From contig NZ_VOXD01000029.1 in NCBI RefSeq assembly GCF_008014675.1, positions 1-64,000 on the forward strand: a DNA stretch of 64,000 bases. Reading direction: 5' to 3'. The stretch's first letter is position 1. Each line of letters begins with the position of its first letter. Below, one piece after another: positions 1 through 64,000 of this stretch. A model generated the notes under the pieces. The model saw nothing but the letters and a program-made list of their open reading frames with translations, searched no databases and was not told where the DNA came from. The position numbers and the translations under genes were made by a program. The DNA comes from Neolewinella aurantiaca. GTDB lineage: Bacteria; Bacteroidota; Bacteroidia; Chitinophagales; Saprospiraceae.

Positions 1-67
1 TAGCTTTGAGTCGTGCTCGCATCCGTGTTTTTTGTCTCGCAACTCAAAGCTACTGGATTGCGAGCAC
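1..67. repeat. Interleaved inverted repeats (pseudoknot-like)
   Basis: Arm TAGCTTTGAGT at 1-11 is perfectly complementary to ACTCAAAGCTA at 42-52. A second pair, GTGCTCGCA at 13-21 and TGCGAGCAC at 59-67, is also perfect. The order A-B-A'-B' is that of an H-type pseudoknot rather than nested hairpins. The left end may be cut by the window, so the full element cannot be judged. It may be an RNA structure, a recombination site or coincidence. Confidence 0.45.
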
Positions 68-107
68 ACTTTTACAAAGGACAGAATCAGGCGTGGGCAG
101 GAGCTAA

Positions 108-254
108 CAGACGGAACACCCTACTACTAGTACTTCTACGGTAAAGGATAAAAGAGGCAGGCAAGGGTATAACCCTTTTTCATGGCTTACCAAATACGGA
201 GAGATAAATGTTTCTGGGAATCTTCCGGATAACTCTAAAGTAAAGATGCAGTAA
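108..254 (+). pseudogene. Possible C-terminal remnant of an unknown CDS
   Basis: A frame without stops runs from the TAA at 105-107 to a TAA at 252-254 and encodes about 48 residues. The end reads as plausible protein (residues such as NPFSWLTKYGEINVSG). There is no good in-frame start, and the stop overlaps the start of the next gene as TAATG, an arrangement typical of translationally coupled genes. Frame 2 upstream (ending TDGTPYY before a stop) could be the earlier part of the same gene, separated by a frameshift. No family was recognised. A toxin tail followed by its immunity gene would fit, but this is speculative. Confidence 0.3.
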
Positions 255-673
255 TGAAAGTAGGTAAATACTACATCACACTATTCCTGTCGATTCTAAT
301 GCTTTGTTGCAGTTCGGAAAACGGATGCAATATCGATGGAATTTATGTTGGCCAGGCTCTAAAAACATCAGCGAATGCATCTAAAATCGATTATTGTACC
401 GAATTAGAAAATGCGTTAGATGGCAACAAATCTAGTTTTTATAAGCTAGCTACACATCTACCTGGAGGAGCAACCAACTATGATCATGGCATTGTATTAA
501 TTCAATTAATGTGTCGGCTAAAAGATGAAGATATCTACGAGATGTTTTTAAATCTTTCGACTCAGGATAAAGAATTATTAGACGCTTTGGTGTCAGTCGG
601 AATAGAGTATGGGAACAATGACTTAAACTGTAAAAAAATAGAAGCATATAAGAGTATGCTTTCAGAGACTTAG
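254..673 (+). CDS. Small putative lipoprotein, unknown function
   Basis: The 139-residue product has a hydrophobic N-terminus ending in LMLCCSS, which fits a lipoprotein signal peptide with the lipid on Cys18 or Cys19. The rest is a soluble, mostly helical-looking domain of about 115 residues with two further Cys (about residues 91 and 127). No family was recognised. The gene is much more A/T-rich than the rest of the window, which suggests recent acquisition. Its ATG overlaps the stop of the reading frame before it (TAATG), so it may be the second gene of a broken two-gene unit. A periplasmic immunity-like role is one possibility, not shown. Confidence 0.6.
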   Translation: MKVGKYYITLFLSILMLCCSSENGCNIDGIYVGQALKTSANASKIDYCTELENALDGNKSSFYKLATHLPGGATNYDHGIVLIQLMCRLKDEDIYEMFLNLSTQDKELLDALVSVGIEYGNNDLNCKKIEAYKSMLSET

Positions 674-1099
674 AGCTACCTACCTAGTAAACTCCACCCA
701 CTGAATAGCTACCCGCAGAGACCTCAGCACTTGTCGACTAGTGACTATTGGGTGGCGTTTCCGGTGTGTCCCCGGCTTCCTGATGTTTTTTTTGTGGCCC
801 CTATCATGGAACGGAGAAGGCGCCTTTAGTTTGCGCGCGTTGGTCCGTTCTACATTTACACCGAAGGCCAGTTGGAAAGAAAGAGTAGACGCGACAACCT
901 ATTATAACCCACCCTTGCACCTGCGGCCGCGCCCGTGATACCTTGAATATAACCCGGTTGGGAATGCTGGAATAGTTGGGATGTCTGCAGCCTTGTTGCG
1001 CTGCAAAGGCTAGCGGAGATTTTCTCCAGAAATCGTAAGAAGGGACAGTAAGAGATATGGTTGCGCCGGAAACCAGAAGGGCTTGACAGTAATATTACA
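674..1099. other. Gene-poor stretch
   Basis: No convincing gene. An open frame at 741-938 has no family resemblance and ends inside a copy of the dispersed GC-rich repeat (915-934), so it is not called. The stretch changes from A/T-rich on the left to GC-rich and may mark the edge of an acquired segment. Confidence 0.4.
915..934 (-). repeat. Dispersed GCACCTGCG repeat, copy 1
   Basis: Matches the consensus GGGCGCGNNCGCAGGTGCA in reverse orientation (TTGCACCTGCGGCCGCGCCC). Intergenic, single copy. Confidence 0.8.
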
Positions 1100-1166
1100 T
1101 TTTAAAAGTAAAGCTATCAACAAAGAGAGGTCTTCCTGTGTTTTGATGATAGTTTTACTTTTAAAA
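1100..1166. promoter_or_regulatory. 20-bp inverted repeat upstream of YKNR gene
   Basis: Arms TTTTAAAAGTAAAGCTATCA (1100-1119) and TGATAGTTTTACTTTTAAAA (1147-1166) are complementary at 19 of 20 positions, with a 27-nt spacer. The right arm ends 10 bp before the ATG at 1177, so a transcript covering it would carry a long A/U hairpin directly before the start codon. It could act as a leader structure, a dimeric regulator site, or a remnant of a mobile element. Confidence 0.6.
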
Positions 1167-1176
1167 AATAGAATCC

Positions 1177-1560
1177 ATGTTTAATCTGAAGTCAATCATT
1201 GCCTTATTCGTATTCATGCTGTCATCGGTTAGCCTTTTGGCAGGAACGTCCGCAGCTACCATCGTTAACGATTCCCTTCCTGCTGGCGCTGACCAGGCGA
1301 AGCTTGAGCAAATCGAGAAGATGCTGACCCACAGCCCTCACTACAAGAATCGTAACGCCGCTGGCCGAGTTGAGGTTCTCAGGCGCAACGCGCCCGCCGC
1401 AACAGCCAGCAAACAGGAAACGCTAACCGGACCGGCCTATAAGAACAGAAAGCGGACTCCGGTTGCAGCGGATACCACGGCTGCGCCCACCTATATCCGC
1501 CGCAAACTGATCAGCCCGCACTACAAGAACCGGAGCGCCAAATCCCGTCGCTCGCTGTAA
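1177..1560 (+). CDS. Small secreted basic protein with YKNR repeats
   Basis: The 127-residue product has a clear Sec signal peptide (hydrophobic residues 7-22, likely cleavage near AGTSAA). The mature part is short, basic and low in complexity. The motif SPHYKNR occurs at 53-59 and 113-119, GPAYKNR at 85-91, and a looser PTYIRR at 104-109, separated by Ala/Thr/Pro-rich linkers with dibasic or Arg-rich sites (RR, RKR, SRR). No known family was recognised. The layout of repeated short cores between basic sites resembles a multi-core propeptide, but it could equally be a nucleic-acid- or polysaccharide-binding tail. A strong hairpin follows the gene, and a 20-bp inverted repeat precedes it. Confidence 0.75.
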   Translation: MFNLKSIIALFVFMLSSVSLLAGTSAATIVNDSLPAGADQAKLEQIEKMLTHSPHYKNRNAAGRVEVLRRNAPAATASKQETLTGPAYKNRKRTPVAADTTAAPTYIRRKLISPHYKNRSAKSRRSL

Positions 1561-1635
1561 GTATACATGCGCCACAGATAAGAACAATCAGTTGTCTGTT
1601 CGGCTGCGCCGATAGACCGGAGCTAAGGAATTCAC

Positions 1636-1660
1636 TGCCCCCCGGCAAAGCCGGGGGGCA
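1636..1660 (+). terminator. GC-rich hairpin terminator
   Basis: TGCCCCCCGGC and GCCGGGGGGCA form a perfect 11-bp stem around an AAA loop, 75 bp after the stop at 1560. The T tract is weak (TCCTT). Confidence 0.6.
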
Positions 1661-1793
1661 TCCTTACGTCTGGCCAACTGCCGTCTTTCAGGATCGATGA
1701 CCGGGTTCAGCTACCCAAAAGTTCAACGCCTCCACTCTTCGGGTTGTCCAGCCTCACATCATCATCATTTCTTCATAACCAGATGCTCTAATT

Positions 1794-2396
1794 ATGACGC
1801 TCTTCAATAAAATAAAGTGGATTCTCGGTATCGCCGTCGTCTTCCTGCTCGTAATCACTACCAATCTGGTCGATCGGCAGAACTTCATGATCATTGAGGC
1901 GTCGATCGAAACGATCTACGCGGATCGGATAATCGCGCAGGACATCATTTACGACATCTCCAATGAAGTCGCACAAATTGAGGTAGACTACGCCAAATCC
2001 GGCTCTGATCAGCTAAACGTAAATCTCAGCTCTAACAACGATAGCATCGAGGAATACATCAGGTTGTTTGCCGCTACGAAGCTGACGGCAAAGGAGAAGA
2101 TGTTCTTCGATCGGTTGAAAGAGAGCCTGAAGGACCTCAAGTCAACTGCAGCGTCCGCTGCGGCGGATGAGGAATCTGCCGAAAAGATGAAAGCCAATCT
2201 CATGACCGTTCGCGAACAACTGGACGAGTTGGCAGACATTCAGGTTCAGGAAGGGAAAAGGGAACTCTACGAGAGTAAAAAAGCCCTGGGGTCGGCCTAT
2301 CTGTTCACTCAGTTGGAGATCGCGGCCCTGATTATCATGGCGGTCATCGTGCAAATTATTATACTCTACGCACCGAAAATCGACCCCGATGCCTGA
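1794..2396 (+). CDS. Membrane protein with MCP-type four-helix-bundle sensor
   Basis: The 200-residue product has a transmembrane helix at about 9-27 and a second at about 171-192. Between them lies a charged, helical periplasmic region of about 140 residues, as in the four-helix-bundle sensor domain of methyl-accepting chemotaxis proteins. It stops soon after the second membrane helix and has no HAMP, signalling or kinase domain, so it looks like a stand-alone sensor module of the kind annotated in Bacteroidota as 'MCP four helix bundle domain-containing protein'. It could partner with a separate signalling protein. Ligand and role are unknown. Confidence 0.65.
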   Translation: MTLFNKIKWILGIAVVFLLVITTNLVDRQNFMIIEASIETIYADRIIAQDIIYDISNEVAQIEVDYAKSGSDQLNVNLSSNNDSIEEYIRLFAATKLTAKEKMFFDRLKESLKDLKSTAASAAADEESAEKMKANLMTVREQLDELADIQVQEGKRELYESKKALGSAYLFTQLEIAALIIMAVIVQIIILYAPKIDPDA

Positions 2397-2470
2397 CCGA
2401 CTCTCGGTTGAATGTCATCTTCGCCGGTGATTTTTCCTTCTCAGTTGCAGAGCGTAGCTGTACTCAATTG

Positions 2471-2545
2471 GTGCCTGTCACGGCTCCCTTCTCCCGAGGA
2501 GCCGGGCCGGGGGAGAGGGAGATCCGTGCATCTCGTGATACACAT
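2471..2545. repeat. Palindromic CTCTCC repeat, left of crp-like gene
   Basis: Contains CCTGTCACG, a hairpin around CTCCCGAGGAG, then GAGAGGGAGATCC and TGATACACA. It matches the element at 3319-3386 in the same orientation. The two flank the Crp/Fnr-like gene as direct repeats. Confidence 0.65.
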
Positions 2546-2553
2546 ATTTGTCG

Positions 2554-3135
2554 TTACCGGGCTTTATCGGCATTCTTGATTTTGCTCAGGAACTCATGGC
2601 GTATTCCGAGGTAGCTGGCCAGGTGTTTGTTGCTCAGCCTTTTGCTGATGTCAGGGTAGGTCTCAATGAAATAGAGGTACCTTTCTTTAGCCGTCAGGCA
2701 GTGATTCCGGACCAACCGTCTTTGCCAGGAGACCAGTGCTTTTTGGAAGATGATCCGGAACAACTTCTCAACTACCGGAAGAGCGTCGTACAATTTGCTT
2801 TTGTTTTCCCGGCTGATCAGCAGCACTTCACTGTCTTCCAGCGCCTGAATGTATAAATCTGAGGGCGTCTGGTTGGTAAAACTGTCGATGTCCATCAGCC
2901 ACCAGCCGCTCACCGCGAAGTAGAGGTTAATTTCGTTGCCTTTTTGGTCAATGGTGAATATCCGGAAACACCCGCTCAGTACAAAGCCTTCAAAACGGCA
3001 GGTTTTACCTCCTCTCAGTAAAAAGGTTTTTTTCTTTACTTCGCTGAAGTTGAAGTAATTGCTGATGGTGTTCAGGTCCTCATCCGGTAGCGGGAGGTGA
3101 TTGCGGAGGTTCTCTTTCAGTAAGTCGTATGACAT
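2554..3135 (-). CDS. Crp/Fnr family transcriptional regulator
   Basis: The 193-residue protein has an N-terminal cyclic-nucleotide-binding-type beta-barrel (about 20-115; the phrase RFEGFVLSGCFRIF is typical) and a C-terminal winged-helix region (about 145-190) with LSNKHLASYLGIRHEFLSKI as recognition helix. This is the usual layout of Bacteroidota Crp/Fnr regulators, many of which do not bind cAMP. No FNR-type iron-sulfur cysteine cluster is seen at the N-terminus. It is transcribed away from the agar block and enclosed by two similar palindromic repeats, so control of the neighbouring catabolic genes is possible but not shown. Confidence 0.85.
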   Translation of the reverse strand: MSYDLLKENLRNHLPLPDEDLNTISNYFNFSEVKKKTFLLRGGKTCRFEGFVLSGCFRIFTIDQKGNEINLYFAVSGWWLMDIDSFTNQTPSDLYIQALEDSEVLLISRENKSKLYDALPVVEKLFRIIFQKALVSWQRRLVRNHCLTAKERYLYFIETYPDISKRLSNKHLASYLGIRHEFLSKIKNADKAR

Positions 3136-3226
3136 CGTCTTCGTCTTAGGTTGATGGTGGGTGTACCCTGCGAGCGTCCGATCTCCCTTTTAAAAATGTC
3201 CAGGACCGGAGGTCCGTCTTACGTAG

Positions 3227-3250
3227 CACAGGGATTCGCCCCTGTGTTTT
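3227..3250. terminator. Hairpin with T tract
   Basis: CACAGGG and CCCTGTG form a 7-bp stem followed by TTTT. Just upstream GGACCGGAGGTCC forms a second small hairpin. Both lie in the 300-bp gap between the Crp/Fnr gene and the GH86 gene, and probably belong to a composite repeat. Confidence 0.4.
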
Positions 3251-3318
3251 CGTTCGTGCAATTTGTTATTTACACACCGCGAGCGCGTATCACCAAATGC
3301 ACTGCTATCACGAATTTG

Positions 3319-3386
3319 CCGCCTGTCACGTCCCCCCTCTCCCGAGGAGCGGGGAGAGGGAGATCCATACCTCCCATGATACACAC
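3319..3386. repeat. Palindromic CTCTCC repeat, right of crp-like gene
   Basis: Second copy of the element at 2471-2545 in the same orientation, sharing GCCTGTCACG, CTCTCCCGAGGAGC, GAGAGGGAGATCC and TGATACACA. Confidence 0.65.
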
Positions 3387-3435
3387 GTTCCCCGGCAAAA
3401 AGAGAACCCGCCTGGGGTCTGGTTTTGTCCCGAAT

Positions 3436-5637
3436 TTATCGGATTATGACCTTCCGCTCGGCGTTTCCTGCGTTGGTGCTTACACGGAGTACGTAAACGC
3501 CAGTCGCAAAGTCGGCGACATTCAACCGAACGGTTCCTCTTTGGTTGTCGCGTCTGGCGATAATGCGGCCAGCACTGTCGATCAGGATTAAGGTTGCCTC
3601 CGGCAACCCGGCATCGAGCGTTACTGTCAGTTCACGGTGGACCGGGTTGGGGTAAACCAGCACCTGGGCTTCCGCAAGCCGGGGGGCAGTAGTACCCACT
3701 GCTCCTGAACTCCGTTGCACTTCGCGGCTGAAGGCGAAGGTCTGCAGGGCTACCGAACTGACGTGACCGCCGTTGTCGGGGAAAGTCACAACAATTTCAT
3801 TGCTCTCCTGCAGCAGGGAATAGGGAACCGGTATTTCCAGCATGCCGAAGAACCGGTCGCGGTTGTTCTGATCGTAACCACGATAGTCTTCGGGTACGTT
3901 CACCGGTGTACCGTTGATCGACAGGGTAGGGCGACGGTTGCTGACCCGGTCTCTGCCAATGCCCAGCCGGAGGGTCGCTTCTCCGTATGCACCGGTCGCA
4001 AGACCTTCCACCCGAAAGGTGAGCGGCTGGTTGGCCAGGATCGGGCGGAGCATATCGGTAGCGTAGGTTTTTCGTTCTTCGCTGCGCTCATTTGGGGTCA
4101 ACGCTTCGGCGAACGTGTACTCGATCACGGCGGTGGCTTCCTGCCCTAGGGTGAAGGAGGGCAGGGTGCTCGGGGTCGTTTCTTCCAGAACCGGCACCAG
4201 GTCCGACTGGCGGTAAAGATGCTTGACCCGGATGTTAGTTGGGGCTGCGCCCTGCGGGTGCACAACGCTCAGGTCGATGTCCTGCGGTGAAAACTCCAGG
4301 CTGTTCAGGATCACGTAAACCTTATTGCCGTTCACGTAAGCATCGGCCTGAATGTCGGGGTCTGGCGACCAGCTGTCGACTCTCTTCCCGCGCACGTCTT
4401 TCCATAGTTCGAAGAACCCGAGCAGCTCGGTGTACACCCATTCGTCGCCGGTTTCGCCGGCCAGTTCGTGCTGTTGCCGCATCAGGCGGTAGGGATATTT
4501 GTTTCCGCTGGGGTCACTCCACCATGTGGCTTTGTTGAGGATGAAGGGAACGGTTTTCAGCATCACATCGGGCCGTTCCATCAGTTGCATCATCATGGTG
4601 CTGAACGAGCGGAGGTTATGCCAGTCGCGCTCCTTGGTGTAGGTCGTGCCGTTGATGCCAGGGCTCCAGTAGCCGTATTCCGAGATGTTCCATGGCTTTA
4701 CCTTGCCGGAGGTCAGTACGCTGTAGTGCTCGATCATATCCAGCACCGCTTCGATGTTGGAGCCGCTGCGCCGCACTACCTGTTCGGGGTTGGCGGGTAC
4801 GCCGTAGTCGTAGAGGTGAACACTGTAGAAATCCATATTGTCGCCGGCTTCGTCCATGAACATCTTCCAGTTGTCGCGCCATTGATCGAAGTCGTTCCGC
4901 TCCAGTTCGGGGAAGGCGGCGGTGTAGCCGCCCACCAGTACTTCCGGCAGGATCTGATCGAACTGCTCGGCAATATCGTTGTGCCAGCGGGCAATTTCCA
5001 GCGGGGTTGTCCCCCAGTCACCCGCCTGGTAGAAAGGCTCGTTTACCACTTCTACCATGGTGGGGCGTACCTGGCCGCTGGCTCCTCCCTCTCCGTAAAA
5101 CTCCTTCACGGTAGTGGCCATGAACTCTCCCAAAGCGGAGCCGTTGGCGTAGGTCCACCCTTCGTCGGGGCCACAGCAGGCGTTCGGGTTGGTGGGGCCG
5201 GAGGTGGGGAAGATCGACATCTGTCCGCCCACCATCATCGAGCGGGTACGGTGCTCGATGGCCCGGGCTGACGGAGAGCCGGCGTACCGTGCTTTGTCGT
5301 TCACCCCTTTGGTGGCAAGATTGGCAAGTAAGGGGTAGCCCGGCCGGGCCGGGTCTTCGAACGACTGGTTGTACTGCCATACCAGAGAGCCGTTGTCGCG
5401 CCCCAGGTAAACATCGTAATCGTTCAGGAACGAATTGCGTTGTTCGTCGCTGTCCCAGTCATTACTGAACAGGTTCTCGTGCATCACGATGAAACGCTCC
5501 CGGGCAAAACTGTCCGTACCGTTGACCGAGTGGCGCAGGTCGAGGTTGACGTCTATTTTGACGGGGTTCTGGGCGTTCATTTGGGCGCGGACGCAGGTGC
5601 AAAGCAGGAGTAGGAGGAAAACGGGAAGAATTCGCAT
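3436..5637 (-). CDS. GH86 beta-agarase/beta-porphyranase with T9SS sorting domain
   Basis: This 733-residue secreted enzyme is predicted to cut internal beta-1,4 bonds of agar or porphyran outside the cell. A Sec signal peptide (1 to about 18, ending CTCVRA) precedes a TIM-barrel of about 25-410. The likely acid/base is Glu200 in VVNEPFYQ and the nucleophile Glu320 in WNISEYGYW. Two beta-sandwich domains follow (about 420-510 and 530-645), as in B. plebeius porphyranase A. The end (about 655-733, VYPNPVHREL then GVYVLRV) is a type A T9SS sorting domain. GH86 is preferred over GH50 from layout and motifs. Agar or porphyran preference cannot be read from sequence. The signal peptide overlaps a copy of the dispersed repeat. 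Confidence 0.8.
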   Translation of the reverse strand: MRILPVFLLLLLCTCVRAQMNAQNPVKIDVNLDLRHSVNGTDSFARERFIVMHENLFSNDWDSDEQRNSFLNDYDVYLGRDNGSLVWQYNQSFEDPARPGYPLLANLATKGVNDKARYAGSPSARAIEHRTRSMMVGGQMSIFPTSGPTNPNACCGPDEGWTYANGSALGEFMATTVKEFYGEGGASGQVRPTMVEVVNEPFYQAGDWGTTPLEIARWHNDIAEQFDQILPEVLVGGYTAAFPELERNDFDQWRDNWKMFMDEAGDNMDFYSVHLYDYGVPANPEQVVRRSGSNIEAVLDMIEHYSVLTSGKVKPWNISEYGYWSPGINGTTYTKERDWHNLRSFSTMMMQLMERPDVMLKTVPFILNKATWWSDPSGNKYPYRLMRQQHELAGETGDEWVYTELLGFFELWKDVRGKRVDSWSPDPDIQADAYVNGNKVYVILNSLEFSPQDIDLSVVHPQGAAPTNIRVKHLYRQSDLVPVLEETTPSTLPSFTLGQEATAVIEYTFAEALTPNERSEERKTYATDMLRPILANQPLTFRVEGLATGAYGEATLRLGIGRDRVSNRRPTLSINGTPVNVPEDYRGYDQNNRDRFFGMLEIPVPYSLLQESNEIVVTFPDNGGHVSSVALQTFAFSREVQRSSGAVGTTAPRLAEAQVLVYPNPVHRELTVTLDAGLPEATLILIDSAGRIIARRDNQRGTVRLNVADFATGVYVLRVSTNAGNAERKVIIR
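5583..5603 (+). repeat. Dispersed GCACCTGCG repeat, copy 2 (in GH86 signal peptide)
   Basis: Exact match to GGGCGCGNNCGCAGGTGCA followed by AA. On the coding (minus) strand it is read as Leu-Cys-Thr-Cys-Val-Arg-Ala, the C-terminal part of the GH86 signal peptide. Confidence 0.85.
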
Positions 5638-5708
5638 GATGACTGATGGATTAGATAGGTATATGGCCGCGAAAAAGGAGTAAAAGGGTTTTAGGTGTTC
5701 GCTTTCTA

Positions 5709-6920
5709 CTATTTGACGCCCTTTGCTTTATGCCGCTCTTTGCGCGCACCCTCGAAGCGTCGTATGATCTGATAATCCGATGAAACGTATTGGTGCGTCA
5801 ACCCCCATTCCATAATCTTCAGCGGATCGTCGGTATTGTCATTTTCCCGGACGAGTCCGATCGCGTGCGGCGCACCGGGGATGTAACTTTTGATCTCGAA
5901 GTTGATCCCGTCTGGCGCCCACTGAATGGTGTTTTTCTCCGGGCCATCAGTGGTAACGAGGGCCGCGATGCCGCCGTCGTGGTGCCATACGCAGATCTCG
6001 TGGCCGCTGTTGCTGATGGGGTTGTACTTAGACTTCACGTACGGGCCGAGCGGGTTGTCCGCAATCGCCACGCCGTGGCGAATCTGCCGGCCGCCGAAGG
6101 TGATCTCTTCGCCCATCTGTTCGCCTTTGTAGTAGAGGTAGAACTTGTCGTTGAAGAACATCAGACAGGGGTCGTGCACTTTGTGGCTGTCGAAGTCTCC
6201 TTTTTTCTCAACGGCGAAACGGTCCTGCGCCGTTCCTTTCCATACACCGTTATCGGCCGGGCTGAGGATCGGCTCGTCGAGTTTGGTCCAGGGGCCGTCG
6301 GGGCTTTCCGACCAGGCCATACCGACCTGGTTTTTCACCCGTACTTCGTACGGGCCACCGACGGTCTGGTAGGTCAGGTAGTACTTGCCGTCGTGGGGCA
6401 AACACTCGACGGTGAATACGGAGCGGTCATCGAAGGTGCCTTTTTCGCCTCGGGCTACGGCTACGCCCTGTTCCTCCCAGGTCCATCCGTCTTTGCTGGT
6501 CGCGTACCAGATGTCGCAGCGGTCCCAGGGGAAAACCTTGTCGTTCTCGATGTCGCCGCCGAAGCCCTGGCTCGGGCCCACGCTGCGGCTGTACCAGGTG
6601 TAGTAGGTATCGCCGACTTTGATGACGGCCGAAGGGTCGCGCCGTACCACGCCTTCTTCGTAGGCGAAATCACCCTTGAGGTCAAACGTTTCGTACTGCA
6701 GAAACCATTTATTGCTGCGGCTGCCCTCCGGCCAGGCCAGGGCGCGTTTGCTCGCGGCGCTCAGGTGTTCGGGGTCGGTGATGCCGAGGTAATCGATAAT
6801 TTCCGGGTCGATGTTGGTGTAATCCGGGGTGTTTGCCACTGCGTTTTCTGTTTGCGCCGGTTCGGAGCAGGCAGCCAGGGCCGCCATTAAGCAACAGGGT
6901 AGGAATAGTCGGGTAAGCAT
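5709..6920 (-). CDS. GH117 alpha-1,3-L-neoagarooligosaccharide hydrolase
   Basis: The 403-residue lipoprotein (lipobox LAAC, Cys18) matches the five-bladed GH117 alpha-neoagarobiose hydrolases such as Zobellia AhgA, which remove 3,6-anhydro-L-galactose from the non-reducing end of neoagaro-oligosaccharides. The likely active-site residues are visible at family-typical positions: Asp95 in RRDPSAV, Asp250 in HKVHDP and the His307-Glu308 pair in SNSGHE. The N-terminal motif [13 protein letters not shown] is that of the dimerising clade A type. It lies 71 bp upstream of GH86 on the same strand, fitting sequential depolymerisation. Clear family member; the lipid anchor suggests a periplasmic or surface location. 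Confidence 0.92.
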
Positions 6921-6981
6921 GAAGATGTACTTTAAGTTGAGGTCGAAGAAGTGTTGGGGAGGGTAGGCAGGGATGATGGTG

Positions 6982-7749
6982 CTATCTCCCCATCCAGCCT
7001 CCGTCTACGAGCAATACGGCTCCGCTGACGTAGTCGGCCGCGGCGCTGGCCAGGAATACGGTCGGGCCTTTGAAGTCCTCGGGCTCGCCCCAGCGCCCGG
7101 CCGGGATGCGGCCGAGGATGGACGCACTCCGCTCGGGGTTGTCCTGCAGGGCCTGGGTGTTGTCGGTGGCTATGTAACCGGGTGCAATGGCGTTGACCTG
7201 TACGCCCTTGCCGGCCCATTCGTTGGAGAGGGCCATCGTCAATTGGCCGATGGCGCCCTTAGAGGCGGCGTAGCCGGGTACGGTAATTCCGCCCTGGAAG
7301 GTGAGCAGCGAGGCGGTGAAGATGATCTTACCACTGCCGCGTTCCACCATGTCGCGACCAAACTCGCGCGCCAGAATGAACTGCGCCGACTGGTTGACTT
7401 CAATGACTTTGTCCCAGTACTCGTCGGAGTGGGTAGCAGCGGGCTCGCGCAGGATGGTCCCCGCGTTGTTCACCAGAATGTCGGGCGTTCCGTTGTCGGA
7501 TTTTACTTCCTGGATGAAGGCTTTCAGTGCTGCGCGGTCACTGAAGTCACACTGGTAGGCTTTGAAAGACCGCCCGAGAGAAGTAACGGCTTGTTCAATT
7601 TTCGATCCGCTGGTTTCGAGGCTGGCGGATACACCGATGATGTCGGCTCCGGCCTCGGCGAGGCCGACGGCCATTGCGAAGCCGATGCCGCGTTTACAAC
7701 CGGTGACGAGGGCTGTTTTTCCGGATAAACTGAAGTTGTCTAAGATCAT
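6982..7749 (-). CDS. kduD: KduD-like SDR (3-deoxy-hexulosonate dehydrogenase)
   Basis: The 255-residue short-chain dehydrogenase has the NAD-binding motif TGCKRGIG at 16-23, NNAG at about 93-96 and the catalytic YAASK. It is closest in feel to KduD and 2-deoxy-gluconate dehydrogenases, which interconvert 2-keto-3-deoxygluconate and 2,5-diketo-3-deoxygluconate. In known agar degraders the 3,6-anhydro-L-galactose pathway ends with a reductase of this type that makes D-KDG. It heads the minus-strand run with GH117 and GH86 (61-bp gap), so that role is inferred. The symbol reflects family, not proven substrate. Confidence 0.75.
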
Positions 7750-7792
7750 GTTTTTGCTTTAAGGGTGATCGCAATGTTCAATCAACTGATCA

Positions 7793-7812
7793 TTGCATCC
7801 TGCGTCCGCGCC
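7793..7812 (-). repeat. Dispersed GCACCTGCG repeat, copy 3 (1-nt insertion)
   Basis: Reads TTGCATCCTGCGTCCGCGCC, the reverse consensus with one inserted T. It lies in the divergent gap between the KduD-like gene and the lactonase, paired with the forward copy at 7950-7970. Confidence 0.65.
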
Positions 7813-7949
7813 TGATGGTTTTCGTTGAATTGGCGTACGGAACGGAAGCAAAGATTACACCGCCGCCGCTCGGTCTCTAGCACACACCGTTTACACTCTA
7901 CTACATATGGATATTTCGCGGAGAAGAAGCACTTATCAGGCTTTTCCCG

Positions 7950-7970
7950 GGGCGCAGACGCAGGTGCAGA
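7950..7970 (+). repeat. Dispersed GCACCTGCG repeat, copy 4
   Basis: GGGCGCAGACGCAGGTGCA followed by GA, one mismatch to consensus. It forms an inverted pair with 7793-7812 and lies about 45 bp before the lactonase start. Confidence 0.75.
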
Positions 7971-8013
7971 CAAGTTTTTTAAAGAGCAAAGTTTTACCTT
8001 TCGATCATTAAAT

Positions 8014-8850
8014 ATGTACCCCATGACCCTGGATAGTCACCAGCACTTCTGGAAATACGAATTGCCGAAACACGATTGGATCGACGATGAGATGGCCGCC
8101 ATCCGCCGCAATTTCATGCCGGCCGATCTGCAACCCATCCTTGCCGCCAACGGCGTCGACGGCTGCATCGCCGTGCAGGCCGACCAAACCCTCGCCGAAA
8201 CCGACTTCCTGCTCGACATCGCCGCCAAACACGACTTCGTCAAAGGCGTCGTCGGTTGGATCGACCTCCGTGCCGATGACCTCGCAGAACAGCTTGAACG
8301 GTATGCCGGTCAGCCTTTATTAAAAGGTTTTCGCCACGTGGTGCAGGGCGAACCCGATCCGCTCTTCCTGCTGCAACCCAACTTCCTGCGCGGCATCGAC
8401 CTGATCGGGCAAAAAGGATACACCTACGACATCCTGATCTTCCCCCACCAGTTGGTCAGCGCCCTGGAACTGGTGAAGCAGTTTCCCGAATACAAATTTG
8501 TGATCGACCACCTGGCCAAACCTTACGCCAAAGCGGGGTACTTCACCGGATGGGCCGCCGCCATGGCCGCCATCGCTGAGTTCCCCAACGTCTGCTGCAA
8601 ACTCTCCGGCCTGATCACCGAAGCCGACTACCATAACTGGACCACCGATGAACTCCTGCCGTACCTGCGGCACGCGCTGGAAGTCTTCGGTCCGGACCGC
8701 TGTATGTTCGGTTCCGACTGGCCCGTCTGCCGCGTTGCCGGAGATTACGCACAGGTAAAGGGTCTCATCGAGACCCTCCTGCAGGACTCATCACCAGCAG
8801 ACCAGAAAGCCGTTTTCGGCGAGAATTGTGCTCGCTTTTATGACATCTGA
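8014..8850 (+). CDS. COG3618 amidohydrolase, probable L-galactono/L-fucono-lactonase
   Basis: The 278-residue TIM-barrel metal hydrolase starts with the metal motif DSHQHFW and continues with VIDHLAKP, CKLSGL and FGSDWPV, the signatures of the COG3618 lactonase family that opens L-fucono- and L-rhamnono-1,4/1,5-lactones. The open frame extends upstream, but the family N-terminus begins here (ATG at 8014, or 8023). It is alone on the plus strand between two minus-strand runs. In this sugar context it most likely hydrolyses L-galactono-lactone made by the SDR at 55699-56493; this is inferred. No signal peptide, so cytoplasmic. Confidence 0.82.
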   Translation: MYPMTLDSHQHFWKYELPKHDWIDDEMAAIRRNFMPADLQPILAANGVDGCIAVQADQTLAETDFLLDIAAKHDFVKGVVGWIDLRADDLAEQLERYAGQPLLKGFRHVVQGEPDPLFLLQPNFLRGIDLIGQKGYTYDILIFPHQLVSALELVKQFPEYKFVIDHLAKPYAKAGYFTGWAAAMAAIAEFPNVCCKLSGLITEADYHNWTTDELLPYLRHALEVFGPDRCMFGSDWPVCRVAGDYAQVKGLIETLLQDSSPADQKAVFGENCARFYDI

Positions 8851-8917
8851 GATTAGGCCGTTCCTTCTGGTGGTGATAGTGCGCCACCGTTTTGGCTTTC
8901 TACGATCGTTGTTTCGC

Positions 8918-9000
8918 TCCCCTCTCCTTCGGAGAGGGGCCGGGGGTGAGGTTACGAGCGCAGTGAGCAAAGCCATACTAAAGCGCTGTACACTCACCCC
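8918..9000. terminator. Palindromic CTCTCC repeat between convergent genes
   Basis: CCCCTCTCC TTC GGAGAGGGG is a 9-bp hairpin followed by CCGGGGGTGAGG. An inverse CACTCACCCC at 8991-9000 could extend the structure. It sits between the convergent lactonase and transporter genes, so it could stop transcription in both directions. Confidence 0.55.
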
Positions 9001-9031
9001 GTCCTGTGTGCCTAAGTCCGCGGGACCAGTA

Positions 9032-10045
9032 TCACACCATTCCGTTGCCCAGGGCAATTACAACCACTCCCAATACCATGGCCGCAAGGCCGACGTAAAG
9101 GAAATTCTTCGCTTTGGTGGATGCCTTCACCCATTCTCCGGTAGAGAGGCCCGTTAGAATAGCAACCGCAACGCTAACGGTATTGAAGACTGCGTAACCA
9201 ACGGTGTTTCCGGCTTTGCCAAGCTGGTAGGCAGCGTAGGCAAAGGTTACCGAAGCCGCAAAGTTCAGTACTGCCATCACGGCCGTAAGCAGGAGGTTTT
9301 TGCTGAACGCCGGAGTTTTGAATTTACCCCAGAGTTCCTTTTTCCCTAGTTGGTAGATGAAGTACGGCATCACGAATAGTGCCCCGGCTACGTAGATGAC
9401 AAACATGACCACCACCGCTGTTACCCATTCCGGGTTGCCCGCCGCCTGGCTGGCGGCGTGAATGGCCGGCCGACCGGCTGCGTTGGCGTAACTGAAGCCC
9501 GTGGCCAGTAAGCCACCACCGATGGCAATGAGAATTCCGGTACTCATGGCCGATTGGTCGTTGGCGGTGACCAGTGCATCCTGCTCGTCTTTCTGGCGGG
9601 TCATGCCGGCCCGTCCGTTGGCAACGATCCCGATGAGAACAATCACCAGGCCACCGAGAATGGTCAGGAAGGCATTGGTGGGCGGAAGACCATCCACCAG
9701 AAAGGGGAGGAGCGACCCGACGAGGATCACCGTACCGATGAAGATGGAGAAGCCAAGGGAAAGACCGATGTAATTTATCGCTTTGCCCCACAGCATCACC
9801 CCGATTCCCCAGGCGAGGGCCGCGATGCTCATCTTAAGGAGAATTTCTCCGGAGAGAGACCCGATGATGTCGGTAAATCCGTCGACCAGCACGAAGCCGG
9901 CGATGACGGGAACGATGAGCATATTGATGAAGAACATCAGTCCCCAGGTATTCTCGAACTCGAAGTCCTTAGCGTATTTCTCGGGCAGGGCGTACAGGCC
10001 CAGCATGATGCCAGCCGCAATGGCCGTAAGTATTCCTAATGTCAT
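9032..10045 (-). CDS. RhaT-like sugar:proton symporter
   Basis: The 337-residue inner-membrane protein has about ten hydrophobic helices and matches the L-rhamnose/H+ symporter (RhaT) family of the drug/metabolite transporter superfamily (AAGIMLGLYALPEKYAKDF near the start, TGLSTGEWVKAS near the end). No rhamnose catabolic kinase or aldolase is nearby. It is the last gene of the anhydrogalactose run, 19 bp after the epimerase, so it probably imports 3,6-anhydro-L-galactose, L-galactose or galactose. The substrate is inferred from context only. Confidence 0.8.
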   Translation of the reverse strand: MTLGILTAIAAGIMLGLYALPEKYAKDFEFENTWGLMFFINMLIVPVIAGFVLVDGFTDIIGSLSGEILLKMSIAALAWGIGVMLWGKAINYIGLSLGFSIFIGTVILVGSLLPFLVDGLPPTNAFLTILGGLVIVLIGIVANGRAGMTRQKDEQDALVTANDQSAMSTGILIAIGGGLLATGFSYANAAGRPAIHAASQAAGNPEWVTAVVVMFVIYVAGALFVMPYFIYQLGKKELWGKFKTPAFSKNLLLTAVMAVLNFAASVTFAYAAYQLGKAGNTVGYAVFNTVSVAVAILTGLSTGEWVKASTKAKNFLYVGLAAMVLGVVVIALGNGMV

Positions 10046-10064
10046 GATCGGTAAGTGTGTATGG

Positions 10065-11099
10065 TTAGAAGTTTAGTTGGTAGATCGTCTGGCTTTTGTA
10101 TTCCTCGCCGGGGTGGAGGATCGCGTCCGTTACTCCCGGGAGGTTAGGCCCGTTGGGGTACCGGCTGGCTTCAAAGCAGAAGGCCCGGTATTTGCCGTAT
10201 TGGTCTCCGTTGCTCCGGGAGAGCTCGTCGGAAGTGAAAAAGCCGGTGTAGAAGAGTGCGCCGGGTTCCGTCGTCAGCACCCTCAGCTCGCGCCCGGAAG
10301 CAGGATGCGTGAAAAGAGCGACTTCCCGCGCAGTTTCAGTGCCGGACGGAAAACGGTAGTAGGTCTCGAACCCCGTTTCTGTCTGGTCGAGCCGGTCTCC
10401 CAGCCGAACGGGCTGTCTCAGATCGGTGAAATGACCATCGACGGCTGTTTCTTCTCCTACGGGAACATTGGTAGCATCTGGCTGCAGAAAGGCGTCGGCG
10501 TCGATCCTTGCCTGGTGGTCATGGATCGTTTCTTTAAATCCCGATAGGTTGAAGTAGGTATGGTTGGTCATAGATAGCGGCGTTGCCTGATCGGTGGTGC
10601 CGGTGTAATCTATGATCAGTTCGTTGCTGTCGGTCAGGGTATAAGTGACGCTGACGTCGAGGTTGCCGGGGTACCCACCGTCGCCAGCCGCACTGTGTAG
10701 GCTCAGTTTCAGGTTATGGCCTTCGGCCCGCTCTACGACCCAGAGGCGCTTATCGAAAGCCCCCACGCCTCCGTGCAGGTGGTTCGATCCGTCGTTTACG
10801 TCTACCTGATAGCCCTTGTCGTCAATGATGAACTTCCCGTCTTTGATCCGAGAGGCATAGCGGCCGACGGTGCATCCGAAGTAGGGTGCATTCTCCTGGT
10901 ACGCTTTGCTGAAGTATCCGTTCAGGCTGTCGAAGCCGGCGGCGAGCTCTGCCCGCTCGTCTCCGTCAGGAAGGCTGATAGAGGTTACCGTCGCACCGTA
11001 GGGGGTGATTTTTACGCGCATCCCGTTGGCGTTTTCCAGTGTGTAGAGCTTAACCTCCCTGCCGGCAAACGAGCCAAAGGATGTTGTTGAAATGGGCAT
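10065..11099 (-). CDS. galM: Aldose 1-epimerase (galactose mutarotase)
   Basis: The 344-residue beta-sandwich enzyme interconverts alpha and beta anomers of galactose or related hexoses. Family signatures are GRYASRI (about 80-86), the catalytic His in NHTYFNLSG and the catalytic Glu in CFEASRYPNGPN near the C-terminus. No signal peptide, so cytoplasmic. It lies between the transporter and the cycloisomerase on the same strand and probably handles D-galactose released by the GH2 enzyme. Length and motifs are ordinary for GalM. Confidence 0.9.
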   Translation of the reverse strand: MPISTTSFGSFAGREVKLYTLENANGMRVKITPYGATVTSISLPDGDERAELAAGFDSLNGYFSKAYQENAPYFGCTVGRYASRIKDGKFIIDDKGYQVDVNDGSNHLHGGVGAFDKRLWVVERAEGHNLKLSLHSAAGDGGYPGNLDVSVTYTLTDSNELIIDYTGTTDQATPLSMTNHTYFNLSGFKETIHDHQARIDADAFLQPDATNVPVGEETAVDGHFTDLRQPVRLGDRLDQTETGFETYYRFPSGTETAREVALFTHPASGRELRVLTTEPGALFYTGFFTSDELSRSNGDQYGKYRAFCFEASRYPNGPNLPGVTDAILHPGEEYKSQTIYQLNF

Positions 11100-11164
11100 G
11101 ATCGTCGTTTTAATACTTTTGTTGTTTGTGTTTGAAATTTTACTGATAAGGCTCTTTTACCGCC

Positions 11165-12256
11165 TTATTTCACCTCAAAAGGCCCCAGTTTCTCCCAGTC
11201 AAAGACCACCCCCGTTCCCGGCGCTTCCGGTGCTACGGCGCGGGTATTTTCTACCACGAGTGGCCGTTTGGTGTATTCATCGATCGGGAAACTGTGTACT
11301 TCGAGCCAGCCACCGTTCGGCTGACTGGAAATGAGGCTCACGTGCAGCTCCTGCATCCCGTGCGCACATACCGGGATGTCGTATTTTCTGGCCATCTCGG
11401 CTACCGCCAGCCAACCACTGATGCCTCCGCAATTTGACGCGTCTGGCTGGATGAACGACAGTTCTGCCTGTTCGAATGCGTAGCTGAATTCGTGGATGGT
11501 GTGCAGGTTTTCACCCATCGCCAGCGGAATATTCGTAGCGCGGGCAATGGTCCCGAAGCCTTGGTAATCGTCCGGAATAGTAGGCTCTTCGAACCAGTAA
11601 ATATCGTACGGTTCGAATGCTTTGGACATTGCGATGGCCTGCTCCACGGTCTGGCTGTAATTGGCGTCGACCATAAATGTGACGTCGGGGCCGATGAGTT
11701 CCCGTACGGCTTTCACCCGGGCAACGTCTTCGGCCAGTTCCGGTCTGCCAACCTTTATTTTTACCGCGGTGAAACCCCGTGCCAGGTAGCCCCGGATGTT
11801 GTTCAGCAGTTTCTCCAGAGGGAACATGAGGTCGATCCCGCCACAGTAAGCTTTACAGCTGGTATCCGCGCCTCCGGCAACCCGTACCAGCGGCTCTCCG
11901 GCTCGTTTGCACCGGATGTCCCACAGCGCAATGTCGATGGCACTGATCGCGAAAGAAGCGATACCGCCCCGACCGACGTAGTGAATGTGCCATTCCATAA
12001 AGTCGTAGAGCCCGGCAATGTCAGTGCCGTCTTTGCCCATCAGCTCCGGAGCAAAATCGTACTCCACCATCGCCCGGATGGCCTGTCCGCCTTTGCCTCC
12101 CGTGTAGGTGTAGCCGGTCCCTTCGGTGCCGTCCTCCAGGGTAACGGTCACCGTTACCAACTCGAAATGAAAGTGGTCGCCATGCTTCGCATCCGACAAT
12201 ACCTCCGGTAAAGGGACTTTAAATAGTTGGGTTTTAACATTCTTTATTTTACTCAT
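11165..12256 (-). CDS. 3,6-anhydro-L-galactonate cycloisomerase (enolase superfamily)
   Basis: The 363-residue protein belongs to the mandelate racemase/muconate lactonising group. The KIKVG lysine, metal ligands in [13 protein letters not shown] and MGEN, and the late [10 protein letters not shown] motif are all visible. In agar degraders this subgroup opens 3,6-anhydro-L-galactonate to 2-keto-3-deoxy-L-galactonate. The assignment rests on family plus the neighbouring dehydrogenase. The frame is open 12 codons further upstream to 12292; the start at MSKIKNVK (12256) is preferred because the family N-terminus begins there. Cytoplasmic, no signal peptide. Confidence 0.82.
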
Positions 12257-12320
12257 CCGGTATTTTCCTTTTATGTTTTTACTCGAAAGCAAAATCCTTG
12301 GCGTTTGCCTTTTGCCGTTG

Positions 12321-13769
12321 CTAATACTTCAGGTAGGTGGTTTTTTTCTCCATGTACTGGTCGAGCCCGTAGCGGCCGTCTTCTCCTCCGGTACCACTCA
12401 GTTTCAGGCCGTTGTGGAAGCCCTGGTGCAGTTCGCCGTGGCCCCGGTTGATGTAAATTTCGCCGAACTCCAGATCTTGGTGGAGGCGCATAATTTTGTT
12501 GAGGTCTTTGGTGAAAACCATAGCGGCCAGTCCGTATTCACAATCGTTGGCGTAGGCCATCGCCTGGTCGTAGCCCTTGAATTTTATTACGGGTAGTACC
12601 GGACCGAACAGCTCGTCGTGGACGATATCCATGCCCTGGGTAACGTCCTCAATTACAGTAGCTTCGAAGAAGTGACCTTTAGCGAATCTTTCGCCTTTTG
12701 GCCGTGCTCCGCCACGGGTTATGCGGCCTCCCTGTTCTACGGTTATGGCGACCAGTCGTTCCAGATTTGTAACGCTGCGCGCTTCGGTTAGGGGCCCGAG
12801 GTCGGTGTCTTCCTCTTCGGGGTATCCAAGCTTCAGTTTATCTACTTCGGCTAGGAATTTTTCCATGAACGCGTCGTAAATCTCTTCTTCCACGTACATC
12901 CGTTCGTTGCAGGTACAGACCTGTCCGTAGTTGTCGAACCGGCTGTGCAGGGCTCCGGCTACGGCCTGGTCGATGTCAGCATCGGCGAAGACGATGCAGG
13001 GGGCTTTACCGCCCAGCTCCAACTGTACGTGAGTAAGATTTTGGGCCGCTGAGCGGGCAATAGCCTGGCCGGTGGGGGTGCTGCCGGTCATGGTCACCAT
13101 TTTGGTCAGCGGGCTTTCTACTAGGATTTTTCCTGCTTCCACATCGCCGGTCACCATGTTCAGGATGCCATCGGGCACGCCGGCTTTTTTGGCGAGGTCG
13201 CAGAGTGCAAGGGTCGCTAATGGAGCAGCGGGAGTTGGTTTAAGTACAACTGCATTGCCCGTTACCAGAGCCGGGCCGATCTTCCTTCCCGCCAGTGCCA
13301 AGGGGAAGTTCCAGGCGGTGATCGCAACGACCACGCCTCGGGGAACCCGGTGAATCAACAGCTGTTCGTCGGGGTTATCGCTCGGGACGATATTGCCCTC
13401 GAGGTGCCGCGCGTGAGCGGCGGCGTATTCCATAAACGAGCAGGTCACTTCCACCTCGAAGCGGGCCACCTTCAATAGTTTACCCTGTTCTCGGGTAATC
13501 AGCTGTGCGAGTTCCTCGGCGTTGGCGCGGATCTCAGCACAAAATGCGTGCAGGACCTTTGCCCGCTGGATGGCGGGCAGCCGACCCCACGCCGGCTGTG
13601 CGGCTGTTGCCGCTTCCAGCGCGGCAATGGCGTCGGCTGCTCCTGCCACCGGAACGGTCCCCACCTCCGATCCGTCGGTGGGGCTGTAAATGGTGTCTTT
13701 CTCTGTTGTCTGTGCTTCTACCCAAGCTCCGTTGCGGTAGAGGTCGAAATTGTAAACTTTGCTCATCAA
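12321..13769 (-). CDS. 3,6-anhydro-L-galactose dehydrogenase (ALDH family)
   Basis: The 482-residue NAD(P)-dependent aldehyde dehydrogenase has the general base Glu251 in LELGGK, the catalytic Cys285 in NYGQVCTC, and the C-terminal block [15 protein letters not shown] as in lactaldehyde dehydrogenase AldA. The enzyme known to oxidise 3,6-anhydro-L-galactose to anhydrogalactonate in agarolytic bacteria is of this class, and the product would feed the cycloisomerase encoded directly after it. The substrate is thus inferred from operon context. The start could be Met1 or Met2. Cytoplasmic. Confidence 0.85.
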
Positions 13770-13868
13770 TGGAAGTTTTGCTTCGGCGGCAAAGTACAGT
13801 CGTGGGTAACCTCCCGGCTATCACCTACGTATTTTAGACTGCAACATATGGGTTGGGCTGATTTCCAC

Positions 13869-14891
13869 TCACGCCTGACAGTCCAGAAGCACCTTCATAC
13901 CGTCAGGGTTAGCATCGATTTGCTCGAATACCGACTGAACCCCAGAGAGCGGAGCTACCGAAGTAACCAACCGACCTAGTTGCAAATCGCCAGCCGATAC
14001 CAATGCAATGGCCTTGTCGTAGTCTTCCGGTTCGTAAACCCGGGCGCCGATCAGCTTGAGTTCTTTCCAGAAGAACTTGAACAGGTTCACCGGCCGGGGC
14101 TGGCCGTGAATGGCCACCATCACGATCCGGCCACGAATACCGGCAACCTCGGTCATCACATCAACGGTGGGCTGAACGCCGGCAACTTCAAAGACGACGT
14201 CCGCCAAACCGCCGTCGGTTTTTTCGGAGACGTATTCCACCAGATCGGTTTTTGCCGGGTTGACTACATTAAAACCCATCTCTTCAGCCAGCGCGATACG
14301 TGTTGGGTTCATTTCGGAAATGATGACTTTGCCGCCCGCTTCGCGGGCAACGAGTGCCACCAACATCCCGATGGGGCCACCACCAAGGACAACCGCAGTT
14401 TCTCCCGCTGTGAGACCGGAGAGGCGCACATCGTGGCAAGCCACAGCGAGGGGCTCGGTCAGAGCCGCCAGTTTCATGTCGATATCAGCGGGGAGTTTGT
14501 GCAGGGTGAAAGCCGGAACGTTCCAGTACTGCTGCATAGCGCCGGGGCTGTCGATACCGATAAACTTCAGACCGGCCGCAATATGGCTGAAACCTTTGTC
14601 GGAAGGCTTCTCCGCCCGGTTGTCCAGCGGACGGACAACTACACGGTCGCCTACTGCGTATCCGCTGACATCAGGACCAATAGCGTCGATGACGCCCGAC
14701 ATCTCATGACCTATGGTCACGGGAATATCAACCCGCTTGTCCATCATTCCGTGGTAAATATGTACGTCGGTGCCGCACACGCCGCAGTAAGCGACTTTGA
14801 TCCGCACTTCGCCCGCTCCGGGTTCTTCACGTTGGGTATCGATTACGGCAAACTGTTTGTTGCCGGTGTACTGGGTTGCTTTATTATTCAT
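13869..14891 (-). CDS. MDR dehydrogenase lacking structural-zinc cysteines
   Basis: The 340-residue medium-chain dehydrogenase keeps the catalytic zinc residues (CGVCGTD, GHE, TEPLAVA) and the NAD-binding loop VVLGGGPIGML. The four-Cys structural zinc lobe expected after the GDRV motif is absent; the segment reads VVVRPLDNRAEKPSDKGF instead. It sits between the GH2 and aldehyde dehydrogenase genes. By analogy with published AHG pathways it may be the 2-keto-3-deoxy-L-galactonate 5-dehydrogenase that supplies the KduD-like reductase. The family call is firm; the substrate is inferred. Confidence 0.75.
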   Translation of the reverse strand: MNNKATQYTGNKQFAVIDTQREEPGAGEVRIKVAYCGVCGTDVHIYHGMMDKRVDIPVTIGHEMSGVIDAIGPDVSGYAVGDRVVVRPLDNRAEKPSDKGFSHIAAGLKFIGIDSPGAMQQYWNVPAFTLHKLPADIDMKLAALTEPLAVACHDVRLSGLTAGETAVVLGGGPIGMLVALVAREAGGKVIISEMNPTRIALAEEMGFNVVNPAKTDLVEYVSEKTDGGLADVVFEVAGVQPTVDVMTEVAGIRGRIVMVAIHGQPRPVNLFKFFWKELKLIGARVYEPEDYDKAIALVSAGDLQLGRLVTSVAPLSGVQSVFEQIDANPDGMKVLLDCQA

Positions 14892-14905
14892 TGTTTATTT
14901 GTTTT

Positions 14906-17446
14906 TCAGTTGGTTGTTGTTGAGGAGGAGGGAGAAGGTAGTGCTGAAGACAGGTATCCTCGTCTGGAAGACAGGGAAATCGTCTTGTCCGGAAGCCCGG
15001 ACGCACTTACGGTGAGCTTGCTGGTTCCTTCTTTAAGGCGGAGAATCGCAAGGGCCTTGCCGTTGTTCGTCTTTACTTTACCGCCCTGAAAGGCATAGGT
15101 ATTGCTCGGTGCTCCGTTGTCTACGCCGAGCAATTCTGCCCCACTAGCGGTAAACGTGATTTCCCGGTCTGCATGTCTTACCGGATTACCGTTCTTGTCA
15201 CGCAGTTCCACGATGATATGTTCTATTCCGCCCTCAAGTCTTCCGTCGGTGGAGAGATGAACAGTAGCCGGAGGAGCGCTGGTCCGAAGGGTGTATTCCA
15301 CCACTTTGCCGTCAGCGTAAGCTTTCACCACTACCTCTCCGGCGGTATAGGGGACCGCCCATTTATAGATGTGGTCCTCGTTGTCGGCAAGGCGTTGTCG
15401 GCCCAGGCTTTTCCCGTTCAGGAAAAGCTCTGCTTCGGGGCAGTTGCTGAGGGCTTCAATGATAACCGTTTCACCGTCTTCGTAATTCCAGTGGTGGTTT
15501 ACGTCGTGCCAGCTCCAGAGGGCGTGTTTCCAGCCACCGGGCTTACGCTCAACTACTCTCTTGTCTTCTACTTTGAAGATGGACTTGTCCAGCGTTTGGC
15601 TGGTGAGGTAAACCATCGGCTCTTTTGTCCACAAAGATTTGTACATGTAATAGCTCGGCGTGGGGAAGCCCGCGAGATCCAGTAAGCCGGAAGAGGAATG
15701 CTTTTGCGGCCAGTTACCGTTGCTTTCGCCCAGGTAATCGATGCCGGTCCAGAGAAAGGTACCTGATATCCAGGGACGCTCCATTACTGCCTTCCATTCG
15801 TGGTACTGCCCCAGGTTCTCGGTGCCCATCACGGGGAGGTCGGGGTAGTTTTCCTTAGCATAGTCATACATGATTCTGCGGTAGCTGAATCCGATGATGT
15901 CCAACGCATCCGCGTAGCCGGATTCGTAGCTGGCGGAAGGGAGGATGCAGTTGGCGATGACCGGGCGGGTGGTGTCGATCTCCCGGGTCCAGTCGGCCAG
16001 TTTCTGGGCGGTTTCCCCTATTTGGTATTTGGTGCGGGGGATGGTCTCCTGCAGCTCTTTGATCTTTTCGGTAGAGTAGGGGGGCGGGTTCCAGAAGTAG
16101 TTGCCGTTGGCATCGGCACCGAAGAAACCGGTGGTTTCTTTCTGGCGCGGGTACGTCCATTCGATTTCGTTGCCGATACTCCACTGAATGATGGACGGAT
16201 GGTTGCGGTGCGCCAGGATGGTATTCTGGAGGTCTGTTTTCGACCATTCCTGAAAGTGCTCGTGGTGGCCGCGGGTGATGTAGTCGGTCGAGGAAGACTC
16301 GCCCATGTTCTTACGCTTGTCTTTTGGGTAGTCCCACTCATCGTAGAACTCGTCCTGCACCAGGAAGCCCATTTCGTCGCACAGGCTCAGGAATTCTTCT
16401 GAGGCCGGGTTGTGGGCACTGCGGATGGCGTTGCAACCGCCATCTTTGAGGGTTTGCAGCCGCCGGCGCCAAACAGCCTTGGGTACAGCTGCTCCTACCA
16501 ACCCGCCGTCGTGGTGCAGGCAGACACCTTTTATCTTCCGGTTTACGCCGTTGAGGTAAAAACCTGTTGCGGCATCGAAACGGAAACTCCTGATCCCGAA
16601 ACTGGTACGGTATTCCCGTACCGCTTCTTTACCTGTTTTCAGTTCGGAGACGGCGGTGTACAGATTTGGAGCATCGACGTCCCACAGTGCGGGGGAAGTA
16701 ACGGTTATTTCCTGTTCCAGCGTTTGCTCCGCTCCGGCCTTCAGTTGGACCGGCGTGGTTTGGGTGGCAACGGTGTTCCCCTTTTCGTCCACAAGCCGGG
16801 TAACGAGCGTTGCATCCTGCGTCCCCGCCCCTTTATTTACCAGTTTCGTTTTCACCCGGACGGTCGCCATCGCCGCCGATACCTCCGGGGTGGTTACCGA
16901 TATTCCCCACGGTGGAACGTGCAGCGCCGGTTCGTTGATCAGTTTTACCTCCCGGTAAATCCCCGAGCCGGTGTACCACCGGCTGTCGGCGTAGCGACTG
17001 CGGTCCACTTCTACCATCAGTTCGTTCGATTTGCCTGATGCATTGACTTTCTGCGAAATATCGTAATGAAATGGTGAGTAACCGTAAGGGTGAAAACCGA
17101 GCTTTTCTCCGTTGAGGCTTACCGTGGCGTTGTTGTAAACACCGTCGAAGTACAGGTAGGTGACCGGCAAACCCGTGGTTGCGAAAGTTTTGCGGTATTT
17201 CCCATGTCCGCCCAGTAAGTAGCCCGTCGCGCCCTCACCCTTGATGGAATCGAAGGGGAAGGAAACACTCCAGTCGTGCGGAAGATCGACGCTGCTCCAT
17301 TCGCCCTGATTCAGCGAAAAGTCCCAGTTTTTGTTAAAGTCCGGCGACGTAGCGGTATCAAAACGGGGCGAACAAGCACTCAGAACGGCCAGGAGGACGC
17401 AACTGCAGATAGTTCGTGAAGTCAAGGTGGAGATTTTATGGTACAT
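14906..17446 (-). CDS. GH2 beta-galactosidase, lipoprotein
   Basis: The 846-residue retaining glycosidase has a signal peptide with lipobox LSAC (about Cys25). The order is: sugar-binding jelly roll (about 40-190), immunoglobulin-like domain (about 195-295), TIM barrel (about 300-600) and C-terminal beta-sandwich domains. The acid/base Glu lies in WSIGNEIEW (about residue 427) and the nucleophile in VMGTENLGQ (about 542). GH2 enzymes in agar loci remove terminal galactose from agaro-oligosaccharides, leaving AHG-ended products for GH117. It is preceded closely (56 bp) by the propeller gene and followed after 14 bp by the MDR gene. Beta-galactosidase activity is the likeliest; other GH2 specificities are not excluded. 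Confidence 0.85.
16810..16830 (-). repeat. Degenerate dispersed repeat inside GH2 gene
   Basis: TTGCATCCTGCGTCCCCGCCC resembles copy 3, including the inserted T, with one further mismatch. It lies in coding sequence and may be a chance likeness. Confidence 0.35.
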
Positions 17447-17502
17447 GATGTAAACCGGGACAATTTTCTTCCCGGGCTGTTTGAAGGTGAATCAGGAAAA
17501 TT

Positions 17503-18624
17503 TTAAACCCGGGAGAGCTTTACGGGAGGGGTTCGCTCTCCGTTCCATTGGCAGACATACATACTTTCGTCTTCATCGATGCAGACATCGTGGCCATGGT
17601 AGAAGGTCTTGGCGGCATCCTGCGCAACGGCTTGCAGCGTACCGTCTTTGTAAATCGGTTCTGTGCCACCGGGGCAGGAAATCACTTTGTCGTTTTCGTC
17701 CATCACCATTGTGAATCCTGTTTGCACGAGCCATGGTTTGGGAGCGTCGCTCTTGCCGAAGTCGTGGCTCCAGCAAACACCCGCGTAAACGTTTTTACCG
17801 TGGATGACCGGGCGGCAAACCTGCAGGTTGGCCAGTTTTACCGTTTTGAGCCATTTGCCGTCGAGGGTGAAGTATTTGAACGACTGCCGGGAGCGGCTGG
17901 TCACGATCAGTTTCGGCATGGTCGCGTCGCGGTAATCCAGGGCGATGCCGTGGGCGCCGTGCAGGTCGTAGTTCTTATCTGCGTTGTTGTGTCCGCCAAA
18001 CTTGCGGATGAACTTTCCGTATTCGTCGTACTGCAGAATATAGTCGGAGCCGTAGCCGTCGGCTACGTAAATATCACCGTTGGGAGCTACCGCGGTTTCG
18101 GTGGGCTGAAAAGCCATATCGGGGGTGTAGGCTCCTGCGGTCATGGGGTGGCTGATGGTGAAGATGAGGCGGCCGTCCACGGTTGTTTTGGCAACGTAGC
18201 CGTTTTGCCGGATCATTGACCGACCGTCCTTCTGGCTTTTTACCCAGCCACTTTCACTGACGTACAGCATGTCTTCTCCGCCTTCATCCACGAGGGTGAG
18301 GCCATGTCCGCCGGGCCAGTAGGTACCCCAGCTGTCCAGTATTTTGCCGGATTTATCGAAGACCAGAATGTTATTGCGGGGGTCATCTCCGATCATGATC
18401 AGGCGGCCTTTGCTGTCCTGTACCATCTCGTGACAGTTGTCGATGAAGGTGTTGAAAGGGTTGGTACCCGCCCAGCCCTTGTCGACTTTATAGCGGTAGC
18501 CGCCATGCCCGATTATACCCTTGTCTTCAGTTCGGTGTTTACCTCCAATGGCAAAGGCCGGAGCGCTCATCGCGGTGGCGGAGGCAAGTATTCCGGTGCG
18601 TAAAAAGGTTCTTCTTCCGTGCAT
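17503..18624 (-). CDS. Tat-exported NHL-type beta-propeller protein
   Basis: The 373-residue protein begins with a twin-arginine signal (GRRTFLRTG, then a hydrophobic stretch to APAFA at about 25), implying export in folded form. The remainder has propeller repeats such as GHGLTLVD, NGDIYVADGYGSDYI and LHGAHGIALDYRD, typical of six-bladed NHL propellers. No catalytic residues identify a reaction; families with this fold include lactonases and amidating lyases. As first gene of the anhydrogalactose run it may act on a released sugar or serve as a binding protein. The Tat signal raises the possibility of a cofactor or tightly bound metal. Confidence 0.7.
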   Translation of the reverse strand: MHGRRTFLRTGILASATAMSAPAFAIGGKHRTEDKGIIGHGGYRYKVDKGWAGTNPFNTFIDNCHEMVQDSKGRLIMIGDDPRNNILVFDKSGKILDSWGTYWPGGHGLTLVDEGGEDMLYVSESGWVKSQKDGRSMIRQNGYVAKTTVDGRLIFTISHPMTAGAYTPDMAFQPTETAVAPNGDIYVADGYGSDYILQYDEYGKFIRKFGGHNNADKNYDLHGAHGIALDYRDATMPKLIVTSRSRQSFKYFTLDGKWLKTVKLANLQVCRPVIHGKNVYAGVCWSHDFGKSDAPKPWLVQTGFTMVMDENDKVISCPGGTEPIYKDGTLQAVAQDAAKTFYHGHDVCIDEDESMYVCQWNGERTPPVKLSRV

Positions 18625-18741
18625 GATCCTGGGCTTTTGATAGGATGCCCAAGGTAGGGGCGCACGGAGGTGACGTGCTGAAATCTTTCGACATTATGCT
18701 GCCACGTATGATTAATTGTGCGGTAGGAGTGCGCTGTTTGG

Positions 18742-18762
18742 GGGCGCGAACGCAGGTGCAGG
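18742..18762 (+). repeat. Dispersed GCACCTGCG repeat, copy 5
   Basis: Full match to GGGCGCGNNCGCAGGTGCA in an intergenic position between divergent genes; single copy. Confidence 0.8.
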
Positions 18763-18882
18763 GTTTGTTTTTGGCTCCTCTCGCTGAGCGGCTGCCTCCG
18801 GTAGTCCATCAGAAATCTTTGCGGGGCGGATAGGGTTGGCAGTGTGTCTGGTGATATTGGGTGTTTCACTTCGAGGCTTGGC

Positions 18883-18937
18883 CCCCTCTCCGCATCGCCT
18901 TAGGCGATGCGTGTCGGAGAGGGCAGGGGGTGAGGTT
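18883..18937. repeat. Palindromic CTCTCC element with long stem
   Basis: CCCTCTCCGCATCGCC and GGCGATGCG...GGAGAGGG form a long stem around TTA, followed by CAGGGGGTGAGGTT as in the element at 8918. Confidence 0.65.
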
Positions 18938-19153
18938 AAAAACCAAAGATGGTCCGGGAGTATCGGAAAAACGCAGAAGTATCGGGAAGCTCAACATCTG
19001 CACGATAACCTATCCACTGATCCACTCATCGGTTGTTTTCCACTACGGCCTTTACCACTATCTATCAAACTTATACCACAATCAGCCAGAAAGCAGGTTG
19101 GTGCACGTAGTTGTAGGCTTTGTTTGGCTTATTTGCGGAATAACCACATCATC

Positions 19154-20167
19154 ATGAACTACATCGTCTGCCAGGAACCCGGAGATTTTCAACTGAAACA
19201 AAAAGACCAGCCCGTTGCTTCGGTTGGGGAAGCACTACTGAAGATCCACCGGGTCGGTATCTGCGGAACCGACCTTCACGCTTACGCCGGTAACCAGGCC
19301 TTCTTCAGCTATCCCCGGATTCTGGGCCACGAACTCTCCGCCGAAGTACTCGAAATCGGAGACAACGAACAGGGGCTATCCGCAGGCGATTCCGTAATCA
19401 TCATGCCTTACCTGAGCTGCGGCGAATGCATCGCCTGCCGCAACGGAAAGACGAACTGTTGCACCAACATTCGTGTGCTGGGCGTCCATACCGATGGCGG
19501 TATGCAGGAGACCATCACGCTGCCCACCAACGTGCTCATGCCGGCCGGCAAGCTATCGCACGACGAGATCGCGATTGTAGAACCGCTGGCCATCGGCGCC
19601 CACGCCCTGCGGCGTGCCGACGTAAAAGCGGGCGAGACCATCGTCATCGTTGGTTGCGGCCCCATCGGCATCGGAATGATGGCACTGGCCAAAATCGTTG
19701 GCTGCAACATCATCGCCCTCGATACCAACCAGCAGCGGCTCGACTTTGTCCGCGACGAAATTGGCGTCGACCACGCCGTCAACGTGCTCGAAGATCCGCT
19801 CTCCGCCGTAATGGAAATCACCAACGGAGACCTGGCTACGGCTGTATTCGACGCAACGGGCAGCAAGCGCGCACTGGAGTCGGGCGTCGACTACATGAGC
19901 CACGGCGGTCGCTACGTACTGGTGGGGCTGAGTAAAGGCGACCTGACGTTCGCTCACCCCAAAATTCACGCCAAGGAAACTACCCTGATGTGTAGCCGCA
20001 ACGCTACTTTCGACGACTTCCGCTGGGTGAAGGAAACCCTGGAGGGCGGACGCTTCCCGACCGATAAGTTCATCACGCACAGCGTACCCTACACTGAAAT
20101 GATCGAAAATTTCGACAGCTGGCTCAAGCCCGAAACCGGAGTAATCAAAGCGGTAGTGAAATTCTAA
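19154..20167 (+). CDS. Zn-dependent ADH, probable L-galactonate 5-dehydrogenase
   Basis: The 337-residue MDR enzyme has catalytic zinc residues (GICGTDLH, GHE, VEPLAIG), a complete structural-zinc cluster (CGECIACRNGKTNCC) and the nucleotide loop VIVGCGPIGIG. It resembles the E. coli LgoD/YjjN group, which oxidises L-galactonate to D-tagaturonate, the substrate of UxaB. UxaB- and UxaA-like enzymes are encoded at 52612-55687, and a lactonase at 8014, so L-galactonate is the expected substrate; this is inferred. The start at 19154 is chosen because the family N-terminus begins there, although the frame is open upstream. Confidence 0.78.
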   Translation: MNYIVCQEPGDFQLKQKDQPVASVGEALLKIHRVGICGTDLHAYAGNQAFFSYPRILGHELSAEVLEIGDNEQGLSAGDSVIIMPYLSCGECIACRNGKTNCCTNIRVLGVHTDGGMQETITLPTNVLMPAGKLSHDEIAIVEPLAIGAHALRRADVKAGETIVIVGCGPIGIGMMALAKIVGCNIIALDTNQQRLDFVRDEIGVDHAVNVLEDPLSAVMEITNGDLATAVFDATGSKRALESGVDYMSHGGRYVLVGLSKGDLTFAHPKIHAKETTLMCSRNATFDDFRWVKETLEGGRFPTDKFITHSVPYTEMIENFDSWLKPETGVIKAVVKF

Positions 20168-20174
20168 GCTGTAA

Positions 20175-21002
20175 TCAGTGCTTTTTACGGTACTGCAATG
20201 GCGTGGTCTCCATAAACCGCTTGAACTGCCGGTGAAAAAAAGGCAGCGAAGCGAAGCCGCAGGCCTGTGCAATCTGCGCCACCGGCCAGTCGGTTTCCAC
20301 CAACAACTGACTGGCCCGGTTGACCCGGTACTCGTTCAGGAAAGTGAAGAACGGCCGCCCCATCGTCTTCCGGAAGAATCGGTTGAATGCCTGCTCCGAC
20401 AGGTGTACCTGGTTGGCCGCCTCACTCAGCTGTACTTTGTGCTGGTAGTTTTGTTCCACAAAACGATGGATCCGCTGCATCCTGTTACCCGCCGTGCGGG
20501 GGAGTGTCTCCGTGAAACCCGCCGCCGAAAGTAAAACCCGGCGGCAACCGGATAGTCGCTGGAGCACCGACAATAGCCGGAGGTATTTTTCAGCGGGCGG
20601 CAAGCCGGGTAAGTTCCTGATCTCAGGCAGTAAGGTCCTGACCTCTTCAGCCTCGAAGAGGATGCCTCGTGCGGCCTCCCGCAGGAGTACGAATACTGGC
20701 TCCAGCTCAGGCACTTTAGGGAAGGTTTCGGGGTTCCACTGAATAACGGTTGAGCGGCTCAGGCCCGGGCTTTGCTGGTTTTTCCAGCAATGAGGCAGGT
20801 TTCCCTTTAGCAAAACCAGTTCTCCGGGAGAATAAGCGCCCACGTAATCCCCGATGAACTTGGTGCCACTGCTTTCCTCGATCAGCGTAAGCTCGTGCTG
20901 AGGGTGGAAGTGCCACGGGGTATTGAATGCAGGTTCAGCGTAGCTGAAAGCATTAATCGACTGCTGGTTACCCACGGGAAGGTCCTCAAAAATGGCGCGC
21001 AT
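20175..21002 (-). CDS. AraC family transcriptional regulator
   Basis: The 275-residue protein has an N-terminal cupin sensor (about 20-110, with HFHPQHELTLI typical of a sugar-binding cupin) and a C-terminal AraC DNA-binding domain (about 180-275) with two helix-turn-helix units (LSEAANQVHLSEQAFNRFF and VAQIAQACGFASLPFFHRQF). It is transcribed divergently from the P450 operon across 153 bp and convergently with the Zn-ADH. It is the only sugar-type regulator in the window and may respond to a galactose derivative. Confidence 0.88.
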   Translation of the reverse strand: MRAIFEDLPVGNQQSINAFSYAEPAFNTPWHFHPQHELTLIEESSGTKFIGDYVGAYSPGELVLLKGNLPHCWKNQQSPGLSRSTVIQWNPETFPKVPELEPVFVLLREAARGILFEAEEVRTLLPEIRNLPGLPPAEKYLRLLSVLQRLSGCRRVLLSAAGFTETLPRTAGNRMQRIHRFVEQNYQHKVQLSEAANQVHLSEQAFNRFFRKTMGRPFFTFLNEYRVNRASQLLVETDWPVAQIAQACGFASLPFFHRQFKRFMETTPLQYRKKH

Positions 21003-21155
21003 AGTTGCTTATTTTTTGTCCATTTTCCTGAATTCAGGCTGTTGGTGACAAAATAAGGTACTTTTTGGTGTTTATCCGCAATGTATTGAAGTCGCTGTCT
21101 GTCGAACTTTGCCAGGAGCGTCTCCGCACAGGTACGCTTTAAATACTTACCGATC

Positions 21156-22328
21156 ATGTCTTCAGCAAAATGCCCTTTCAGTGAATTCCCCGATCCTTTT
21201 GCCGCAGCTCGCGCTGCGGAAGGCATCCGTGAGATCGATGACCAGGGGGACCCCGTAAAGATGGTTCTTGGCCACCGCGACGTGAGAAAATCTGCCCACG
21301 ACTGGAGAACCTTTCAGTCGGGAGCGAAACCCGGCAGGATCGTAGTGCCTTCTGAGGTCAATATCCGCGACATCCGGCAGATTCCCTTCGAGACGGACCC
21401 TCCCGAACACACCGAATATCGCGCTTTGGTGGAAGGCTGGTTCCGGAGGCCGCTGACCGAATCCTACGAGGCTGGACTTACCAACCTCATTAATCAGGAA
21501 CTGGACCGGGCAATCTCCTCCGGAGAGCTGGAAGTGGTACATGATTTTGCCCTGCCGCTACAGTCGCGTGCGCTGACGCTATTGCTCAACTGCCCCCTCG
21601 AAGAAGCGGAGGAATGGATTGGCTGGGGAACCCACGTGTTCCGCAGCGACGATGATCCGCTTGACGGAGACAAAGCCAACCAGCTTTACGATTACCTCGA
21701 CGCGCAGATCGAGCGCGCCTCCCGCGACGTTGAGAACGGCGAAGACATCTTCGCCCACCTCCTCCGGGCGGAGTACCGCGGCCGAAAACTAACCCATGAG
21801 GAAATCAAGGGCGTAATGATTCTGACTTTCGCCGGAGGGCGGGATACCGTGATCAACGCCGTAACCAATACCCTGGCGTACTTCGCCGGGCATCCGGAAG
21901 ACCTGCAGAAAATAAGGGAACAACCGGAATTGTCGGCCCGGGCGGTCGAGGAACTCGTCCGCTACTTCGCGCCGTTGACGCACATGGGGCGCGTTGCGAC
22001 CTCTGACGCTGAAGTCAGCGGCTGTCCCGTTGCGGCCGACTCCCGGATATCTCTCTGCTGGGCCTCTGCTAACCGGGATCCGAAGGTGTTCGAGAAGCCG
22101 AATGAAGTAGACATCGAACGCAAGGCCAATCCTCACCTCAGCTTCGGCTTCGGTATTCACAAGTGCCTCGGGGCGCCCCACGCCCGCCAGGTACTGAAAG
22201 TACTGATCACCGCCCTGACCCAAAGGGTCAGCAGCATTCAAGTCACCGACCACCAAGACAACATCGAACAGTGGGGAGATTTCAACCGCAAAGTAGGTTT
22301 TCACCGCCTGCAGGTGAAAATTTCCTGA
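21156..22328 (+). CDS. Cytochrome P450, probable 6-O-methyl-galactose demethylase
   Basis: The 390-residue soluble class I P450 has the I-helix motif AGGRDTVIN (like GGLDTVVN of P450cam), the K-helix ELVR, and the haem loop FGFGIHKCLGAP with Cys337 as haem ligand. It is followed by a ferredoxin and a ferredoxin reductase, giving a complete electron chain. Related P450s in marine Bacteroidota remove the methyl group of 6-O-methyl-D-galactose from porphyran, releasing formaldehyde and galactose. The agar/porphyran genes around it support the same role here. The P450 fold is certain; the substrate is inferred. It has no signal peptide. Confidence 0.9.
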   Translation: MSSAKCPFSEFPDPFAAARAAEGIREIDDQGDPVKMVLGHRDVRKSAHDWRTFQSGAKPGRIVVPSEVNIRDIRQIPFETDPPEHTEYRALVEGWFRRPLTESYEAGLTNLINQELDRAISSGELEVVHDFALPLQSRALTLLLNCPLEEAEEWIGWGTHVFRSDDDPLDGDKANQLYDYLDAQIERASRDVENGEDIFAHLLRAEYRGRKLTHEEIKGVMILTFAGGRDTVINAVTNTLAYFAGHPEDLQKIREQPELSARAVEELVRYFAPLTHMGRVATSDAEVSGCPVAADSRISLCWASANRDPKVFEKPNEVDIERKANPHLSFGFGIHKCLGAPHARQVLKVLITALTQRVSSIQVTDHQDNIEQWGDFNRKVGFHRLQVKIS

Positions 22329-22461
22329 TTCTCTGGTCCACAATTTTAATCAAACAGTATGCTGGTTGCCGCAAAGCTGGTGCACAAACCGGTTCCCTGA
22401 TAAAAAGGAACAAAGCGGCACAGTTTACTTCTTCGTAAACGATCTGAAATTTTTAACTGAA

Positions 22462-22770
22462 ATGGCTAAAATCAACTTTATCACTAAGGCCGGCGTAGAA
22501 ATGCAACTCGAAGCAGCCTCCGGTTCCGTAATGGAACTGGCCGTCAACAACAGCGTACCCGGCATCGACGGAGACTGCGGTGGCGTTTGCTCCTGCGCTA
22601 CCTGTCACGTTCACGTAGCCCCCGAAGATTGGGCGCAAACAGGTGCGCCGGGAGACATGGAAAAAGATATGCTCGAATTCGACGACAACGCCAGTGAGTT
22701 CAGCCGCCTGAGCTGCCAGATGTCCATCTCAGACGAACTCGACGGAATTACCCTCAAAGTAGCCAATTAG
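22462..22770 (+). CDS. [2Fe-2S] ferredoxin (putidaredoxin type)
   Basis: The 102-residue ferredoxin has the cluster ligands in CGGVCSCATC (first three) and a fourth Cys in LSCQM. It matches adrenodoxin/putidaredoxin-type ferredoxins that carry electrons to bacterial P450s. The frame is open upstream to 22366, but the family N-terminus (MAKINFITK) starts at 22462. It lies between the P450 and reductase genes, with two bases before the reductase start. Confidence 0.93.
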   Translation: MAKINFITKAGVEMQLEAASGSVMELAVNNSVPGIDGDCGGVCSCATCHVHVAPEDWAQTGAPGDMEKDMLEFDDNASEFSRLSCQMSISDELDGITLKVAN

Positions 22771-22772
22771 CC

Positions 22773-24023
22773 GTGGAAGACACCCAAAACCAAAGCTGCC
22801 TGATTGTAGGCGCCAGCCACGCGGGCGTAAACGCGGCATTTGCTCTTCGGCGGGCGGGATGGGCGGGGACAATCTCCATTTTCGACCGCGACGAGGAGTT
22901 GCCTTATCACCGCCCGCCGTTGTCTAAGGGCTTCCTGTCCGGAGATACTACCGTAGAAGAAAGCCTGCTTAAGGCTGCAGCCAGTTATGAAACCGAGCAG
23001 ATCGGCCTGCACCGTGGAGTATCGGTTCGTGCCATCGAACGCTCCGCGAAGCGGATCGAACTGGCGGACGGAACGAGGCACGCCTACGACAAACTGATCC
23101 TGGCCACCGGAGCGAGCCCATTTATTCCTCCGATTACCGGACTGAAGGGCAGCGACAAAGTCTTTCCGCTGCGAACCGCTGCGGATGCCCGGGGCATCCG
23201 GGCGGCCTTCATGAATAGTCGTGGCAAGAATGTCGTCATCATTGGCGGAGGCTACATCGGGCTGGAAGCCGCTGCGTCCTTACGGAAACTGGGCGGTGAG
23301 GTGACCGTTCTGGAAAGAGAAAACCGGGTTTTGGCGCGGGTCACCTCGCCGGAGATGTCGGCCTTTTTTACAGATCTGCACACCCAAAAAGGCGTCGCCA
23401 TTGCTACCGAACACAACGTTTCGTCGGTGGAACAGCACGGAGACAGCCTGACGGTGGTTTGCGCTGGTGGTTTGCGGTTCTCTGCTGACCTGGTCATCGT
23501 CGGCGTCGGGGTAAGGGTGAATACGGAACTGGCAAGATCCGCAGGATTGAAAAACTCGAACGGTATTCTGGTAGATGGCCGGATGCTTACCTCCGACCCT
23601 GATATCTACGCCATCGGAGACTGCACAAGCTTTCACCACCCCCGCTACGGCCGCGAGATTCGGCTTGAATCCGTTCAGAACGCGGTAGACCAGGCTAAGG
23701 TCGCCGCCGCTAACATCTGCGGTTCTTCCACAGCTTACGACGCCATTCCCTGGTTTTGGTCGGATCAGTACGAAGTGAAACTACAAATGTGTGGCATCGC
23801 CGCAGGGTACAACCGGGTGATCGTTCGCAACGAAGCGGACAGCACGCCCTGCAAACGTTCGCTATGGTATTTTACCGACGACCAGCTGGTTGCGGTGGAT
23901 GCCGTCAACCATGCCCGCGCGTATATGCTGGGCATGAAAATTCTGAAAGAAGGGCGCAGCCCGGCCCCGGAAAAGCTGGCCGATCCCGAAGTAGAACTCC
24001 ACCCCCGTAGCATCATGCCCTGA
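22773..24023 (+). CDS. NAD(P)H:ferredoxin reductase (FAD)
   Basis: The 416-residue flavoprotein is of the putidaredoxin reductase type. The FAD-binding motif is GASHAGVNAAFALR near the start, the NAD-binding motif GGGYIGLEAAASL (about 155-167), and the second FAD motif IYAIGDCTSF (about 276-285). It uses a GTG start two bases after the ferredoxin stop, indicating translational coupling. Its job is to pass electrons from NAD(P)H to the ferredoxin and then the P450. It ends the three-gene operon. Confidence 0.92.
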   Translation: MEDTQNQSCLIVGASHAGVNAAFALRRAGWAGTISIFDRDEELPYHRPPLSKGFLSGDTTVEESLLKAAASYETEQIGLHRGVSVRAIERSAKRIELADGTRHAYDKLILATGASPFIPPITGLKGSDKVFPLRTAADARGIRAAFMNSRGKNVVIIGGGYIGLEAAASLRKLGGEVTVLERENRVLARVTSPEMSAFFTDLHTQKGVAIATEHNVSSVEQHGDSLTVVCAGGLRFSADLVIVGVGVRVNTELARSAGLKNSNGILVDGRMLTSDPDIYAIGDCTSFHHPRYGREIRLESVQNAVDQAKVAAANICGSSTAYDAIPWFWSDQYEVKLQMCGIAAGYNRVIVRNEADSTPCKRSLWYFTDDQLVAVDAVNHARAYMLGMKILKEGRSPAPEKLADPEVELHPRSIMP

Positions 24024-24120
24024 TCCCTAATTCCGTTTCTCGGAAGCGTTGGTCTGCCGTCAGGCGATCCGGTAACTCAGGATTAAATCATTCGTATTAC
24101 GCTCAAAACGGATCGTGTTA

Positions 24121-24139
24121 GCCCCGGGTGGCCCGGGGC
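24121..24139. promoter_or_regulatory. GC hairpin just before sulfatase start
   Basis: GCCCCGGG TGG CCCGGGGC is a perfect 8-bp stem ending 14 bp before the ATG at 24154. No T tract follows. TAGCTTTG, which fits the Bacteroidota -7 consensus TANNTTTG, lies directly after it, but no matching -33 box is seen. It may end the P450 operon or control the sulfatase. Confidence 0.4.
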
Positions 24140-24153
24140 GATAGCTTTGGACC

Positions 24154-25950
24154 ATGCTTAATACACGATTTATCCAACTACTGCTGATCTTTCACTTTGC
24201 CCTGGCCACGGGCTGCACGCCGGAAGCAGCTGAAGTGAGCGATGTCCTCACAAAGGAGGAAAAAACCAACGTGGTTCTCGTACTGATCGATGACCTCAGT
24301 TACCTCGGTGTTTCGGCCTACGGAGCCGACCGTCTTTCTTCCAATTGGGGCCTGTTTACCAACCAGAAGTTCAGTACCCCAACCCTGGACGGACTAACGA
24401 CCGATGGCCTCGTCTGTGCCAATTCCCACGCTTATCCCATCTGCGAAAACAGTCGCATTGCGCTCATGAGTGGCAAAACCAACCAGCGCAACTTGCTGAA
24501 GGTCAAGTCGCAACATGCTTCGGATGTAACCTTTGGTGACGTGTTTCAGCGCGAAGGTTACGCCACGGGCATTTTCGGGAAATGGAAGCAGACCCGTGGG
24601 ACCAAGGAAATACCGGGCAAAGACTACATCTACGAGTTCGGTTGGGATGAGTTCGCTTGTTTCGACGTCATCGGAGAAGGGCAGCGCTTCATCAATCCCA
24701 ACCTGGTCATCAACGGGGAAATAATGGATTACAACGGTCGTACGGACACCGACCCCGCCACCGGGCGACGCTGGTACGGGCCCGACATCTGCAACCGCTA
24801 CGCCCTCGACTTTATCGACCGTCATAAAGACGAACCCTTCTTCCTCTATTACCCGATGTTACTGGTGCACGACGACCATAAGCCGACCCCGGATACAAAA
24901 CCCGAAAGCCTGTTCGACAACTTCGACGAAGCAAACCATAACCGCGACGGACACACAGGTGACGACCCCCGGTACCTGCCCGATATGATCGAATACATGG
25001 ACAAGCTCATCGGGAAAGTGGTCGCCAAACTCGAAGAACACGGGCTGCGTGAACGTACCCTGATCGTGGTGATGGGCGACAACGGCACCAAGGAAATCTT
25101 TACCCATGTGTGGCCGGCGGGAGAAGAATATCCCGGTAGGAAAGGCGGAACCGCCGACAACGGAACCCACGTTCCGCTGATTTTCAGCCAGCCCGGAACC
25201 ATTCAATCTACCCGCAGCCGGCCTTACCGCGAATACACGGGCATTGTTGATATCACCGACATATTTCCTACCATCGCTGAAGCGACGGGAATAGAGATAC
25301 CCCGTGCTTCGGAGTTGGATGGTGTCAGTTTCTGGCAGCAGGTGATGGGAAAGCCGGAACCTCACCGCGATCATGTTTACTCGTGGTGGAATGGCAACGA
25401 CCCGGTAGAGAAAACGGATAAGCTGCTGCGGTACGCCTTCGACAACGATTTTAAGTACTACGGGCCTACCGAAGAGTTTCCTGAAGGCCGCTTCTTCGAC
25501 CTGAGAAGCGACAGCCTGGAACAGGCCGGTGACACGTTTCTGGAGCGGAAATGGAAAGTACGTCTTTACAGCGGCCTTGACCTGAACCACCTTACGGACG
25601 AACAGGAGGCCGCCTACCAACGCCTGCGTAATGTGATTGTCCGCAACGAATACATCCCGGTCGAATCCGTTGGTTTGGTGCAGCGTGATGTGGAGATGTC
25701 GGTGGGTGAAACCCAGCAGCTTAACCATACGCTGGAGCCGGCCAACGCTACGAGAAACAACGTGATTTACCATTCCAGCGATCCGCTGGTGGCGGAGGTG
25801 GACAAGTTCGGGATGGTTCGTGGCGTGAAAAAGGGTAGGGCGGTCGTGTCGCTCTATTCCTGGGAGGACGCAAAACCGTTGGCCACCAATCTGCCCGTTA
25901 CTTTCCGGCGCGACGGGCTAAGTGATTCGCTGGTGGTTACCGTACGTTAG
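24154..25950 (+). CDS. S1 sulfatase with atypical active-site motif and Big_2-like domain
   Basis: The 598-residue lipoprotein (lipobox ATGC, Cys21) has the S1 sulfatase fold: metal Asp pair in LIDDLSY (46-47), GKWKQ at about 143-147, and GDNGTKE at about 309-315. The motif at the catalytic Cys97 reads PICENSRIALMSGK, with Asn where the formylglycine-generating enzyme normally needs Pro or Ala (CxPxR). About residues 505-575 look like a bacterial Ig-like group 2 domain. It likely acts on a sulfated galactan but may be poorly matured or use another maturation route. It is convergent with the second GH117 gene. Confidence 0.8.
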   Translation: MLNTRFIQLLLIFHFALATGCTPEAAEVSDVLTKEEKTNVVLVLIDDLSYLGVSAYGADRLSSNWGLFTNQKFSTPTLDGLTTDGLVCANSHAYPICENSRIALMSGKTNQRNLLKVKSQHASDVTFGDVFQREGYATGIFGKWKQTRGTKEIPGKDYIYEFGWDEFACFDVIGEGQRFINPNLVINGEIMDYNGRTDTDPATGRRWYGPDICNRYALDFIDRHKDEPFFLYYPMLLVHDDHKPTPDTKPESLFDNFDEANHNRDGHTGDDPRYLPDMIEYMDKLIGKVVAKLEEHGLRERTLIVVMGDNGTKEIFTHVWPAGEEYPGRKGGTADNGTHVPLIFSQPGTIQSTRSRPYREYTGIVDITDIFPTIAEATGIEIPRASELDGVSFWQQVMGKPEPHRDHVYSWWNGNDPVEKTDKLLRYAFDNDFKYYGPTEEFPEGRFFDLRSDSLEQAGDTFLERKWKVRLYSGLDLNHLTDEQEAAYQRLRNVIVRNEYIPVESVGLVQRDVEMSVGETQQLNHTLEPANATRNNVIYHSSDPLVAEVDKFGMVRGVKKGRAVVSLYSWEDAKPLATNLPVTFRRDGLSDSLVVTVR

Positions 25951-26013
25951 CGGCTAGAGATCTTTTTTGATTCTACCGTAGTGCCTGGGGAAATCCTCGC
26001 CGGAAACCTCTCC

Positions 26014-26033
26014 CTGCACCCGCGTGCGCGCCC
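26014..26033 (-). repeat. Dispersed GCACCTGCG repeat, copy 6
   Basis: CTGCACCCGCGTGCGCGCCC, reverse orientation, paired with the copy at 26051 across 17 bp. Confidence 0.8.
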
Positions 26034-26068
26034 GAAATACAATCGTATCCGGCGCGCACGCAGGTGCA
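26015..26068. terminator. Inverted repeat pair between convergent genes
   Basis: Copies 6 and 7 form an 18-bp stem with one mismatch and an 18-nt loop. They lie between the ends of the sulfatase (25950) and the minus-strand GH117 (26102), where a bidirectional terminator is expected. No long T tract is present. Confidence 0.5.
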
Positions 26069-26071
26069 TTG
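26051..26071 (+). repeat. Dispersed GCACCTGCG repeat, copy 7
   Basis: GGCGCGCACGCAGGTGCA, forward orientation; inverted partner of copy 6. Confidence 0.8.
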
Positions 26072-26101
26072 AAAGTTAGAGCTTATTCCCCCCCCCGGAA
26101 A

Positions 26102-27370
26102 TTACTGCTTTGTATTCGCTTTCCTGATGCGTTCCCGCTGGGCCTTGCTGAGGCCGTGCTTGTAGTAAAAGTCTGGCTTGTAGTATGTATTGTGCTTCTT
26201 CATCTCGGGGTCGTGTACGTCCTGGCTGAGGTCGCAATCGAAGCGTAACAGTACTGCGTGGTTCTGGCTCCAGGTGGTTGCGTTGGTGATGTGAGAAATG
26301 CCCCAGGTTATTCCCCGGCCATCTTTTGTATCGGTAAAAGCATCGGGCAGGTAAGGCCCCGCTGCGGTAGGCATAAGCTTCACGATCGACTTGATGTCGA
26401 AGTTGACACCGTCTTCAGCGTACTGTATCGTGAAGTGTTCGTTGCCGTCCTTGATGACGAGCGCGGCGATGCCTTCGCGCCACGGGAAGAGCGTGGTTTC
26501 GTGACCAGAGTTGATGACCGGATTGAGCGGGTGCTTCGTGAAGGGGCCCAGCGGATCATCGGCGGTGGCCAGCCCCTGCATCCGGACGAGGGTTTTGTTA
26601 GCGCCGCCGAAATCGGATTTGTAGTAAATGTAAATCTTACCATCGTGAACCAGTGGGTAAGGATCGTGGATGGAATACTGATCCCACGCTCCTTCCGGGC
26701 CATTGGGGATTACGACCTGGTTGGCCGGCGTCCAGGGCCCGTCCGGAGAATCGGCGTAAGACACCGCCACCGGGCAGTCGTCGCCTCTTTTTCCGCTGGC
26801 TTCCATGAAACCCTGGTAATAGAGGTAGTATTTGCCCTTCCACTCCAGGATGTCGCAGGTGGTTACGGAGCGCCAGCCCACCTGAGGCTTGGGCGGGCGG
26901 GCTACGGCGACACCTTGTTCTTCCCAGGTGAATCCGTCCTTACTGGTTGCGTACCAGATTTCGCTCAGGTCCCAGTCGCTGGACGGAATGGTTTCGGTGG
27001 AAGCATCAGCTCCTTTGGGCGGGGTCGGGGTGTTGCGGTAGGTGTACCAGACGTAGTATTTGCCGTTGGCAAATATGACCTTGGAGGGATCCCGCCGGGA
27101 GATGGTTCCGTCGCCGTTGTTGTAGTCGAAGCCTTCGAGCTTGGTGTAGCGGAATTGTGAAAAGAGCTCGTTCTCCTCAGGGCGGGGGGCAGGGTAGGCA
27201 GTGTAGTTGCGTTCCATGGCCCTGCTCAGCGGCCGGTCGGGGCGGGTGTCGGGCAACTCGAAGGGGAAGCTCGTAACCGGATCAGGAGTGGTTACTTTAG
27301 GGGAGCAGGCTGCAGCCAGAAACCCCAGCAGAAACAAGGGCGCAAAACGCTGAATAAAAGTTGAAAACAT
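26102..27370 (-). CDS. Second GH117-family glycosidase, divergent clade
   Basis: The 422-residue lipoprotein (lipobox AAAC, Cys22) is a paralogue of the GH117 at 5709-6920. Equivalent active-site residues are Asp94 in RRDPSKV, Asp236 in SIHDPYP and His290-Glu291 in INSGHE. It lacks the SxAxxR-type N-terminal motif of clade A, carrying PLSRAMERNYTAYP instead, and has an extra basic C-terminal tail (about 385-422). It probably cleaves a different alpha-linked 3,6-anhydrogalactose or galactose, for instance from substituted agar or porphyran ends. Family call is firm, specificity open. Confidence 0.87.
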   Translation of the reverse strand: MFSTFIQRFAPLFLLGFLAAACSPKVTTPDPVTSFPFELPDTRPDRPLSRAMERNYTAYPAPRPEENELFSQFRYTKLEGFDYNNGDGTISRRDPSKVIFANGKYYVWYTYRNTPTPPKGADASTETIPSSDWDLSEIWYATSKDGFTWEEQGVAVARPPKPQVGWRSVTTCDILEWKGKYYLYYQGFMEASGKRGDDCPVAVSYADSPDGPWTPANQVVIPNGPEGAWDQYSIHDPYPLVHDGKIYIYYKSDFGGANKTLVRMQGLATADDPLGPFTKHPLNPVINSGHETTLFPWREGIAALVIKDGNEHFTIQYAEDGVNFDIKSIVKLMPTAAGPYLPDAFTDTKDGRGITWGISHITNATTWSQNHAVLLRFDCDLSQDVHDPEMKKHNTYYKPDFYYKHGLSKAQRERIRKANTKQ

Positions 27371-27533
27371 GACGACAAATGGGTTAATAATGAATGGTTA
27401 TTTAGTACCGATGGCAAAAGGTAAGTAGCATTTTCAAGGATCAGGATCATGAAAGTCCGGATATGGTTTTCAGTAGTAGTCTAATAATCATTTGTTGTAT
27501 CAGAGGCCTTAGGCGTGCCGTTATCTTGCAACC

Positions 27534-30500
27534 ATGAAAAGTTATCTCCTTTATGGTCTGTTAGTTATGACCGTGCTGGCACTTTGTAGTGGCTGTGGGC
27601 CCAACTTACCTGAAGGGGTGGAAGAGGCTTATGCCGCTTTACCCAAACGGTTAGATTATAACATTCACGTTAAACCGGTACTGTCCGATAAGTGCTTCCT
27701 TTGCCACGGGCCCGATGCGGCCCGCCGGGCCGCCGACCTGCGCCTCGACGTACCCGGCTTCGTTGACGGAGACGAAATACTGGCCCGGATCTTCAGCGAC
27801 GATCCCGACTTCGTTATGCCCGAGGCCGCCGCCAAAATTCCGCTCTCCGACCACGAAAAAGCCGTGATCGCTAAGTGGATAGAACAGGGAGCAGACTACG
27901 CCGATCACTGGGCGTTCATCCCTCCCGAAAGGCCGGAACCGCCTACCGTAGCGGAAGCAGAATGGAATGATCACCCGATCGATAAGTTCATCCGCCGCAA
28001 ACAGCAAGCCAGGGGCTTCGGCTTCGCCCCGGAGGCCGACCGCGACTTGCTACTCCGCAGGCTGAGCTTCGACCTAACCGGCCTGCCCCCAACCCCAGCC
28101 GAAATTGCAGCATTCGAGAGCGACCGGTCCGCTGATGCTTACGAAAAACAGGTAGACCGCCTGCTGGCCAGCCCCGCTTACGGCGAACGCATGGCCACCC
28201 AGTGGATGGACCTGGCCCGCTTTGCCGATACCCATGGCTACACCGTCGATCGTTACCGCGACATGAGCCCCTGGCGGGACTGGGTGATTGAGAAGTTCAA
28301 CGAAAACCAACCCTACGATGAATTCGTAACCTGGCAACTGGCCGGCGACCTGCTGCCCAACGCTACGCGCGAACAAATCCTGGCCACGGGCTTCAACCGC
28401 CTGCACCCGCAAAACCTGGAGGGAGGAATCATCGAAGAGGAATTCCGCAGCGCTTACGTTGCGGACCGGGCCGATGTATTAGGTACCGGGCTGCTGGGGC
28501 TTACGCTCTCTTGCGCAAAGTGCCACGACCATAAGTTCGATCCCATCAGCCAGCGGAATTACTACGAGTTCTACAGTTTCTTCAACAATGTCGACGAAGC
28601 CGGGCTCATCCCCTGGGACGGCGCAACGCCACCGCCCCGTCTCGACCTGCCAACCGAGCGCCAGGACAGCATCATCACCTTCCTCCGGGAAATGGAAAAA
28701 AAACAGGAAGCCGGGCTAGTGGCGGTAACGGAAGAAAACAAGGCCAGGGCCGAAGAGTGGATCAATCAGGAAGGCTACAAGAAACTGCCACGAACCGCGA
28801 GCCTGCGGGCCCACTATCCGCTCGATAACAATCGGCTGATCAACGCCGCCCGACCCGCTGAGAAAGGTAAAATGGATCGAAAGTTTTCTCAAAGCGAATC
28901 GCCCGAAATGACGAAAGGTCATTCCGGGAACGGCCTCCTGCTGGACGGAGACGCCTGGCTGGACCTCTACCCGGTCGGAGTTTACTCGCGGGACGAAGCA
29001 TTCTCGATTGAAATGTGGACCAAAATACCCAAAGACCTGAAAACCGGCTTTCTCTTCCACAAAGGGCAGGGGACCCGCCTGCACGGAGAACGGGGGTACC
29101 ATCTTTACCTCGACACCTTCGGGCTGGAACTACTGATGGCACACGTCAACCCCGGCAATTCGATCGTCGAGTTTGCCGAGACAGACGTACCCCGCGATGA
29201 ATGGATTCACTTGGCAGTTACGTACGACGGTTCCAGCAAAGCCAGCGGATACCGCCTGTACATGAACGGTAAAGAACTGCCTACCGACGTTAGAACCGAC
29301 GACCTGACCCGCGACATCATCTTTCATAATATGACCGATGTCATTTATAAAGACGTGATCGAACCCGGGCTGCAAATCGGTGCCCGCTGGCGGGGGAAAG
29401 GCGTGAAGGGAACCGTAGTGGACGAAATCAAAGTGTACAGCCGTGCACTCAGTGCACTGGAGGTGATGCGCTCCGGAAACCCGGAAGAAGCCCGTCGACT
29501 GTTGGCCAAAGGAGCTGCAGAACTCTCCTCCTCCGAGAAGGATTTATTGCGGCAGTACTACTTCATGGTTACGCTACCAGCCTACCAGATCGCCTACAAA
29601 GACCTGATGGCAACGCGCTCCCGCCTGGTCGACAGTATGGAGCAGGTGAAAGAGATAATGGTTATGCGGGAAATGAAAACTCCCCGGCAATCACATATCC
29701 TGGACCGCGGGCTTTACGATTCGCCAACTGAACCCGTAGAAACCCGGACGCCGGACTGGCTGGCCCCGATGCCCGAAGGGGCCCCGGCCAACCGCCTGGG
29801 GCTGGCGCAGTGGTTGTTCCAGCCGGAGCATCCACTGACCGCCCGTGTAGCCGTCAACCGCTATTGGCTGCAACTCTTCGGGCGGGGCCTGGTGAGAACC
29901 GCCGAAGACTTCGGTAACCAGGGAGAACTGCCTACCCATCCGGAATTACTGGACTGGCTGGCCACAGAATATATCAGCAACGGCTGGGACACCAAAGCTT
30001 TGCTGAAGACCATCGTGATGAGCAGGACCTACCGCATGAGTTCTAAACCAGTAAGTGAGGAGCAACGCCTGGCGGATGTGGACAATGTGTGGCTCGCGCG
30101 CGGCCCTTCGGGCCGGCTGGGCGCGGAAATGATTCGCGACAATGCCCTGGCTGCAAGCGGGCTGCTGAACGATAAAATCGGGGGCAAAAGCGTGAAGCCT
30201 TACCAACCCGAAGGGCTGTGGAAGATGAACAACGCCGTTTACGAGCAGGACGAAGGAGATGAACTCTACCGGAGGAGCCTTTATGTGTTTTGGAAACGAA
30301 CGGTTCCGCACCCAACCCTGGCCACCTTCGACGTACCGAACCGCAACGAATGCACCGTTCGCCGGCAGGAGACCAATACGCCGCTGCAGGCATTGGTGCT
30401 GATGAACGATCCTGCTTTTGTCGAAGCTGCCCGCATTCTGGGCAGCAGGATCACCAAAGCTCAGAACCGGGACGAAGCCATTAGGGAGGTATTTACCTAC

Positions 30501-30719
30501 CTGAGCGGTCGGCCGCCGGGAGAGGAGGAAATCAATCTGTTGCGGCAATTGCGTAAACAGGAAGTAGATGTTTTCTCCGATCACCCCGCCAAGGCAGACG
30601 GTTGGTTGTCGGCCGGTTATACCCGGGCCGACCCAACGCTCGATCCCATCGAGGTGGCCGCTGACGCCGTACTGGCCAGCGTCATCATCAATTCCGACGC
30701 GGTGATTACCAAACGGTAA
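27534..30719 (+). CDS. Planctomycete-type cytochrome c, DUF1549/LamG/DUF1553
   Basis: The 1061-residue lipoprotein (lipobox CSGC, about Cys21) has an N-terminal cytochrome-like domain with haem motif CFLCH (about 55-59), a DUF1549 region (about 145-350) containing a second CAKCH motif, a LamG/concanavalin-type beta-sandwich (about 430-640), and a C-terminal DUF1553 domain (about 760-1030, with CTVRRQETNTPLQAL). It is encoded next to a DUF1501 protein, the standard pairing in Planctomycetes. The biochemical role of this pair is not established; its placement here suggests an extracytoplasmic redox or sugar-binding step. It follows the second GH117 divergently. Confidence 0.85.
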   Translation: MKSYLLYGLLVMTVLALCSGCGPNLPEGVEEAYAALPKRLDYNIHVKPVLSDKCFLCHGPDAARRAADLRLDVPGFVDGDEILARIFSDDPDFVMPEAAAKIPLSDHEKAVIAKWIEQGADYADHWAFIPPERPEPPTVAEAEWNDHPIDKFIRRKQQARGFGFAPEADRDLLLRRLSFDLTGLPPTPAEIAAFESDRSADAYEKQVDRLLASPAYGERMATQWMDLARFADTHGYTVDRYRDMSPWRDWVIEKFNENQPYDEFVTWQLAGDLLPNATREQILATGFNRLHPQNLEGGIIEEEFRSAYVADRADVLGTGLLGLTLSCAKCHDHKFDPISQRNYYEFYSFFNNVDEAGLIPWDGATPPPRLDLPTERQDSIITFLREMEKKQEAGLVAVTEENKARAEEWINQEGYKKLPRTASLRAHYPLDNNRLINAARPAEKGKMDRKFSQSESPEMTKGHSGNGLLLDGDAWLDLYPVGVYSRDEAFSIEMWTKIPKDLKTGFLFHKGQGTRLHGERGYHLYLDTFGLELLMAHVNPGNSIVEFAETDVPRDEWIHLAVTYDGSSKASGYRLYMNGKELPTDVRTDDLTRDIIFHNMTDVIYKDVIEPGLQIGARWRGKGVKGTVVDEIKVYSRALSALEVMRSGNPEEARRLLAKGAAELSSSEKDLLRQYYFMVTLPAYQIAYKDLMATRSRLVDSMEQVKEIMVMREMKTPRQSHILDRGLYDSPTEPVETRTPDWLAPMPEGAPANRLGLAQWLFQPEHPLTARVAVNRYWLQLFGRGLVRTAEDFGNQGELPTHPELLDWLATEYISNGWDTKALLKTIVMSRTYRMSSKPVSEEQRLADVDNVWLARGPSGRLGAEMIRDNALAASGLLNDKIGGKSVKPYQPEGLWKMNNAVYEQDEGDELYRRSLYVFWKRTVPHPTLATFDVPNRNECTVRRQETNTPLQALVLMNDPAFVEAARILGSRITKAQNRDEAIREVFTYLSGRPPGEEEINLLRQLRKQEVDVFSDHPAKADGWLSAGYTRADPTLDPIEVAADAVLASVIINSDAVITKR

Positions 30720-30748
30720 TCTCTCCGCTTTTTCCCCTAACTATTTCG

Positions 30749-30767
30749 GCACCTGCGCACCGCGCCC
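30749..30767 (-). repeat. Dispersed GCACCTGCG repeat, copy 8
   Basis: GCACCTGCGCACCGCGCCC, reverse orientation with a 3-nt instead of 2-nt centre. It sits in the 87-bp gap between the DUF1553 and DUF1501 genes; GGCACCTGCC follows 4 bp later. Confidence 0.65.
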
Positions 30768-30806
30768 AAAGGCACCTGCCACCGTCATCCAAAAAACCTA
30801 AAGATC

Positions 30807-32243
<1,437 letters not shown>

Positions 32244-32285
32244 CCGAAGGATGGCAGGTATTCTTGAGTTGCTCCGCTCTTTATG

Positions 32286-32306
32286 GGGCGCGGCCGCGGG
32301 TGCAAA
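32286..32306 (+). repeat. Dispersed GCACCTGCG repeat, copy 9
   Basis: GGGCGCGGCCGCGGGTGCA followed by AA. Intergenic between the DUF1501 and GH16 genes. Confidence 0.8.
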
Positions 32307-32409
32307 AAAGGGTCTTAAAAAGCAGAGCTCCCCGGCTGTAGTCGGCCCTGTTGTGCCGTAAAAAAGTCCGCTGATCAACGATCTGTGCGGCTACCGAAAA
32401 AACACAATC

Positions 32410-32428
32410 GCACCCGCCCGGTGGGTGC
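32410..32428. promoter_or_regulatory. GCACCC...GGGTGC hairpin before GH16
   Basis: A 6-bp perfect stem with a 7-nt loop, 21 bp before the GH16 start. Possibly a relative of the dispersed repeat; function unknown. Confidence 0.3.
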
Positions 32429-32449
32429 CTCAAATTAAAATAAAAACAA

Positions 32450-34177
32450 ATGAGTTTTACCACGCTCCGCTGCCTGTTACTTTCAATTTCGGTTCTCCTT
32501 GGTGCCGGGCTTCAGGCGCAGGAGACCAAACCACTGAAGCACTATACCGATAGTCTCGACTTTTCCGCAGCGCCCCAACGCAGCACCGACCAGTTGCCCC
32601 TCAGTGACCAGAAAAACAGTGGCGGTTGGGAGTTGAATACTTCGCTGAGTGATGAGTTTAAAGGGCGCAAACTCAACGAAACGAAATGGTACCCCAACAA
32701 CCCGAAGTGGAAAGGGCGCCCGCCTACTTTTTTCCACGGTAGTAACATCCGCCAGAAAGGTGGCGAAGTAGTGGTGCGCGTAAACCAACACGGCAAGGAG
32801 GCTTTACCGGAAGGCTTTACCCATACCACGGGCTTCATCAAGAGCCGGGAGAAATTCCTGTACGGCTACATCGAAGCGGAACTCAAGCCGATGGACGCTC
32901 CCTGGGTGAGCGGTTTTTGGCTGACCAACGTGGATAAAGACTGGTGGACAGAGATCGATATTTGCGAAAATGCGCCGGGGGTGAAATGGAACCGTCACGA
33001 CCTGAACTCCAACGTCCACGTCTTCCGGGCTCCGCCCGGTAAAGGGAACGTAACGGAGCACTTTGCCCTCAACAAAAAATACTACGTACCATTCGAACTG
33101 CAAAAGGATTACCACGTCTGGGGACTGGAATGGACGCCGGAGTTTATCCGTTTCTACCTCGACGGCGTCCTGTTCCGGGAACAGGAAAACACCCACTGGC
33201 ATCAGCCGCTGGAGATCAACATCAATTGTGAGTCCAACAAATGGTTCGGTGCCTTGCCGGACGATGACCGCCTGAAGGGAAAGATGAAAGTAAAATACGT
33301 ACGTGTATGGAGTAAGGACTTTCCGGAAAAGAAGGTTGCGGCCGACTGGGAAGCGTTGCCCGTACCGGCCCCTGCCGGGCCGGGCATGGAATGGACCCTG
33401 CTGGAGGATTATTCCGACGACTTCAACTACAGCGGAAAGCCGGAGGCTTTCACGAAGCGCTGGCGGTCTGCTTACATGAGCAAATGGGAAGGGCCCGGGC
33501 TTACCCGCTGGCGGGAAGACCACAGCCAGGTTGAAAACGGAAATCTGGTGATCAGGGCCTCGCGGGAATCCGACGGTAAAGTAGGGGCGGGCATCATCAC
33601 CTCTCAGAAGCCCATCAGCTATCCGGTGTACACCGAGGCGCGCATCAAGGCCAGCAACCTGGAGTTGAGCAGCAACTTCTGGATGCTGAGCAAAGACGCT
33701 AAGCGGGAGATCGACGTGCTGGAGGTGTACGGAGGAACCGAGGCCTGGCCGCACCCGACCCGGGCAACCACTAATTTTCATCTCTTCAAAAGAGATGCAT
33801 CCGGCATTCACGGCGACTTCAATGACCTGAGTGGGCACTACCTGCCGGATACCACCCCATGGCGTATGGATTACCACACCTTCGGTGTTTTTTGGAAGAG
33901 CCCTACCGAAGTGAGCTTTTACATCGACGGGAAGGAAATGGAGAACAGCTCGTGGGCCGACGCGAAGCTCTTTGACCAGAACTACACGAAAACCTACCTC
34001 GACAAAAGCGTCGACAATATGGACCGGCCGATGTACCTCATCCTGGACACCGAAGACCACGACTGGCGCGTGGAAAAAGGGAACACCCCAACCGACGAAG
34101 AGCTCGCCGATGACTCCCGCAACCGGATGTACGTGGACTGGGTGAGAACCTATACCCTGACCAGCGCTGAAAAGTAA
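32450..34177 (+). CDS. Tandem GH16 agarase/porphyranase, two catalytic modules
   Basis: The 575-residue secreted protein has a Sec signal peptide (1-23, ending LQAQ) and two GH16 beta-sandwich modules. Module 1 (about 60-295) has the catalytic set ExDxxE as Glu168, Asp170, Glu173 in WWTEIDICENAPG. Module 2 (about 315-570) has Glu420, Asp422, Glu425 in KREIDVLEVYGG, and its AGIITSQKPISYPVYTEARI block resembles beta-agarases. Both sets look intact, so the protein may make two kinds of endo cuts, for example agar-like and porphyran-like sites. There is no T9SS tail or lipobox, so periplasmic location or another export route is likely. Confidence 0.85.
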   Translation: MSFTTLRCLLLSISVLLGAGLQAQETKPLKHYTDSLDFSAAPQRSTDQLPLSDQKNSGGWELNTSLSDEFKGRKLNETKWYPNNPKWKGRPPTFFHGSNIRQKGGEVVVRVNQHGKEALPEGFTHTTGFIKSREKFLYGYIEAELKPMDAPWVSGFWLTNVDKDWWTEIDICENAPGVKWNRHDLNSNVHVFRAPPGKGNVTEHFALNKKYYVPFELQKDYHVWGLEWTPEFIRFYLDGVLFREQENTHWHQPLEININCESNKWFGALPDDDRLKGKMKVKYVRVWSKDFPEKKVAADWEALPVPAPAGPGMEWTLLEDYSDDFNYSGKPEAFTKRWRSAYMSKWEGPGLTRWREDHSQVENGNLVIRASRESDGKVGAGIITSQKPISYPVYTEARIKASNLELSSNFWMLSKDAKREIDVLEVYGGTEAWPHPTRATTNFHLFKRDASGIHGDFNDLSGHYLPDTTPWRMDYHTFGVFWKSPTEVSFYIDGKEMENSSWADAKLFDQNYTKTYLDKSVDNMDRPMYLILDTEDHDWRVEKGNTPTDEELADDSRNRMYVDWVRTYTLTSAEK

Positions 34178-34218
34178 AATTTACATCCATTTTCAAATGG
34201 CTGTACATTGCCCATGAA

Positions 34219-34280
34219 ACCCCTCTCTAAATCCCTCCCCACGGGGGAGGGACTTGTGAAACGCTATGCGTTTTGGGACG
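34219..34280. repeat. Palindromic CTCTC element with GAAACGC hairpin
   Basis: CCCTCCCC AC GGGGGAGGG forms a stem, followed by AAACGC TAT GCGTTT. The same composite occurs at 44954-45024. Confidence 0.55.
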
Positions 34281-34346
34281 TTCGTTGTTTTCGGAGCAAA
34301 ATGTACAGCGGTTTGATCCATCTTAATTTCGATCAGAATAACCGAC

Positions 34347-36155
34347 ATGCTCCGATTAATTGCCCTTCTTTCGTTAACGACTCTTTGCACCTGCGCCCGC
34401 GCCGTCCAACCTGAAACCGACGCAAAGGAACAGCCTCCGAACATAGTATTTATCCTGACCGACGACCAGGGCTACGGAGACCTGGGCGCACACGGAAATC
34501 CGTGGCTGCAGACGCCGAACCTCGATGCGCTGCACGACGAGAGCGTCCGCTTCACCAATTTTCACGTCGCGACTACGTGTGCGCCGACGCGGGCCGGACT
34601 GATGGGCGGTGTGAACTGCAACCGTGCCGGAGCATGGCACACGATCGGTGGGCACTCGATGCTTGGCACCCGTTTTGTTACCCTGGCTGATGAACTCAAA
34701 GAAGAGGGTTATACCACCGGCATTTTCGGGAAGTGGCACCTGGGCGATAATTATCCCTTCCGGCCGCAGGACCGGGGCTTCGATGAAGTCCTGATTCACG
34801 GCGGAGGTGGCGTTGGTCAAACCCCGGACGCCTGGAACAACGATTACTTCGATGATACCTACTTCCACAACGGACAGCCTGAAAAATACAGCGGTTACTG
34901 CACAGACGTATGGTTTGAGGAAGGGATGAAGTTCATTAAGGACAAAGCGGCGGCGAAACAGCCGTTTTTTGCTTACATCGCTACGAACGCTCCGCACGGT
35001 CCGTTTCACATCGAGGAAAAATACGTAGCGCCCTACCGAAACAACGATGCTATCGTGAATCCTAATTTCTACGGCATGATCGCCAACGTAGACGAAAACG
35101 TGGGCAAACTGATGTCGATGCTGAAAGCCTCGGGGCTGGACGAAAACACGCTCGTTATTTTCATGACCGACAACGGCACCGCTGCGGGTGCCGCCTATGA
35201 TCAATCGTTCCACGTCACCAGAGGATTTAATGCAGGGATGCGCGGTTACAAAGGCAAAGAATACGAAGGCGGTCACCGGGTTCCCTTCTTCATGAAGTTC
35301 CCCGCTAAAAGCGAAATTAAGCCGCAAGAGTACAATCAGCTAACGGCTTACACCGATTTCATGCCAACCCTGGTGGAATACGCCGGAGGAGAGGTCGCCT
35401 CCCGGGATCGCCTCGACGGAACCAGCCTGATGCCACTGCTCACATCCGGGAGTCAGGAACTTCTGAACGACCGTTTCCTGGTAGTGGATACGCAGCGCAA
35501 ACAGGTACCGGTAAGAGGCAAACAGAGCTGTGTGATGCAAGCCGACTGGCGCCTGATCAACGGGAAAAACCTGTACAATCTGGCCGCAGATCCTGGCCAG
35601 CGGGAAGACCTGGCTGGTCAGCATCCTGAGCGGGTAGCGGCCATGCAGGCCGCTTATGATGCCTGGTGGGACAGCATGACCGAAGACCTGAAAGTGATGC
35701 ACCGAATCGTCATCGGGGACGAGGCAGAGCCCGAAACCCTGCTTACAGCCCACGATTGGCACACGACCAATCCGCCGCCCTGGAACCAAAATTACATCCG
35801 TGCTGGCCTGGCGGACAATGGCTGGTGGGCACTCGAAACAGCAAGGGCAGGAACCTACCGCATCAGACTGTACCGGTACCCTCCGGAATCAGGGCTTGCT
35901 TTCGGGTCCGTTGCTCCGCCGGGAGACGAAATTCCCAACGGTACTGCCTACAAACCGGGGTTGAGCATCCGCCCGGTAGAGGTCAGTTGCTTCATCGATG
36001 ATCAGGAACTACAGGCCACGGCGGGATCAGCGGATGCTTACGTCGAATTTGAGGCAGAATTAGTTGCCGGCCCCACAAAGCTTTTCACCGTAGTGAAAGA
36101 CGAAAGCGGAACAGAGCGGGGAGCTTACTACGTAACCCTGGCACCAAAAGGATAA
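34347..36155 (+). CDS. S1 sulfatase (arylsulfatase A type)
   Basis: The 602-residue secreted sulfatase has the metal residues in LTDDQGYGD (39-40), the formylglycine motif at Cys78 (TTCAPTRAGLMGG, a canonical CxPxR), GKWHLGD, and MTDNGT. About residues 450-600 form a C-terminal beta-rich extension also seen in some polysaccharide sulfatases. The signal peptide (1 to about 19) ends LCTCARA and is encoded in part by a dispersed repeat. It follows the GH16 gene on the same strand. Substrate is probably a galactose sulfate of the same polymer; the exact position is unknown. Confidence 0.9.
   Translation: MLRLIALLSLTTLCTCARAVQPETDAKEQPPNIVFILTDDQGYGDLGAHGNPWLQTPNLDALHDESVRFTNFHVATTCAPTRAGLMGGVNCNRAGAWHTIGGHSMLGTRFVTLADELKEEGYTTGIFGKWHLGDNYPFRPQDRGFDEVLIHGGGGVGQTPDAWNNDYFDDTYFHNGQPEKYSGYCTDVWFEEGMKFIKDKAAAKQPFFAYIATNAPHGPFHIEEKYVAPYRNNDAIVNPNFYGMIANVDENVGKLMSMLKASGLDENTLVIFMTDNGTAAGAAYDQSFHVTRGFNAGMRGYKGKEYEGGHRVPFFMKFPAKSEIKPQEYNQLTAYTDFMPTLVEYAGGEVASRDRLDGTSLMPLLTSGSQELLNDRFLVVDTQRKQVPVRGKQSCVMQADWRLINGKNLYNLAADPGQREDLAGQHPERVAAMQAAYDAWWDSMTEDLKVMHRIVIGDEAEPETLLTAHDWHTTNPPPWNQNYIRAGLADNGWWALETARAGTYRIRLYRYPPESGLAFGSVAPPGDEIPNGTAYKPGLSIRPVEVSCFIDDQELQATAGSADAYVEFEAELVAGPTKLFTVVKDESGTERGAYYVTLAPKG
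34384..34403 (-). repeat. Dispersed GCACCTGCG repeat, copy 10 (in sulfatase signal peptide)
   Basis: TTTGCACCTGCGCCCGCGCC, read in the gene as Leu-Cys-Thr-Cys-Ala-Arg-Ala, the same phase as in the GH86 gene. Confidence 0.85.
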
Positions 36156-36402
36156 AAGCGAAAAAACTGACTTTCATTCCGGCTGTAGCTGCTTGTAATT
36201 TCTGCTCCGGAAAGGTCTGAAAACCAGAATAAACGGTAAAAACCAAGGATTCAATCGCTTTAAACCATTTGTTCTAGCTTATAAAACATGCGTAGCGTAG
36301 CGGGATTGATTCAATTCCCACATTTGTTCCGTCCTCAAGGATAATTGAAGAAGACCTCCCGTATTTCGGATGGTCTTTTACCTCACACTCAACTAGTTTA
36401 TC

Positions 36403-39400
36403 ATGCTAAAAAACACTTTTCAAATTATGTTTCATCGCCTGGCGGCAGGGGCAATTTTGCCCATACTGCTATGTGCTATGAGCAGTACCGTTTACGGCCA
36501 GTTGGCTGTTTCCGGTACAATTGTCTCCGATGAAGGAGATCCTCTGATTGGCGTAACGATTAGGGTAAAAGAAGACCTGAATACTGGTACGATTACTGAC
36601 TTCGACGGTAAATATGAACTTACCGTTCCCAGTGGTTCCAGTGTTTTGCTGCTTTCTTACACCGGCTATAAGACGCAGGAGATAGCGGTTAACAACCGTT
36701 CCTCGATTGACGTTACTATGGCTACCGATGCGGAAACGCTGGAAGAGGTTGTCGTAGTTGGTTATGGTTACGTCGATAAAAAGGACCTCACAGGAGCTGT
36801 TTCTTCCGTGAAGTCGGAAGATCTGACGCGTGTTCAGTCTTCGAGCTTCGAGCAGGGCCTTGCGGCCCAGGCTGCGGGAGTTCAGGTGACGGGGACACAG
36901 GGTGGCCCCGGTTCCGGCTCTACTATCCGCATCCGTGGAGGTACGAGTATCACCGGAACCAGCGATCCGCTGTACGTAATCGACGGTTTCCCGCTGGTTG
37001 GTTCCAACGTAAACGGTAGCGCCGGACCCGGTACGGTGAGTGAGAGCCCGCTCTCCACCATCAACCCCGAGGATATCGAGTCGATCGAGGTACTCAAAGA
37101 TGCCTCCTCTACGGCCATCTACGGTAGCCGTGGTGCCAACGGGGTAATTCTGATTACCACCAAGACGGGTAAAGAAGGCCGTGCACGCCTGACGTACAAC
37201 AACTCTTTCGGCGTCGGGTCGATCACTAAAAACATCGACATCCTCTCTCCGCAGGAGTACGTGGACTTCTGGAACGAATACTACGCCTTCGGCGTCGTTA
37301 CTTTCAACGATCAGGACCGTGCCTACCGTGATGATTTCGGCAACGACCTCGCGCTTGACGGAGACGTGATCCAAACCAGAAACTGGGCCGAGCGTATATT
37401 CAAGAACTCCTTCAATATGCGTCATAACCTCAACCTGAACGGAGGTAGCGACCGCACACGTTACAACGTTTCCTTCGGGTACGGACGTGACGAAGGCATT
37501 TTGCCCGGCTCTTTCTACGAGCGTTACTCCACCAACCTGAACATCAATCAGGAACTTGCTAACCGCCTGAGCGCGGGCATTAACGTAAACGCTGGTTTTG
37601 TCGACCGTGGCGGCCCCGTTACGGCTGCTGTTGAGGGCAACAGTACTTCACGTTCCAGTTTGCTGACTCAGATTTTGTTGTTCCCCAACGTGCAGGGCCG
37701 CATCCGTGACGCGGAAGCTACTTATGATGAGGATGGTTTTATCCTTAGTGGCCGTAACGGAGCAACCTTCAACCCGGAGCGCCAGGTAGAAAGCACCCAC
37801 AACTTCGGTAATACCGTCAATGCATTCGCGAACACTTACCTGCAGTACGCTTTCAGTGATGAGCTGACCGTTAAATCTACCTTTGGTGGTAACTTCTACA
37901 ACGTCAACAGCGAGGGTGCTTACCCGAGTGACTTCGGCTGGTCCGAAGCCATTGGCGGTGCAGCCTTCACGAACCTTTTCCGCAGCTACGGCTGGTTAAA
38001 CGAGAACACGGTCAACTACAATAAAGACCTCGGTATACACCGCTTCAACGTTGTTGCCGGTTTTACCCAGCAGCAGTCTACTAACCGCAACCTCAGCACG
38101 AACAACCAGGACTTCCCGCTTCCGGGGGTCAGCATCGATGCACTGGAGTCTTCGCGCCTCCAGCTCCTTACCCAGTCCGGTAAATCCACCTGGGGGCTGA
38201 AGTCGTACCTGGGGCGTGTAAACTACACCCTCAACGATAAATACCTCTTTACGGTAAGTGGCCGTAGCGATGGTTCGAGCCGTTTTGCCGAAGGTAACAA
38301 ATGGGGCTTCTTCCCCTCTGCTGCCTTCAGCTGGCGCGTAAGCGAAGAACCCTGGCTGACCAACAGCAAGACCATCAGTAACCTGAAACTTCGTGCTACC
38401 TACGGTGTATCGGGCAACAACAACATCGGTGAGTACCGTTCGCTGGCGGCCTTCGGCCCGACCCGTGCCATCATCGACGGCTCTATCGTTGGTGGTGCCA
38501 CCCAGACCAGTCCTGCTAACGAAGCTTTGACCTGGGAAACCACCGCACAGTCTGATGTAGGTTTTGAACTCGGTTTGTTCAACAACCGGATCACATTCGA
38601 CTTCGACTACTACGTGAAGACCACCTCTGACCTACTCCTCAACACTCCTTCTCCGCCGGAGAGTGGTTTTGATGTGATTCTGCAGAACCTGGGCGAAGTG
38701 GAAAACAAAGGCATCGAGCTCTCGCTCAACGCTACTCCAATCGACCGGGGAGACTTTACCTGGAACATTCGCCTGAACCTCAGCCGTAACGAGAACACCG
38801 TTAAAGACATCGGCGATGCCGAAGAGATTCTCTTCAATGCACCCGGGCCTACCAGCCAGGACTTCATCGTCCGGGTAGGAGACCCGCTGGGCAGCTACTA
38901 CGGCTACATCACCGACGGAGTGTACAACTACTCTGACTTCCCCATCTTCGATGGTCTTTCCACTCAGGAAGCCGCCGACGTGATCCGGAACAGTGAGAAC
39001 CCTCAGTACTGGGACAACTTCTACACCCTCCATGAAGGTGTGGTTACCCGCGCTGGTGTTGCGCAGTACCGTCCTGGTATGGTTAAAATCAAGGACATTG
39101 CCGGTTTCGATGAAAACGGTAACCGTGTAATGGTTCCCGACGGAATCGTCAACTCTGCTGACCGGACCATCCTGGGATCCGTACAACCTGATCTTTTCGG
39201 TGGTTTCACCAACGATTTCCGCTATAAATCTTTCAGCCTGAATTTCCTGTGGCAGTTCTCCATCGGCAACGAGGTGTATAACCTCAACCGTAACCTCGGT
39301 ACAACCACGGCAATCACCGGCCTGAACAAACTCGGTGAAATCCGTGACCGCTGGACACTAGATGACCCCGATTCTGACATCCCTGGCATTTGGGGACTTA

Positions 39401-39681
39401 CGGACGGCGGTGTAAGCTCAGAGGCACTTAGTGATTACGTCGAAGACGGATCATTCCTGCGCCTGTCCAACGTCACCTTTAACTACAATCTTCCGCGTGG
39501 CTTCATATCGAGCAGTAACGCACGCGTTTTCCTGGCCGTCGACAACGCCTGGATTATTTCCAACTACTCCGGTTACGATCCCGAAGTAAGTGTAAGTAAT
39601 AACGCTACAACCCCGGGTGTCGACTTAGACAGCTACCCTCGTCAGCGCGTTTTCCGCGGTGGACTGAGCGTAACTTTCTAA
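36403..39681 (+). CDS. SusC/RagA TonB-dependent outer-membrane transporter
   Basis: The 1092-residue protein imports oligosaccharides across the outer membrane with its SusD partner. After a signal peptide (to about residue 29, YGQ) comes a carboxypeptidase-regulatory-like domain (about 33-110, VSGTIVSDEGDPLIGVTI), a TonB-box-like VVVVGYG (about 117-123), a plug with LYVIDGFPL and IESIEVLKDASSTAIYGSRGA, then the beta-barrel to the C-terminal aromatic SVTF. It directly precedes SusD (58 bp). The surrounding enzymes imply agaro- or porphyran-oligosaccharides as cargo. Confidence 0.95.
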   Translation: MLKNTFQIMFHRLAAGAILPILLCAMSSTVYGQLAVSGTIVSDEGDPLIGVTIRVKEDLNTGTITDFDGKYELTVPSGSSVLLLSYTGYKTQEIAVNNRSSIDVTMATDAETLEEVVVVGYGYVDKKDLTGAVSSVKSEDLTRVQSSSFEQGLAAQAAGVQVTGTQGGPGSGSTIRIRGGTSITGTSDPLYVIDGFPLVGSNVNGSAGPGTVSESPLSTINPEDIESIEVLKDASSTAIYGSRGANGVILITTKTGKEGRARLTYNNSFGVGSITKNIDILSPQEYVDFWNEYYAFGVVTFNDQDRAYRDDFGNDLALDGDVIQTRNWAERIFKNSFNMRHNLNLNGGSDRTRYNVSFGYGRDEGILPGSFYERYSTNLNINQELANRLSAGINVNAGFVDRGGPVTAAVEGNSTSRSSLLTQILLFPNVQGRIRDAEATYDEDGFILSGRNGATFNPERQVESTHNFGNTVNAFANTYLQYAFSDELTVKSTFGGNFYNVNSEGAYPSDFGWSEAIGGAAFTNLFRSYGWLNENTVNYNKDLGIHRFNVVAGFTQQQSTNRNLSTNNQDFPLPGVSIDALESSRLQLLTQSGKSTWGLKSYLGRVNYTLNDKYLFTVSGRSDGSSRFAEGNKWGFFPSAAFSWRVSEEPWLTNSKTISNLKLRATYGVSGNNNIGEYRSLAAFGPTRAIIDGSIVGGATQTSPANEALTWETTAQSDVGFELGLFNNRITFDFDYYVKTTSDLLLNTPSPPESGFDVILQNLGEVENKGIELSLNATPIDRGDFTWNIRLNLSRNENTVKDIGDAEEILFNAPGPTSQDFIVRVGDPLGSYYGYITDGVYNYSDFPIFDGLSTQEAADVIRNSENPQYWDNFYTLHEGVVTRAGVAQYRPGMVKIKDIAGFDENGNRVMVPDGIVNSADRTILGSVQPDLFGGFTNDFRYKSFSLNFLWQFSIGNEVYNLNRNLGTTTAITGLNKLGEIRDRWTLDDPDSDIPGIWGLTDGGVSSEALSDYVEDGSFLRLSNVTFNYNLPRGFISSSNARVFLAVDNAWIISNYSGYDPEVSVSNNATTPGVDLDSYPRQRVFRGGLSVTF

Positions 39682-39739
39682 TAGAAAACAGATTGTCTAA
39701 CAATTATCCGTCCAGGACGGATTCAATTTTAAAAAAATC

Positions 39740-41293
39740 ATGCTAAAACATACTACTAGGTCACTCTGGTTGCTATTTGTCCCCATGCTGCTTGTTTTTA
39801 CTTCGTGTAACGATGACCTGCTGGTGGAACAACCAACGGACCGACTTTCTCCTACCAACTTTTTCCGCAACGCCAGCGATGCGGAGGTTGCCCTCAACGC
39901 CATCTATGCCGGCCAACAACGTATCCAGGGTTACTCCGGAGGTGATGCCGGCGTAGCCAACGTTTGGGGTATGCACGGAACGGACGACATCGTGGTGCCA
40001 CCATGGACCAATCCGCCGGATCGCCGTCTCATCGCACTGTTTCAACTCGATCCTACGATCAACGCTTTCTACACGATCTACCAGCGCCACTATCAGGAAA
40101 TTGCCCGGGCCAATACCATCCTTAATCAGATCAGTCTGATGACGGAAGATAAGATCGATCCGGAGGAGAAAGCCCGTATCCTGGCCGAAGGCCGGACCAT
40201 CCGCGCCAGCTTCTACTTCAACCTCGTTCGTATTTACGGTAACGTTCCGCTGGAAACCGAAGAGCGTACTGACTTTACGAACCTCGATTTCACCCAGGCC
40301 GACCCCGCTGCTATCTATGAGTTCATTACCAGCGAACTGGAGTTTGCAGTCAGCGTCCTTGAGCCGGGAATGAATACCGGCCGGATCACACAGGGTGCAG
40401 CTCAGGCACTTCTGGGCAACGTTTACCTTCAGATGGCAGGGGAGCCGCTCAACCAGAACGATAAGTACGCACTCGCTGCCGACCAGTACGAATCTGTAAT
40501 GGGTATGGGCTACAACCTGCTCGATGATTTTGAATCTGTGTTCAGTTACCAGAATGAACTCAACGACGAGGGCATCTACATCGTAGAGCACGACGGCCCC
40601 GGCCAGTCGCTGGACAACACCGCTACCTCCAACCTGGGTAGTTTCATGGGCCCCGGTGGTCAGCTGCCTGACGGTGCGGGCTGGGGTACTGCATGGGCCA
40701 ACTCCGAACTGGAGATGGAGTTCGACCGTGATGATATTCGCCGCCGTGTTTCTTTTGCCTACCACAATGCACCCAACGTACAGGATAGTACCCGTGGCCC
40801 CAACCAGTTCCTTCCCTGGAAATGGCAGAAGCCGCAGGTGGCCAACGGCCAGTCGTGGGCCAACGATACACCTTTCGATTACGTGTACATTCGTCTGGCG
40901 GGAGTTTTGCTCGGTTATGCTGAAGCAGAGATCCGCTCGGGTGGAGACATCGAAGCGGCAGTTGCTGCCGCAAACCGCGTCCGGGCTCGTGCCCGTGGCG
41001 AAGCCTCGGCGGATGAATTCCTTCCGGACCTGACCGCCGACATGGGGACAGAAGCGCTGATCGACGCCATCCTGAAGGAGCGCCAGAAGGAACTGCTTTA
41101 CGAAGGCCACCGCAAAGGAGACCTGATCCGTACCGGCAGACTGATCCCGCTGATGTCCGATTTCGATTGTTCTTTCTCGGCGGTTTGTCCGGGTAGGCCC
41201 GATCCGAAACCTCACCACATTTACTGGCCTATTCCGCAGCGTGTTCTTGACCTCAACGAGAGCATGACGCAGAATCCGGGTTACGAGAATTAG
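39740..41293 (+). CDS. SusD/RagB glycan-binding lipoprotein
   Basis: The 517-residue surface lipoprotein (lipobox FTSC, about Cys18) has the SusD-like helical fold: N-terminal region with LSPTNFFRNASDAEVALNAIY, helical repeats, and a C-terminal half ending in FPIPQ-like PIPQRVLDLNESMTQNPGY. It caps the SusC barrel and binds the incoming glycan. The pair SusC/SusD marks this as a polysaccharide utilisation locus. A strong terminator follows (41368-41405). Confidence 0.95.
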   Translation: MLKHTTRSLWLLFVPMLLVFTSCNDDLLVEQPTDRLSPTNFFRNASDAEVALNAIYAGQQRIQGYSGGDAGVANVWGMHGTDDIVVPPWTNPPDRRLIALFQLDPTINAFYTIYQRHYQEIARANTILNQISLMTEDKIDPEEKARILAEGRTIRASFYFNLVRIYGNVPLETEERTDFTNLDFTQADPAAIYEFITSELEFAVSVLEPGMNTGRITQGAAQALLGNVYLQMAGEPLNQNDKYALAADQYESVMGMGYNLLDDFESVFSYQNELNDEGIYIVEHDGPGQSLDNTATSNLGSFMGPGGQLPDGAGWGTAWANSELEMEFDRDDIRRRVSFAYHNAPNVQDSTRGPNQFLPWKWQKPQVANGQSWANDTPFDYVYIRLAGVLLGYAEAEIRSGGDIEAAVAAANRVRARARGEASADEFLPDLTADMGTEALIDAILKERQKELLYEGHRKGDLIRTGRLIPLMSDFDCSFSAVCPGRPDPKPHHIYWPIPQRVLDLNESMTQNPGYEN

Positions 41294-41367
41294 TGGTTTC
41301 AGATTAATCCTGTACCTGTCTCACCACTTACGGTATCCGGGGCAGTTACAGCAACAATCTTATCTTA

Positions 41368-41405
41368 CCCCGGCAAATACGCGTTATTTGCCGGGGTCTT
41401 TTTTT
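41368..41405 (+). terminator. Rho-independent terminator after susD
   Basis: CCCCGGCAAATA and TATTTGCCGGGG form a 12-bp stem with a short loop, followed by TCTTTTTTT. Confidence 0.9.
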
Positions 41406-41426
41406 GGGCGCGTACGCGGGTGCAAA
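41406..41426 (+). repeat. Dispersed GCACCTGCG repeat, copy 11
   Basis: GGGCGCGTACGCGGGTGCA, directly after the T tract of the susD terminator; inverted pair with copy 12. Confidence 0.85.
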
Positions 41427-41489
41427 GCCAGTTTTACGAGCAAAGGAAACGACCTTTCAGGCTGGTCTCCGCTCTGCCGTAATCCCCGC

Positions 41490-41508
41490 TTTGCACCTGC
41501 GGCCGCGC
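41490..41508 (-). repeat. Dispersed GCACCTGCG repeat, copy 12
   Basis: TTTGCACCTGCGGCCGCGC, reverse orientation, 63 bp after copy 11, upstream of the FG-GAP gene. Confidence 0.85.
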
Positions 41509-41572
41509 TACCTAAGCACACGCTGTTTTATCCGCTTAGTATCAGGTAAATTTTTATCGAAAATTTAGAATC

Positions 41573-44500
41573 ATGCGCTTTTTACTGACCTCTGTCATAT
41601 TCATCTTTCTGCTTGTCTCGTGTACCAATGAGCCAACACCGGAGACCATTCAGACTCCATTAACCGAAGAAGGGAAAGCTGTTTTTGAGCGTGTCCCATC
41701 CTCCAGCAGTAATATCTCCTTCACGAACCACGTAGAGGAGAACTTCAAAAATTTCTTCGCCCGCTTTCAGTACGTGTACAACGGGGGAGGCGTGGCGATT
41801 GGCGACATCGACGGCGACGGGTTGCAGGACGTTTACTTTACCGCCAACGAAACGGGCAACAAGCTTTACCGGAATACCGGCGACATGACCTTCGAGGACA
41901 TCACCGATGCCGCCGGCGTAGCCGGAAACGGCGGCTGGGACAACGGCGTGGTGATGGCCGATGTGAACGGCGACGGACACCTGGACATATATCTCTGCCG
42001 CGGAGGATCTGCTGACGACAGCAGCCCCGGAGATCGCGCCAACCTGCTGTTTCTCAACGACGGGAAAGGTAAATTCAGGGAAGCCGCAAAAGAATTCGGA
42101 TTGGCGGATACCGGCTACTCGCTACAAGCGGTATTCTTCGATATGGACAACGATAACGACCTGGACGTCTACGTCACCAACCGGCCGGATAAGTTTTTCA
42201 TCCCTTACCGGAGCGTGCTGGAAGCCAAGGCGCGTCAGGACCCCAAGTTCAGCGATCAGCTGTACCGCAACGATAACAATCAGTTTACCCAGGTAACCGA
42301 AACTGCCGGAATCACCCGGAACTTCGGTTACGGCCTCGGTCTCGTTACCGCCGACGTAAACAACGACGGCTTTACCGACATCCTGGTTTCCAACGATTAC
42401 CTCGAAAATGATTACCTCTACGAAAATCAGGGCGATGGAACCTTCGTGGAAAGCATCGAGAAGTACACCAACCACACCAGTTTCTACGGGATGGGCATCG
42501 ATGCTTCGGACCTGAACAACGACGGCTTCGAAGACCTGATCCAACTGGATATGTCGCCCGAAGATTACGTCCGCTCCAAGACGACGATGGCCAGCATGAA
42601 CGTAGATGAATACCGCCGCATAATGGCCAGCGGTTTTCATGACCAGTATATGCACAACAGCCTGCAATTGAACCGTGGGAATGGCTTTTTCAGCGAAATC
42701 AGCCAGTTGTCCGGAGTCGCGAAATCGGACTGGAGCTGGGCCGTACTTGGCGCCGACTTCGACAACGACGCGCAAAAAGAGATTTTCATCACCAACGGGT
42801 ACCGGCGCGACGTAGCCGATAAAGACGGGAACATCCGCTTCCAGAAATACCTCAAAAGCCCGGAGAGGAGGGCCCGAACCGACGAAGAAAATGCCCGGAT
42901 CGTGATCGATATGTTTAAATCGGTTCCGTTGCAGAATTACCTGTACGATGACTCCGGAGCGTTACGCTTCCGGAACGCCGCCGGGGAATGGGGGCTTGGG
43001 GAAGCATCTTTCTCCAACGGTGCCGCCTACGGCGACCTTGACAACGACGGCGACCTCGACCTGGTGATCAACAACCTGGAGGAAGAGGCTTTCATTTACC
43101 GGAACAACATCACCCCGGGCGGGAGTCTCCGCTTGTGGTTACAAGGCCCGAAGGGGAACAGCTACGGCCTGGGAGCAAAGGTTACCGTGGAGCAGGCGGA
43201 AGGGAAACAGTACCAGCAGATGAAAACAGTTCGGGGGTACCTCTCTTCCGTCGAGCCATACGTACACTTCGGTTTGGGCGAGCTCGGACCGGTTGAGCGG
43301 GTCCGGGTGGTATGGCCCGACGGTAAAGAATCGGTAGTGGAGCGGCCCGCAACAGCAGAATTACTGACCGTCAGCCATCAGGATGCGAAGCAGCGTTCAT
43401 CGCCGCCCGTTCCGTTAGCGCCTTTGTTTGCAGAGGTTACCGACGAGCATTTTGCGACCACCTTCATCCAGCGGGAAAATGAGTTCGATGATTACGCCAG
43501 CCAGGTGTTGTTGCCCCACGCCCACAGCAAATCGGGGCCGGCGGTTGCAGTTGGTGATGTGAACGGCGATGGGCGGGATGATTTCTACGTTGGTGGGGCC
43601 AAAAAGATCGCCGGAGCACTCTTCCTGCAGCAAGCAGACGGCAAATTCACAGCAGGAGATGCCGCTTTTGTAGCAGCGGACGCCAAACACGAGGATACCG
43701 CCGCAGAATTTTTTGATGCAGACGGAGATGGAGACCCAGACCTCTACGTAGTCAGCGGAGGAAGTGAATTCCCCGAAGAATCGCCGAATTTTCAGGATCG
43801 GCTTTACCTGAACGATGGAAGCGGACGTTTCAGCAAGTCGGAAGGCCTGCCCGATATCCGGAGTAGTGGTTCCTGTATCGCTCCTTTTGATATGGACGGC
43901 GACGGCGATCTCGACCTTTTCGTAGGGGGGAGGGTAGTGCCAGCCCGTTACCCGGCGGCACCGCAAAGCTTCCTGTTGGAAAACGAAGGCGGAATATTCC
44001 GGGACGTGACCGCAGAACGGGCTCCCGAACTGGAGCGGGTCGGAATGGTTTCCTCGGCCGTATGGAGCGACACCGACGGCGACGGAGTGGCCGAACTGAT
44101 CGTGGTCGGAGAGTGGATGCCCATCACAGTGTTCAAAAAGGAGGGAAGTACCTACCAAAACGTTACCGCCGCCGGAGGTTTGGAAGAAACCCAGGGCTGG
44201 TGGAACAAAGTAATAGCTGCGGATTTGGACGGAGACGGGGATGAAGACTTTGTTCTTGGCAACCTGGGGCTCAATTACAAATTCAGTGCCTCGGCCGAAA
44301 AGCCATTTTACGTCTTCGCGTCTGACTTCGATCAGAACGGCAGCAACGATATTTTTCTGGCCAAAGAAAACGGCAAAGACCTCGTCCCGATCAGAGGACG
44401 GGAATGCTCCAGCCAGCAGGTGCCGGGTATCGCGGAAAAATTCCCGACTTATAATGCATTCGCTGCCGCAGAACTCGCAGAGATCATCGACCTCGAAAAG

Positions 44501-44899
44501 CCCGATGCCATCAGGTACGAAGTGCGTGAATTTGCCAACTCCTGGCTGGAAAACGACGGTGGCAAACTGGTGCTTCACCGTCTGCCGCTGGAAGCTCAGT
44601 TTTCGGTAATCAACGGGATAGTTGCAACGGATGTAAACGGTGACGGCCATGAGGATCTCGTAACGGTAGGCAATAAGTACGAAGTAGAGATAGAAACCAC
44701 CCGTGCTGATGGCGGCACGGGGACGGTACTGCTTGGCGGGAAAGGAGACGAAACTTTCGTGGCTCTTTCCCCGGCGGAATCCGGCGTGTTTTTGCCGGAA
44801 AACGTGAAGGGTGCTTACCCGATCCGGTTGGGCGAAAACGGACAGCGGGCATTATTGGTCGCTATCAACGAAGGGCCGCTCCGGTTGCTGAAGTATTAG
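41573..44899 (+). CDS. FG-GAP/VCBS repeat lipoprotein with ASPIC domain (CRTAC1 type)
   Basis: The 1108-residue lipoprotein (lipobox LVSC, about Cys17) has a first series of FG-GAP beta-propeller repeats with calcium-binding DxDxDG motifs (GDIDGDGLQD, ADVNGDGHLD, FDMDNDNDLD, GDLDNDGDLD), then an ASPIC/UnbV domain at about 515-590 (GLGAKVTVEQ, YVHFGLGE, VRVVWPDGK), and a second FG-GAP series (GDVNGDGRDD, FDADGDGDPD, FDMDGDGDLD). Such proteins are common in Bacteroidota PULs and are thought to bind glycans or act as surface scaffolds. It lies between SusCD and the PKD lipoprotein. Confidence 0.88.
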   Translation: MRFLLTSVIFIFLLVSCTNEPTPETIQTPLTEEGKAVFERVPSSSSNISFTNHVEENFKNFFARFQYVYNGGGVAIGDIDGDGLQDVYFTANETGNKLYRNTGDMTFEDITDAAGVAGNGGWDNGVVMADVNGDGHLDIYLCRGGSADDSSPGDRANLLFLNDGKGKFREAAKEFGLADTGYSLQAVFFDMDNDNDLDVYVTNRPDKFFIPYRSVLEAKARQDPKFSDQLYRNDNNQFTQVTETAGITRNFGYGLGLVTADVNNDGFTDILVSNDYLENDYLYENQGDGTFVESIEKYTNHTSFYGMGIDASDLNNDGFEDLIQLDMSPEDYVRSKTTMASMNVDEYRRIMASGFHDQYMHNSLQLNRGNGFFSEISQLSGVAKSDWSWAVLGADFDNDAQKEIFITNGYRRDVADKDGNIRFQKYLKSPERRARTDEENARIVIDMFKSVPLQNYLYDDSGALRFRNAAGEWGLGEASFSNGAAYGDLDNDGDLDLVINNLEEEAFIYRNNITPGGSLRLWLQGPKGNSYGLGAKVTVEQAEGKQYQQMKTVRGYLSSVEPYVHFGLGELGPVERVRVVWPDGKESVVERPATAELLTVSHQDAKQRSSPPVPLAPLFAEVTDEHFATTFIQRENEFDDYASQVLLPHAHSKSGPAVAVGDVNGDGRDDFYVGGAKKIAGALFLQQADGKFTAGDAAFVAADAKHEDTAAEFFDADGDGDPDLYVVSGGSEFPEESPNFQDRLYLNDGSGRFSKSEGLPDIRSSGSCIAPFDMDGDGDLDLFVGGRVVPARYPAAPQSFLLENEGGIFRDVTAERAPELERVGMVSSAVWSDTDGDGVAELIVVGEWMPITVFKKEGSTYQNVTAAGGLEETQGWWNKVIAADLDGDGDEDFVLGNLGLNYKFSASAEKPFYVFASDFDQNGSNDIFLAKENGKDLVPIRGRECSSQQVPGIAEKFPTYNAFAAAELAEIIDLEKPDAIRYEVREFANSWLENDGGKLVLHRLPLEAQFSVINGIVATDVNGDGHEDLVTVGNKYEVEIETTRADGGTGTVLLGGKGDETFVALSPAESGVFLPENVKGAYPIRLGENGQRALLVAINEGPLRLLKY

Positions 44900-44953
44900 G
44901 GTAATGAGGTGTATAACGGGACATCAGCTCTGCCTGTATACGCCTCATCTCAA

Positions 44954-45024
44954 CCCCCTCTCCGATGAGCTTCGCCCCAGGACTCAGCGGAGAGGGGGTA
45001 TTCTGTGAAACGTCCTGCGTTTCA
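44954..45024. repeat. Palindromic CTCTCC element with GAAACG hairpin
   Basis: CCCCCTCTCC...GGAGAGGGGG forms a stem, followed by GAAACG TCCTG CGTTTC, the same composite as at 34219-34280. Confidence 0.6.
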
Positions 45025-45247
45025 GCAGTAACAAAACGTAAAAGACGCCAAAGGAAGACTACGCACCCTGGTGTTTTCTCAAATTTTGAATCGGGACTTT
45101 AGTCTTACGAGCGAAACAGGCCGGTATGGCTTGAGTGCCGGATCCAAGTGCTGTCAACTCCTTGCAGCAGGGCTGCACACGCCGGTTGAAGTAAGAGACA
45201 TTCCATACTACTGGACCTTTTGCTTCGCGGCTTCTTCGAGGTTTGGT

Positions 45248-45325
45248 TCCCTCTCCGCTGAGCCTTAAGGCGAGCACGAAGTACTGCGAAGCAAACCTTG
45301 CTGGAGAGGGCGGAGGGTAAGGTGG
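45248..45325. repeat. Palindromic CTCTCC element, longer variant
   Basis: TTCCCTCTCCGCTGAGCC...GGAGAGGGCGGAGGGTAAGGT. Similar to the elements at 8918 and 18883 but with a longer middle. Confidence 0.55.
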
Positions 45326-45439
45326 AAAATCAAAAATGTCCAGTAATATGGAGACATTCATAAAGGTTGGTTTCGGAGCACGTACCCATTGGTACGGAGA
45401 GGGGTGATATTGTTGCAGGACCGGAGCCAAAACCCTTGC

Positions 45440-45460
45440 CTGCACCTGCGTTTGCGCCCC
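45440..45460 (-). repeat. Dispersed GCACCTGCG repeat, copy 13
   Basis: CTGCACCTGCGTTTGCGCCC, reverse orientation, one mismatch; intergenic. Confidence 0.75.
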
Positions 45461-45644
45461 AAAAGCACTAAAAAGCGGGAAAACTGCGGACTTTTCGTGG
45501 GGTAAATCCATATGTGCTTTCCTTTTAAACATCTGTTGCCCCGTGGGGCGCGGAATGACTGGATATTTACACCGATCATGTAAGTAACCGGTAATTCAAT
45601 ATGTGCCGGAAGACTTAAAGTACTTTACAACTCATTGCTTGAAT

Positions 45645-47147
45645 ATGAAACCATCTTTTTTCAACTACCTCGGCAAACTGTTCGTTTTTTGCCTCGCCGC
45701 TACGGCACTCTTCACCGCCTGTACACCCGAAGATGACGACTTCTACAACTTCAGTCCGGTAGACTTCTTCATCTCTGCCGACCGCCTCGTAACCGACGCC
45801 GGAAGTACCATCACCTACGAAGATCAATCCAACGACGCGGTCAGCCGTGAATGGAGTTTTGAAGGAGGTATTCCGGCAACGTCTACCGACATCAACCCGA
45901 CGGTAACCTACCCGGATGCCGGAGAGTTTCTCACCTACGTTACCACTACCTTCGATGACGGCTCAACCGAGCGTCGCCGGCTACCGATACTGGTAGTTCC
46001 TCCCGTAGTGGCCAACTTCTCGGCAACGCCAACGTCGTTGCAGAAAGGCTCGGCCGTTCAGTTCCAGAACCTGACTACCGGGGTAGGAGCGATCCCTTCC
46101 GTTTTGATGGAGGGCGACAGTGCCATCATTTACGCCTGGTTTGTTCCTGGCGTGACGACCGATACTATTTACGAAAGCAATCCTTCGATCGTATTCCCCG
46201 AAACCGGCACCTACTCCGTAACCCTGGAGGTAATACGGAGAAGCACCGGTGCGTCGGACGTAATTACCAAAGAAGACTTCATCCAAACGTTCGATGACCC
46301 GGTTACGCAATCAAGAAGTGCCCGCTTCAACCGCGATGGATCGGCGATCCTGCTGGCCCTGAACGAAGACACCGGCGCTCTGGCTGCCGACCTCGCCGAC
46401 AAATTCACGATCACCGGAAGTGGTGGTGGAACGGTAGCCGTTTCCAGTGTGGAAACTCCGGCCTGGGCAAGCAACATCGTGCAACTGAACGTTAACCCGG
46501 CTGACTTCAACGTTGGTGAAACGTACACTCTTTCGTTCACCGAAACCGGATCATTCTCCGTAGCCAGTGGCTCGATTGTTCTGCCTTTCTCTTATGCTGT
46601 TTCCTTTCTGGGAGAGTCGCAGACCTGGGCTGAGCTCAACTTCAATACCGGAGGTGGCAACGACTCGCGGACCGTTACCCTCGGTGGTGAGGAATTCACC
46701 TTCACCCAGAGTGGCGTCACCTTCTCTGACGTAGCGAATACGGCCCTGTATATCTTCAATCCGGGTGCGGCAGCAATTACGCAGACTTACCACAACAACG
46801 CCTCTACGTACGGCATGCAAATTACTCCGGGAGCCAACGCGACGCTTTCCGACCTCGGAGACGTTGGCATCGAGATGGGCTGGCTCGGACCGATCGGTAC
46901 CGTGTACACCTTCTCACAACCCATCACCGATCTCAGGTTCGTAAATGGATTCGGTAATCCGGACTTCATTCCTGAAGGCGTTCTTTCCAGCGACGGAACC
47001 ACCCTTACCATAACCAAGCAGGGCAACCGCAACCAGGCCGTCAGAATTTCCGCCATTCTGGAAGGAACCATTACTGAAGGTGGCCTGACAGTCAATCATA
47101 ACTCTCCTATGGGAGGAACGATTTACGTAACGGCCAGTGGCCGGTAG
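45645..47147 (+). CDS. PKD-domain surface lipoprotein, probable glycan-binding
   Basis: The 500-residue lipoprotein (lipobox FTAC at about 25) starts best at the ATG 45645, since the signal peptide begins there. Two PKD/immunoglobulin-like domains (about 40-115 with REWSFEGGIPATS and PTVTYPDAGEF; about 120-220 with AWFVPG and PETGTYSVTLEVI) are followed by a beta-rich C-terminal region. This matches SusE/SGBP-like proteins that hold glycan at the cell surface. No catalytic motif. A terminator follows. Confidence 0.75.
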   Translation: MKPSFFNYLGKLFVFCLAATALFTACTPEDDDFYNFSPVDFFISADRLVTDAGSTITYEDQSNDAVSREWSFEGGIPATSTDINPTVTYPDAGEFLTYVTTTFDDGSTERRRLPILVVPPVVANFSATPTSLQKGSAVQFQNLTTGVGAIPSVLMEGDSAIIYAWFVPGVTTDTIYESNPSIVFPETGTYSVTLEVIRRSTGASDVITKEDFIQTFDDPVTQSRSARFNRDGSAILLALNEDTGALAADLADKFTITGSGGGTVAVSSVETPAWASNIVQLNVNPADFNVGETYTLSFTETGSFSVASGSIVLPFSYAVSFLGESQTWAELNFNTGGGNDSRTVTLGGEEFTFTQSGVTFSDVANTALYIFNPGAAAITQTYHNNASTYGMQITPGANATLSDLGDVGIEMGWLGPIGTVYTFSQPITDLRFVNGFGNPDFIPEGVLSSDGTTLTITKQGNRNQAVRISAILEGTITEGGLTVNHNSPMGGTIYVTASGR

Positions 47148-47206
47148 GAATTGATTTTCCGGAAAAAACGAAGCATCGATTATACTGATAATTAAGTGAT
47201 TTTTCG

Positions 47207-47239
47207 GAGTGGCCCGGCGAAGGTCGGGTCACTCTTTTT
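47207..47239 (+). terminator. Rho-independent terminator
   Basis: GAGTGGCCCG and CGGGTCACTC pair over 10 bp (one G-T), followed by TTTTT. Confidence 0.85.
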
Positions 47240-47279
47240 CGCATCTCCCTCCATTTCACCACCGGTGAAACTCCAACTT

Positions 47280-49313
47280 ATGACCAAATTCCTAACGGTA
47301 ATTCTGATCGGTGTGCTGGCGGCAACGTCCGCTTTGCCGGCGCAAAACTTCAGTGAGGTTAGCGCAGCTGCCGGGATCGACGGACAGGCTACCGACCCGG
47401 TGCTCATGTCTGGTGGAGTAGTGTGGTTCGACTACAACAACGACCGGTACCCCGACCTCTTGTTCCTCAACGGTCTGCAACCGACGCGGCTGTTCCGTAA
47501 CAACTGGAACGGCAGTTTTACCGACGTGAGCGAAAGCACAGGAGTGTTAAGCATAACGGGAACAATGGGCGCTGTCAGTGCTGATTTCAACAACGATGGC
47601 TTCGCCGATTTATTCATCACAACGATGGACGGCACACCGAATGTTTTACTTGAAAACACCGGCGGCAACACCTTTCGCAACGTATCCGTTACGGCCGGCA
47701 TCACCGACGTTGCCTACAGCGCATCAGCGGCTACCGGCGATTACGACGGCGACGGCGACCTGGACATCTACGTGAGCAACTACATGGCGGGCACCGTGCC
47801 CGCAGACGGAGGACAACTGAACTTCATGTATCGCAACGACGGTAACTTCAGCTTTACGGAAGTGGCCACCGCACTGCAGCTCGACGACCCGGGCTGCGGC
47901 CTCGGGGTTACCTTTTCGGACCTGAACGATGATGGGCGGCCCGACCTTTACCTCGCCAACGACTTTGGTTACGCCATTGAACCCAACGAATATTTTCAGA
48001 ACGACTTCCCGTCTTTCTCCAGAAAAGCGGATAGAAACGGAACCGCCGCGACCATCAACGCGATGGGCATCGCCAAGGGCGATTACGACAACGATGGCGA
48101 CCTCGACCTCTACGTTACCAATATCAGGGAGAATCCGCTTTTTACGAACACCGGAGGAGGCCTTTTCTTCAACTTCAGTTCTTACTTCGCAGGCGTTGCC
48201 CTGCCCGAACTCACCAGCTGGGGAACCTCCTTCACCGATTTCGATCTTGACGGTCATCTCGACCTGATCGTTGCCAACGGACAGGTTGCGGAACTCAACA
48301 ACGAACCAGAAGCACAACGTTATTACCACAATAACGGAGACGGCTCCTTTGCCGACCAATCGGCACCGTCAGGCGTTGGTGCGGTAGTTAAAATGGCCCG
48401 CGGCCTTGCGGTGGCGGATTACGATCTCGACGGCTACCCCGACGTAGCCATCAACTCAGTACAGACGGGCTCTGGCGGCAATGAGACTACCGCCGGCCTG
48501 CTGCACAACGAAGGCGGAGAAACGGGTAAATGGCTCGCACTCGAAACTCCTGGAAATACACTTAAACTAACCCTTTTTGCCGGCGAAGAAAGCTGGCTGC
48601 GCGAGGTAGACGGAGGTTCCGGATACCTCTCTCATTCCGCGGTTCCGGTTCACTTCGGAGCGCCTGCCTCCAGTGCTCCGATTGATAGTGTGGTGGTGAC
48701 TTTTACCAGCCAGACTGCACAAACGTACACCGGTATCGCCTGGAACCAATTAACCGGAATCCGTTCCGACGGAAGCTGGTACCTGATCGACCATACTTCC
48801 CGTACGGAGTGCAGCCCGGAGGCTGCAGAACCCGAACTTCGCTACAACTGGCAGACGAACACCTCGGATCAGGAAATTTTGCTGATCGAACGTACCGAAA
48901 AACTGCCGTTCACCGTGCTCGAAGAGCAGATCGTTGAACTTACTTCGGGGGAAGTTTACCGTGATCTGGCGCGCACGCAGGATGCAGTGCTGGTTGATAC
49001 AATAGCAGGGCAGGGTCTTTGCCCCGTACTGCAACCCATACGCATTCGTGTGTATGAGGCTGCCGACCAACCCATCGTATACCCCAATCCGTTACGTTCC
49101 GATGAACTACAGCTCCAACTCCCCACAGGAGAAGGTGACCTGCAGGTGAAGTTGCTTACGTCTTCAGGCCGCATCGTTTACAAAGATCAGTTACTGGTCT
49201 CTGCCGACCAGCGGAGCATTACTCTGCCCCTGCCCGGAATTTCGCGCGGGGTTTACATTCTTCGCCTGGATTTTGCAGGCAAACTAACCCATCATAAAGT
49301 CGTCCGCCCGTGA
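47280..49313 (+). CDS. FG-GAP/ASPIC protein with T9SS sorting domain
   Basis: The 677-residue secreted protein has a signal peptide (to about 22, LPAQ), FG-GAP repeats with calcium motifs (FDYNNDRYPD, ADFNNDGFAD, GDYDGDGDLD, SDLNDDGRPD, FDLDGHLD), an ASPIC-like region at about 425-500, and a C-terminal type A T9SS domain (VYPNPLRSDELQ then RGVYILRLDF). The first ATG of the open frame lies in the terminator region, so 47280 is chosen. Its stop overlaps the start of the next sulfatase (GTGA), showing they are co-translated. It is a secreted counterpart of the lipoprotein at 41573. Confidence 0.87.
   Translation: MTKFLTVILIGVLAATSALPAQNFSEVSAAAGIDGQATDPVLMSGGVVWFDYNNDRYPDLLFLNGLQPTRLFRNNWNGSFTDVSESTGVLSITGTMGAVSADFNNDGFADLFITTMDGTPNVLLENTGGNTFRNVSVTAGITDVAYSASAATGDYDGDGDLDIYVSNYMAGTVPADGGQLNFMYRNDGNFSFTEVATALQLDDPGCGLGVTFSDLNDDGRPDLYLANDFGYAIEPNEYFQNDFPSFSRKADRNGTAATINAMGIAKGDYDNDGDLDLYVTNIRENPLFTNTGGGLFFNFSSYFAGVALPELTSWGTSFTDFDLDGHLDLIVANGQVAELNNEPEAQRYYHNNGDGSFADQSAPSGVGAVVKMARGLAVADYDLDGYPDVAINSVQTGSGGNETTAGLLHNEGGETGKWLALETPGNTLKLTLFAGEESWLREVDGGSGYLSHSAVPVHFGAPASSAPIDSVVVTFTSQTAQTYTGIAWNQLTGIRSDGSWYLIDHTSRTECSPEAAEPELRYNWQTNTSDQEILLIERTEKLPFTVLEEQIVELTSGEVYRDLARTQDAVLVDTIAGQGLCPVLQPIRIRVYEAADQPIVYPNPLRSDELQLQLPTGEGDLQVKLLTSSGRIVYKDQLLVSADQRSITLPLPGISRGVYILRLDFAGKLTHHKVVRP
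48968..48986 (+). repeat. Degenerate dispersed repeat in coding sequence
   Basis: GGCGCGCACGCAGGATGCA differs from consensus by an inserted A, the mirror of the variant at 7793. Possibly a chance likeness. Confidence 0.35.
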
Positions 49314-50932
49314 AGAACTTAACCCTGACAACAGATCTATTGATCCTTGCACTCTTCCTGTTTTCCGCTTGTGGGAACCAGACCGCCCTGGCTCCGGCCA
49401 AAGGGGAAGACACCGCACGACCGAACATCATCTTCATCATGTCGGATGACCATACCACCCAGGCCGTTGGTGCGTACGGTAGCAGACTGGCCAGCTTGAA
49501 CCCAACCCCGAACATCGACGCACTGGCGGCCGACGGAGCGCTGTTCAGCCATGTATTCTGTACCAATTCCATTTGTACGCCCTCGCGGGGCAACATCATG
49601 ACCGGGCAGTACAGCCAGACCAACGGTATCCTGACTCTGGACGACACCCTGCCTCCGGCACGGCAATACCTGCCCATGGAAATGAGCAAGCTGGGCTACC
49701 AAACCGCCATGATCGGGAAATGGCACCTTAAGGCGGAGCCTGCAGCTTACGACTATTACCACGTTCTGGAAAGCCAGGGCAAATACTTCAACCCCGAATT
49801 CCGCGCCAGCGACGCGGGCACCTGGCCCGACAACTTCGTGAAATACGAAGGGCATTCGACAGACATCGTTACCGACGTTACCCTTGACTGGCTGAAGACG
49901 AAACGTAAAAAGGATCAGCCGTTTTTCCTGATGCACCATTATAAAGCACCGCACGACGATTTCGAGTTTGCTCCCCGCTACGCGGATTACCTGGAAAACA
50001 CCCACATTCCCGAACCGGCCAACCTCTACGATCAAAATCAGCCGGACTTCGGCTCCGAAGCTACCCGGGGCGTCAACGACGACCTCCGCAATCGCATCGG
50101 TACGTCCGTATCGGACCGGCATCCGTACCGCAGCTATACCGAACAGTATGGCATCACCAAAACACCCCGGGATTCTGCCACCAGCGCGGCCTATCAGGAA
50201 TACCTCAAACGCTACCTGAGGTGCGTAAAAGGAGTCGACGACAACCTGGGCCGCCTGTTTGACTACCTGAAAGCCGAAGGTCTTTGGGAGAATACAGTTA
50301 TCATCTATACCGGAGATCAGGGATTCATGCTCGGAGAGCATGACTACATGGACAAGCGCTGGATGTACGACGAAAGCATGCGAATGCCGTTCATAATGCA
50401 CTATCCCGCAGGGATCAAGGCAGGTACGAAAAGTGAGTTGCTCATCAATAATACTGATTTTGGGCCAACCATGCTTTCACTGGCCGGAGGTGAAACGCCG
50501 GACTATATGCAGGGCCGGAGCTTCGCCGAGTACCTCGACGGAAGTGAACCGGACGACTGGAGGAAATCAACCTACTACCGCTACTGGATGCACCTCACGC
50601 ACCACGATGTGCCGGCGAACTTTGGCCTGCGGACCAAAGACTTTAAACTCATTTTCTACTACGCACAACCCTATAAAGAAAAGTTGATCGGGACCGGAAG
50701 TATGTGGTGGAAAGAGGATTCTTACCCCATAACGGCAACGCCCGTAGCGTGGGAATTCTATGATCTGAAAAAAGATCCATCGGAAAATGTAAACCGCTAC
50801 GATGACCCGGCCTACGCCGACGTCATCGCCAGCCTAAAGGATGACCTTCGGGAAATGCGGGAAGAACTAAAAGAAACGGACGAAAATTACCCCCGCTTTC
50901 AGCAGGTCATTGAGGCCAACTGGGACAAATAA
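49310..50932 (+). CDS. S1 sulfatase, possible L-galactose-6-sulfate sulfatase
   Basis: The 540-residue lipoprotein (lipobox FSAC, Cys21) has a canonical formylglycine motif at Cys89 (SICTPSRGNIMTG), metal residues in MSDDHT (46-47), GKWHLK, and YTGDQGFMLGEH. It starts with GTG overlapping the previous stop. The layout resembles heparan/galactan S1 sulfatases; next to a GH29 it fits the exo-acting L-galactose-6-sulfate sulfatase plus alpha-L-galactosidase pair known from porphyran degradation. The subfamily (such as S1_11) cannot be confirmed without alignment. Confidence 0.88.
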   Translation: MKNLTLTTDLLILALFLFSACGNQTALAPAKGEDTARPNIIFIMSDDHTTQAVGAYGSRLASLNPTPNIDALAADGALFSHVFCTNSICTPSRGNIMTGQYSQTNGILTLDDTLPPARQYLPMEMSKLGYQTAMIGKWHLKAEPAAYDYYHVLESQGKYFNPEFRASDAGTWPDNFVKYEGHSTDIVTDVTLDWLKTKRKKDQPFFLMHHYKAPHDDFEFAPRYADYLENTHIPEPANLYDQNQPDFGSEATRGVNDDLRNRIGTSVSDRHPYRSYTEQYGITKTPRDSATSAAYQEYLKRYLRCVKGVDDNLGRLFDYLKAEGLWENTVIIYTGDQGFMLGEHDYMDKRWMYDESMRMPFIMHYPAGIKAGTKSELLINNTDFGPTMLSLAGGETPDYMQGRSFAEYLDGSEPDDWRKSTYYRYWMHLTHHDVPANFGLRTKDFKLIFYYAQPYKEKLIGTGSMWWKEDSYPITATPVAWEFYDLKKDPSENVNRYDDPAYADVIASLKDDLREMREELKETDENYPRFQQVIEANWDK

Positions 50933-50978
50933 TAGTCCCCTCGAACCACGTATTGACATCATCAAAAACTACCTACTT

Positions 50979-52505
50979 ATGAGACTTTGCCTGCCCTTTT
51001 TGGCACTGCTGTTTTTCGCTCAGGCATGCCATATGACCGAAGTGAAAAACGCTGCGGATATTTCCTCAACCTCCACGGACGGTGACTTCACCGCCGACTG
51101 GGAGTCGTTGGCTAAAGTAAACGAATCGCCCGATTGGTTTGCCGATTCAAAACTAGGAATTTACTTTCACTGGGGGCCTTATGTCGTGCCCGAGCAACAC
51201 AGTGAATGGTACCCCCGGAATATGTACCTGCCCGGGCAGGAAGCCTACAAATTCCACCAGGAAAACTTCGGCGATCAGTCGGAGTTCAACTACCATGACT
51301 TCATCCCTATGTTCACGGCAGATAAGTTCAATGCCGACGAAATCGCTGACCTCATGAAGATGGCAGGGGCTAAGTGGGGAGGGCCCGTGGCCCAGCACCA
51401 CGATGGGTTTGCAATGTGGGACAGCAAAGTCAACCCATGGAACACCGCCGCAATGGGCCCCAAGCGTGATATTACCGGAGAGATGGCAAAAGCCCTCAGA
51501 GCAAGAGGCATGAAGCTCATCACTTCATTCCACCACGCCCGCAACCTGCAGCGCAACGCCGACAACGAAAAATACTGGGATGGCTGGGACAGCCACTACC
51601 CGTACAACCCCGATTGGGCAACTTCCACCGAAGACGATAAGCTCAAGTGGCTGTACGGCAACGTTCCCGAAGAAGAATGGTACCCCTACTGGCTGGCTCA
51701 GCTCGAGGAAGTTATCGACCAGTATGATCCCGACGTGATCTGGTTCGACGTGTGGCTGAATCTGATTCCCGAAGAATACCGCAAAGAATTCTGTGCCTAT
51801 TACCTCAACCACGCCAAGGCTAAGGGTAAAGAGGTCGTCATCGCTCACAAAAAGGATGATCTTCCCCTCGACGTCAGTATTCTCGATATCGAACAGGGAG
51901 GTAAGAAGGATGCCTCCGAGCGCGTGTGGCTTACTGACATTACGCTCAGCAACAAGTCGTGGAGCTACGTAAAAGGGCAAACGTACAAAGACCCTAAAGT
52001 CGTTATCCGTAATTTCATCGACGTAGTCAGTAAAAATGGTGTGGTACTGCTCAATATCTCGCCCCGGGCCGATGGCAGCATCCCCCAGGAGCAGGTTGAT
52101 GTACTGAAAGAACTCGGTAGCTGGCTCGACACGTACGGCGAGGCGATTTACAACACCCGCGCACGGATGGAGTACGGGTTCGGAACCGCAAAGGCGAAAG
52201 ACGGCAACCACGGTGGTCAGTCTGCTACCGTTAAGTACGGCCCGGGCGATGTCCGGTTTACCGAAGCAAAAGACCACAGTGCCATCTACGTCATCTTCCT
52301 CGGGGCTCCCGAAAAGGGCAAAAAGGTGAAGCTGAGCAGCCTCTCCAGCATTCAGTACCCACCGGCTACCCCGGTAAAGAGAGCGACCCTCTTGGGAAGC
52401 GGTACGGAAGTGGAATTCGCTATCGACAAATACGAGAGCTACATCGTGATTCCGGACGCCCCGATGAATGAAATGGCAACCGTAGTGAAACTCGAACTGG
52501 AGTAA
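50979..52505 (+). CDS. GH29 alpha-L-fucosidase/alpha-L-galactosidase
   Basis: The 508-residue lipoprotein (lipobox AQAC at Cys17) is a GH29 retaining enzyme. Family motifs are KLGIYFHWGPY (about 58-68), AQHHDGFAMWDS (about 138-149) and the nucleophile Asp257 in IWFDVWLN. A C-terminal beta-sandwich follows. The start at 50979 removes an unlikely extension overlapping the sulfatase. No fucose-specific kinase or aldolase is present, and the next genes fit L-galactose use, so it likely removes alpha-L-galactose after desulfation. L-fucose specificity is not excluded. Confidence 0.87.
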   Translation: MRLCLPFLALLFFAQACHMTEVKNAADISSTSTDGDFTADWESLAKVNESPDWFADSKLGIYFHWGPYVVPEQHSEWYPRNMYLPGQEAYKFHQENFGDQSEFNYHDFIPMFTADKFNADEIADLMKMAGAKWGGPVAQHHDGFAMWDSKVNPWNTAAMGPKRDITGEMAKALRARGMKLITSFHHARNLQRNADNEKYWDGWDSHYPYNPDWATSTEDDKLKWLYGNVPEEEWYPYWLAQLEEVIDQYDPDVIWFDVWLNLIPEEYRKEFCAYYLNHAKAKGKEVVIAHKKDDLPLDVSILDIEQGGKKDASERVWLTDITLSNKSWSYVKGQTYKDPKVVIRNFIDVVSKNGVVLLNISPRADGSIPQEQVDVLKELGSWLDTYGEAIYNTRARMEYGFGTAKAKDGNHGGQSATVKYGPGDVRFTEAKDHSAIYVIFLGAPEKGKKVKLSSLSSIQYPPATPVKRATLLGSGTEVEFAIDKYESYIVIPDAPMNEMATVVKLELE

Positions 52506-52550
52506 TTATTCTTTAGATTAGTACGCTGCATTGAGTACAGCTACGACCTA

Positions 52551-52592
52551 TCCGGGGCGATTGCTCTTCCTTTGAAGAACAGTCGCCCCGGA
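52551..52592 (+). terminator. Hairpin between GH29 and uxaA
   Basis: TCCGGGGCGA and TCGCCCCGGA form a 10-bp stem, extended by CTCTTC/GAAGAA. No T tract follows, so it may be an attenuator, a leader structure or an RNA processing site rather than a simple terminator. Confidence 0.5.
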
Positions 52593-52611
52593 ATTAAACG
52601 GATACTGATAC

Positions 52612-54264
52612 ATGACTCACGAATGGCTTAGGCTCGATCCTGCCGATAACTTATTGGTCGCACTGCGTGACTTCCCCGCGGGACACAATATCGACGTTGC
52701 GGGAAAACCGTTGTGTCTGCAGAATGCTGTCCGCGCAAAGCATAAGTTCACCGACCGCTCCCTGGCCGTTGGTGAGCAACTTTTTATGTACGGGGTACTG
52801 GTGGGCGAAGCCACGGAGGCCATTCCTGCCGGAGGATTGATCCACACGGGCAACGTAGTTCATGCAGCACAATCCTACGGCGCCCGCAAACAGGGCTACA
52901 CCTGGAGCCCTCCGGATGTAAGCAAATGGGAAGGTCGGGAGTTCCTCGGGTATCACCGCGCCGGTGGCGCGGTTGGCACGGCCAATTACTGGCTGGTTAT
53001 TCCGCTGGTTTTCTGCGAAAACCGCAATGTGGAAACCATCCGCGACGCAATGATCGATCAACTGGGGTACGGCCGTCAACCGGATACGATCGTCGACGTG
53101 CACCGGCTCGTAGATGCCTACCGATCCGGTGCAGACGTTGAAGCGATCCTGCAACTCGACCCGCTGCGGAAAGGAAGCGAAGTGCAGCCCGAGAAAGTAT
53201 TCCCTAACGTAGACGGCATCAAGTTCCTGACCCACGACGGTGGCTGTGGTGGCATCCGGCAAGACGCGGAAGTGCTCTGCGAATTACTGGCGGGTTACAT
53301 CAGTCACCCCAACGTTGCGGGTGCTACGGTGCTAAGTCTTGGTTGCCAGAACGCACAGATTCCCATCCTGCAGGAAGCCCTGAAAAAACGAGGTGCTGCC
53401 GGTGATAAAACGGTCTTTTATCTCGAACAGCAGGCGAGCAACAGCGAACGCTCGTTCGTGGCAGAAGCGGTGAAGTTCACCTTTGCCGGGCTCATGGAAG
53501 CCGATCTTTGCACCCGCGCTCCGGCGCCCTTATCTGCCCTTACCTTAGGACTCGAGTGTGGTGGCTCCGATGGTTTCTCCGGCTTGTCTGCCAATCCGGT
53601 TCTGGGCCACGTGTCTGACTTATTGGTAGCGCTGAAAGCAAAAACAGTTCTTGCCGAATTCCCCGAACTGAACGGGGTGGAACAGGAGATGATCGACCGC
53701 TGCGCAAGCCCTGAACTGGCCGATAAATTCTCGGCGCTCATGCGGGCCTATTCCGACGCGGCGGAAGCCGTAGGCTCCGGCTTCAAAAACAATCCCTCTC
53801 CGGGAAACATCAGGGACGGCTTGATCACCGACGCTATGAAATCGGCCGGCGCAGCCAAAAAAGGGGGCTCCGGACCAGTTGCGGATGTACTCGACTACGC
53901 CGAGCCCGTCACCAAAGCCGGCCTGAACCTGCTGTGTACGCCGGGCAACGATGTGGAAAGCACCACCGGCCTGGCCGGTTCCGGCTGTAACCTCATCGTC
54001 TTCACCACCGGCCTCGGCACACCCACCGGAAACCCCATTGTTCCGGTAGTCAAAATGGCCAGTAATTCAATACTTGCCGGGCGCATGGCAGATATTATCG
54101 ACTTCGATGCCGGGCCGGTCATTACCGGAGAAGAATCCATCGCCGAACGTGGCGAAGCACTGCTGGAACTGCTGATCGAGGTAGCCTCCGGAAAATACCA
54201 AACCGCAGCCCAACGCCTGGGGCAGGACGATTTTATTCCCTGGAAACGAGGCGTTTCCCTTTAA
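52612..54264 (+). CDS. uxaA: Altronate dehydratase (UxaA family)
   Basis: The 550-residue iron-dependent dehydratase has an N-terminal SAF-like domain (about 8-100) and a C-terminal catalytic part with HDGGCGG, GLECGGSDGFSGLSANP and STTGLAGSGCNLIVFTTG, all family hallmarks. It turns D-altronate into 2-keto-3-deoxygluconate. It is slightly longer than E. coli UxaA (about 495). UxaB follows after 10 bp. With the L-galactonate-dehydrogenase-like gene at 19154 it completes a tagaturonate route for L-galactose. Related dehydratases of galactarate exist, but UxaB beside it favours altronate. A degenerate dispersed repeat lies in the coding sequence. Confidence 0.85.
   Translation: MTHEWLRLDPADNLLVALRDFPAGHNIDVAGKPLCLQNAVRAKHKFTDRSLAVGEQLFMYGVLVGEATEAIPAGGLIHTGNVVHAAQSYGARKQGYTWSPPDVSKWEGREFLGYHRAGGAVGTANYWLVIPLVFCENRNVETIRDAMIDQLGYGRQPDTIVDVHRLVDAYRSGADVEAILQLDPLRKGSEVQPEKVFPNVDGIKFLTHDGGCGGIRQDAEVLCELLAGYISHPNVAGATVLSLGCQNAQIPILQEALKKRGAAGDKTVFYLEQQASNSERSFVAEAVKFTFAGLMEADLCTRAPAPLSALTLGLECGGSDGFSGLSANPVLGHVSDLLVALKAKTVLAEFPELNGVEQEMIDRCASPELADKFSALMRAYSDAAEAVGSGFKNNPSPGNIRDGLITDAMKSAGAAKKGGSGPVADVLDYAEPVTKAGLNLLCTPGNDVESTTGLAGSGCNLIVFTTGLGTPTGNPIVPVVKMASNSILAGRMADIIDFDAGPVITGEESIAERGEALLELLIEVASGKYQTAAQRLGQDDFIPWKRGVSL
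53507..53529 (-). repeat. Degenerate dispersed repeat in uxaA, copy 14
   Basis: TTTGCACCCGCG...GGCGCCC, encoding Leu-Cys-Thr-Arg-Ala in the same phase as the signal-peptide copies. Two or more changes from consensus. Confidence 0.45.
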
Positions 54265-54274
54265 AAAATTAACA

Positions 54275-55687
54275 ATGCTGAATCCTCAGGATTTTGACCG
54301 TCCGCAACGCCCTTTACGCATCCTTCAGTTCGGAGGTGGCAACTTTCTGCGGGCCTTTGTCGACTGGATGATCGACGTTTTAAACGAACAAACGGACTTC
54401 AACGGTGGCGTGGTCATCGTGAAACCAACCAGCCGTGGAGACTATACAGAACTCCGGGCGCAGCACGGCTTGTTCTCCGTGGCGCTCGATGGCATTCGTA
54501 AGGGAGAACTGATCAGCGACCGGCGGGTCGTAACCTGCGTGCAGCAGGTCATTCAGCCTTATACCGAGCGGGCCGCCTACCTGGCTACCGCCGAGCTGCC
54601 CGGGATGAGGTTCGTGATTTCCAACACCACCGAAGCCGGTATCCGCTTCCGGGAGGAACCGCTTCCGGAAGAGGGAATGCCAACCGAGTTTCCGGCTAAA
54701 CTCTGTTTGTGGCTCCATCATCGGTTTCAGCATTTCGGGGCAGCAGGGCGCGGCCGCGGGTGCATTGTTTTGCCTTTGGAACTCATCGGGAACAACGGCG
54801 ATGAACTCCGGGAATGCATCCTCAAGTACGCAGTGCACTGGGGCTTGTCGGATGCCTTCCGGCAGTGGATACAGGAGGAAAATCACTTCTGTAATACGCT
54901 TGTCGACCGTATCGTTTCGGGCTATCCTGCGGATCGCGCGGCGGCCATCGCCGCCGAGACCGGCCACACTGACCCCCTGCTCGTAGCCGGAGAATATTAC
55001 CACAGCTGGGTAATATCAGGCCCACCTCAAGTGGCTGAAGAACTGCCTTTTAGCGATACTGACCTCAACGTTACTTTTACCGATGACCTCGACGCGTACC
55101 GGGAGATTAAAGTCCGTATCCTGAACGGCGCCCATACCAGTATTGTACCTACAGGCTACCTTGCCGGCCTCGAAACCGTAGGCGATGTGATGGCCGACGC
55201 TGAAATGAGCGCGTTCCTGGACAGTGTTCTGAACGACGAAATCATCCCCTCGCTCGATTATCCGGAAGCTGAACTTAAAGCCTTCGCGGCCGATGTGCTC
55301 GACCGCTTCCGTAACCCAAGTATCCATCATAAACTGATGGACATCTCCCTGAATTCCACCAGTAAATTCAGGACCAGACTCTTGCCTTCATTACTGGCCT
55401 ACCAAAAGAAAAAAGGCGAACTTCCGGCGGGCATTGTCCGCGCCTTCGCTGCCCTGATCCGGTTTTACCGGGGTGACCGCAATGGAGCGCCCATTGCCCT
55501 GCGGGATGCTGAAGACCGCATTACCTTCCTTCAGCAGGAGTGGAGCCGGGTTACTGCCAACGAGCAAACAACGGTTCAGCTCGCACGTAACGTGCTCAGC
55601 AAAACGGATTGGTGGGGTACGGACCTCAACGAGGTGCCCGGCCTGACCGATGCGCTCAGTGCGGGAATTCAAAAATATCAAGCTTAA
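54275..55687 (+). CDS. uxaB: Tagaturonate reductase (mannitol dehydrogenase family)
   Basis: The 470-residue long-chain dehydrogenase has the NAD-binding motif ILQFGGGNFLRAF, NTTEAGI (about 112-118), LPLELIGNNG (about 166-175) and the catalytic lysine region around RILNGAHTS (about 288-296). These are typical of UxaB, which reduces D-tagaturonate to D-altronate. It lies between UxaA and an SDR in one operon. The loop HFGAAGRGRGC at about 150-161 is encoded by a dispersed repeat; in other UxaB-type proteins this loop is variable. Confidence 0.85.
   Translation: MLNPQDFDRPQRPLRILQFGGGNFLRAFVDWMIDVLNEQTDFNGGVVIVKPTSRGDYTELRAQHGLFSVALDGIRKGELISDRRVVTCVQQVIQPYTERAAYLATAELPGMRFVISNTTEAGIRFREEPLPEEGMPTEFPAKLCLWLHHRFQHFGAAGRGRGCIVLPLELIGNNGDELRECILKYAVHWGLSDAFRQWIQEENHFCNTLVDRIVSGYPADRAAAIAAETGHTDPLLVAGEYYHSWVISGPPQVAEELPFSDTDLNVTFTDDLDAYREIKVRILNGAHTSIVPTGYLAGLETVGDVMADAEMSAFLDSVLNDEIIPSLDYPEAELKAFAADVLDRFRNPSIHHKLMDISLNSTSKFRTRLLPSLLAYQKKKGELPAGIVRAFAALIRFYRGDRNGAPIALRDAEDRITFLQQEWSRVTANEQTTVQLARNVLSKTDWWGTDLNEVPGLTDALSAGIQKYQA
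54746..54766 (+). repeat. Dispersed GCACCTGCG repeat, copy 15 (in uxaB)
   Basis: GGGCGCGGCCGCGGGTGCA followed by TT; encodes GRGRGC in a loop of the protein. Confidence 0.75.
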
Positions 55688-55698
55688 AAACGACCACC

Positions 55699-56493
55699 AT
55701 GGATTTGAAACTGAAAGATAAAGTTGTTGTTATTTCCGGCGCTGCGGGGCACCGCGGCAGCATTGGGGAGGTAATGATGCGGGCCATTGCCCGCGAGGGA
55801 GCCATCCCGGCAATTATCGACCGTAACGCCCGTGGCTTCGGCTACGTGGAGGAACTACAGGCTGAAGGCGTCGATGCCTCGTTTTTCCAGACCGATGTAA
55901 CCAAGCCCGAGCAGATAAAAGCCGCCGTGGAAGGCGTGGTAGCCAAATACGGCCGCATCGATGTTCTGATCAACAACGTTGGCGTAAACGACGGGGTAGG
56001 GCTCGAGGGAAGCTACGAAGACTTCATGTACAGCCTTCAGTTGAATATGGTGAGTTATTTCCTGTTGGCGAAGCACTGCCTGCCGCAGCTTAAAGCCGCG
56101 AAGGGCAACATCCTCAACATTGGCTCTAAAGTCGGGTACACCGGCCAGGGCAACACTTCCGGCTACGCCGCTGCGAAGGGTGGGGTACTGGCGCTAACCC
56201 GCGAGTGGGCGGTAGACTTCGTCAAGTGGGGTGGCCGCTCCAACGCCATCATCATCGCCGAAAGCTGGACGCCTGCGTACGATACGTGGATCAATTCCCT
56301 GCCTAACGGCAAAGAAAAGCTCAAGGGTATCGTAGAAAAGATCCCTCTGGAGAACCGAATGACTACTCCGGAGGAAATCGCCAACACGGCTATGTTCCTG
56401 ATTTCCGGGTGTGCTTCGCACACCACGGGGCAGCATGTATTTTGCGACGGAGGTTACGTACATTTAGACCGGTCTTTGCTTACCCAGGAGTAA
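55699..56493 (+). CDS. SDR oxidoreductase, probable L-galactose/L-fucose dehydrogenase
   Basis: The 264-residue SDR has NNVG (about 92-95), the catalytic Ser in NIGSKVG and YAAAK (about 154-158). Its Rossmann glycine loop is unusual: SGAAGHRGSIGE in place of the standard TGxxxGxG. The start at 55699 is chosen because the family N-terminus begins there. It follows UxaB in the operon with FucP and a mutarotase, so oxidation of L-galactose (or L-fucose) to the lactone is the likely reaction, with the lactonase at 8014 acting next. Inferred from context. Confidence 0.72.
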   Translation: MDLKLKDKVVVISGAAGHRGSIGEVMMRAIAREGAIPAIIDRNARGFGYVEELQAEGVDASFFQTDVTKPEQIKAAVEGVVAKYGRIDVLINNVGVNDGVGLEGSYEDFMYSLQLNMVSYFLLAKHCLPQLKAAKGNILNIGSKVGYTGQGNTSGYAAAKGGVLALTREWAVDFVKWGGRSNAIIIAESWTPAYDTWINSLPNGKEKLKGIVEKIPLENRMTTPEEIANTAMFLISGCASHTTGQHVFCDGGYVHLDRSLLTQE

Positions 56494-56584
56494 GCTTTTC
56501 CTTACGCGAGAGCATGGCGCGTTTTTACCGTCAGAACTGCCTTACCCATTATTCGATCACGCACTATCAGATTTAGCCTTTATT

Positions 56585-57961
56585 ATGGAAAACTCAAAAG
56601 CCTTAGTTCCCAAGCAGTACCTGCTGCCTTTCATTATCGTCACTTCGCTGTTTGCCCTGTGGGGTTTTGCCAACGACATCACCAACCCGATGGTATCTGC
56701 TTTTAAGAAGGTACTTGAACTGGACAACACCAAGGCGTCCTACGTACAGTTTGCCTTTTACATCGGCTACTTCTGCATGGCGCTCCCGGCCGCTATTTTT
56801 GCGAAAAAGTATTCGTACAAGAAGTCAATCATTATCGGCTTAGCACTCTACGCTGTTGGTGCCCTGCTTTTCTACCCGGCCGCAAGCGCGGAGAGCTTCG
56901 GCTTCTTCCTGCTGTCCTACTTCGTCATTACCTGCGGACTGGCGTTTCTGGAGACCACCGCCAGCCCTTACGTGATGACGCTTGGCTCGGAGGAAACTGC
57001 GACGCAGCGCCTGAACCTTGCCCAGGCCTTCAACCCGATCGGAGCGTTGGGTGGTTTGCTGGTTGCCCAACAATTCATCCTCGCCAAATTGCGGGTCGAA
57101 GAACTGGGGCGCTCTGCCTACGCTGCCCTGCCTGAAGGAGAGCGTCTCGGGCAGACGGCTGCCGACCTCGGTGCGCAGGCCTACGCTGCGCTGGATGCTA
57201 CCGAAAAGGCGGGGATCAGGACCTCCGACCTGGCCACCATTCGTAACCCCTACGTTGTGTTAGGGATCGCGGTTATCGCTATGCTGATGCTCTTTTTGGT
57301 CACCAAAATGCCGGAAAAAGAAGAGAAAGATGACGGGCTTGGTATCATGGCGGCCCTTGGCCGGTTGTGGTCCCAATCCCGCTTTGTTGGAGGGGTAATT
57401 GCGCAGGCTTTCTATGTGGGTGCGCAGATCATGTGCTGGACATACGTTTACCAACTGGCCGAATCTATTGGAATTGCCAACGCGGATGCGGTGTACTACG
57501 CTGTTGCTGCCCTGGTCATTTTCCTCGTTGGCCGCTGGATCGGAACTTTCCTGCTGCGGTACTTTACCGGAGGACGTCTGCTCTTCCTCTTTGCTGTAGG
57601 CGCAGGTATCCTGACGCTCTGTACCATTTTCATCCAGGGCATCGTGGGCCTCTACTGCTTAGTGGGTGTGTCGTTGTTCATGTCGATCATGTTCCCGACC
57701 ATCTACGGCATTGCCCTTGAAGGGCAGGGGGAAGACGCTAAGTTCGGCGCTGCTTTTCTCGTGATGGCCATTGTGGGCGGAGCACTCATGCCGGTGATGC
57801 AGGGTAAAATTCTGGACATCGGCGGCGGTGGCTACTCCGACACTTTGATAATGGGCGTTCCGGAAGTCAATTTTTCCTTCATTTTACCCTTCATCTGTTT
57901 CGTAATTGTAGCGGTCTACGGCTTGTCCGTTGCCGGTTACAGGCCCACTTCCACAGACTAA
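56585..57961 (+). CDS. fucP: FucP-like L-fucose/L-galactose:H+ symporter (MFS)
   Basis: The 458-residue inner-membrane transporter has twelve predicted helices and matches the FucP branch of the major facilitator superfamily (LWGFANDITNPMV near the start, FLETTASPYV, RLNLAQAFNPIGALGG). A longer polar loop lies at about 175-220. E. coli FucP carries L-fucose and also L-galactose, so L-galactose import fits the neighbouring genes. Encoded between the SDR and the mutarotase. Confidence 0.87.
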   Translation: MENSKALVPKQYLLPFIIVTSLFALWGFANDITNPMVSAFKKVLELDNTKASYVQFAFYIGYFCMALPAAIFAKKYSYKKSIIIGLALYAVGALLFYPAASAESFGFFLLSYFVITCGLAFLETTASPYVMTLGSEETATQRLNLAQAFNPIGALGGLLVAQQFILAKLRVEELGRSAYAALPEGERLGQTAADLGAQAYAALDATEKAGIRTSDLATIRNPYVVLGIAVIAMLMLFLVTKMPEKEEKDDGLGIMAALGRLWSQSRFVGGVIAQAFYVGAQIMCWTYVYQLAESIGIANADAVYYAVAALVIFLVGRWIGTFLLRYFTGGRLLFLFAVGAGILTLCTIFIQGIVGLYCLVGVSLFMSIMFPTIYGIALEGQGEDAKFGAAFLVMAIVGGALMPVMQGKILDIGGGGYSDTLIMGVPEVNFSFILPFICFVIVAVYGLSVAGYRPTSTD

Positions 57962-57979
57962 CCACTAAAAAAAACCACC

Positions 57980-58342
57980 ATGGCTAAGCGCCAAATCCTT
58001 ATTTGCGATCTGAAAAATGATCCTGCCCTCATTGAACGGTACAAAGAGTACCATGCCGCCGGCAATGCCTGGCCGGAGATAACGGAAAGCATCACCTCGG
58101 CGGGAATAACAGGTATGGAAATCTTCCTTGCCGGTAACCGCCTGGTGATGATTATGACCACCACGGATGATTTCGACTCTGCAGCAAAAGCAGCGGCGGA
58201 TGCCGCTAACCCCAAGGTCCGGGAGTGGGAAACCCTGATGGATACCTTTCAGCAACGGTTGCCCTTCGCCCCGAATGGCGAAAAATGGGTTCGGGCGGAG
58301 CAGATTTTTGATCTAACCGGCGCAAACGCAGGTGCAGTATAA
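57980..58342 (+). CDS. L-rhamnose/L-fucose-type mutarotase
   Basis: The 120-residue protein belongs to the RhaM-like mutarotase family (DLKNDPALIERYKEYHA, GITGMEIFLAGNRLVMIM, WETLMDTFQ). It interconverts anomers of L-sugars. In this operon it would supply the anomer needed by the SDR. The last residues (TGANAGAV) are encoded by a dispersed repeat, so the C-terminus may have been replaced by the repeat. A hairpin terminator follows. Confidence 0.85.
   Translation: MAKRQILICDLKNDPALIERYKEYHAAGNAWPEITESITSAGITGMEIFLAGNRLVMIMTTTDDFDSAAKAAADAANPKVREWETLMDTFQQRLPFAPNGEKWVRAEQIFDLTGANAGAV
58319..58338 (+). repeat. Dispersed GCACCTGCG repeat, copy 16 (3' end of mutarotase)
   Basis: GGCGCAAACGCAGGTGCAGT overlaps the last codons of the mutarotase; the stop TAA follows at 58340. 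Confidence 0.75.
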
Positions 58343-58373
58343 GGTTTTAAAACCCGGATTACTCCTCAATAAA

Positions 58374-58406
58374 ATGAGGTTCACGACGCTGTGTCGTGAA
58401 CCTCAT
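58374..58406. terminator. Bidirectional hairpin terminator
   Basis: ATGAGGTTCACGAC and GTCGTGAACCTCAT form a perfect 14-bp stem with a 5-nt loop between the convergent mutarotase and phosphatase genes. In the minus direction it is followed by TTTTATTG. Confidence 0.85.
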
Positions 58407-58467
58407 CATCGGTATTTGTTATTTAGCGGTACGGTGCGTACACTCTATGCACCGTAACGGCACATCA

Positions 58468-59580
58468 TCACTTTCTGGCCTGCAGCCCGCGAAATGCGAC
58501 CATCATTTTGTCGTAGATCTCATTGTTGTTGTAAATCCCCGCGAATTCCTCCGCACCAGGGCCATAGGCGAAAACAGGGACCAGTGCGGCAGTATGGCCT
58601 CCGGTACTAAAGGTTGGTTTGACCTGACCGTAGTCGCGGCGTCCGAATACTGGAAGGGCCGATAGCGCAAGACCTCCGGTTTCGTGGTCGGCGGTTACAA
58701 CCACGAGGGTATTACCGTCTTTCTCCGCAAAATCGAGAGCATTCGCTATTGCTTTCTCGAAGTCTAAGACCTCAGTAATCACGTAATCTGAATCATTGTT
58801 GTGGCCGCCCCAATCGATCTGAGAACCTTCGACCATCAGGAAAAAACCGTCCTTGTCCCTGGCCAGGTAATCGATGGCCTGTGTTGTGGCCCGCGGGAGG
58901 AAATCGCCCCGGCCCTCGCTCATCTTAGGGAGTGCATCAGGAGCTAAAAGGTAAGCGTGGCGCTTACCGGCGTCGACCTGATCCGGAAGTCCGGTGGTGT
59001 CGACCATATATCCCCTGGCGGAGAGTTGGCTGAGTAGGTTTTCACCGTCTTTCCGGCCTTCAAAGTAGGTGTATCCGCCCGCAGCGGTATAATCCACCGG
59101 TGTTTTCAGAAAATCCGCAGCAATGTCTTCGTGCAGGTTGCGGCTTTTTACGTGAGCAAAAAACGACGCCGGGGTGGCGTGGGTAATGCTACTGGTTGCT
59201 ACCAGCCCGGTTTTCTTCCCTTTTGCATAAGCCCATTCCAGAATCGTCTGCCGGGCTACCGTATCCTTGTCAACGCCGATAGCAGCGTTGTAAGATTTAT
59301 AACCGGTTGAAAAGGCGGTTGCCCCCGCCGCAGAGTCGGTGATTTTCTCACCAACAGGAGTGTTTCTCTGCAGCCCGATGTGCCTGAATCTGGAAAAACT
59401 GGGCGTCTCTTCGCCGTACAGGTAAGCGGTGGTCACCTGGGTTAAACCCATTCCGTCGCCGATGAGAAAAATGATGTTTTTGGCTTTCCCCGCCGAAGGA
59501 GACGCTGGAACGGCTGAACGCTGACAGCTTATAAGCAAGACGCTTAAGCCAAGGAGCCAAAGAGTAGTAATTCTTACCAT
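58468..59580 (-). CDS. Alkaline phosphatase, lipoprotein
   Basis: The 370-residue protein (lipobox LISC, Cys19) is a PhoA-type alkaline phosphatase: metal site LIGDGMG (about 39-45), nucleophile Ser83 in TDSAAGATAF, and late metal ligands in EGSQIDWGGH and TADHETGG. It releases phosphate from organic monophosphates in the periplasm or at the surface. It lies between the two PULs and shares the minus strand with the second one. No phosphate-box-like sequence was recognised. Confidence 0.92.
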   Translation of the reverse strand: MVRITTLWLLGLSVLLISCQRSAVPASPSAGKAKNIIFLIGDGMGLTQVTTAYLYGEETPSFSRFRHIGLQRNTPVGEKITDSAAGATAFSTGYKSYNAAIGVDKDTVARQTILEWAYAKGKKTGLVATSSITHATPASFFAHVKSRNLHEDIAADFLKTPVDYTAAGGYTYFEGRKDGENLLSQLSARGYMVDTTGLPDQVDAGKRHAYLLAPDALPKMSEGRGDFLPRATTQAIDYLARDKDGFFLMVEGSQIDWGGHNNDSDYVITEVLDFEKAIANALDFAEKDGNTLVVVTADHETGGLALSALPVFGRRDYGQVKPTFSTGGHTAALVPVFAYGPGAEEFAGIYNNNEIYDKMMVAFRGLQARK

Positions 59581-59701
59581 AATAATAGTATTGGTTGTTT
59601 ATAGTTTAAGCCGGCAAGCTAAGTCAAGTGTATAAGCAGCCCTGCTTTTCGACTTTAAGTTTGTGTAAACTGGCAGGCTCGCTACTCTTTTCTACATAAA
59701 A

Positions 59702-59732
59702 ACGCACCTTCCGGAATTTCCGGAAGGTGCGT
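59702..59732. terminator. Terminator of the T9SS repeat-protein gene
   Basis: ACGCACCTTCCGGAA and TTCCGGAAGGTGCGT form a perfect 15-bp stem. In the minus direction the stem is followed by TTTTTATG. Confidence 0.85.
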
Positions 59733-59769
59733 TTCATTCTTTGCCCTCAGGGCAAAACAGGTTTGGAGC

Positions 59770-62193
59770 CTATCGCTTCAAAACAGTCTGGGCCCGTGCA
59801 GGAACACCATTCACGATAAGCTGCAGGTGGTATGTACCCATAGGGAGCGCCTCAACATCAATGCGGTTGAAATTATTACCCGCTGAGCGGGTCCCAAAAT
59901 CACGGACCAATACCCGGCGGCCAAGGCCGTCGAACAGGTTGACGCTAACCTGGCTGGCTTCCGTGAGGTCGTACTCCACGCCCATTTCATCGGTGGCAGG
60001 GTTAGGGAACAAATGCAGTTGATTCAGGCTGGCGAAGTCCTGTACGTTTACGCTGACTTCCTGGCCAAAGCTGATCCAGTTGATATCTATATCACCCGTA
60101 AATCCGCCGACGCCCGGCGCGATGAAAAAGTTCAGACCGGTAATCCGCTGAGGATCGACATCACATGGGCCCGTAACACAAGAGGTACCGCCGTAGCCTC
60201 CGTCGGTATAGCCCTGTGCAAAGTCGTAAGTGTAGGTCATGAATTCTTCGCCGGAAATGGTGTTGGTGTAGCCCTGGAGCGTAGTGGAGAAACCTCCTTC
60301 GTCCATAAGATCAATACGTAAAGCTTCTGAGGCAGCATTTCGGATACGGGCCCGGACGTACAGCTTGTCACCAGAACCCGCAGCGTCAGCTTTACCCGAA
60401 TTGCCTTCTTCGTCGCGCAGCGTGTACTGAATCTGCTCGTAAAGACCGGAAGTACCGTCTCCGGTCATCGTCAGGTAGCCATCATCAGATACGCTGTAGG
60501 AGATACCGGCAGGTTCGCCGGTAAAGAATTCACCGGCTCCCACGAGGGTGTCGCTGTAGTTCAGTACACCAACGGCTGTTTCCACGACCTCTTCGAGTGG
60601 CTGGCCAACGCTGATCCAGTCTATTTCGATCTGGCCGGTCAGCATCCCTTCACCGGGGCGGGGGTACATGAAGATGCCCTTGATGGCGGTCATGTCAATC
60701 GGGCAGGGGTTATCGGGGGTACAGCCTTCGGCTCCGCCGTATCCGGCATCGCCGGAGTTACCGGAGAAGTCGAAAGAATAGATGGCCCACTCACTGGTGA
60801 TGCGCCGGGTCAGGGCCAGAATATTGGTAGACAGATCCATCGTATCCACGATGTCAACCCGGATGGGCTGGTCCGCACCAATGGTGCGGGCACGCATGAA
60901 GAGCTTGCCCTGAGCGAAATCGTCGGAGAAGTCTACCGTAATTTCCTGGCGGAGAGTGTCCTGCTCGTCGGTAGGCTCGTTGAAGAGGTAAGAAACCGTC
61001 GCGTATTCTCCCGAAGTACCGTCGCCGTCGAGGATGAGGCTGCTGCCACTTTCGGAAATGGAAATGCCTTCCACCGTGAAGGTGCGGTCGATGCGTTCAT
61101 TGTCGAAGTTGTCTACGTATTCCAGGGTGGCTTCGGGGCCGTCGCCGTCGAGGTTCGTGCCAATGCTGATCCAGTCTATGTCAATCGTACCGGCAAACTG
61201 ACCGGTTCCACCGTTAACGAATACGATGAGTTCTTTCACCGCTTCAAGGTTAACGATACAAGGGTCAACGTCGGCCGTCGGGCAGGACTCGTTGGGGAAG
61301 TTCTGGCTGGCACCGGAGAGCTCATACTCATAAACAGCCCATTCGTCGGTCAGGATGCGGGTAATGGCGTTGGCCGTCGAGCTGATATTGTCAACGTCCT
61401 GTACGTCGATCCGTAAAGTCGTTCCGGGAACGGAAGTACGCACCTTGATGTAGACTACGGGGTCGTCAGACATATCCACCGAAGTCTGGATGTATTCCGG
61501 AGCAGGACGCAGGGCGTATGCGTGAGGAGTCCAGGGTCCGGCGGTTCCGTCTCCGATCAGGGTAACCACGGTACTGTCGCCGTTGGGGCCGGTGCGGCGC
61601 TCACGGGTAAAGCCAGGTACTTCAAAGCCATTCCAGCTGGTCAGCGAAGAGTCGCTGTCCATATGGTCTTGGTAAATGTCGGAGGTGATCACACCGGCGG
61701 GCTCTTCCCCCAGGGCCATGTAATCGAACGTCACCTGGCCGGTGAACGATCCCACACCGGGATCAACGAAAAAGACGATGGCCTGGATCTGGCTGAGGTC
61801 TACTTCCCCAACGTCGACGCTGGAAAAGTCGAACTCTAGTACACGGTAGTTGTCCGTGAGGGTCTGTGTGATCGGGGCAATGTTGGTGCCGGTACCGTTT
61901 ACGTCCGTTAAGTCCATCCGGAGGGTGGTGCCGAGAACAGAGCTTTTGACCCGCACGAATAATTTGGCGCTGGCCGAGATGTCGTAGGTCTGAGGCAGAC
62001 CAAAGTAAACACCGCTCCAGGCACCGTTGGTGCCGTTGCCGGCCACCACCATTTCGCCACCGGTCTCGGTGATGTCGAACTGATCCGTGGTGATGGTCAC
62101 GTTGCCGTCGTCAAACTGGTCGACGAAGATGGGTTGAGCCAGGAGCACTCCGGAGAAGAGTACGGCCAGGCAGAAAAGTAGTAGTTTTTGCAT
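59770..62193 (-). CDS. Secreted protein with four beta-sandwich repeats and T9SS domain
   Basis: The 807-residue protein has a signal peptide (1-19, LLAQ) and four tandem units of 140-180 residues (about 20-165, 175-350, 358-535, 545-710). Each ends in a phrase like GxIDIDWISIG (FDYMALG, IDWISIG, IDWISVG, INWISFG) and contains a GTTLRxDxxD-like strand. This is the look of carbohydrate-binding beta-sandwiches. A type A T9SS domain closes it (LHLFPNPATDEMGV, GTYHLQLIV). No catalytic residues were identified. Encoded with IPT/TIG and SusD genes, so it probably binds the glycan of the second PUL. Confidence 0.75.
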   Translation of the reverse strand: MQKLLLFCLAVLFSGVLLAQPIFVDQFDDGNVTITTDQFDITETGGEMVVAGNGTNGAWSGVYFGLPQTYDISASAKLFVRVKSSVLGTTLRMDLTDVNGTGTNIAPITQTLTDNYRVLEFDFSSVDVGEVDLSQIQAIVFFVDPGVGSFTGQVTFDYMALGEEPAGVITSDIYQDHMDSDSSLTSWNGFEVPGFTRERRTGPNGDSTVVTLIGDGTAGPWTPHAYALRPAPEYIQTSVDMSDDPVVYIKVRTSVPGTTLRIDVQDVDNISSTANAITRILTDEWAVYEYELSGASQNFPNESCPTADVDPCIVNLEAVKELIVFVNGGTGQFAGTIDIDWISIGTNLDGDGPEATLEYVDNFDNERIDRTFTVEGISISESGSSLILDGDGTSGEYATVSYLFNEPTDEQDTLRQEITVDFSDDFAQGKLFMRARTIGADQPIRVDIVDTMDLSTNILALTRRITSEWAIYSFDFSGNSGDAGYGGAEGCTPDNPCPIDMTAIKGIFMYPRPGEGMLTGQIEIDWISVGQPLEEVVETAVGVLNYSDTLVGAGEFFTGEPAGISYSVSDDGYLTMTGDGTSGLYEQIQYTLRDEEGNSGKADAAGSGDKLYVRARIRNAASEALRIDLMDEGGFSTTLQGYTNTISGEEFMTYTYDFAQGYTDGGYGGTSCVTGPCDVDPQRITGLNFFIAPGVGGFTGDIDINWISFGQEVSVNVQDFASLNQLHLFPNPATDEMGVEYDLTEASQVSVNLFDGLGRRVLVRDFGTRSAGNNFNRIDVEALPMGTYHLQLIVNGVPARAQTVLKR

Positions 62194-62256
62194 GTCAAAT
62201 TGATTTAGTAGAGCGAATGTTACAGGCCGCCGCAGAGGTGCAACCGAAAGTGATTT

Positions 62257-63399
62257 CTATATGCGTTCCACGAATATGACGTTGTCGATATTCGCTTCTA
62301 TTTTTTGTCCGGAACCTTCCCGGTCTTCGATGTGGAATTTGATCTGGTTCACCTTTTGCGGATCGATGACGAAGCCACTGGCATCGCGGAAGCGCACGAG
62401 CGGAACACTGATGTGGTTCCAGCCGGCATCGTCTAGCTGCAGGCGGGTGGTGAAGTCCGAGGTGCTCCCGTTCTGCTCCCGCAAGACGAGCAGGAGCCAG
62501 GTATCGGTACGGCCGTTGCTGTTCACGTCCATCTCGAGGAAGGTGCTGTTCACGTCCGTTCTGATTCCGAAGGAATCAACGCCGTTGCCACCCGGTGTTT
62601 TTGGGCCGCCGAGCCAGACGGTCCCCAGGTCGTCGGTACCGCTTACCTGCATGAAGTTCCCGTCGAAAGGGGCGGGCAAACTGCTTCGAATGAGGGGAGC
62701 TCCGCTCTGTTGGTCGGTAAAACCATCGAAGGTGTACTGGTCGTTGGCGATCAGACCGTTGCCGTCGAAGTCGGTCACGAGTAGGTTGTCGAATACCTGA
62801 AAGGTTACGTTGGTTTGGGCGGTACCGCCGTTGGCCACCACCCGGATAAAGCCCGTAGTAGCGCCTTCGGGTACCCGGACGATGAGGCTGTCTTCGGCGG
62901 CATAAACAATGTCGGCGATCAGGCTGTCGGCGTAGCTGCCATCGATGAATTCTCCGGTTTTGAAACTCACTTCGAGTGGTTCGAAGAAGGCTTCGCCAAT
63001 GAGGGTTACCAGATCGCCGGGGTTGGCGGTCCGGGGGTAAAAGCGGGGAACCAGCGGAGGATCTTCGGTGACGACGAACTCCGTGTCAAAGCTGCCACCG
63101 TCGGTCCTGACGGTTACTCTTTTCTGGCCAAGACTCATATCGCTGGGAATGCGGAACAGCAGCGCAACGTCGGAATTGTAGGCCGTATTGAACGGTACTG
63201 GCTCGTCGTTGAACAGCAGTTCACGGATTTCTCCGAGGTTATTCCCCTTCAAGACAACCAGGGTTTCACGAGGGGCCATCATGGGTTCCAGCGAAACGAA
63301 TTCGGGTGGTTCCACTTTTTCGCAGCCACTGAAAAAAGCAAGGGCGAGCCCCATAAGGAGTACTAGCGGATGAAATAAGGACTTTGAGTTGAATAACAT
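62257..63399 (-). CDS. IPT/TIG-domain surface glycan-binding lipoprotein
   Basis: The 380-residue lipoprotein (lipobox FSGC, about Cys26) has two IPT/TIG immunoglobulin-like domains (about 33-110, LEPMMAPRETLVVLKGNNLGEI in outline; about 113-200, PRTANPGDLVTLIGEAF) and a C-terminal beta-sandwich (about 205-380, ending IEANIDNVIFVERI) that resembles the glycan-binding domain of SGBP-B proteins. It lies between SusD and the repeat protein and would hold the substrate at the surface. Confidence 0.8.
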   Translation of the reverse strand: MLFNSKSLFHPLVLLMGLALAFFSGCEKVEPPEFVSLEPMMAPRETLVVLKGNNLGEIRELLFNDEPVPFNTAYNSDVALLFRIPSDMSLGQKRVTVRTDGGSFDTEFVVTEDPPLVPRFYPRTANPGDLVTLIGEAFFEPLEVSFKTGEFIDGSYADSLIADIVYAAEDSLIVRVPEGATTGFIRVVANGGTAQTNVTFQVFDNLLVTDFDGNGLIANDQYTFDGFTDQQSGAPLIRSSLPAPFDGNFMQVSGTDDLGTVWLGGPKTPGGNGVDSFGIRTDVNSTFLEMDVNSNGRTDTWLLLVLREQNGSTSDFTTRLQLDDAGWNHISVPLVRFRDASGFVIDPQKVNQIKFHIEDREGSGQKIEANIDNVIFVERI

Positions 63400-63428
63400 A
63401 ATTGTAGTAAAGTGCTAATGTTTGAGGA

Positions 63429-63450
63429 GGGCGGTAAACGCGGGTGCAAA
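63429..63450 (+). repeat. Dispersed GCACCTGCG repeat, copy 17
   Basis: GGGCGGTAAACGCGGGTGCA, one-base longer centre. Inverted pair with copy 18 in the gap between the IPT/TIG and SusD genes. Confidence 0.7.
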
Positions 63451-63504
63451 GTCGGTTGAAGGACCTGCCCGCTTTGCGGTGTTGTCCGTCTTCGGAAAAC
63501 TTTC

Positions 63505-63525
63505 TGTGCACCTGCGTCCGCGCCC
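63505..63525 (-). repeat. Dispersed GCACCTGCG repeat, copy 18
   Basis: TGTGCACCTGCGTCCGCGCCC, reverse orientation, 54 bp from copy 17. Confidence 0.8.
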
Positions 63526-63562
63526 TGAAAAAAGAGCGGTGAGCGGAAATGCCGGTTCCTGT

Positions 63563-64000
63563 TTAGTACCCCGGGTTTTGCTCCAGATTGGGATTGATCT
63601 CCAGCTCGCTGGCGGGTATCGGGAAGAGCAGCTTCGTTTCATCGAGCGTACGGCCATGTAACCGCATAAGCTCTATGGCCCGGTCGGGGCCTTTGCGCAG
63701 AATATCGAACCAGCGCTTCGATTCGAACATGAATTCTCGCCGGCGCTCGAGGTCGAGAAGTTGAGAATCAAGGAATTCGAGGTCTTCCACGCCGGCGCGG
63801 GCGCGGAGCGTGTTTACCAGCCCGACAACTTCTTCGTTGAGGGAAATGCCACTGCTGAGCGCCGTAACGGCCTCGGCGTACGTCAGGATCACCTCCGAGT
63901 AGCGCATCAAACTTCCGTTCTGGGGCGTACTCATGAAGCAGACGTCGCTGCCGCCACCCATGACGTATTTTTTGATGTTGCCGCTGTTACCGCCCGCTCC
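63563..64000 (-). CDS. SusD/RagB lipoprotein of a second PUL (C-terminal part)
   Basis: Only the last 146 residues are in the window; the frame is open through 64000. The segment has the SusD C-terminal signatures RYSEVILTYAEA, NTLRARAGV, ERRREFMFESKRWFDILR and FPIPASELEINPNLEQNPGY. A SusC gene is expected just beyond the right edge on the same strand. The Met at 63961 is internal, not the start. Confidence 0.93.
   Translation of the reverse strand, partial: GAGGNSGNIKKYVMGGGSDVCFMSTPQNGSLMRYSEVILTYAEAVTALSSGISLNEEVVGLVNTLRARAGVEDLEFLDSQLLDLERRREFMFESKRWFDILRKGPDRAIELMRLHGRTLDETKLLFPIPASELEINPNLEQNPGY

What the first reader, a model, noticed from the sequence alone, without database searches (positions are those of the whole stretch)
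915..63525. Dispersed 20-bp repeat family, consensus GGGCGCGNNCGCAGGTGCA
At least 18 copies (two more are degenerate) occur in 64 kb, in both orientations, about one per 3.5 kb. Chance cannot explain a 17-base conserved core at this density. Copies lie in intergenic gaps and inside at least five genes. They are too short to be a transposon. Options are a REP-like element moved by an unlinked transposase, a chromosome-organising or uptake-type signal, or a protein-binding site. I know of no description of this motif, but cannot check.
Basis: seen in the sequence. Interest (0 to 1): 0.85.

Follow-up and report, generated by a model that had tools for sequence, protein, structure and literature searches.

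The report
Possible DNA-uptake signal in Neolewinella
A marine bacterium of the Bacteroidota carries about 1,500 scattered copies of a short DNA word that behaves like the 'self' tags some distant bacteria use to choose which free DNA to take up, and some of its relatives carry altered versions of the word.

Summary
In detail: 14 clear copies plus 1 weak one in the window (not 18), and 1,471 in the 6.0 Mb genome (≤2 mismatches), equal on both strands, with 1 for the reversed pattern. The motif is longer than reported: TTT-nn-GGGCGCGGMCGCAGGTGCA-RRG-nnn-GKTT. It is confined to genus Neolewinella: 39 relatives outside the genus have 0-7 copies; of 34 exact hits to a longer form among 84,980 genomes, 32 are in records named Lewinella/Neolewinella and 2 in one MAG named only Bacteroidia. 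Tests point away from a transposed REP. Copies in aligned, mostly coding DNA arise without insertion (0 of 49 homologous places lacking the motif lack ≥15 bp). Genic and intergenic copies share a consensus. Copy number ignores RAYT number. Spacing is more even than random. The low-copy species carry other dispersed words instead (G001 with sister G007; G011). This is the anatomy of DUS/USS uptake sequences. My best explanation is a receptor-recognised self signal for DNA uptake, in a group with no recognisable type IV pilus motor. Uptake itself is untested.

The parts
916..934 (-). motif copy, 0 mismatches to the 17 fixed bases; not in a called gene
   Evidence: 39.5 bits
5583..5601 (+). motif copy, 0 mismatches, near the 5' end of the porphyranase-like gene 3436-5637 (-), which there encodes CTCVRAQ after a hydrophobic run
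7950..7968 (+). motif copy, 1 mismatch, in the 5' part of the longest ORF form of an amidohydrolase gene (7825-8850, TTG start); my gene caller places it outside the gene
18742..18760 (+). motif copy, 0 mismatches, not in a called gene
26015..26033 (-). motif copy, 1 mismatch, one of an outward-facing pair between convergent sulfatase and GH43-like genes
26050..26068 (+). motif copy, 1 mismatch, partner of 26015
32286..32304 (+). motif copy, 1 mismatch, not in a called gene
34386..34404 (-). motif copy, 1 mismatch, near the 5' end of the sulfatase gene 34347-36155 (+), which there encodes CTCARAV after a hydrophobic run
41406..41424 (+). motif copy, 1 mismatch, intergenic, one of an inward-facing pair, directly after a terminator-like hairpin and T run (seen in the sequence)
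41492..41510 (-). motif copy, 2 mismatches, partner of 41406
45441..45459 (-). motif copy, 1 mismatch; inside a short ORF without Pfam match (45059-45532) that my gene caller did not call
53509..53527 (-). weak copy (4 mismatches, 15.1 bits) inside the ORF 52612-54264
54746..54764 (+). motif copy, 1 mismatch, inside the mannitol dehydrogenase family gene 54275-55687; homologous DNA in relatives differs by substitutions and indels of at most 13 bp, not by an inserted unit
58318..58336 (+). motif copy, 2 mismatches, at the 3' end of the rhaM gene 57980-58342 (protein end TGANAGAV)
63507..63525 (-). motif copy, 0 mismatches, not in a called gene
   Evidence: 43.8 bits

Best explanation
The repeat is the genus-specific self-recognition word of a DNA-uptake system, working like the DUS of Neisseriaceae and the USS of Pasteurellaceae. 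Shown here: about 1,500 copies, both strands, even spacing, a consensus common to genes and gaps, origin without insertion where it could be aligned, retention beyond the flanks, and other words in the low-copy species. Inferred: a surface or periplasmic receptor binds about 36 bp of double-stranded DNA carrying the word; such DNA is taken up preferentially (ComEC is in all 21 genomes searched); recombination of the taken-up DNA keeps replacing weaker copies with better ones, so copies accumulate wherever the gene product tolerates them. When the receptor's preference shifts, the genome drifts to the new word, giving dialects. No PilB/PilT-type motor was recognisable, so I infer a route without type IV pili, perhaps like the outer-membrane proteins unlike known machinery that Riemerella needs (PMC8459023).
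For: Count and control. Genus limits. Extended core-plus-flank motif in both 60 deep-genic and 127 intergenic copies, the T positions at +27/+28 weaker in genes. Origin: 0 of 18 motif-lacking comparisons (13 distinct copies, stringent) and 0 of 49 (28 distinct copies, permissive) have the homologue lacking >=15 bp. Retention at the same position in ungapped comparisons: 67 of 84 against 23.8 expected from flank divergence; per distinct copy 35.4 of 44 against 10.7. Spacing CV 0.83 against 0.99+-0.07, P 0.003. Words of other species: the G001 word has 661 copies in G001, 368 in its sister G007 and 1-165 in the other 19 genomes; the G011 word has 38 copies in 120 kb. Within 90 bp of the start codon, 29 of 30 copies over five species are the reverse complement, as published for most of the Pasteurellaceae examined, A. 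pleuropneumoniae excepted (PMC2346458). ComEC in 21 of 21. The longest stretch between neighbouring copies in 864 kb is a mobile island. R. columbina, also Bacteroidota, prefers its own DNA (PMC7965970).
Against: No uptake or binding was measured, and no record of competence in this genus was found. ComEC is widespread (10 of 14 control genomes), so it is weak support. No receptor was identified. The motif is longer than known DUS/USS cores. The second and third longest copy-free stretches hold ordinary genes, and the copy at the edge of the mobile island lies in the 5' part of its ArdC-like ORF. Close pairs are mostly inward-facing (16 of 18), which the model does not predict and which recalls REP doublets. 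The G011 word shares little sequence with the others, so calling it a dialect is inference. Intergenic copies, the majority, are hardly covered by the insertion test.
Confidence: 0.66

Rival explanations
1. A chromosome-wide binding site for an intracellular protein (nucleoid organisation, segregation, repair or self-marking for a defence system), kept by selection rather than by uptake bias. Copies would arise by point mutation and be conserved, as seen.
For: Even spacing, origin without insertion and retention, intergenic enrichment (127 of 208 in 18% of the sequence) and words that differ between species would all fit.
Against: No strand bias within contigs, unlike polar motifs such as KOPS or Chi (recalled). 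From recall, no such protein is known with a site of about 36 bp, some 1,500 copies and a word that changes within one genus. Inference: selection would have to act on very many dispensable-looking sites.
Confidence: 0.22
2. A REP/REPIN or MITE-like mobile element moved in trans by a transposase such as a RAYT.
For: PF01797 matches in 20 of 21 genomes; intergenic enrichment; 16 of 18 close pairs inward-facing, 14 pairs in this genome against 7.4 expected (95% 3-13).
Against: No insertion signature; 60 of 208 copies deep inside coding sequence, in all six frame/orientation classes; copy number independent of RAYT number; pair spacers look unrelated (by eye). Another, AT-rich repeat lies beside RAYT genes: in 1 of 8 fetched loci and, by coordinates, within about 100 bp of three more. 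The motif is at ordinary density round 8 RAYT loci (4 of 8 have one).
Confidence: 0.07
3. A HIP1-like over-represented word of unknown cause (mutation, repair or methylation bias) without a receptor.
For: HIP1 of cyanobacteria (recalled) also sits in genes and gaps.
Against: The word is asymmetric with preferred positions over about 36 bp; a mutation bias would hardly make such a pattern or replace it by another in two sister species.
Confidence: 0.05

Closest known systems
USS of Pasteurellaceae (Haemophilus influenzae AAGTGCGGT with AT-rich flanks)
   Same: Over a thousand copies, both strands, core plus flanking segments, shown not to be insertions by a gap test like mine, two clade-specific words (PMC1626085, passages); reverse complement biased to gene 5' ends in most species examined (PMC2346458, section 3); inverted pairs occur (PMC5217627, passage).
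   Different: Unrelated sequence; longer conserved core (about 17-19 bp); Bacteroidota; no PilB/PilT-type ATPase recognised; about a third as dense (one per 4.1 kb; Haemophilus density recalled); the pairs here have long spacers; uptake not shown.
DUS of Neisseriaceae (ATGCCGTCTGAA and dialects, receptor ComP)
   Same: Dialects congruent with phylogeny (PMC3630211, passages); genome-wide dispersal.
   Different: ComP is a type IV minor pilin; no pilus motor recognised here; sequence unrelated.
Riemerella natural transformation (Flavobacteriia)
   Same: Same phylum; ComEC needed; four further needed proteins unlike known machinery (PMC8459023, sections 19 and 21); self-DNA preference in R. columbina (PMC7965970, section 16).
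   Different: The k-mers listed there as candidate words are nearly all A/T runs; no word was established.
REP/REPIN elements with RAYT
   Same: Dispersed, mostly intergenic, some inverted pairs.
   Different: No insertion signature, frequent in coding sequence, unrelated pair spacers, no link to RAYT number.

Membership tests
DUS/USS uptake sequences | Short motif highly over-represented, both strands, genome-wide | tested here: met
   1,471 copies, 730/741, reversed control 1
DUS/USS uptake sequences | Copies arise by substitution, not insertion | tested here: met
   0 of 18 and 0 of 49 motif-lacking homologues lack >=15 bp; in 5 of the 49 the motif-bearing side has a gap of 24-25 bp instead. 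Mostly coding DNA; intergenic copies hardly tested
DUS/USS uptake sequences | Clade-specific dialects | tested here: met
   kinship of the G011 word is inferred, and its genome-wide count was not made
DUS/USS uptake sequences | Depletion in recently acquired DNA | tested here: inconclusive
   Longest gap is a mobile island, the next two are not
DUS/USS uptake sequences | Naturally competent host with uptake machinery | tested here: inconclusive
   ComEC in 21 of 21; PF00437 gives only short partial matches, so no PilB/PilT recognised
DUS/USS uptake sequences | Motif raises uptake or transformation | not testable with these tools
   needs experiment
REP/REPIN with RAYT | Copies are inserted units | tested here: not met
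REP/REPIN with RAYT | Element linked to or dependent on a RAYT gene | tested here: not met
   Spearman 0.07, p 0.77; G018 has no match and 1,136 copies
REP/REPIN with RAYT | Palindromic unit, confined to intergenic DNA | tested here: not met
   60 of 208 copies deep in genes, 21 at gene edges; asymmetric motif

The most novel reading that the evidence does not exclude
Neolewinella has an independently evolved DNA-uptake specificity system without type IV pili, with an unusually long (about 36 bp) recognition word and at least three species dialects, the first in Bacteroidota, implying a new class of sequence-specific DNA receptor at the cell surface.
Probability: 0.5. Interest if true: 0.92.

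Novelty: new variant of a known kind. Interest (0 to 1): 0.82.

Why it matters
A 2025 paper calls Neisseriaceae and Pasteurellaceae the only families known to choose DNA at the binding step by short enriched words (PMC12616744, passages). A third, unrelated case in another phylum, apparently without type IV pili, would show that this form of bacterial 'sex' evolved repeatedly, would give a handle on the unknown outer-membrane DNA receptor of Bacteroidota, and offers a natural series of dialects against which to find that receptor by covariation.

Tried and rejected
Strand polarity: in the listing the G019:C1 places shown were all on the + strand; direct counting on 200 kb (13+/17-, ≤2 mismatches) showed this to be a listing effect. 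Two trees were built on wrongly picked frames and are not used; one search timed out; (FastTree, part of rpoB plus ComEC, root placed on G011 by assumption) is used only for sister relations. An EM run on G007 drifted to composition noise and is not used; the G001 run there also admitted false matches, so I quote the strict count (25 in 200 kb) and the genome count. The G011 pattern in 120 genomes of the family gave 1-38 per genome, none with hundreds, reversed control 0-41; G011 itself was not drawn. The ComEC neighbourhood did not point at a receptor: the large gene after it was found in 2 of the 20 other ComEC loci, which reach only about 1.5 kb past the matched domain. Rfam: no match in the window at gathering scores. 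Plasmids: one 161-bp piece of the window gave 2 chance-level records. IMG/VR: 10 stretches with an exact hit, 16 sites (≤2 mismatches) in 84.7 kb against 75 in 256 kb of named host loci, both sets chosen for holding a hit; host DNA cannot be told from phage, so not used. Gaps between copies: 1 of the 3 longest is mobile. In the alignment test some homologous stretches were held twice under two ids, and one motif copy met several species; distinct copies are therefore given too.

Full report
1. Is it there? In the window the pattern GGGCGCGNNCGCAGGTGCA occurs 14 times with ≤3 mismatches against 0.34 expected. A position matrix trained on 194 copies outside the window finds the same 14 plus one weak copy at 53509, against 0,0,1,0,0 in five random sequences. 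In the whole genome (5,995,659 bases, 104 contigs) there are 1,471 copies with ≤2 mismatches, 730 and 741 on the two strands, and 1 copy of the pattern read backwards.

2. The unit. Logos of 56 and 208 copies show nearly fixed positions GGCG....CGC.GGTGC plus weaker ones outside the reported core: T at -5 to -2, R-R-G at +19 to +21, G-K-T-T at +25 to +28, and a purine-rich stretch at about +32 to +36. The motif is asymmetric.

3. Where it occurs. Of 60 genomes searched (own genome, 20 of the genus, 39 outside it), the 39 outside have 0-7 copies. Of the 20 other members of the genus, 18 have 53-1,640, and G001 and G011 have only 10 and 8. An exact longer form was found in 34 stretches among 84,980 species genomes: 32 in records named Neolewinella agarilytica, N. 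persica or Lewinella sp., 2 in one MAG named only Bacteroidia bacterium (the tool warns that records near the window's genome may be left out). Neolewinella is Lewinellaceae, Saprospiria, Bacteroidota.

4. Genes and gaps. In 864 kb of this genome (window included), 127 of 208 copies (≤2 mismatches) are intergenic, 60 lie deep in genes and 21 at gene edges; my own hexamer-based caller puts 82% of the sequence in genes. About 4.6 copies (at the looser ≤3 mismatches) would be expected by chance in 864 kb, so the genic ones are real. Genic and intergenic logos agree in the main, including several outer positions; the T positions at +27/+28 are much weaker in genes (0.16 and 0.14 bits against 0.68 and 0.47). 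Deep-genic copies occur in all six frame/orientation classes, most in two (20 and 17 of 60), giving GAxAGA, ARTQVQ, APAxAP or HLRPRP. Within 90 bp of the start codon 16 of 17 are in reverse orientation, 15 of them in one frame, mostly reading like CTCVRAQ after a hydrophobic run. In four other species 13 of 13 such copies are reversed. Most of the Pasteurellaceae examined show the same tendency, A. pleuropneumoniae not (PMC2346458, section 3).

5. Substitution or insertion? Copies were aligned with homologous DNA of other species. Stringent: 52 comparisons, 18 lacking the motif (13 distinct copies), 0 of 18 with ≥15 bp missing in the homologue, largest gap 8. Permissive settings that tolerate long gaps: 154 comparisons of 73 distinct copies, 49 lacking the motif (28 distinct copies), 0 of 49 with ≥15 bp missing, largest gap 13; in 5 of the 49 the motif-bearing side had a gap of 24-25 bp; 2 of the 105 shared cases had ≥15 bp missing in the homologue. 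Limits: the same copy meets several species, some stretches were held twice, some permissive alignments are poor, and intergenic copies are under-represented. In ungapped comparisons the motif is kept at the same position in 67 of 84 against 23.8 expected from the flanks; counted per distinct copy, 35.4 of 44 against 10.7. This resembles the test by which USS were shown not to be insertions (PMC1626085, passages).

6. Spacing and pairs. Copies are more evenly spaced than random (CV 0.83; simulated 0.99±0.07; P 0.003). Pairs closer than 150 bp number 14 in this genome (7.4 expected, 95% 3-13). With 200 kb of G005 there are 18, of which 16 face inward, 2 outward and none the same way. Intergenic copies whose nearest gene boundary is a 5' end point their tail away from it in 47 of 66 (p 0.0008; 3' ends 34 of 58, not significant), which may explain the inward pairs in part. 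The pair spacers look unrelated (by eye). This orientation rule is not explained.

7. RAYT. PF01797 matches are in 20 of 21 genomes; their number does not follow copy number (Spearman 0.07). A different, AT-rich repeat near position 2631 of L087 has a relative in the flank of 1 of 8 fetched RAYT loci and, by coordinates, within about 100 bp of three further RAYT genes in G005 and G002.

8. Other words. A k-mer screen of the low-copy genomes showed other words: in G001 GGCGGCGGAGCGCAGGTAaAA, in G011 TTTTggCTnnCAAAGTAGCAatGct. The G001 word (≤2 mismatches) occurs 661 times in G001 and 368 in G007, its sister in the tree (support 1.0), and 1-165 times in the other 19 genomes. The G011 word occurs 38 times in 120 kb (reversed control 2), 21/17 by strand, 15 genic and 23 intergenic in a sequence called 85% coding; its genome-wide count was not made. 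G019 and G004 show milder shifts. In the 117 genomes of other genera drawn from the family the G011 word shows no excess of that size: 1-38 per genome.

9. Machinery. ComEC (PF03772) is in 21 of 21, and in 10 of 14 control genomes. Matches to the T2SS/T4P ATPase family PF00437 occur in 20 of 21 genomes but cover only short parts of the profile, at ≤24.9 bits (25.5 with neighbours), in long frames; 11 of 21 pass the cut-off formally. I read this as no PilB/PilT. Riemerella anatipestifer transforms with ComEC, DprA, ComF, RecA and four proteins unlike known machinery (PMC8459023, sections 19 and 21), and R. columbina prefers its own DNA, with no word established (PMC7965970, section 16).

10. 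Foreign DNA. The longest stretch between neighbouring copies in the 864 kb (22.7 kb, C12) carries ArdC-like, BRO-N and KilA-N genes, two DDE-transposase-type genes and a UPF0236 gene. The copy at its edge lies in the 5' part of the ArdC-like ORF. The next two stretches (17.3 and 16.9 kb) hold ordinary genes.

11. Verdict. Most properties of uptake sequences that sequence can test are met, two are inconclusive (foreign-DNA depletion, machinery), and the tests for an inserted element fail. Uptake itself is inferred. An intracellular binding site remains the main rival.

Noticed in passing
L087:2631-2700 (G000:C1 about 242631-242700): A different AT-rich repeat (ACTTACGTTTATATGCGTATGTAAACG type) that recurs in G002 and G005 and lies beside RAYT-type genes there (L096, and by coordinates three more); possibly the true REP of this genus.
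   Followed up: partly
L083:8128-8187: A nearly perfect palindrome (ACACCTTTTGCATATAAACATGTTTATATGCAAAAGGTGT) repeated in G003 and G008.
   Followed up: no
L083:17476-17526: A repeat of about 50 bp present in some 25-30 places of G003, some of them near contig starts.
   Followed up: no
G005:C46:1-200000 (L288-L297): A further abundant word, CAGGGGTTGCAGGGTCGCT, 10-mers of it 26-49 times in 200 kb, perhaps a clustered repeat.
   Followed up: no
G000 sample of 864 kb: Over-represented ACTCCCGACTC, 36-41 copies of its 10-mers, not part of the motif.
   Followed up: no
L283:3626-15177: Mobile island with ArdC-like, BRO-N, KilA-N and transposase-type genes; no motif copy beyond the one in the 5' part of the ArdC-like ORF.
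   Followed up: partly
window 3436-58342: Several polysaccharide-use genes among the ten scanned (porphyranase-like, two sulfatases, GH16, GH43-like, SusD, rhaM, mannitol dehydrogenase family).
   Followed up: no
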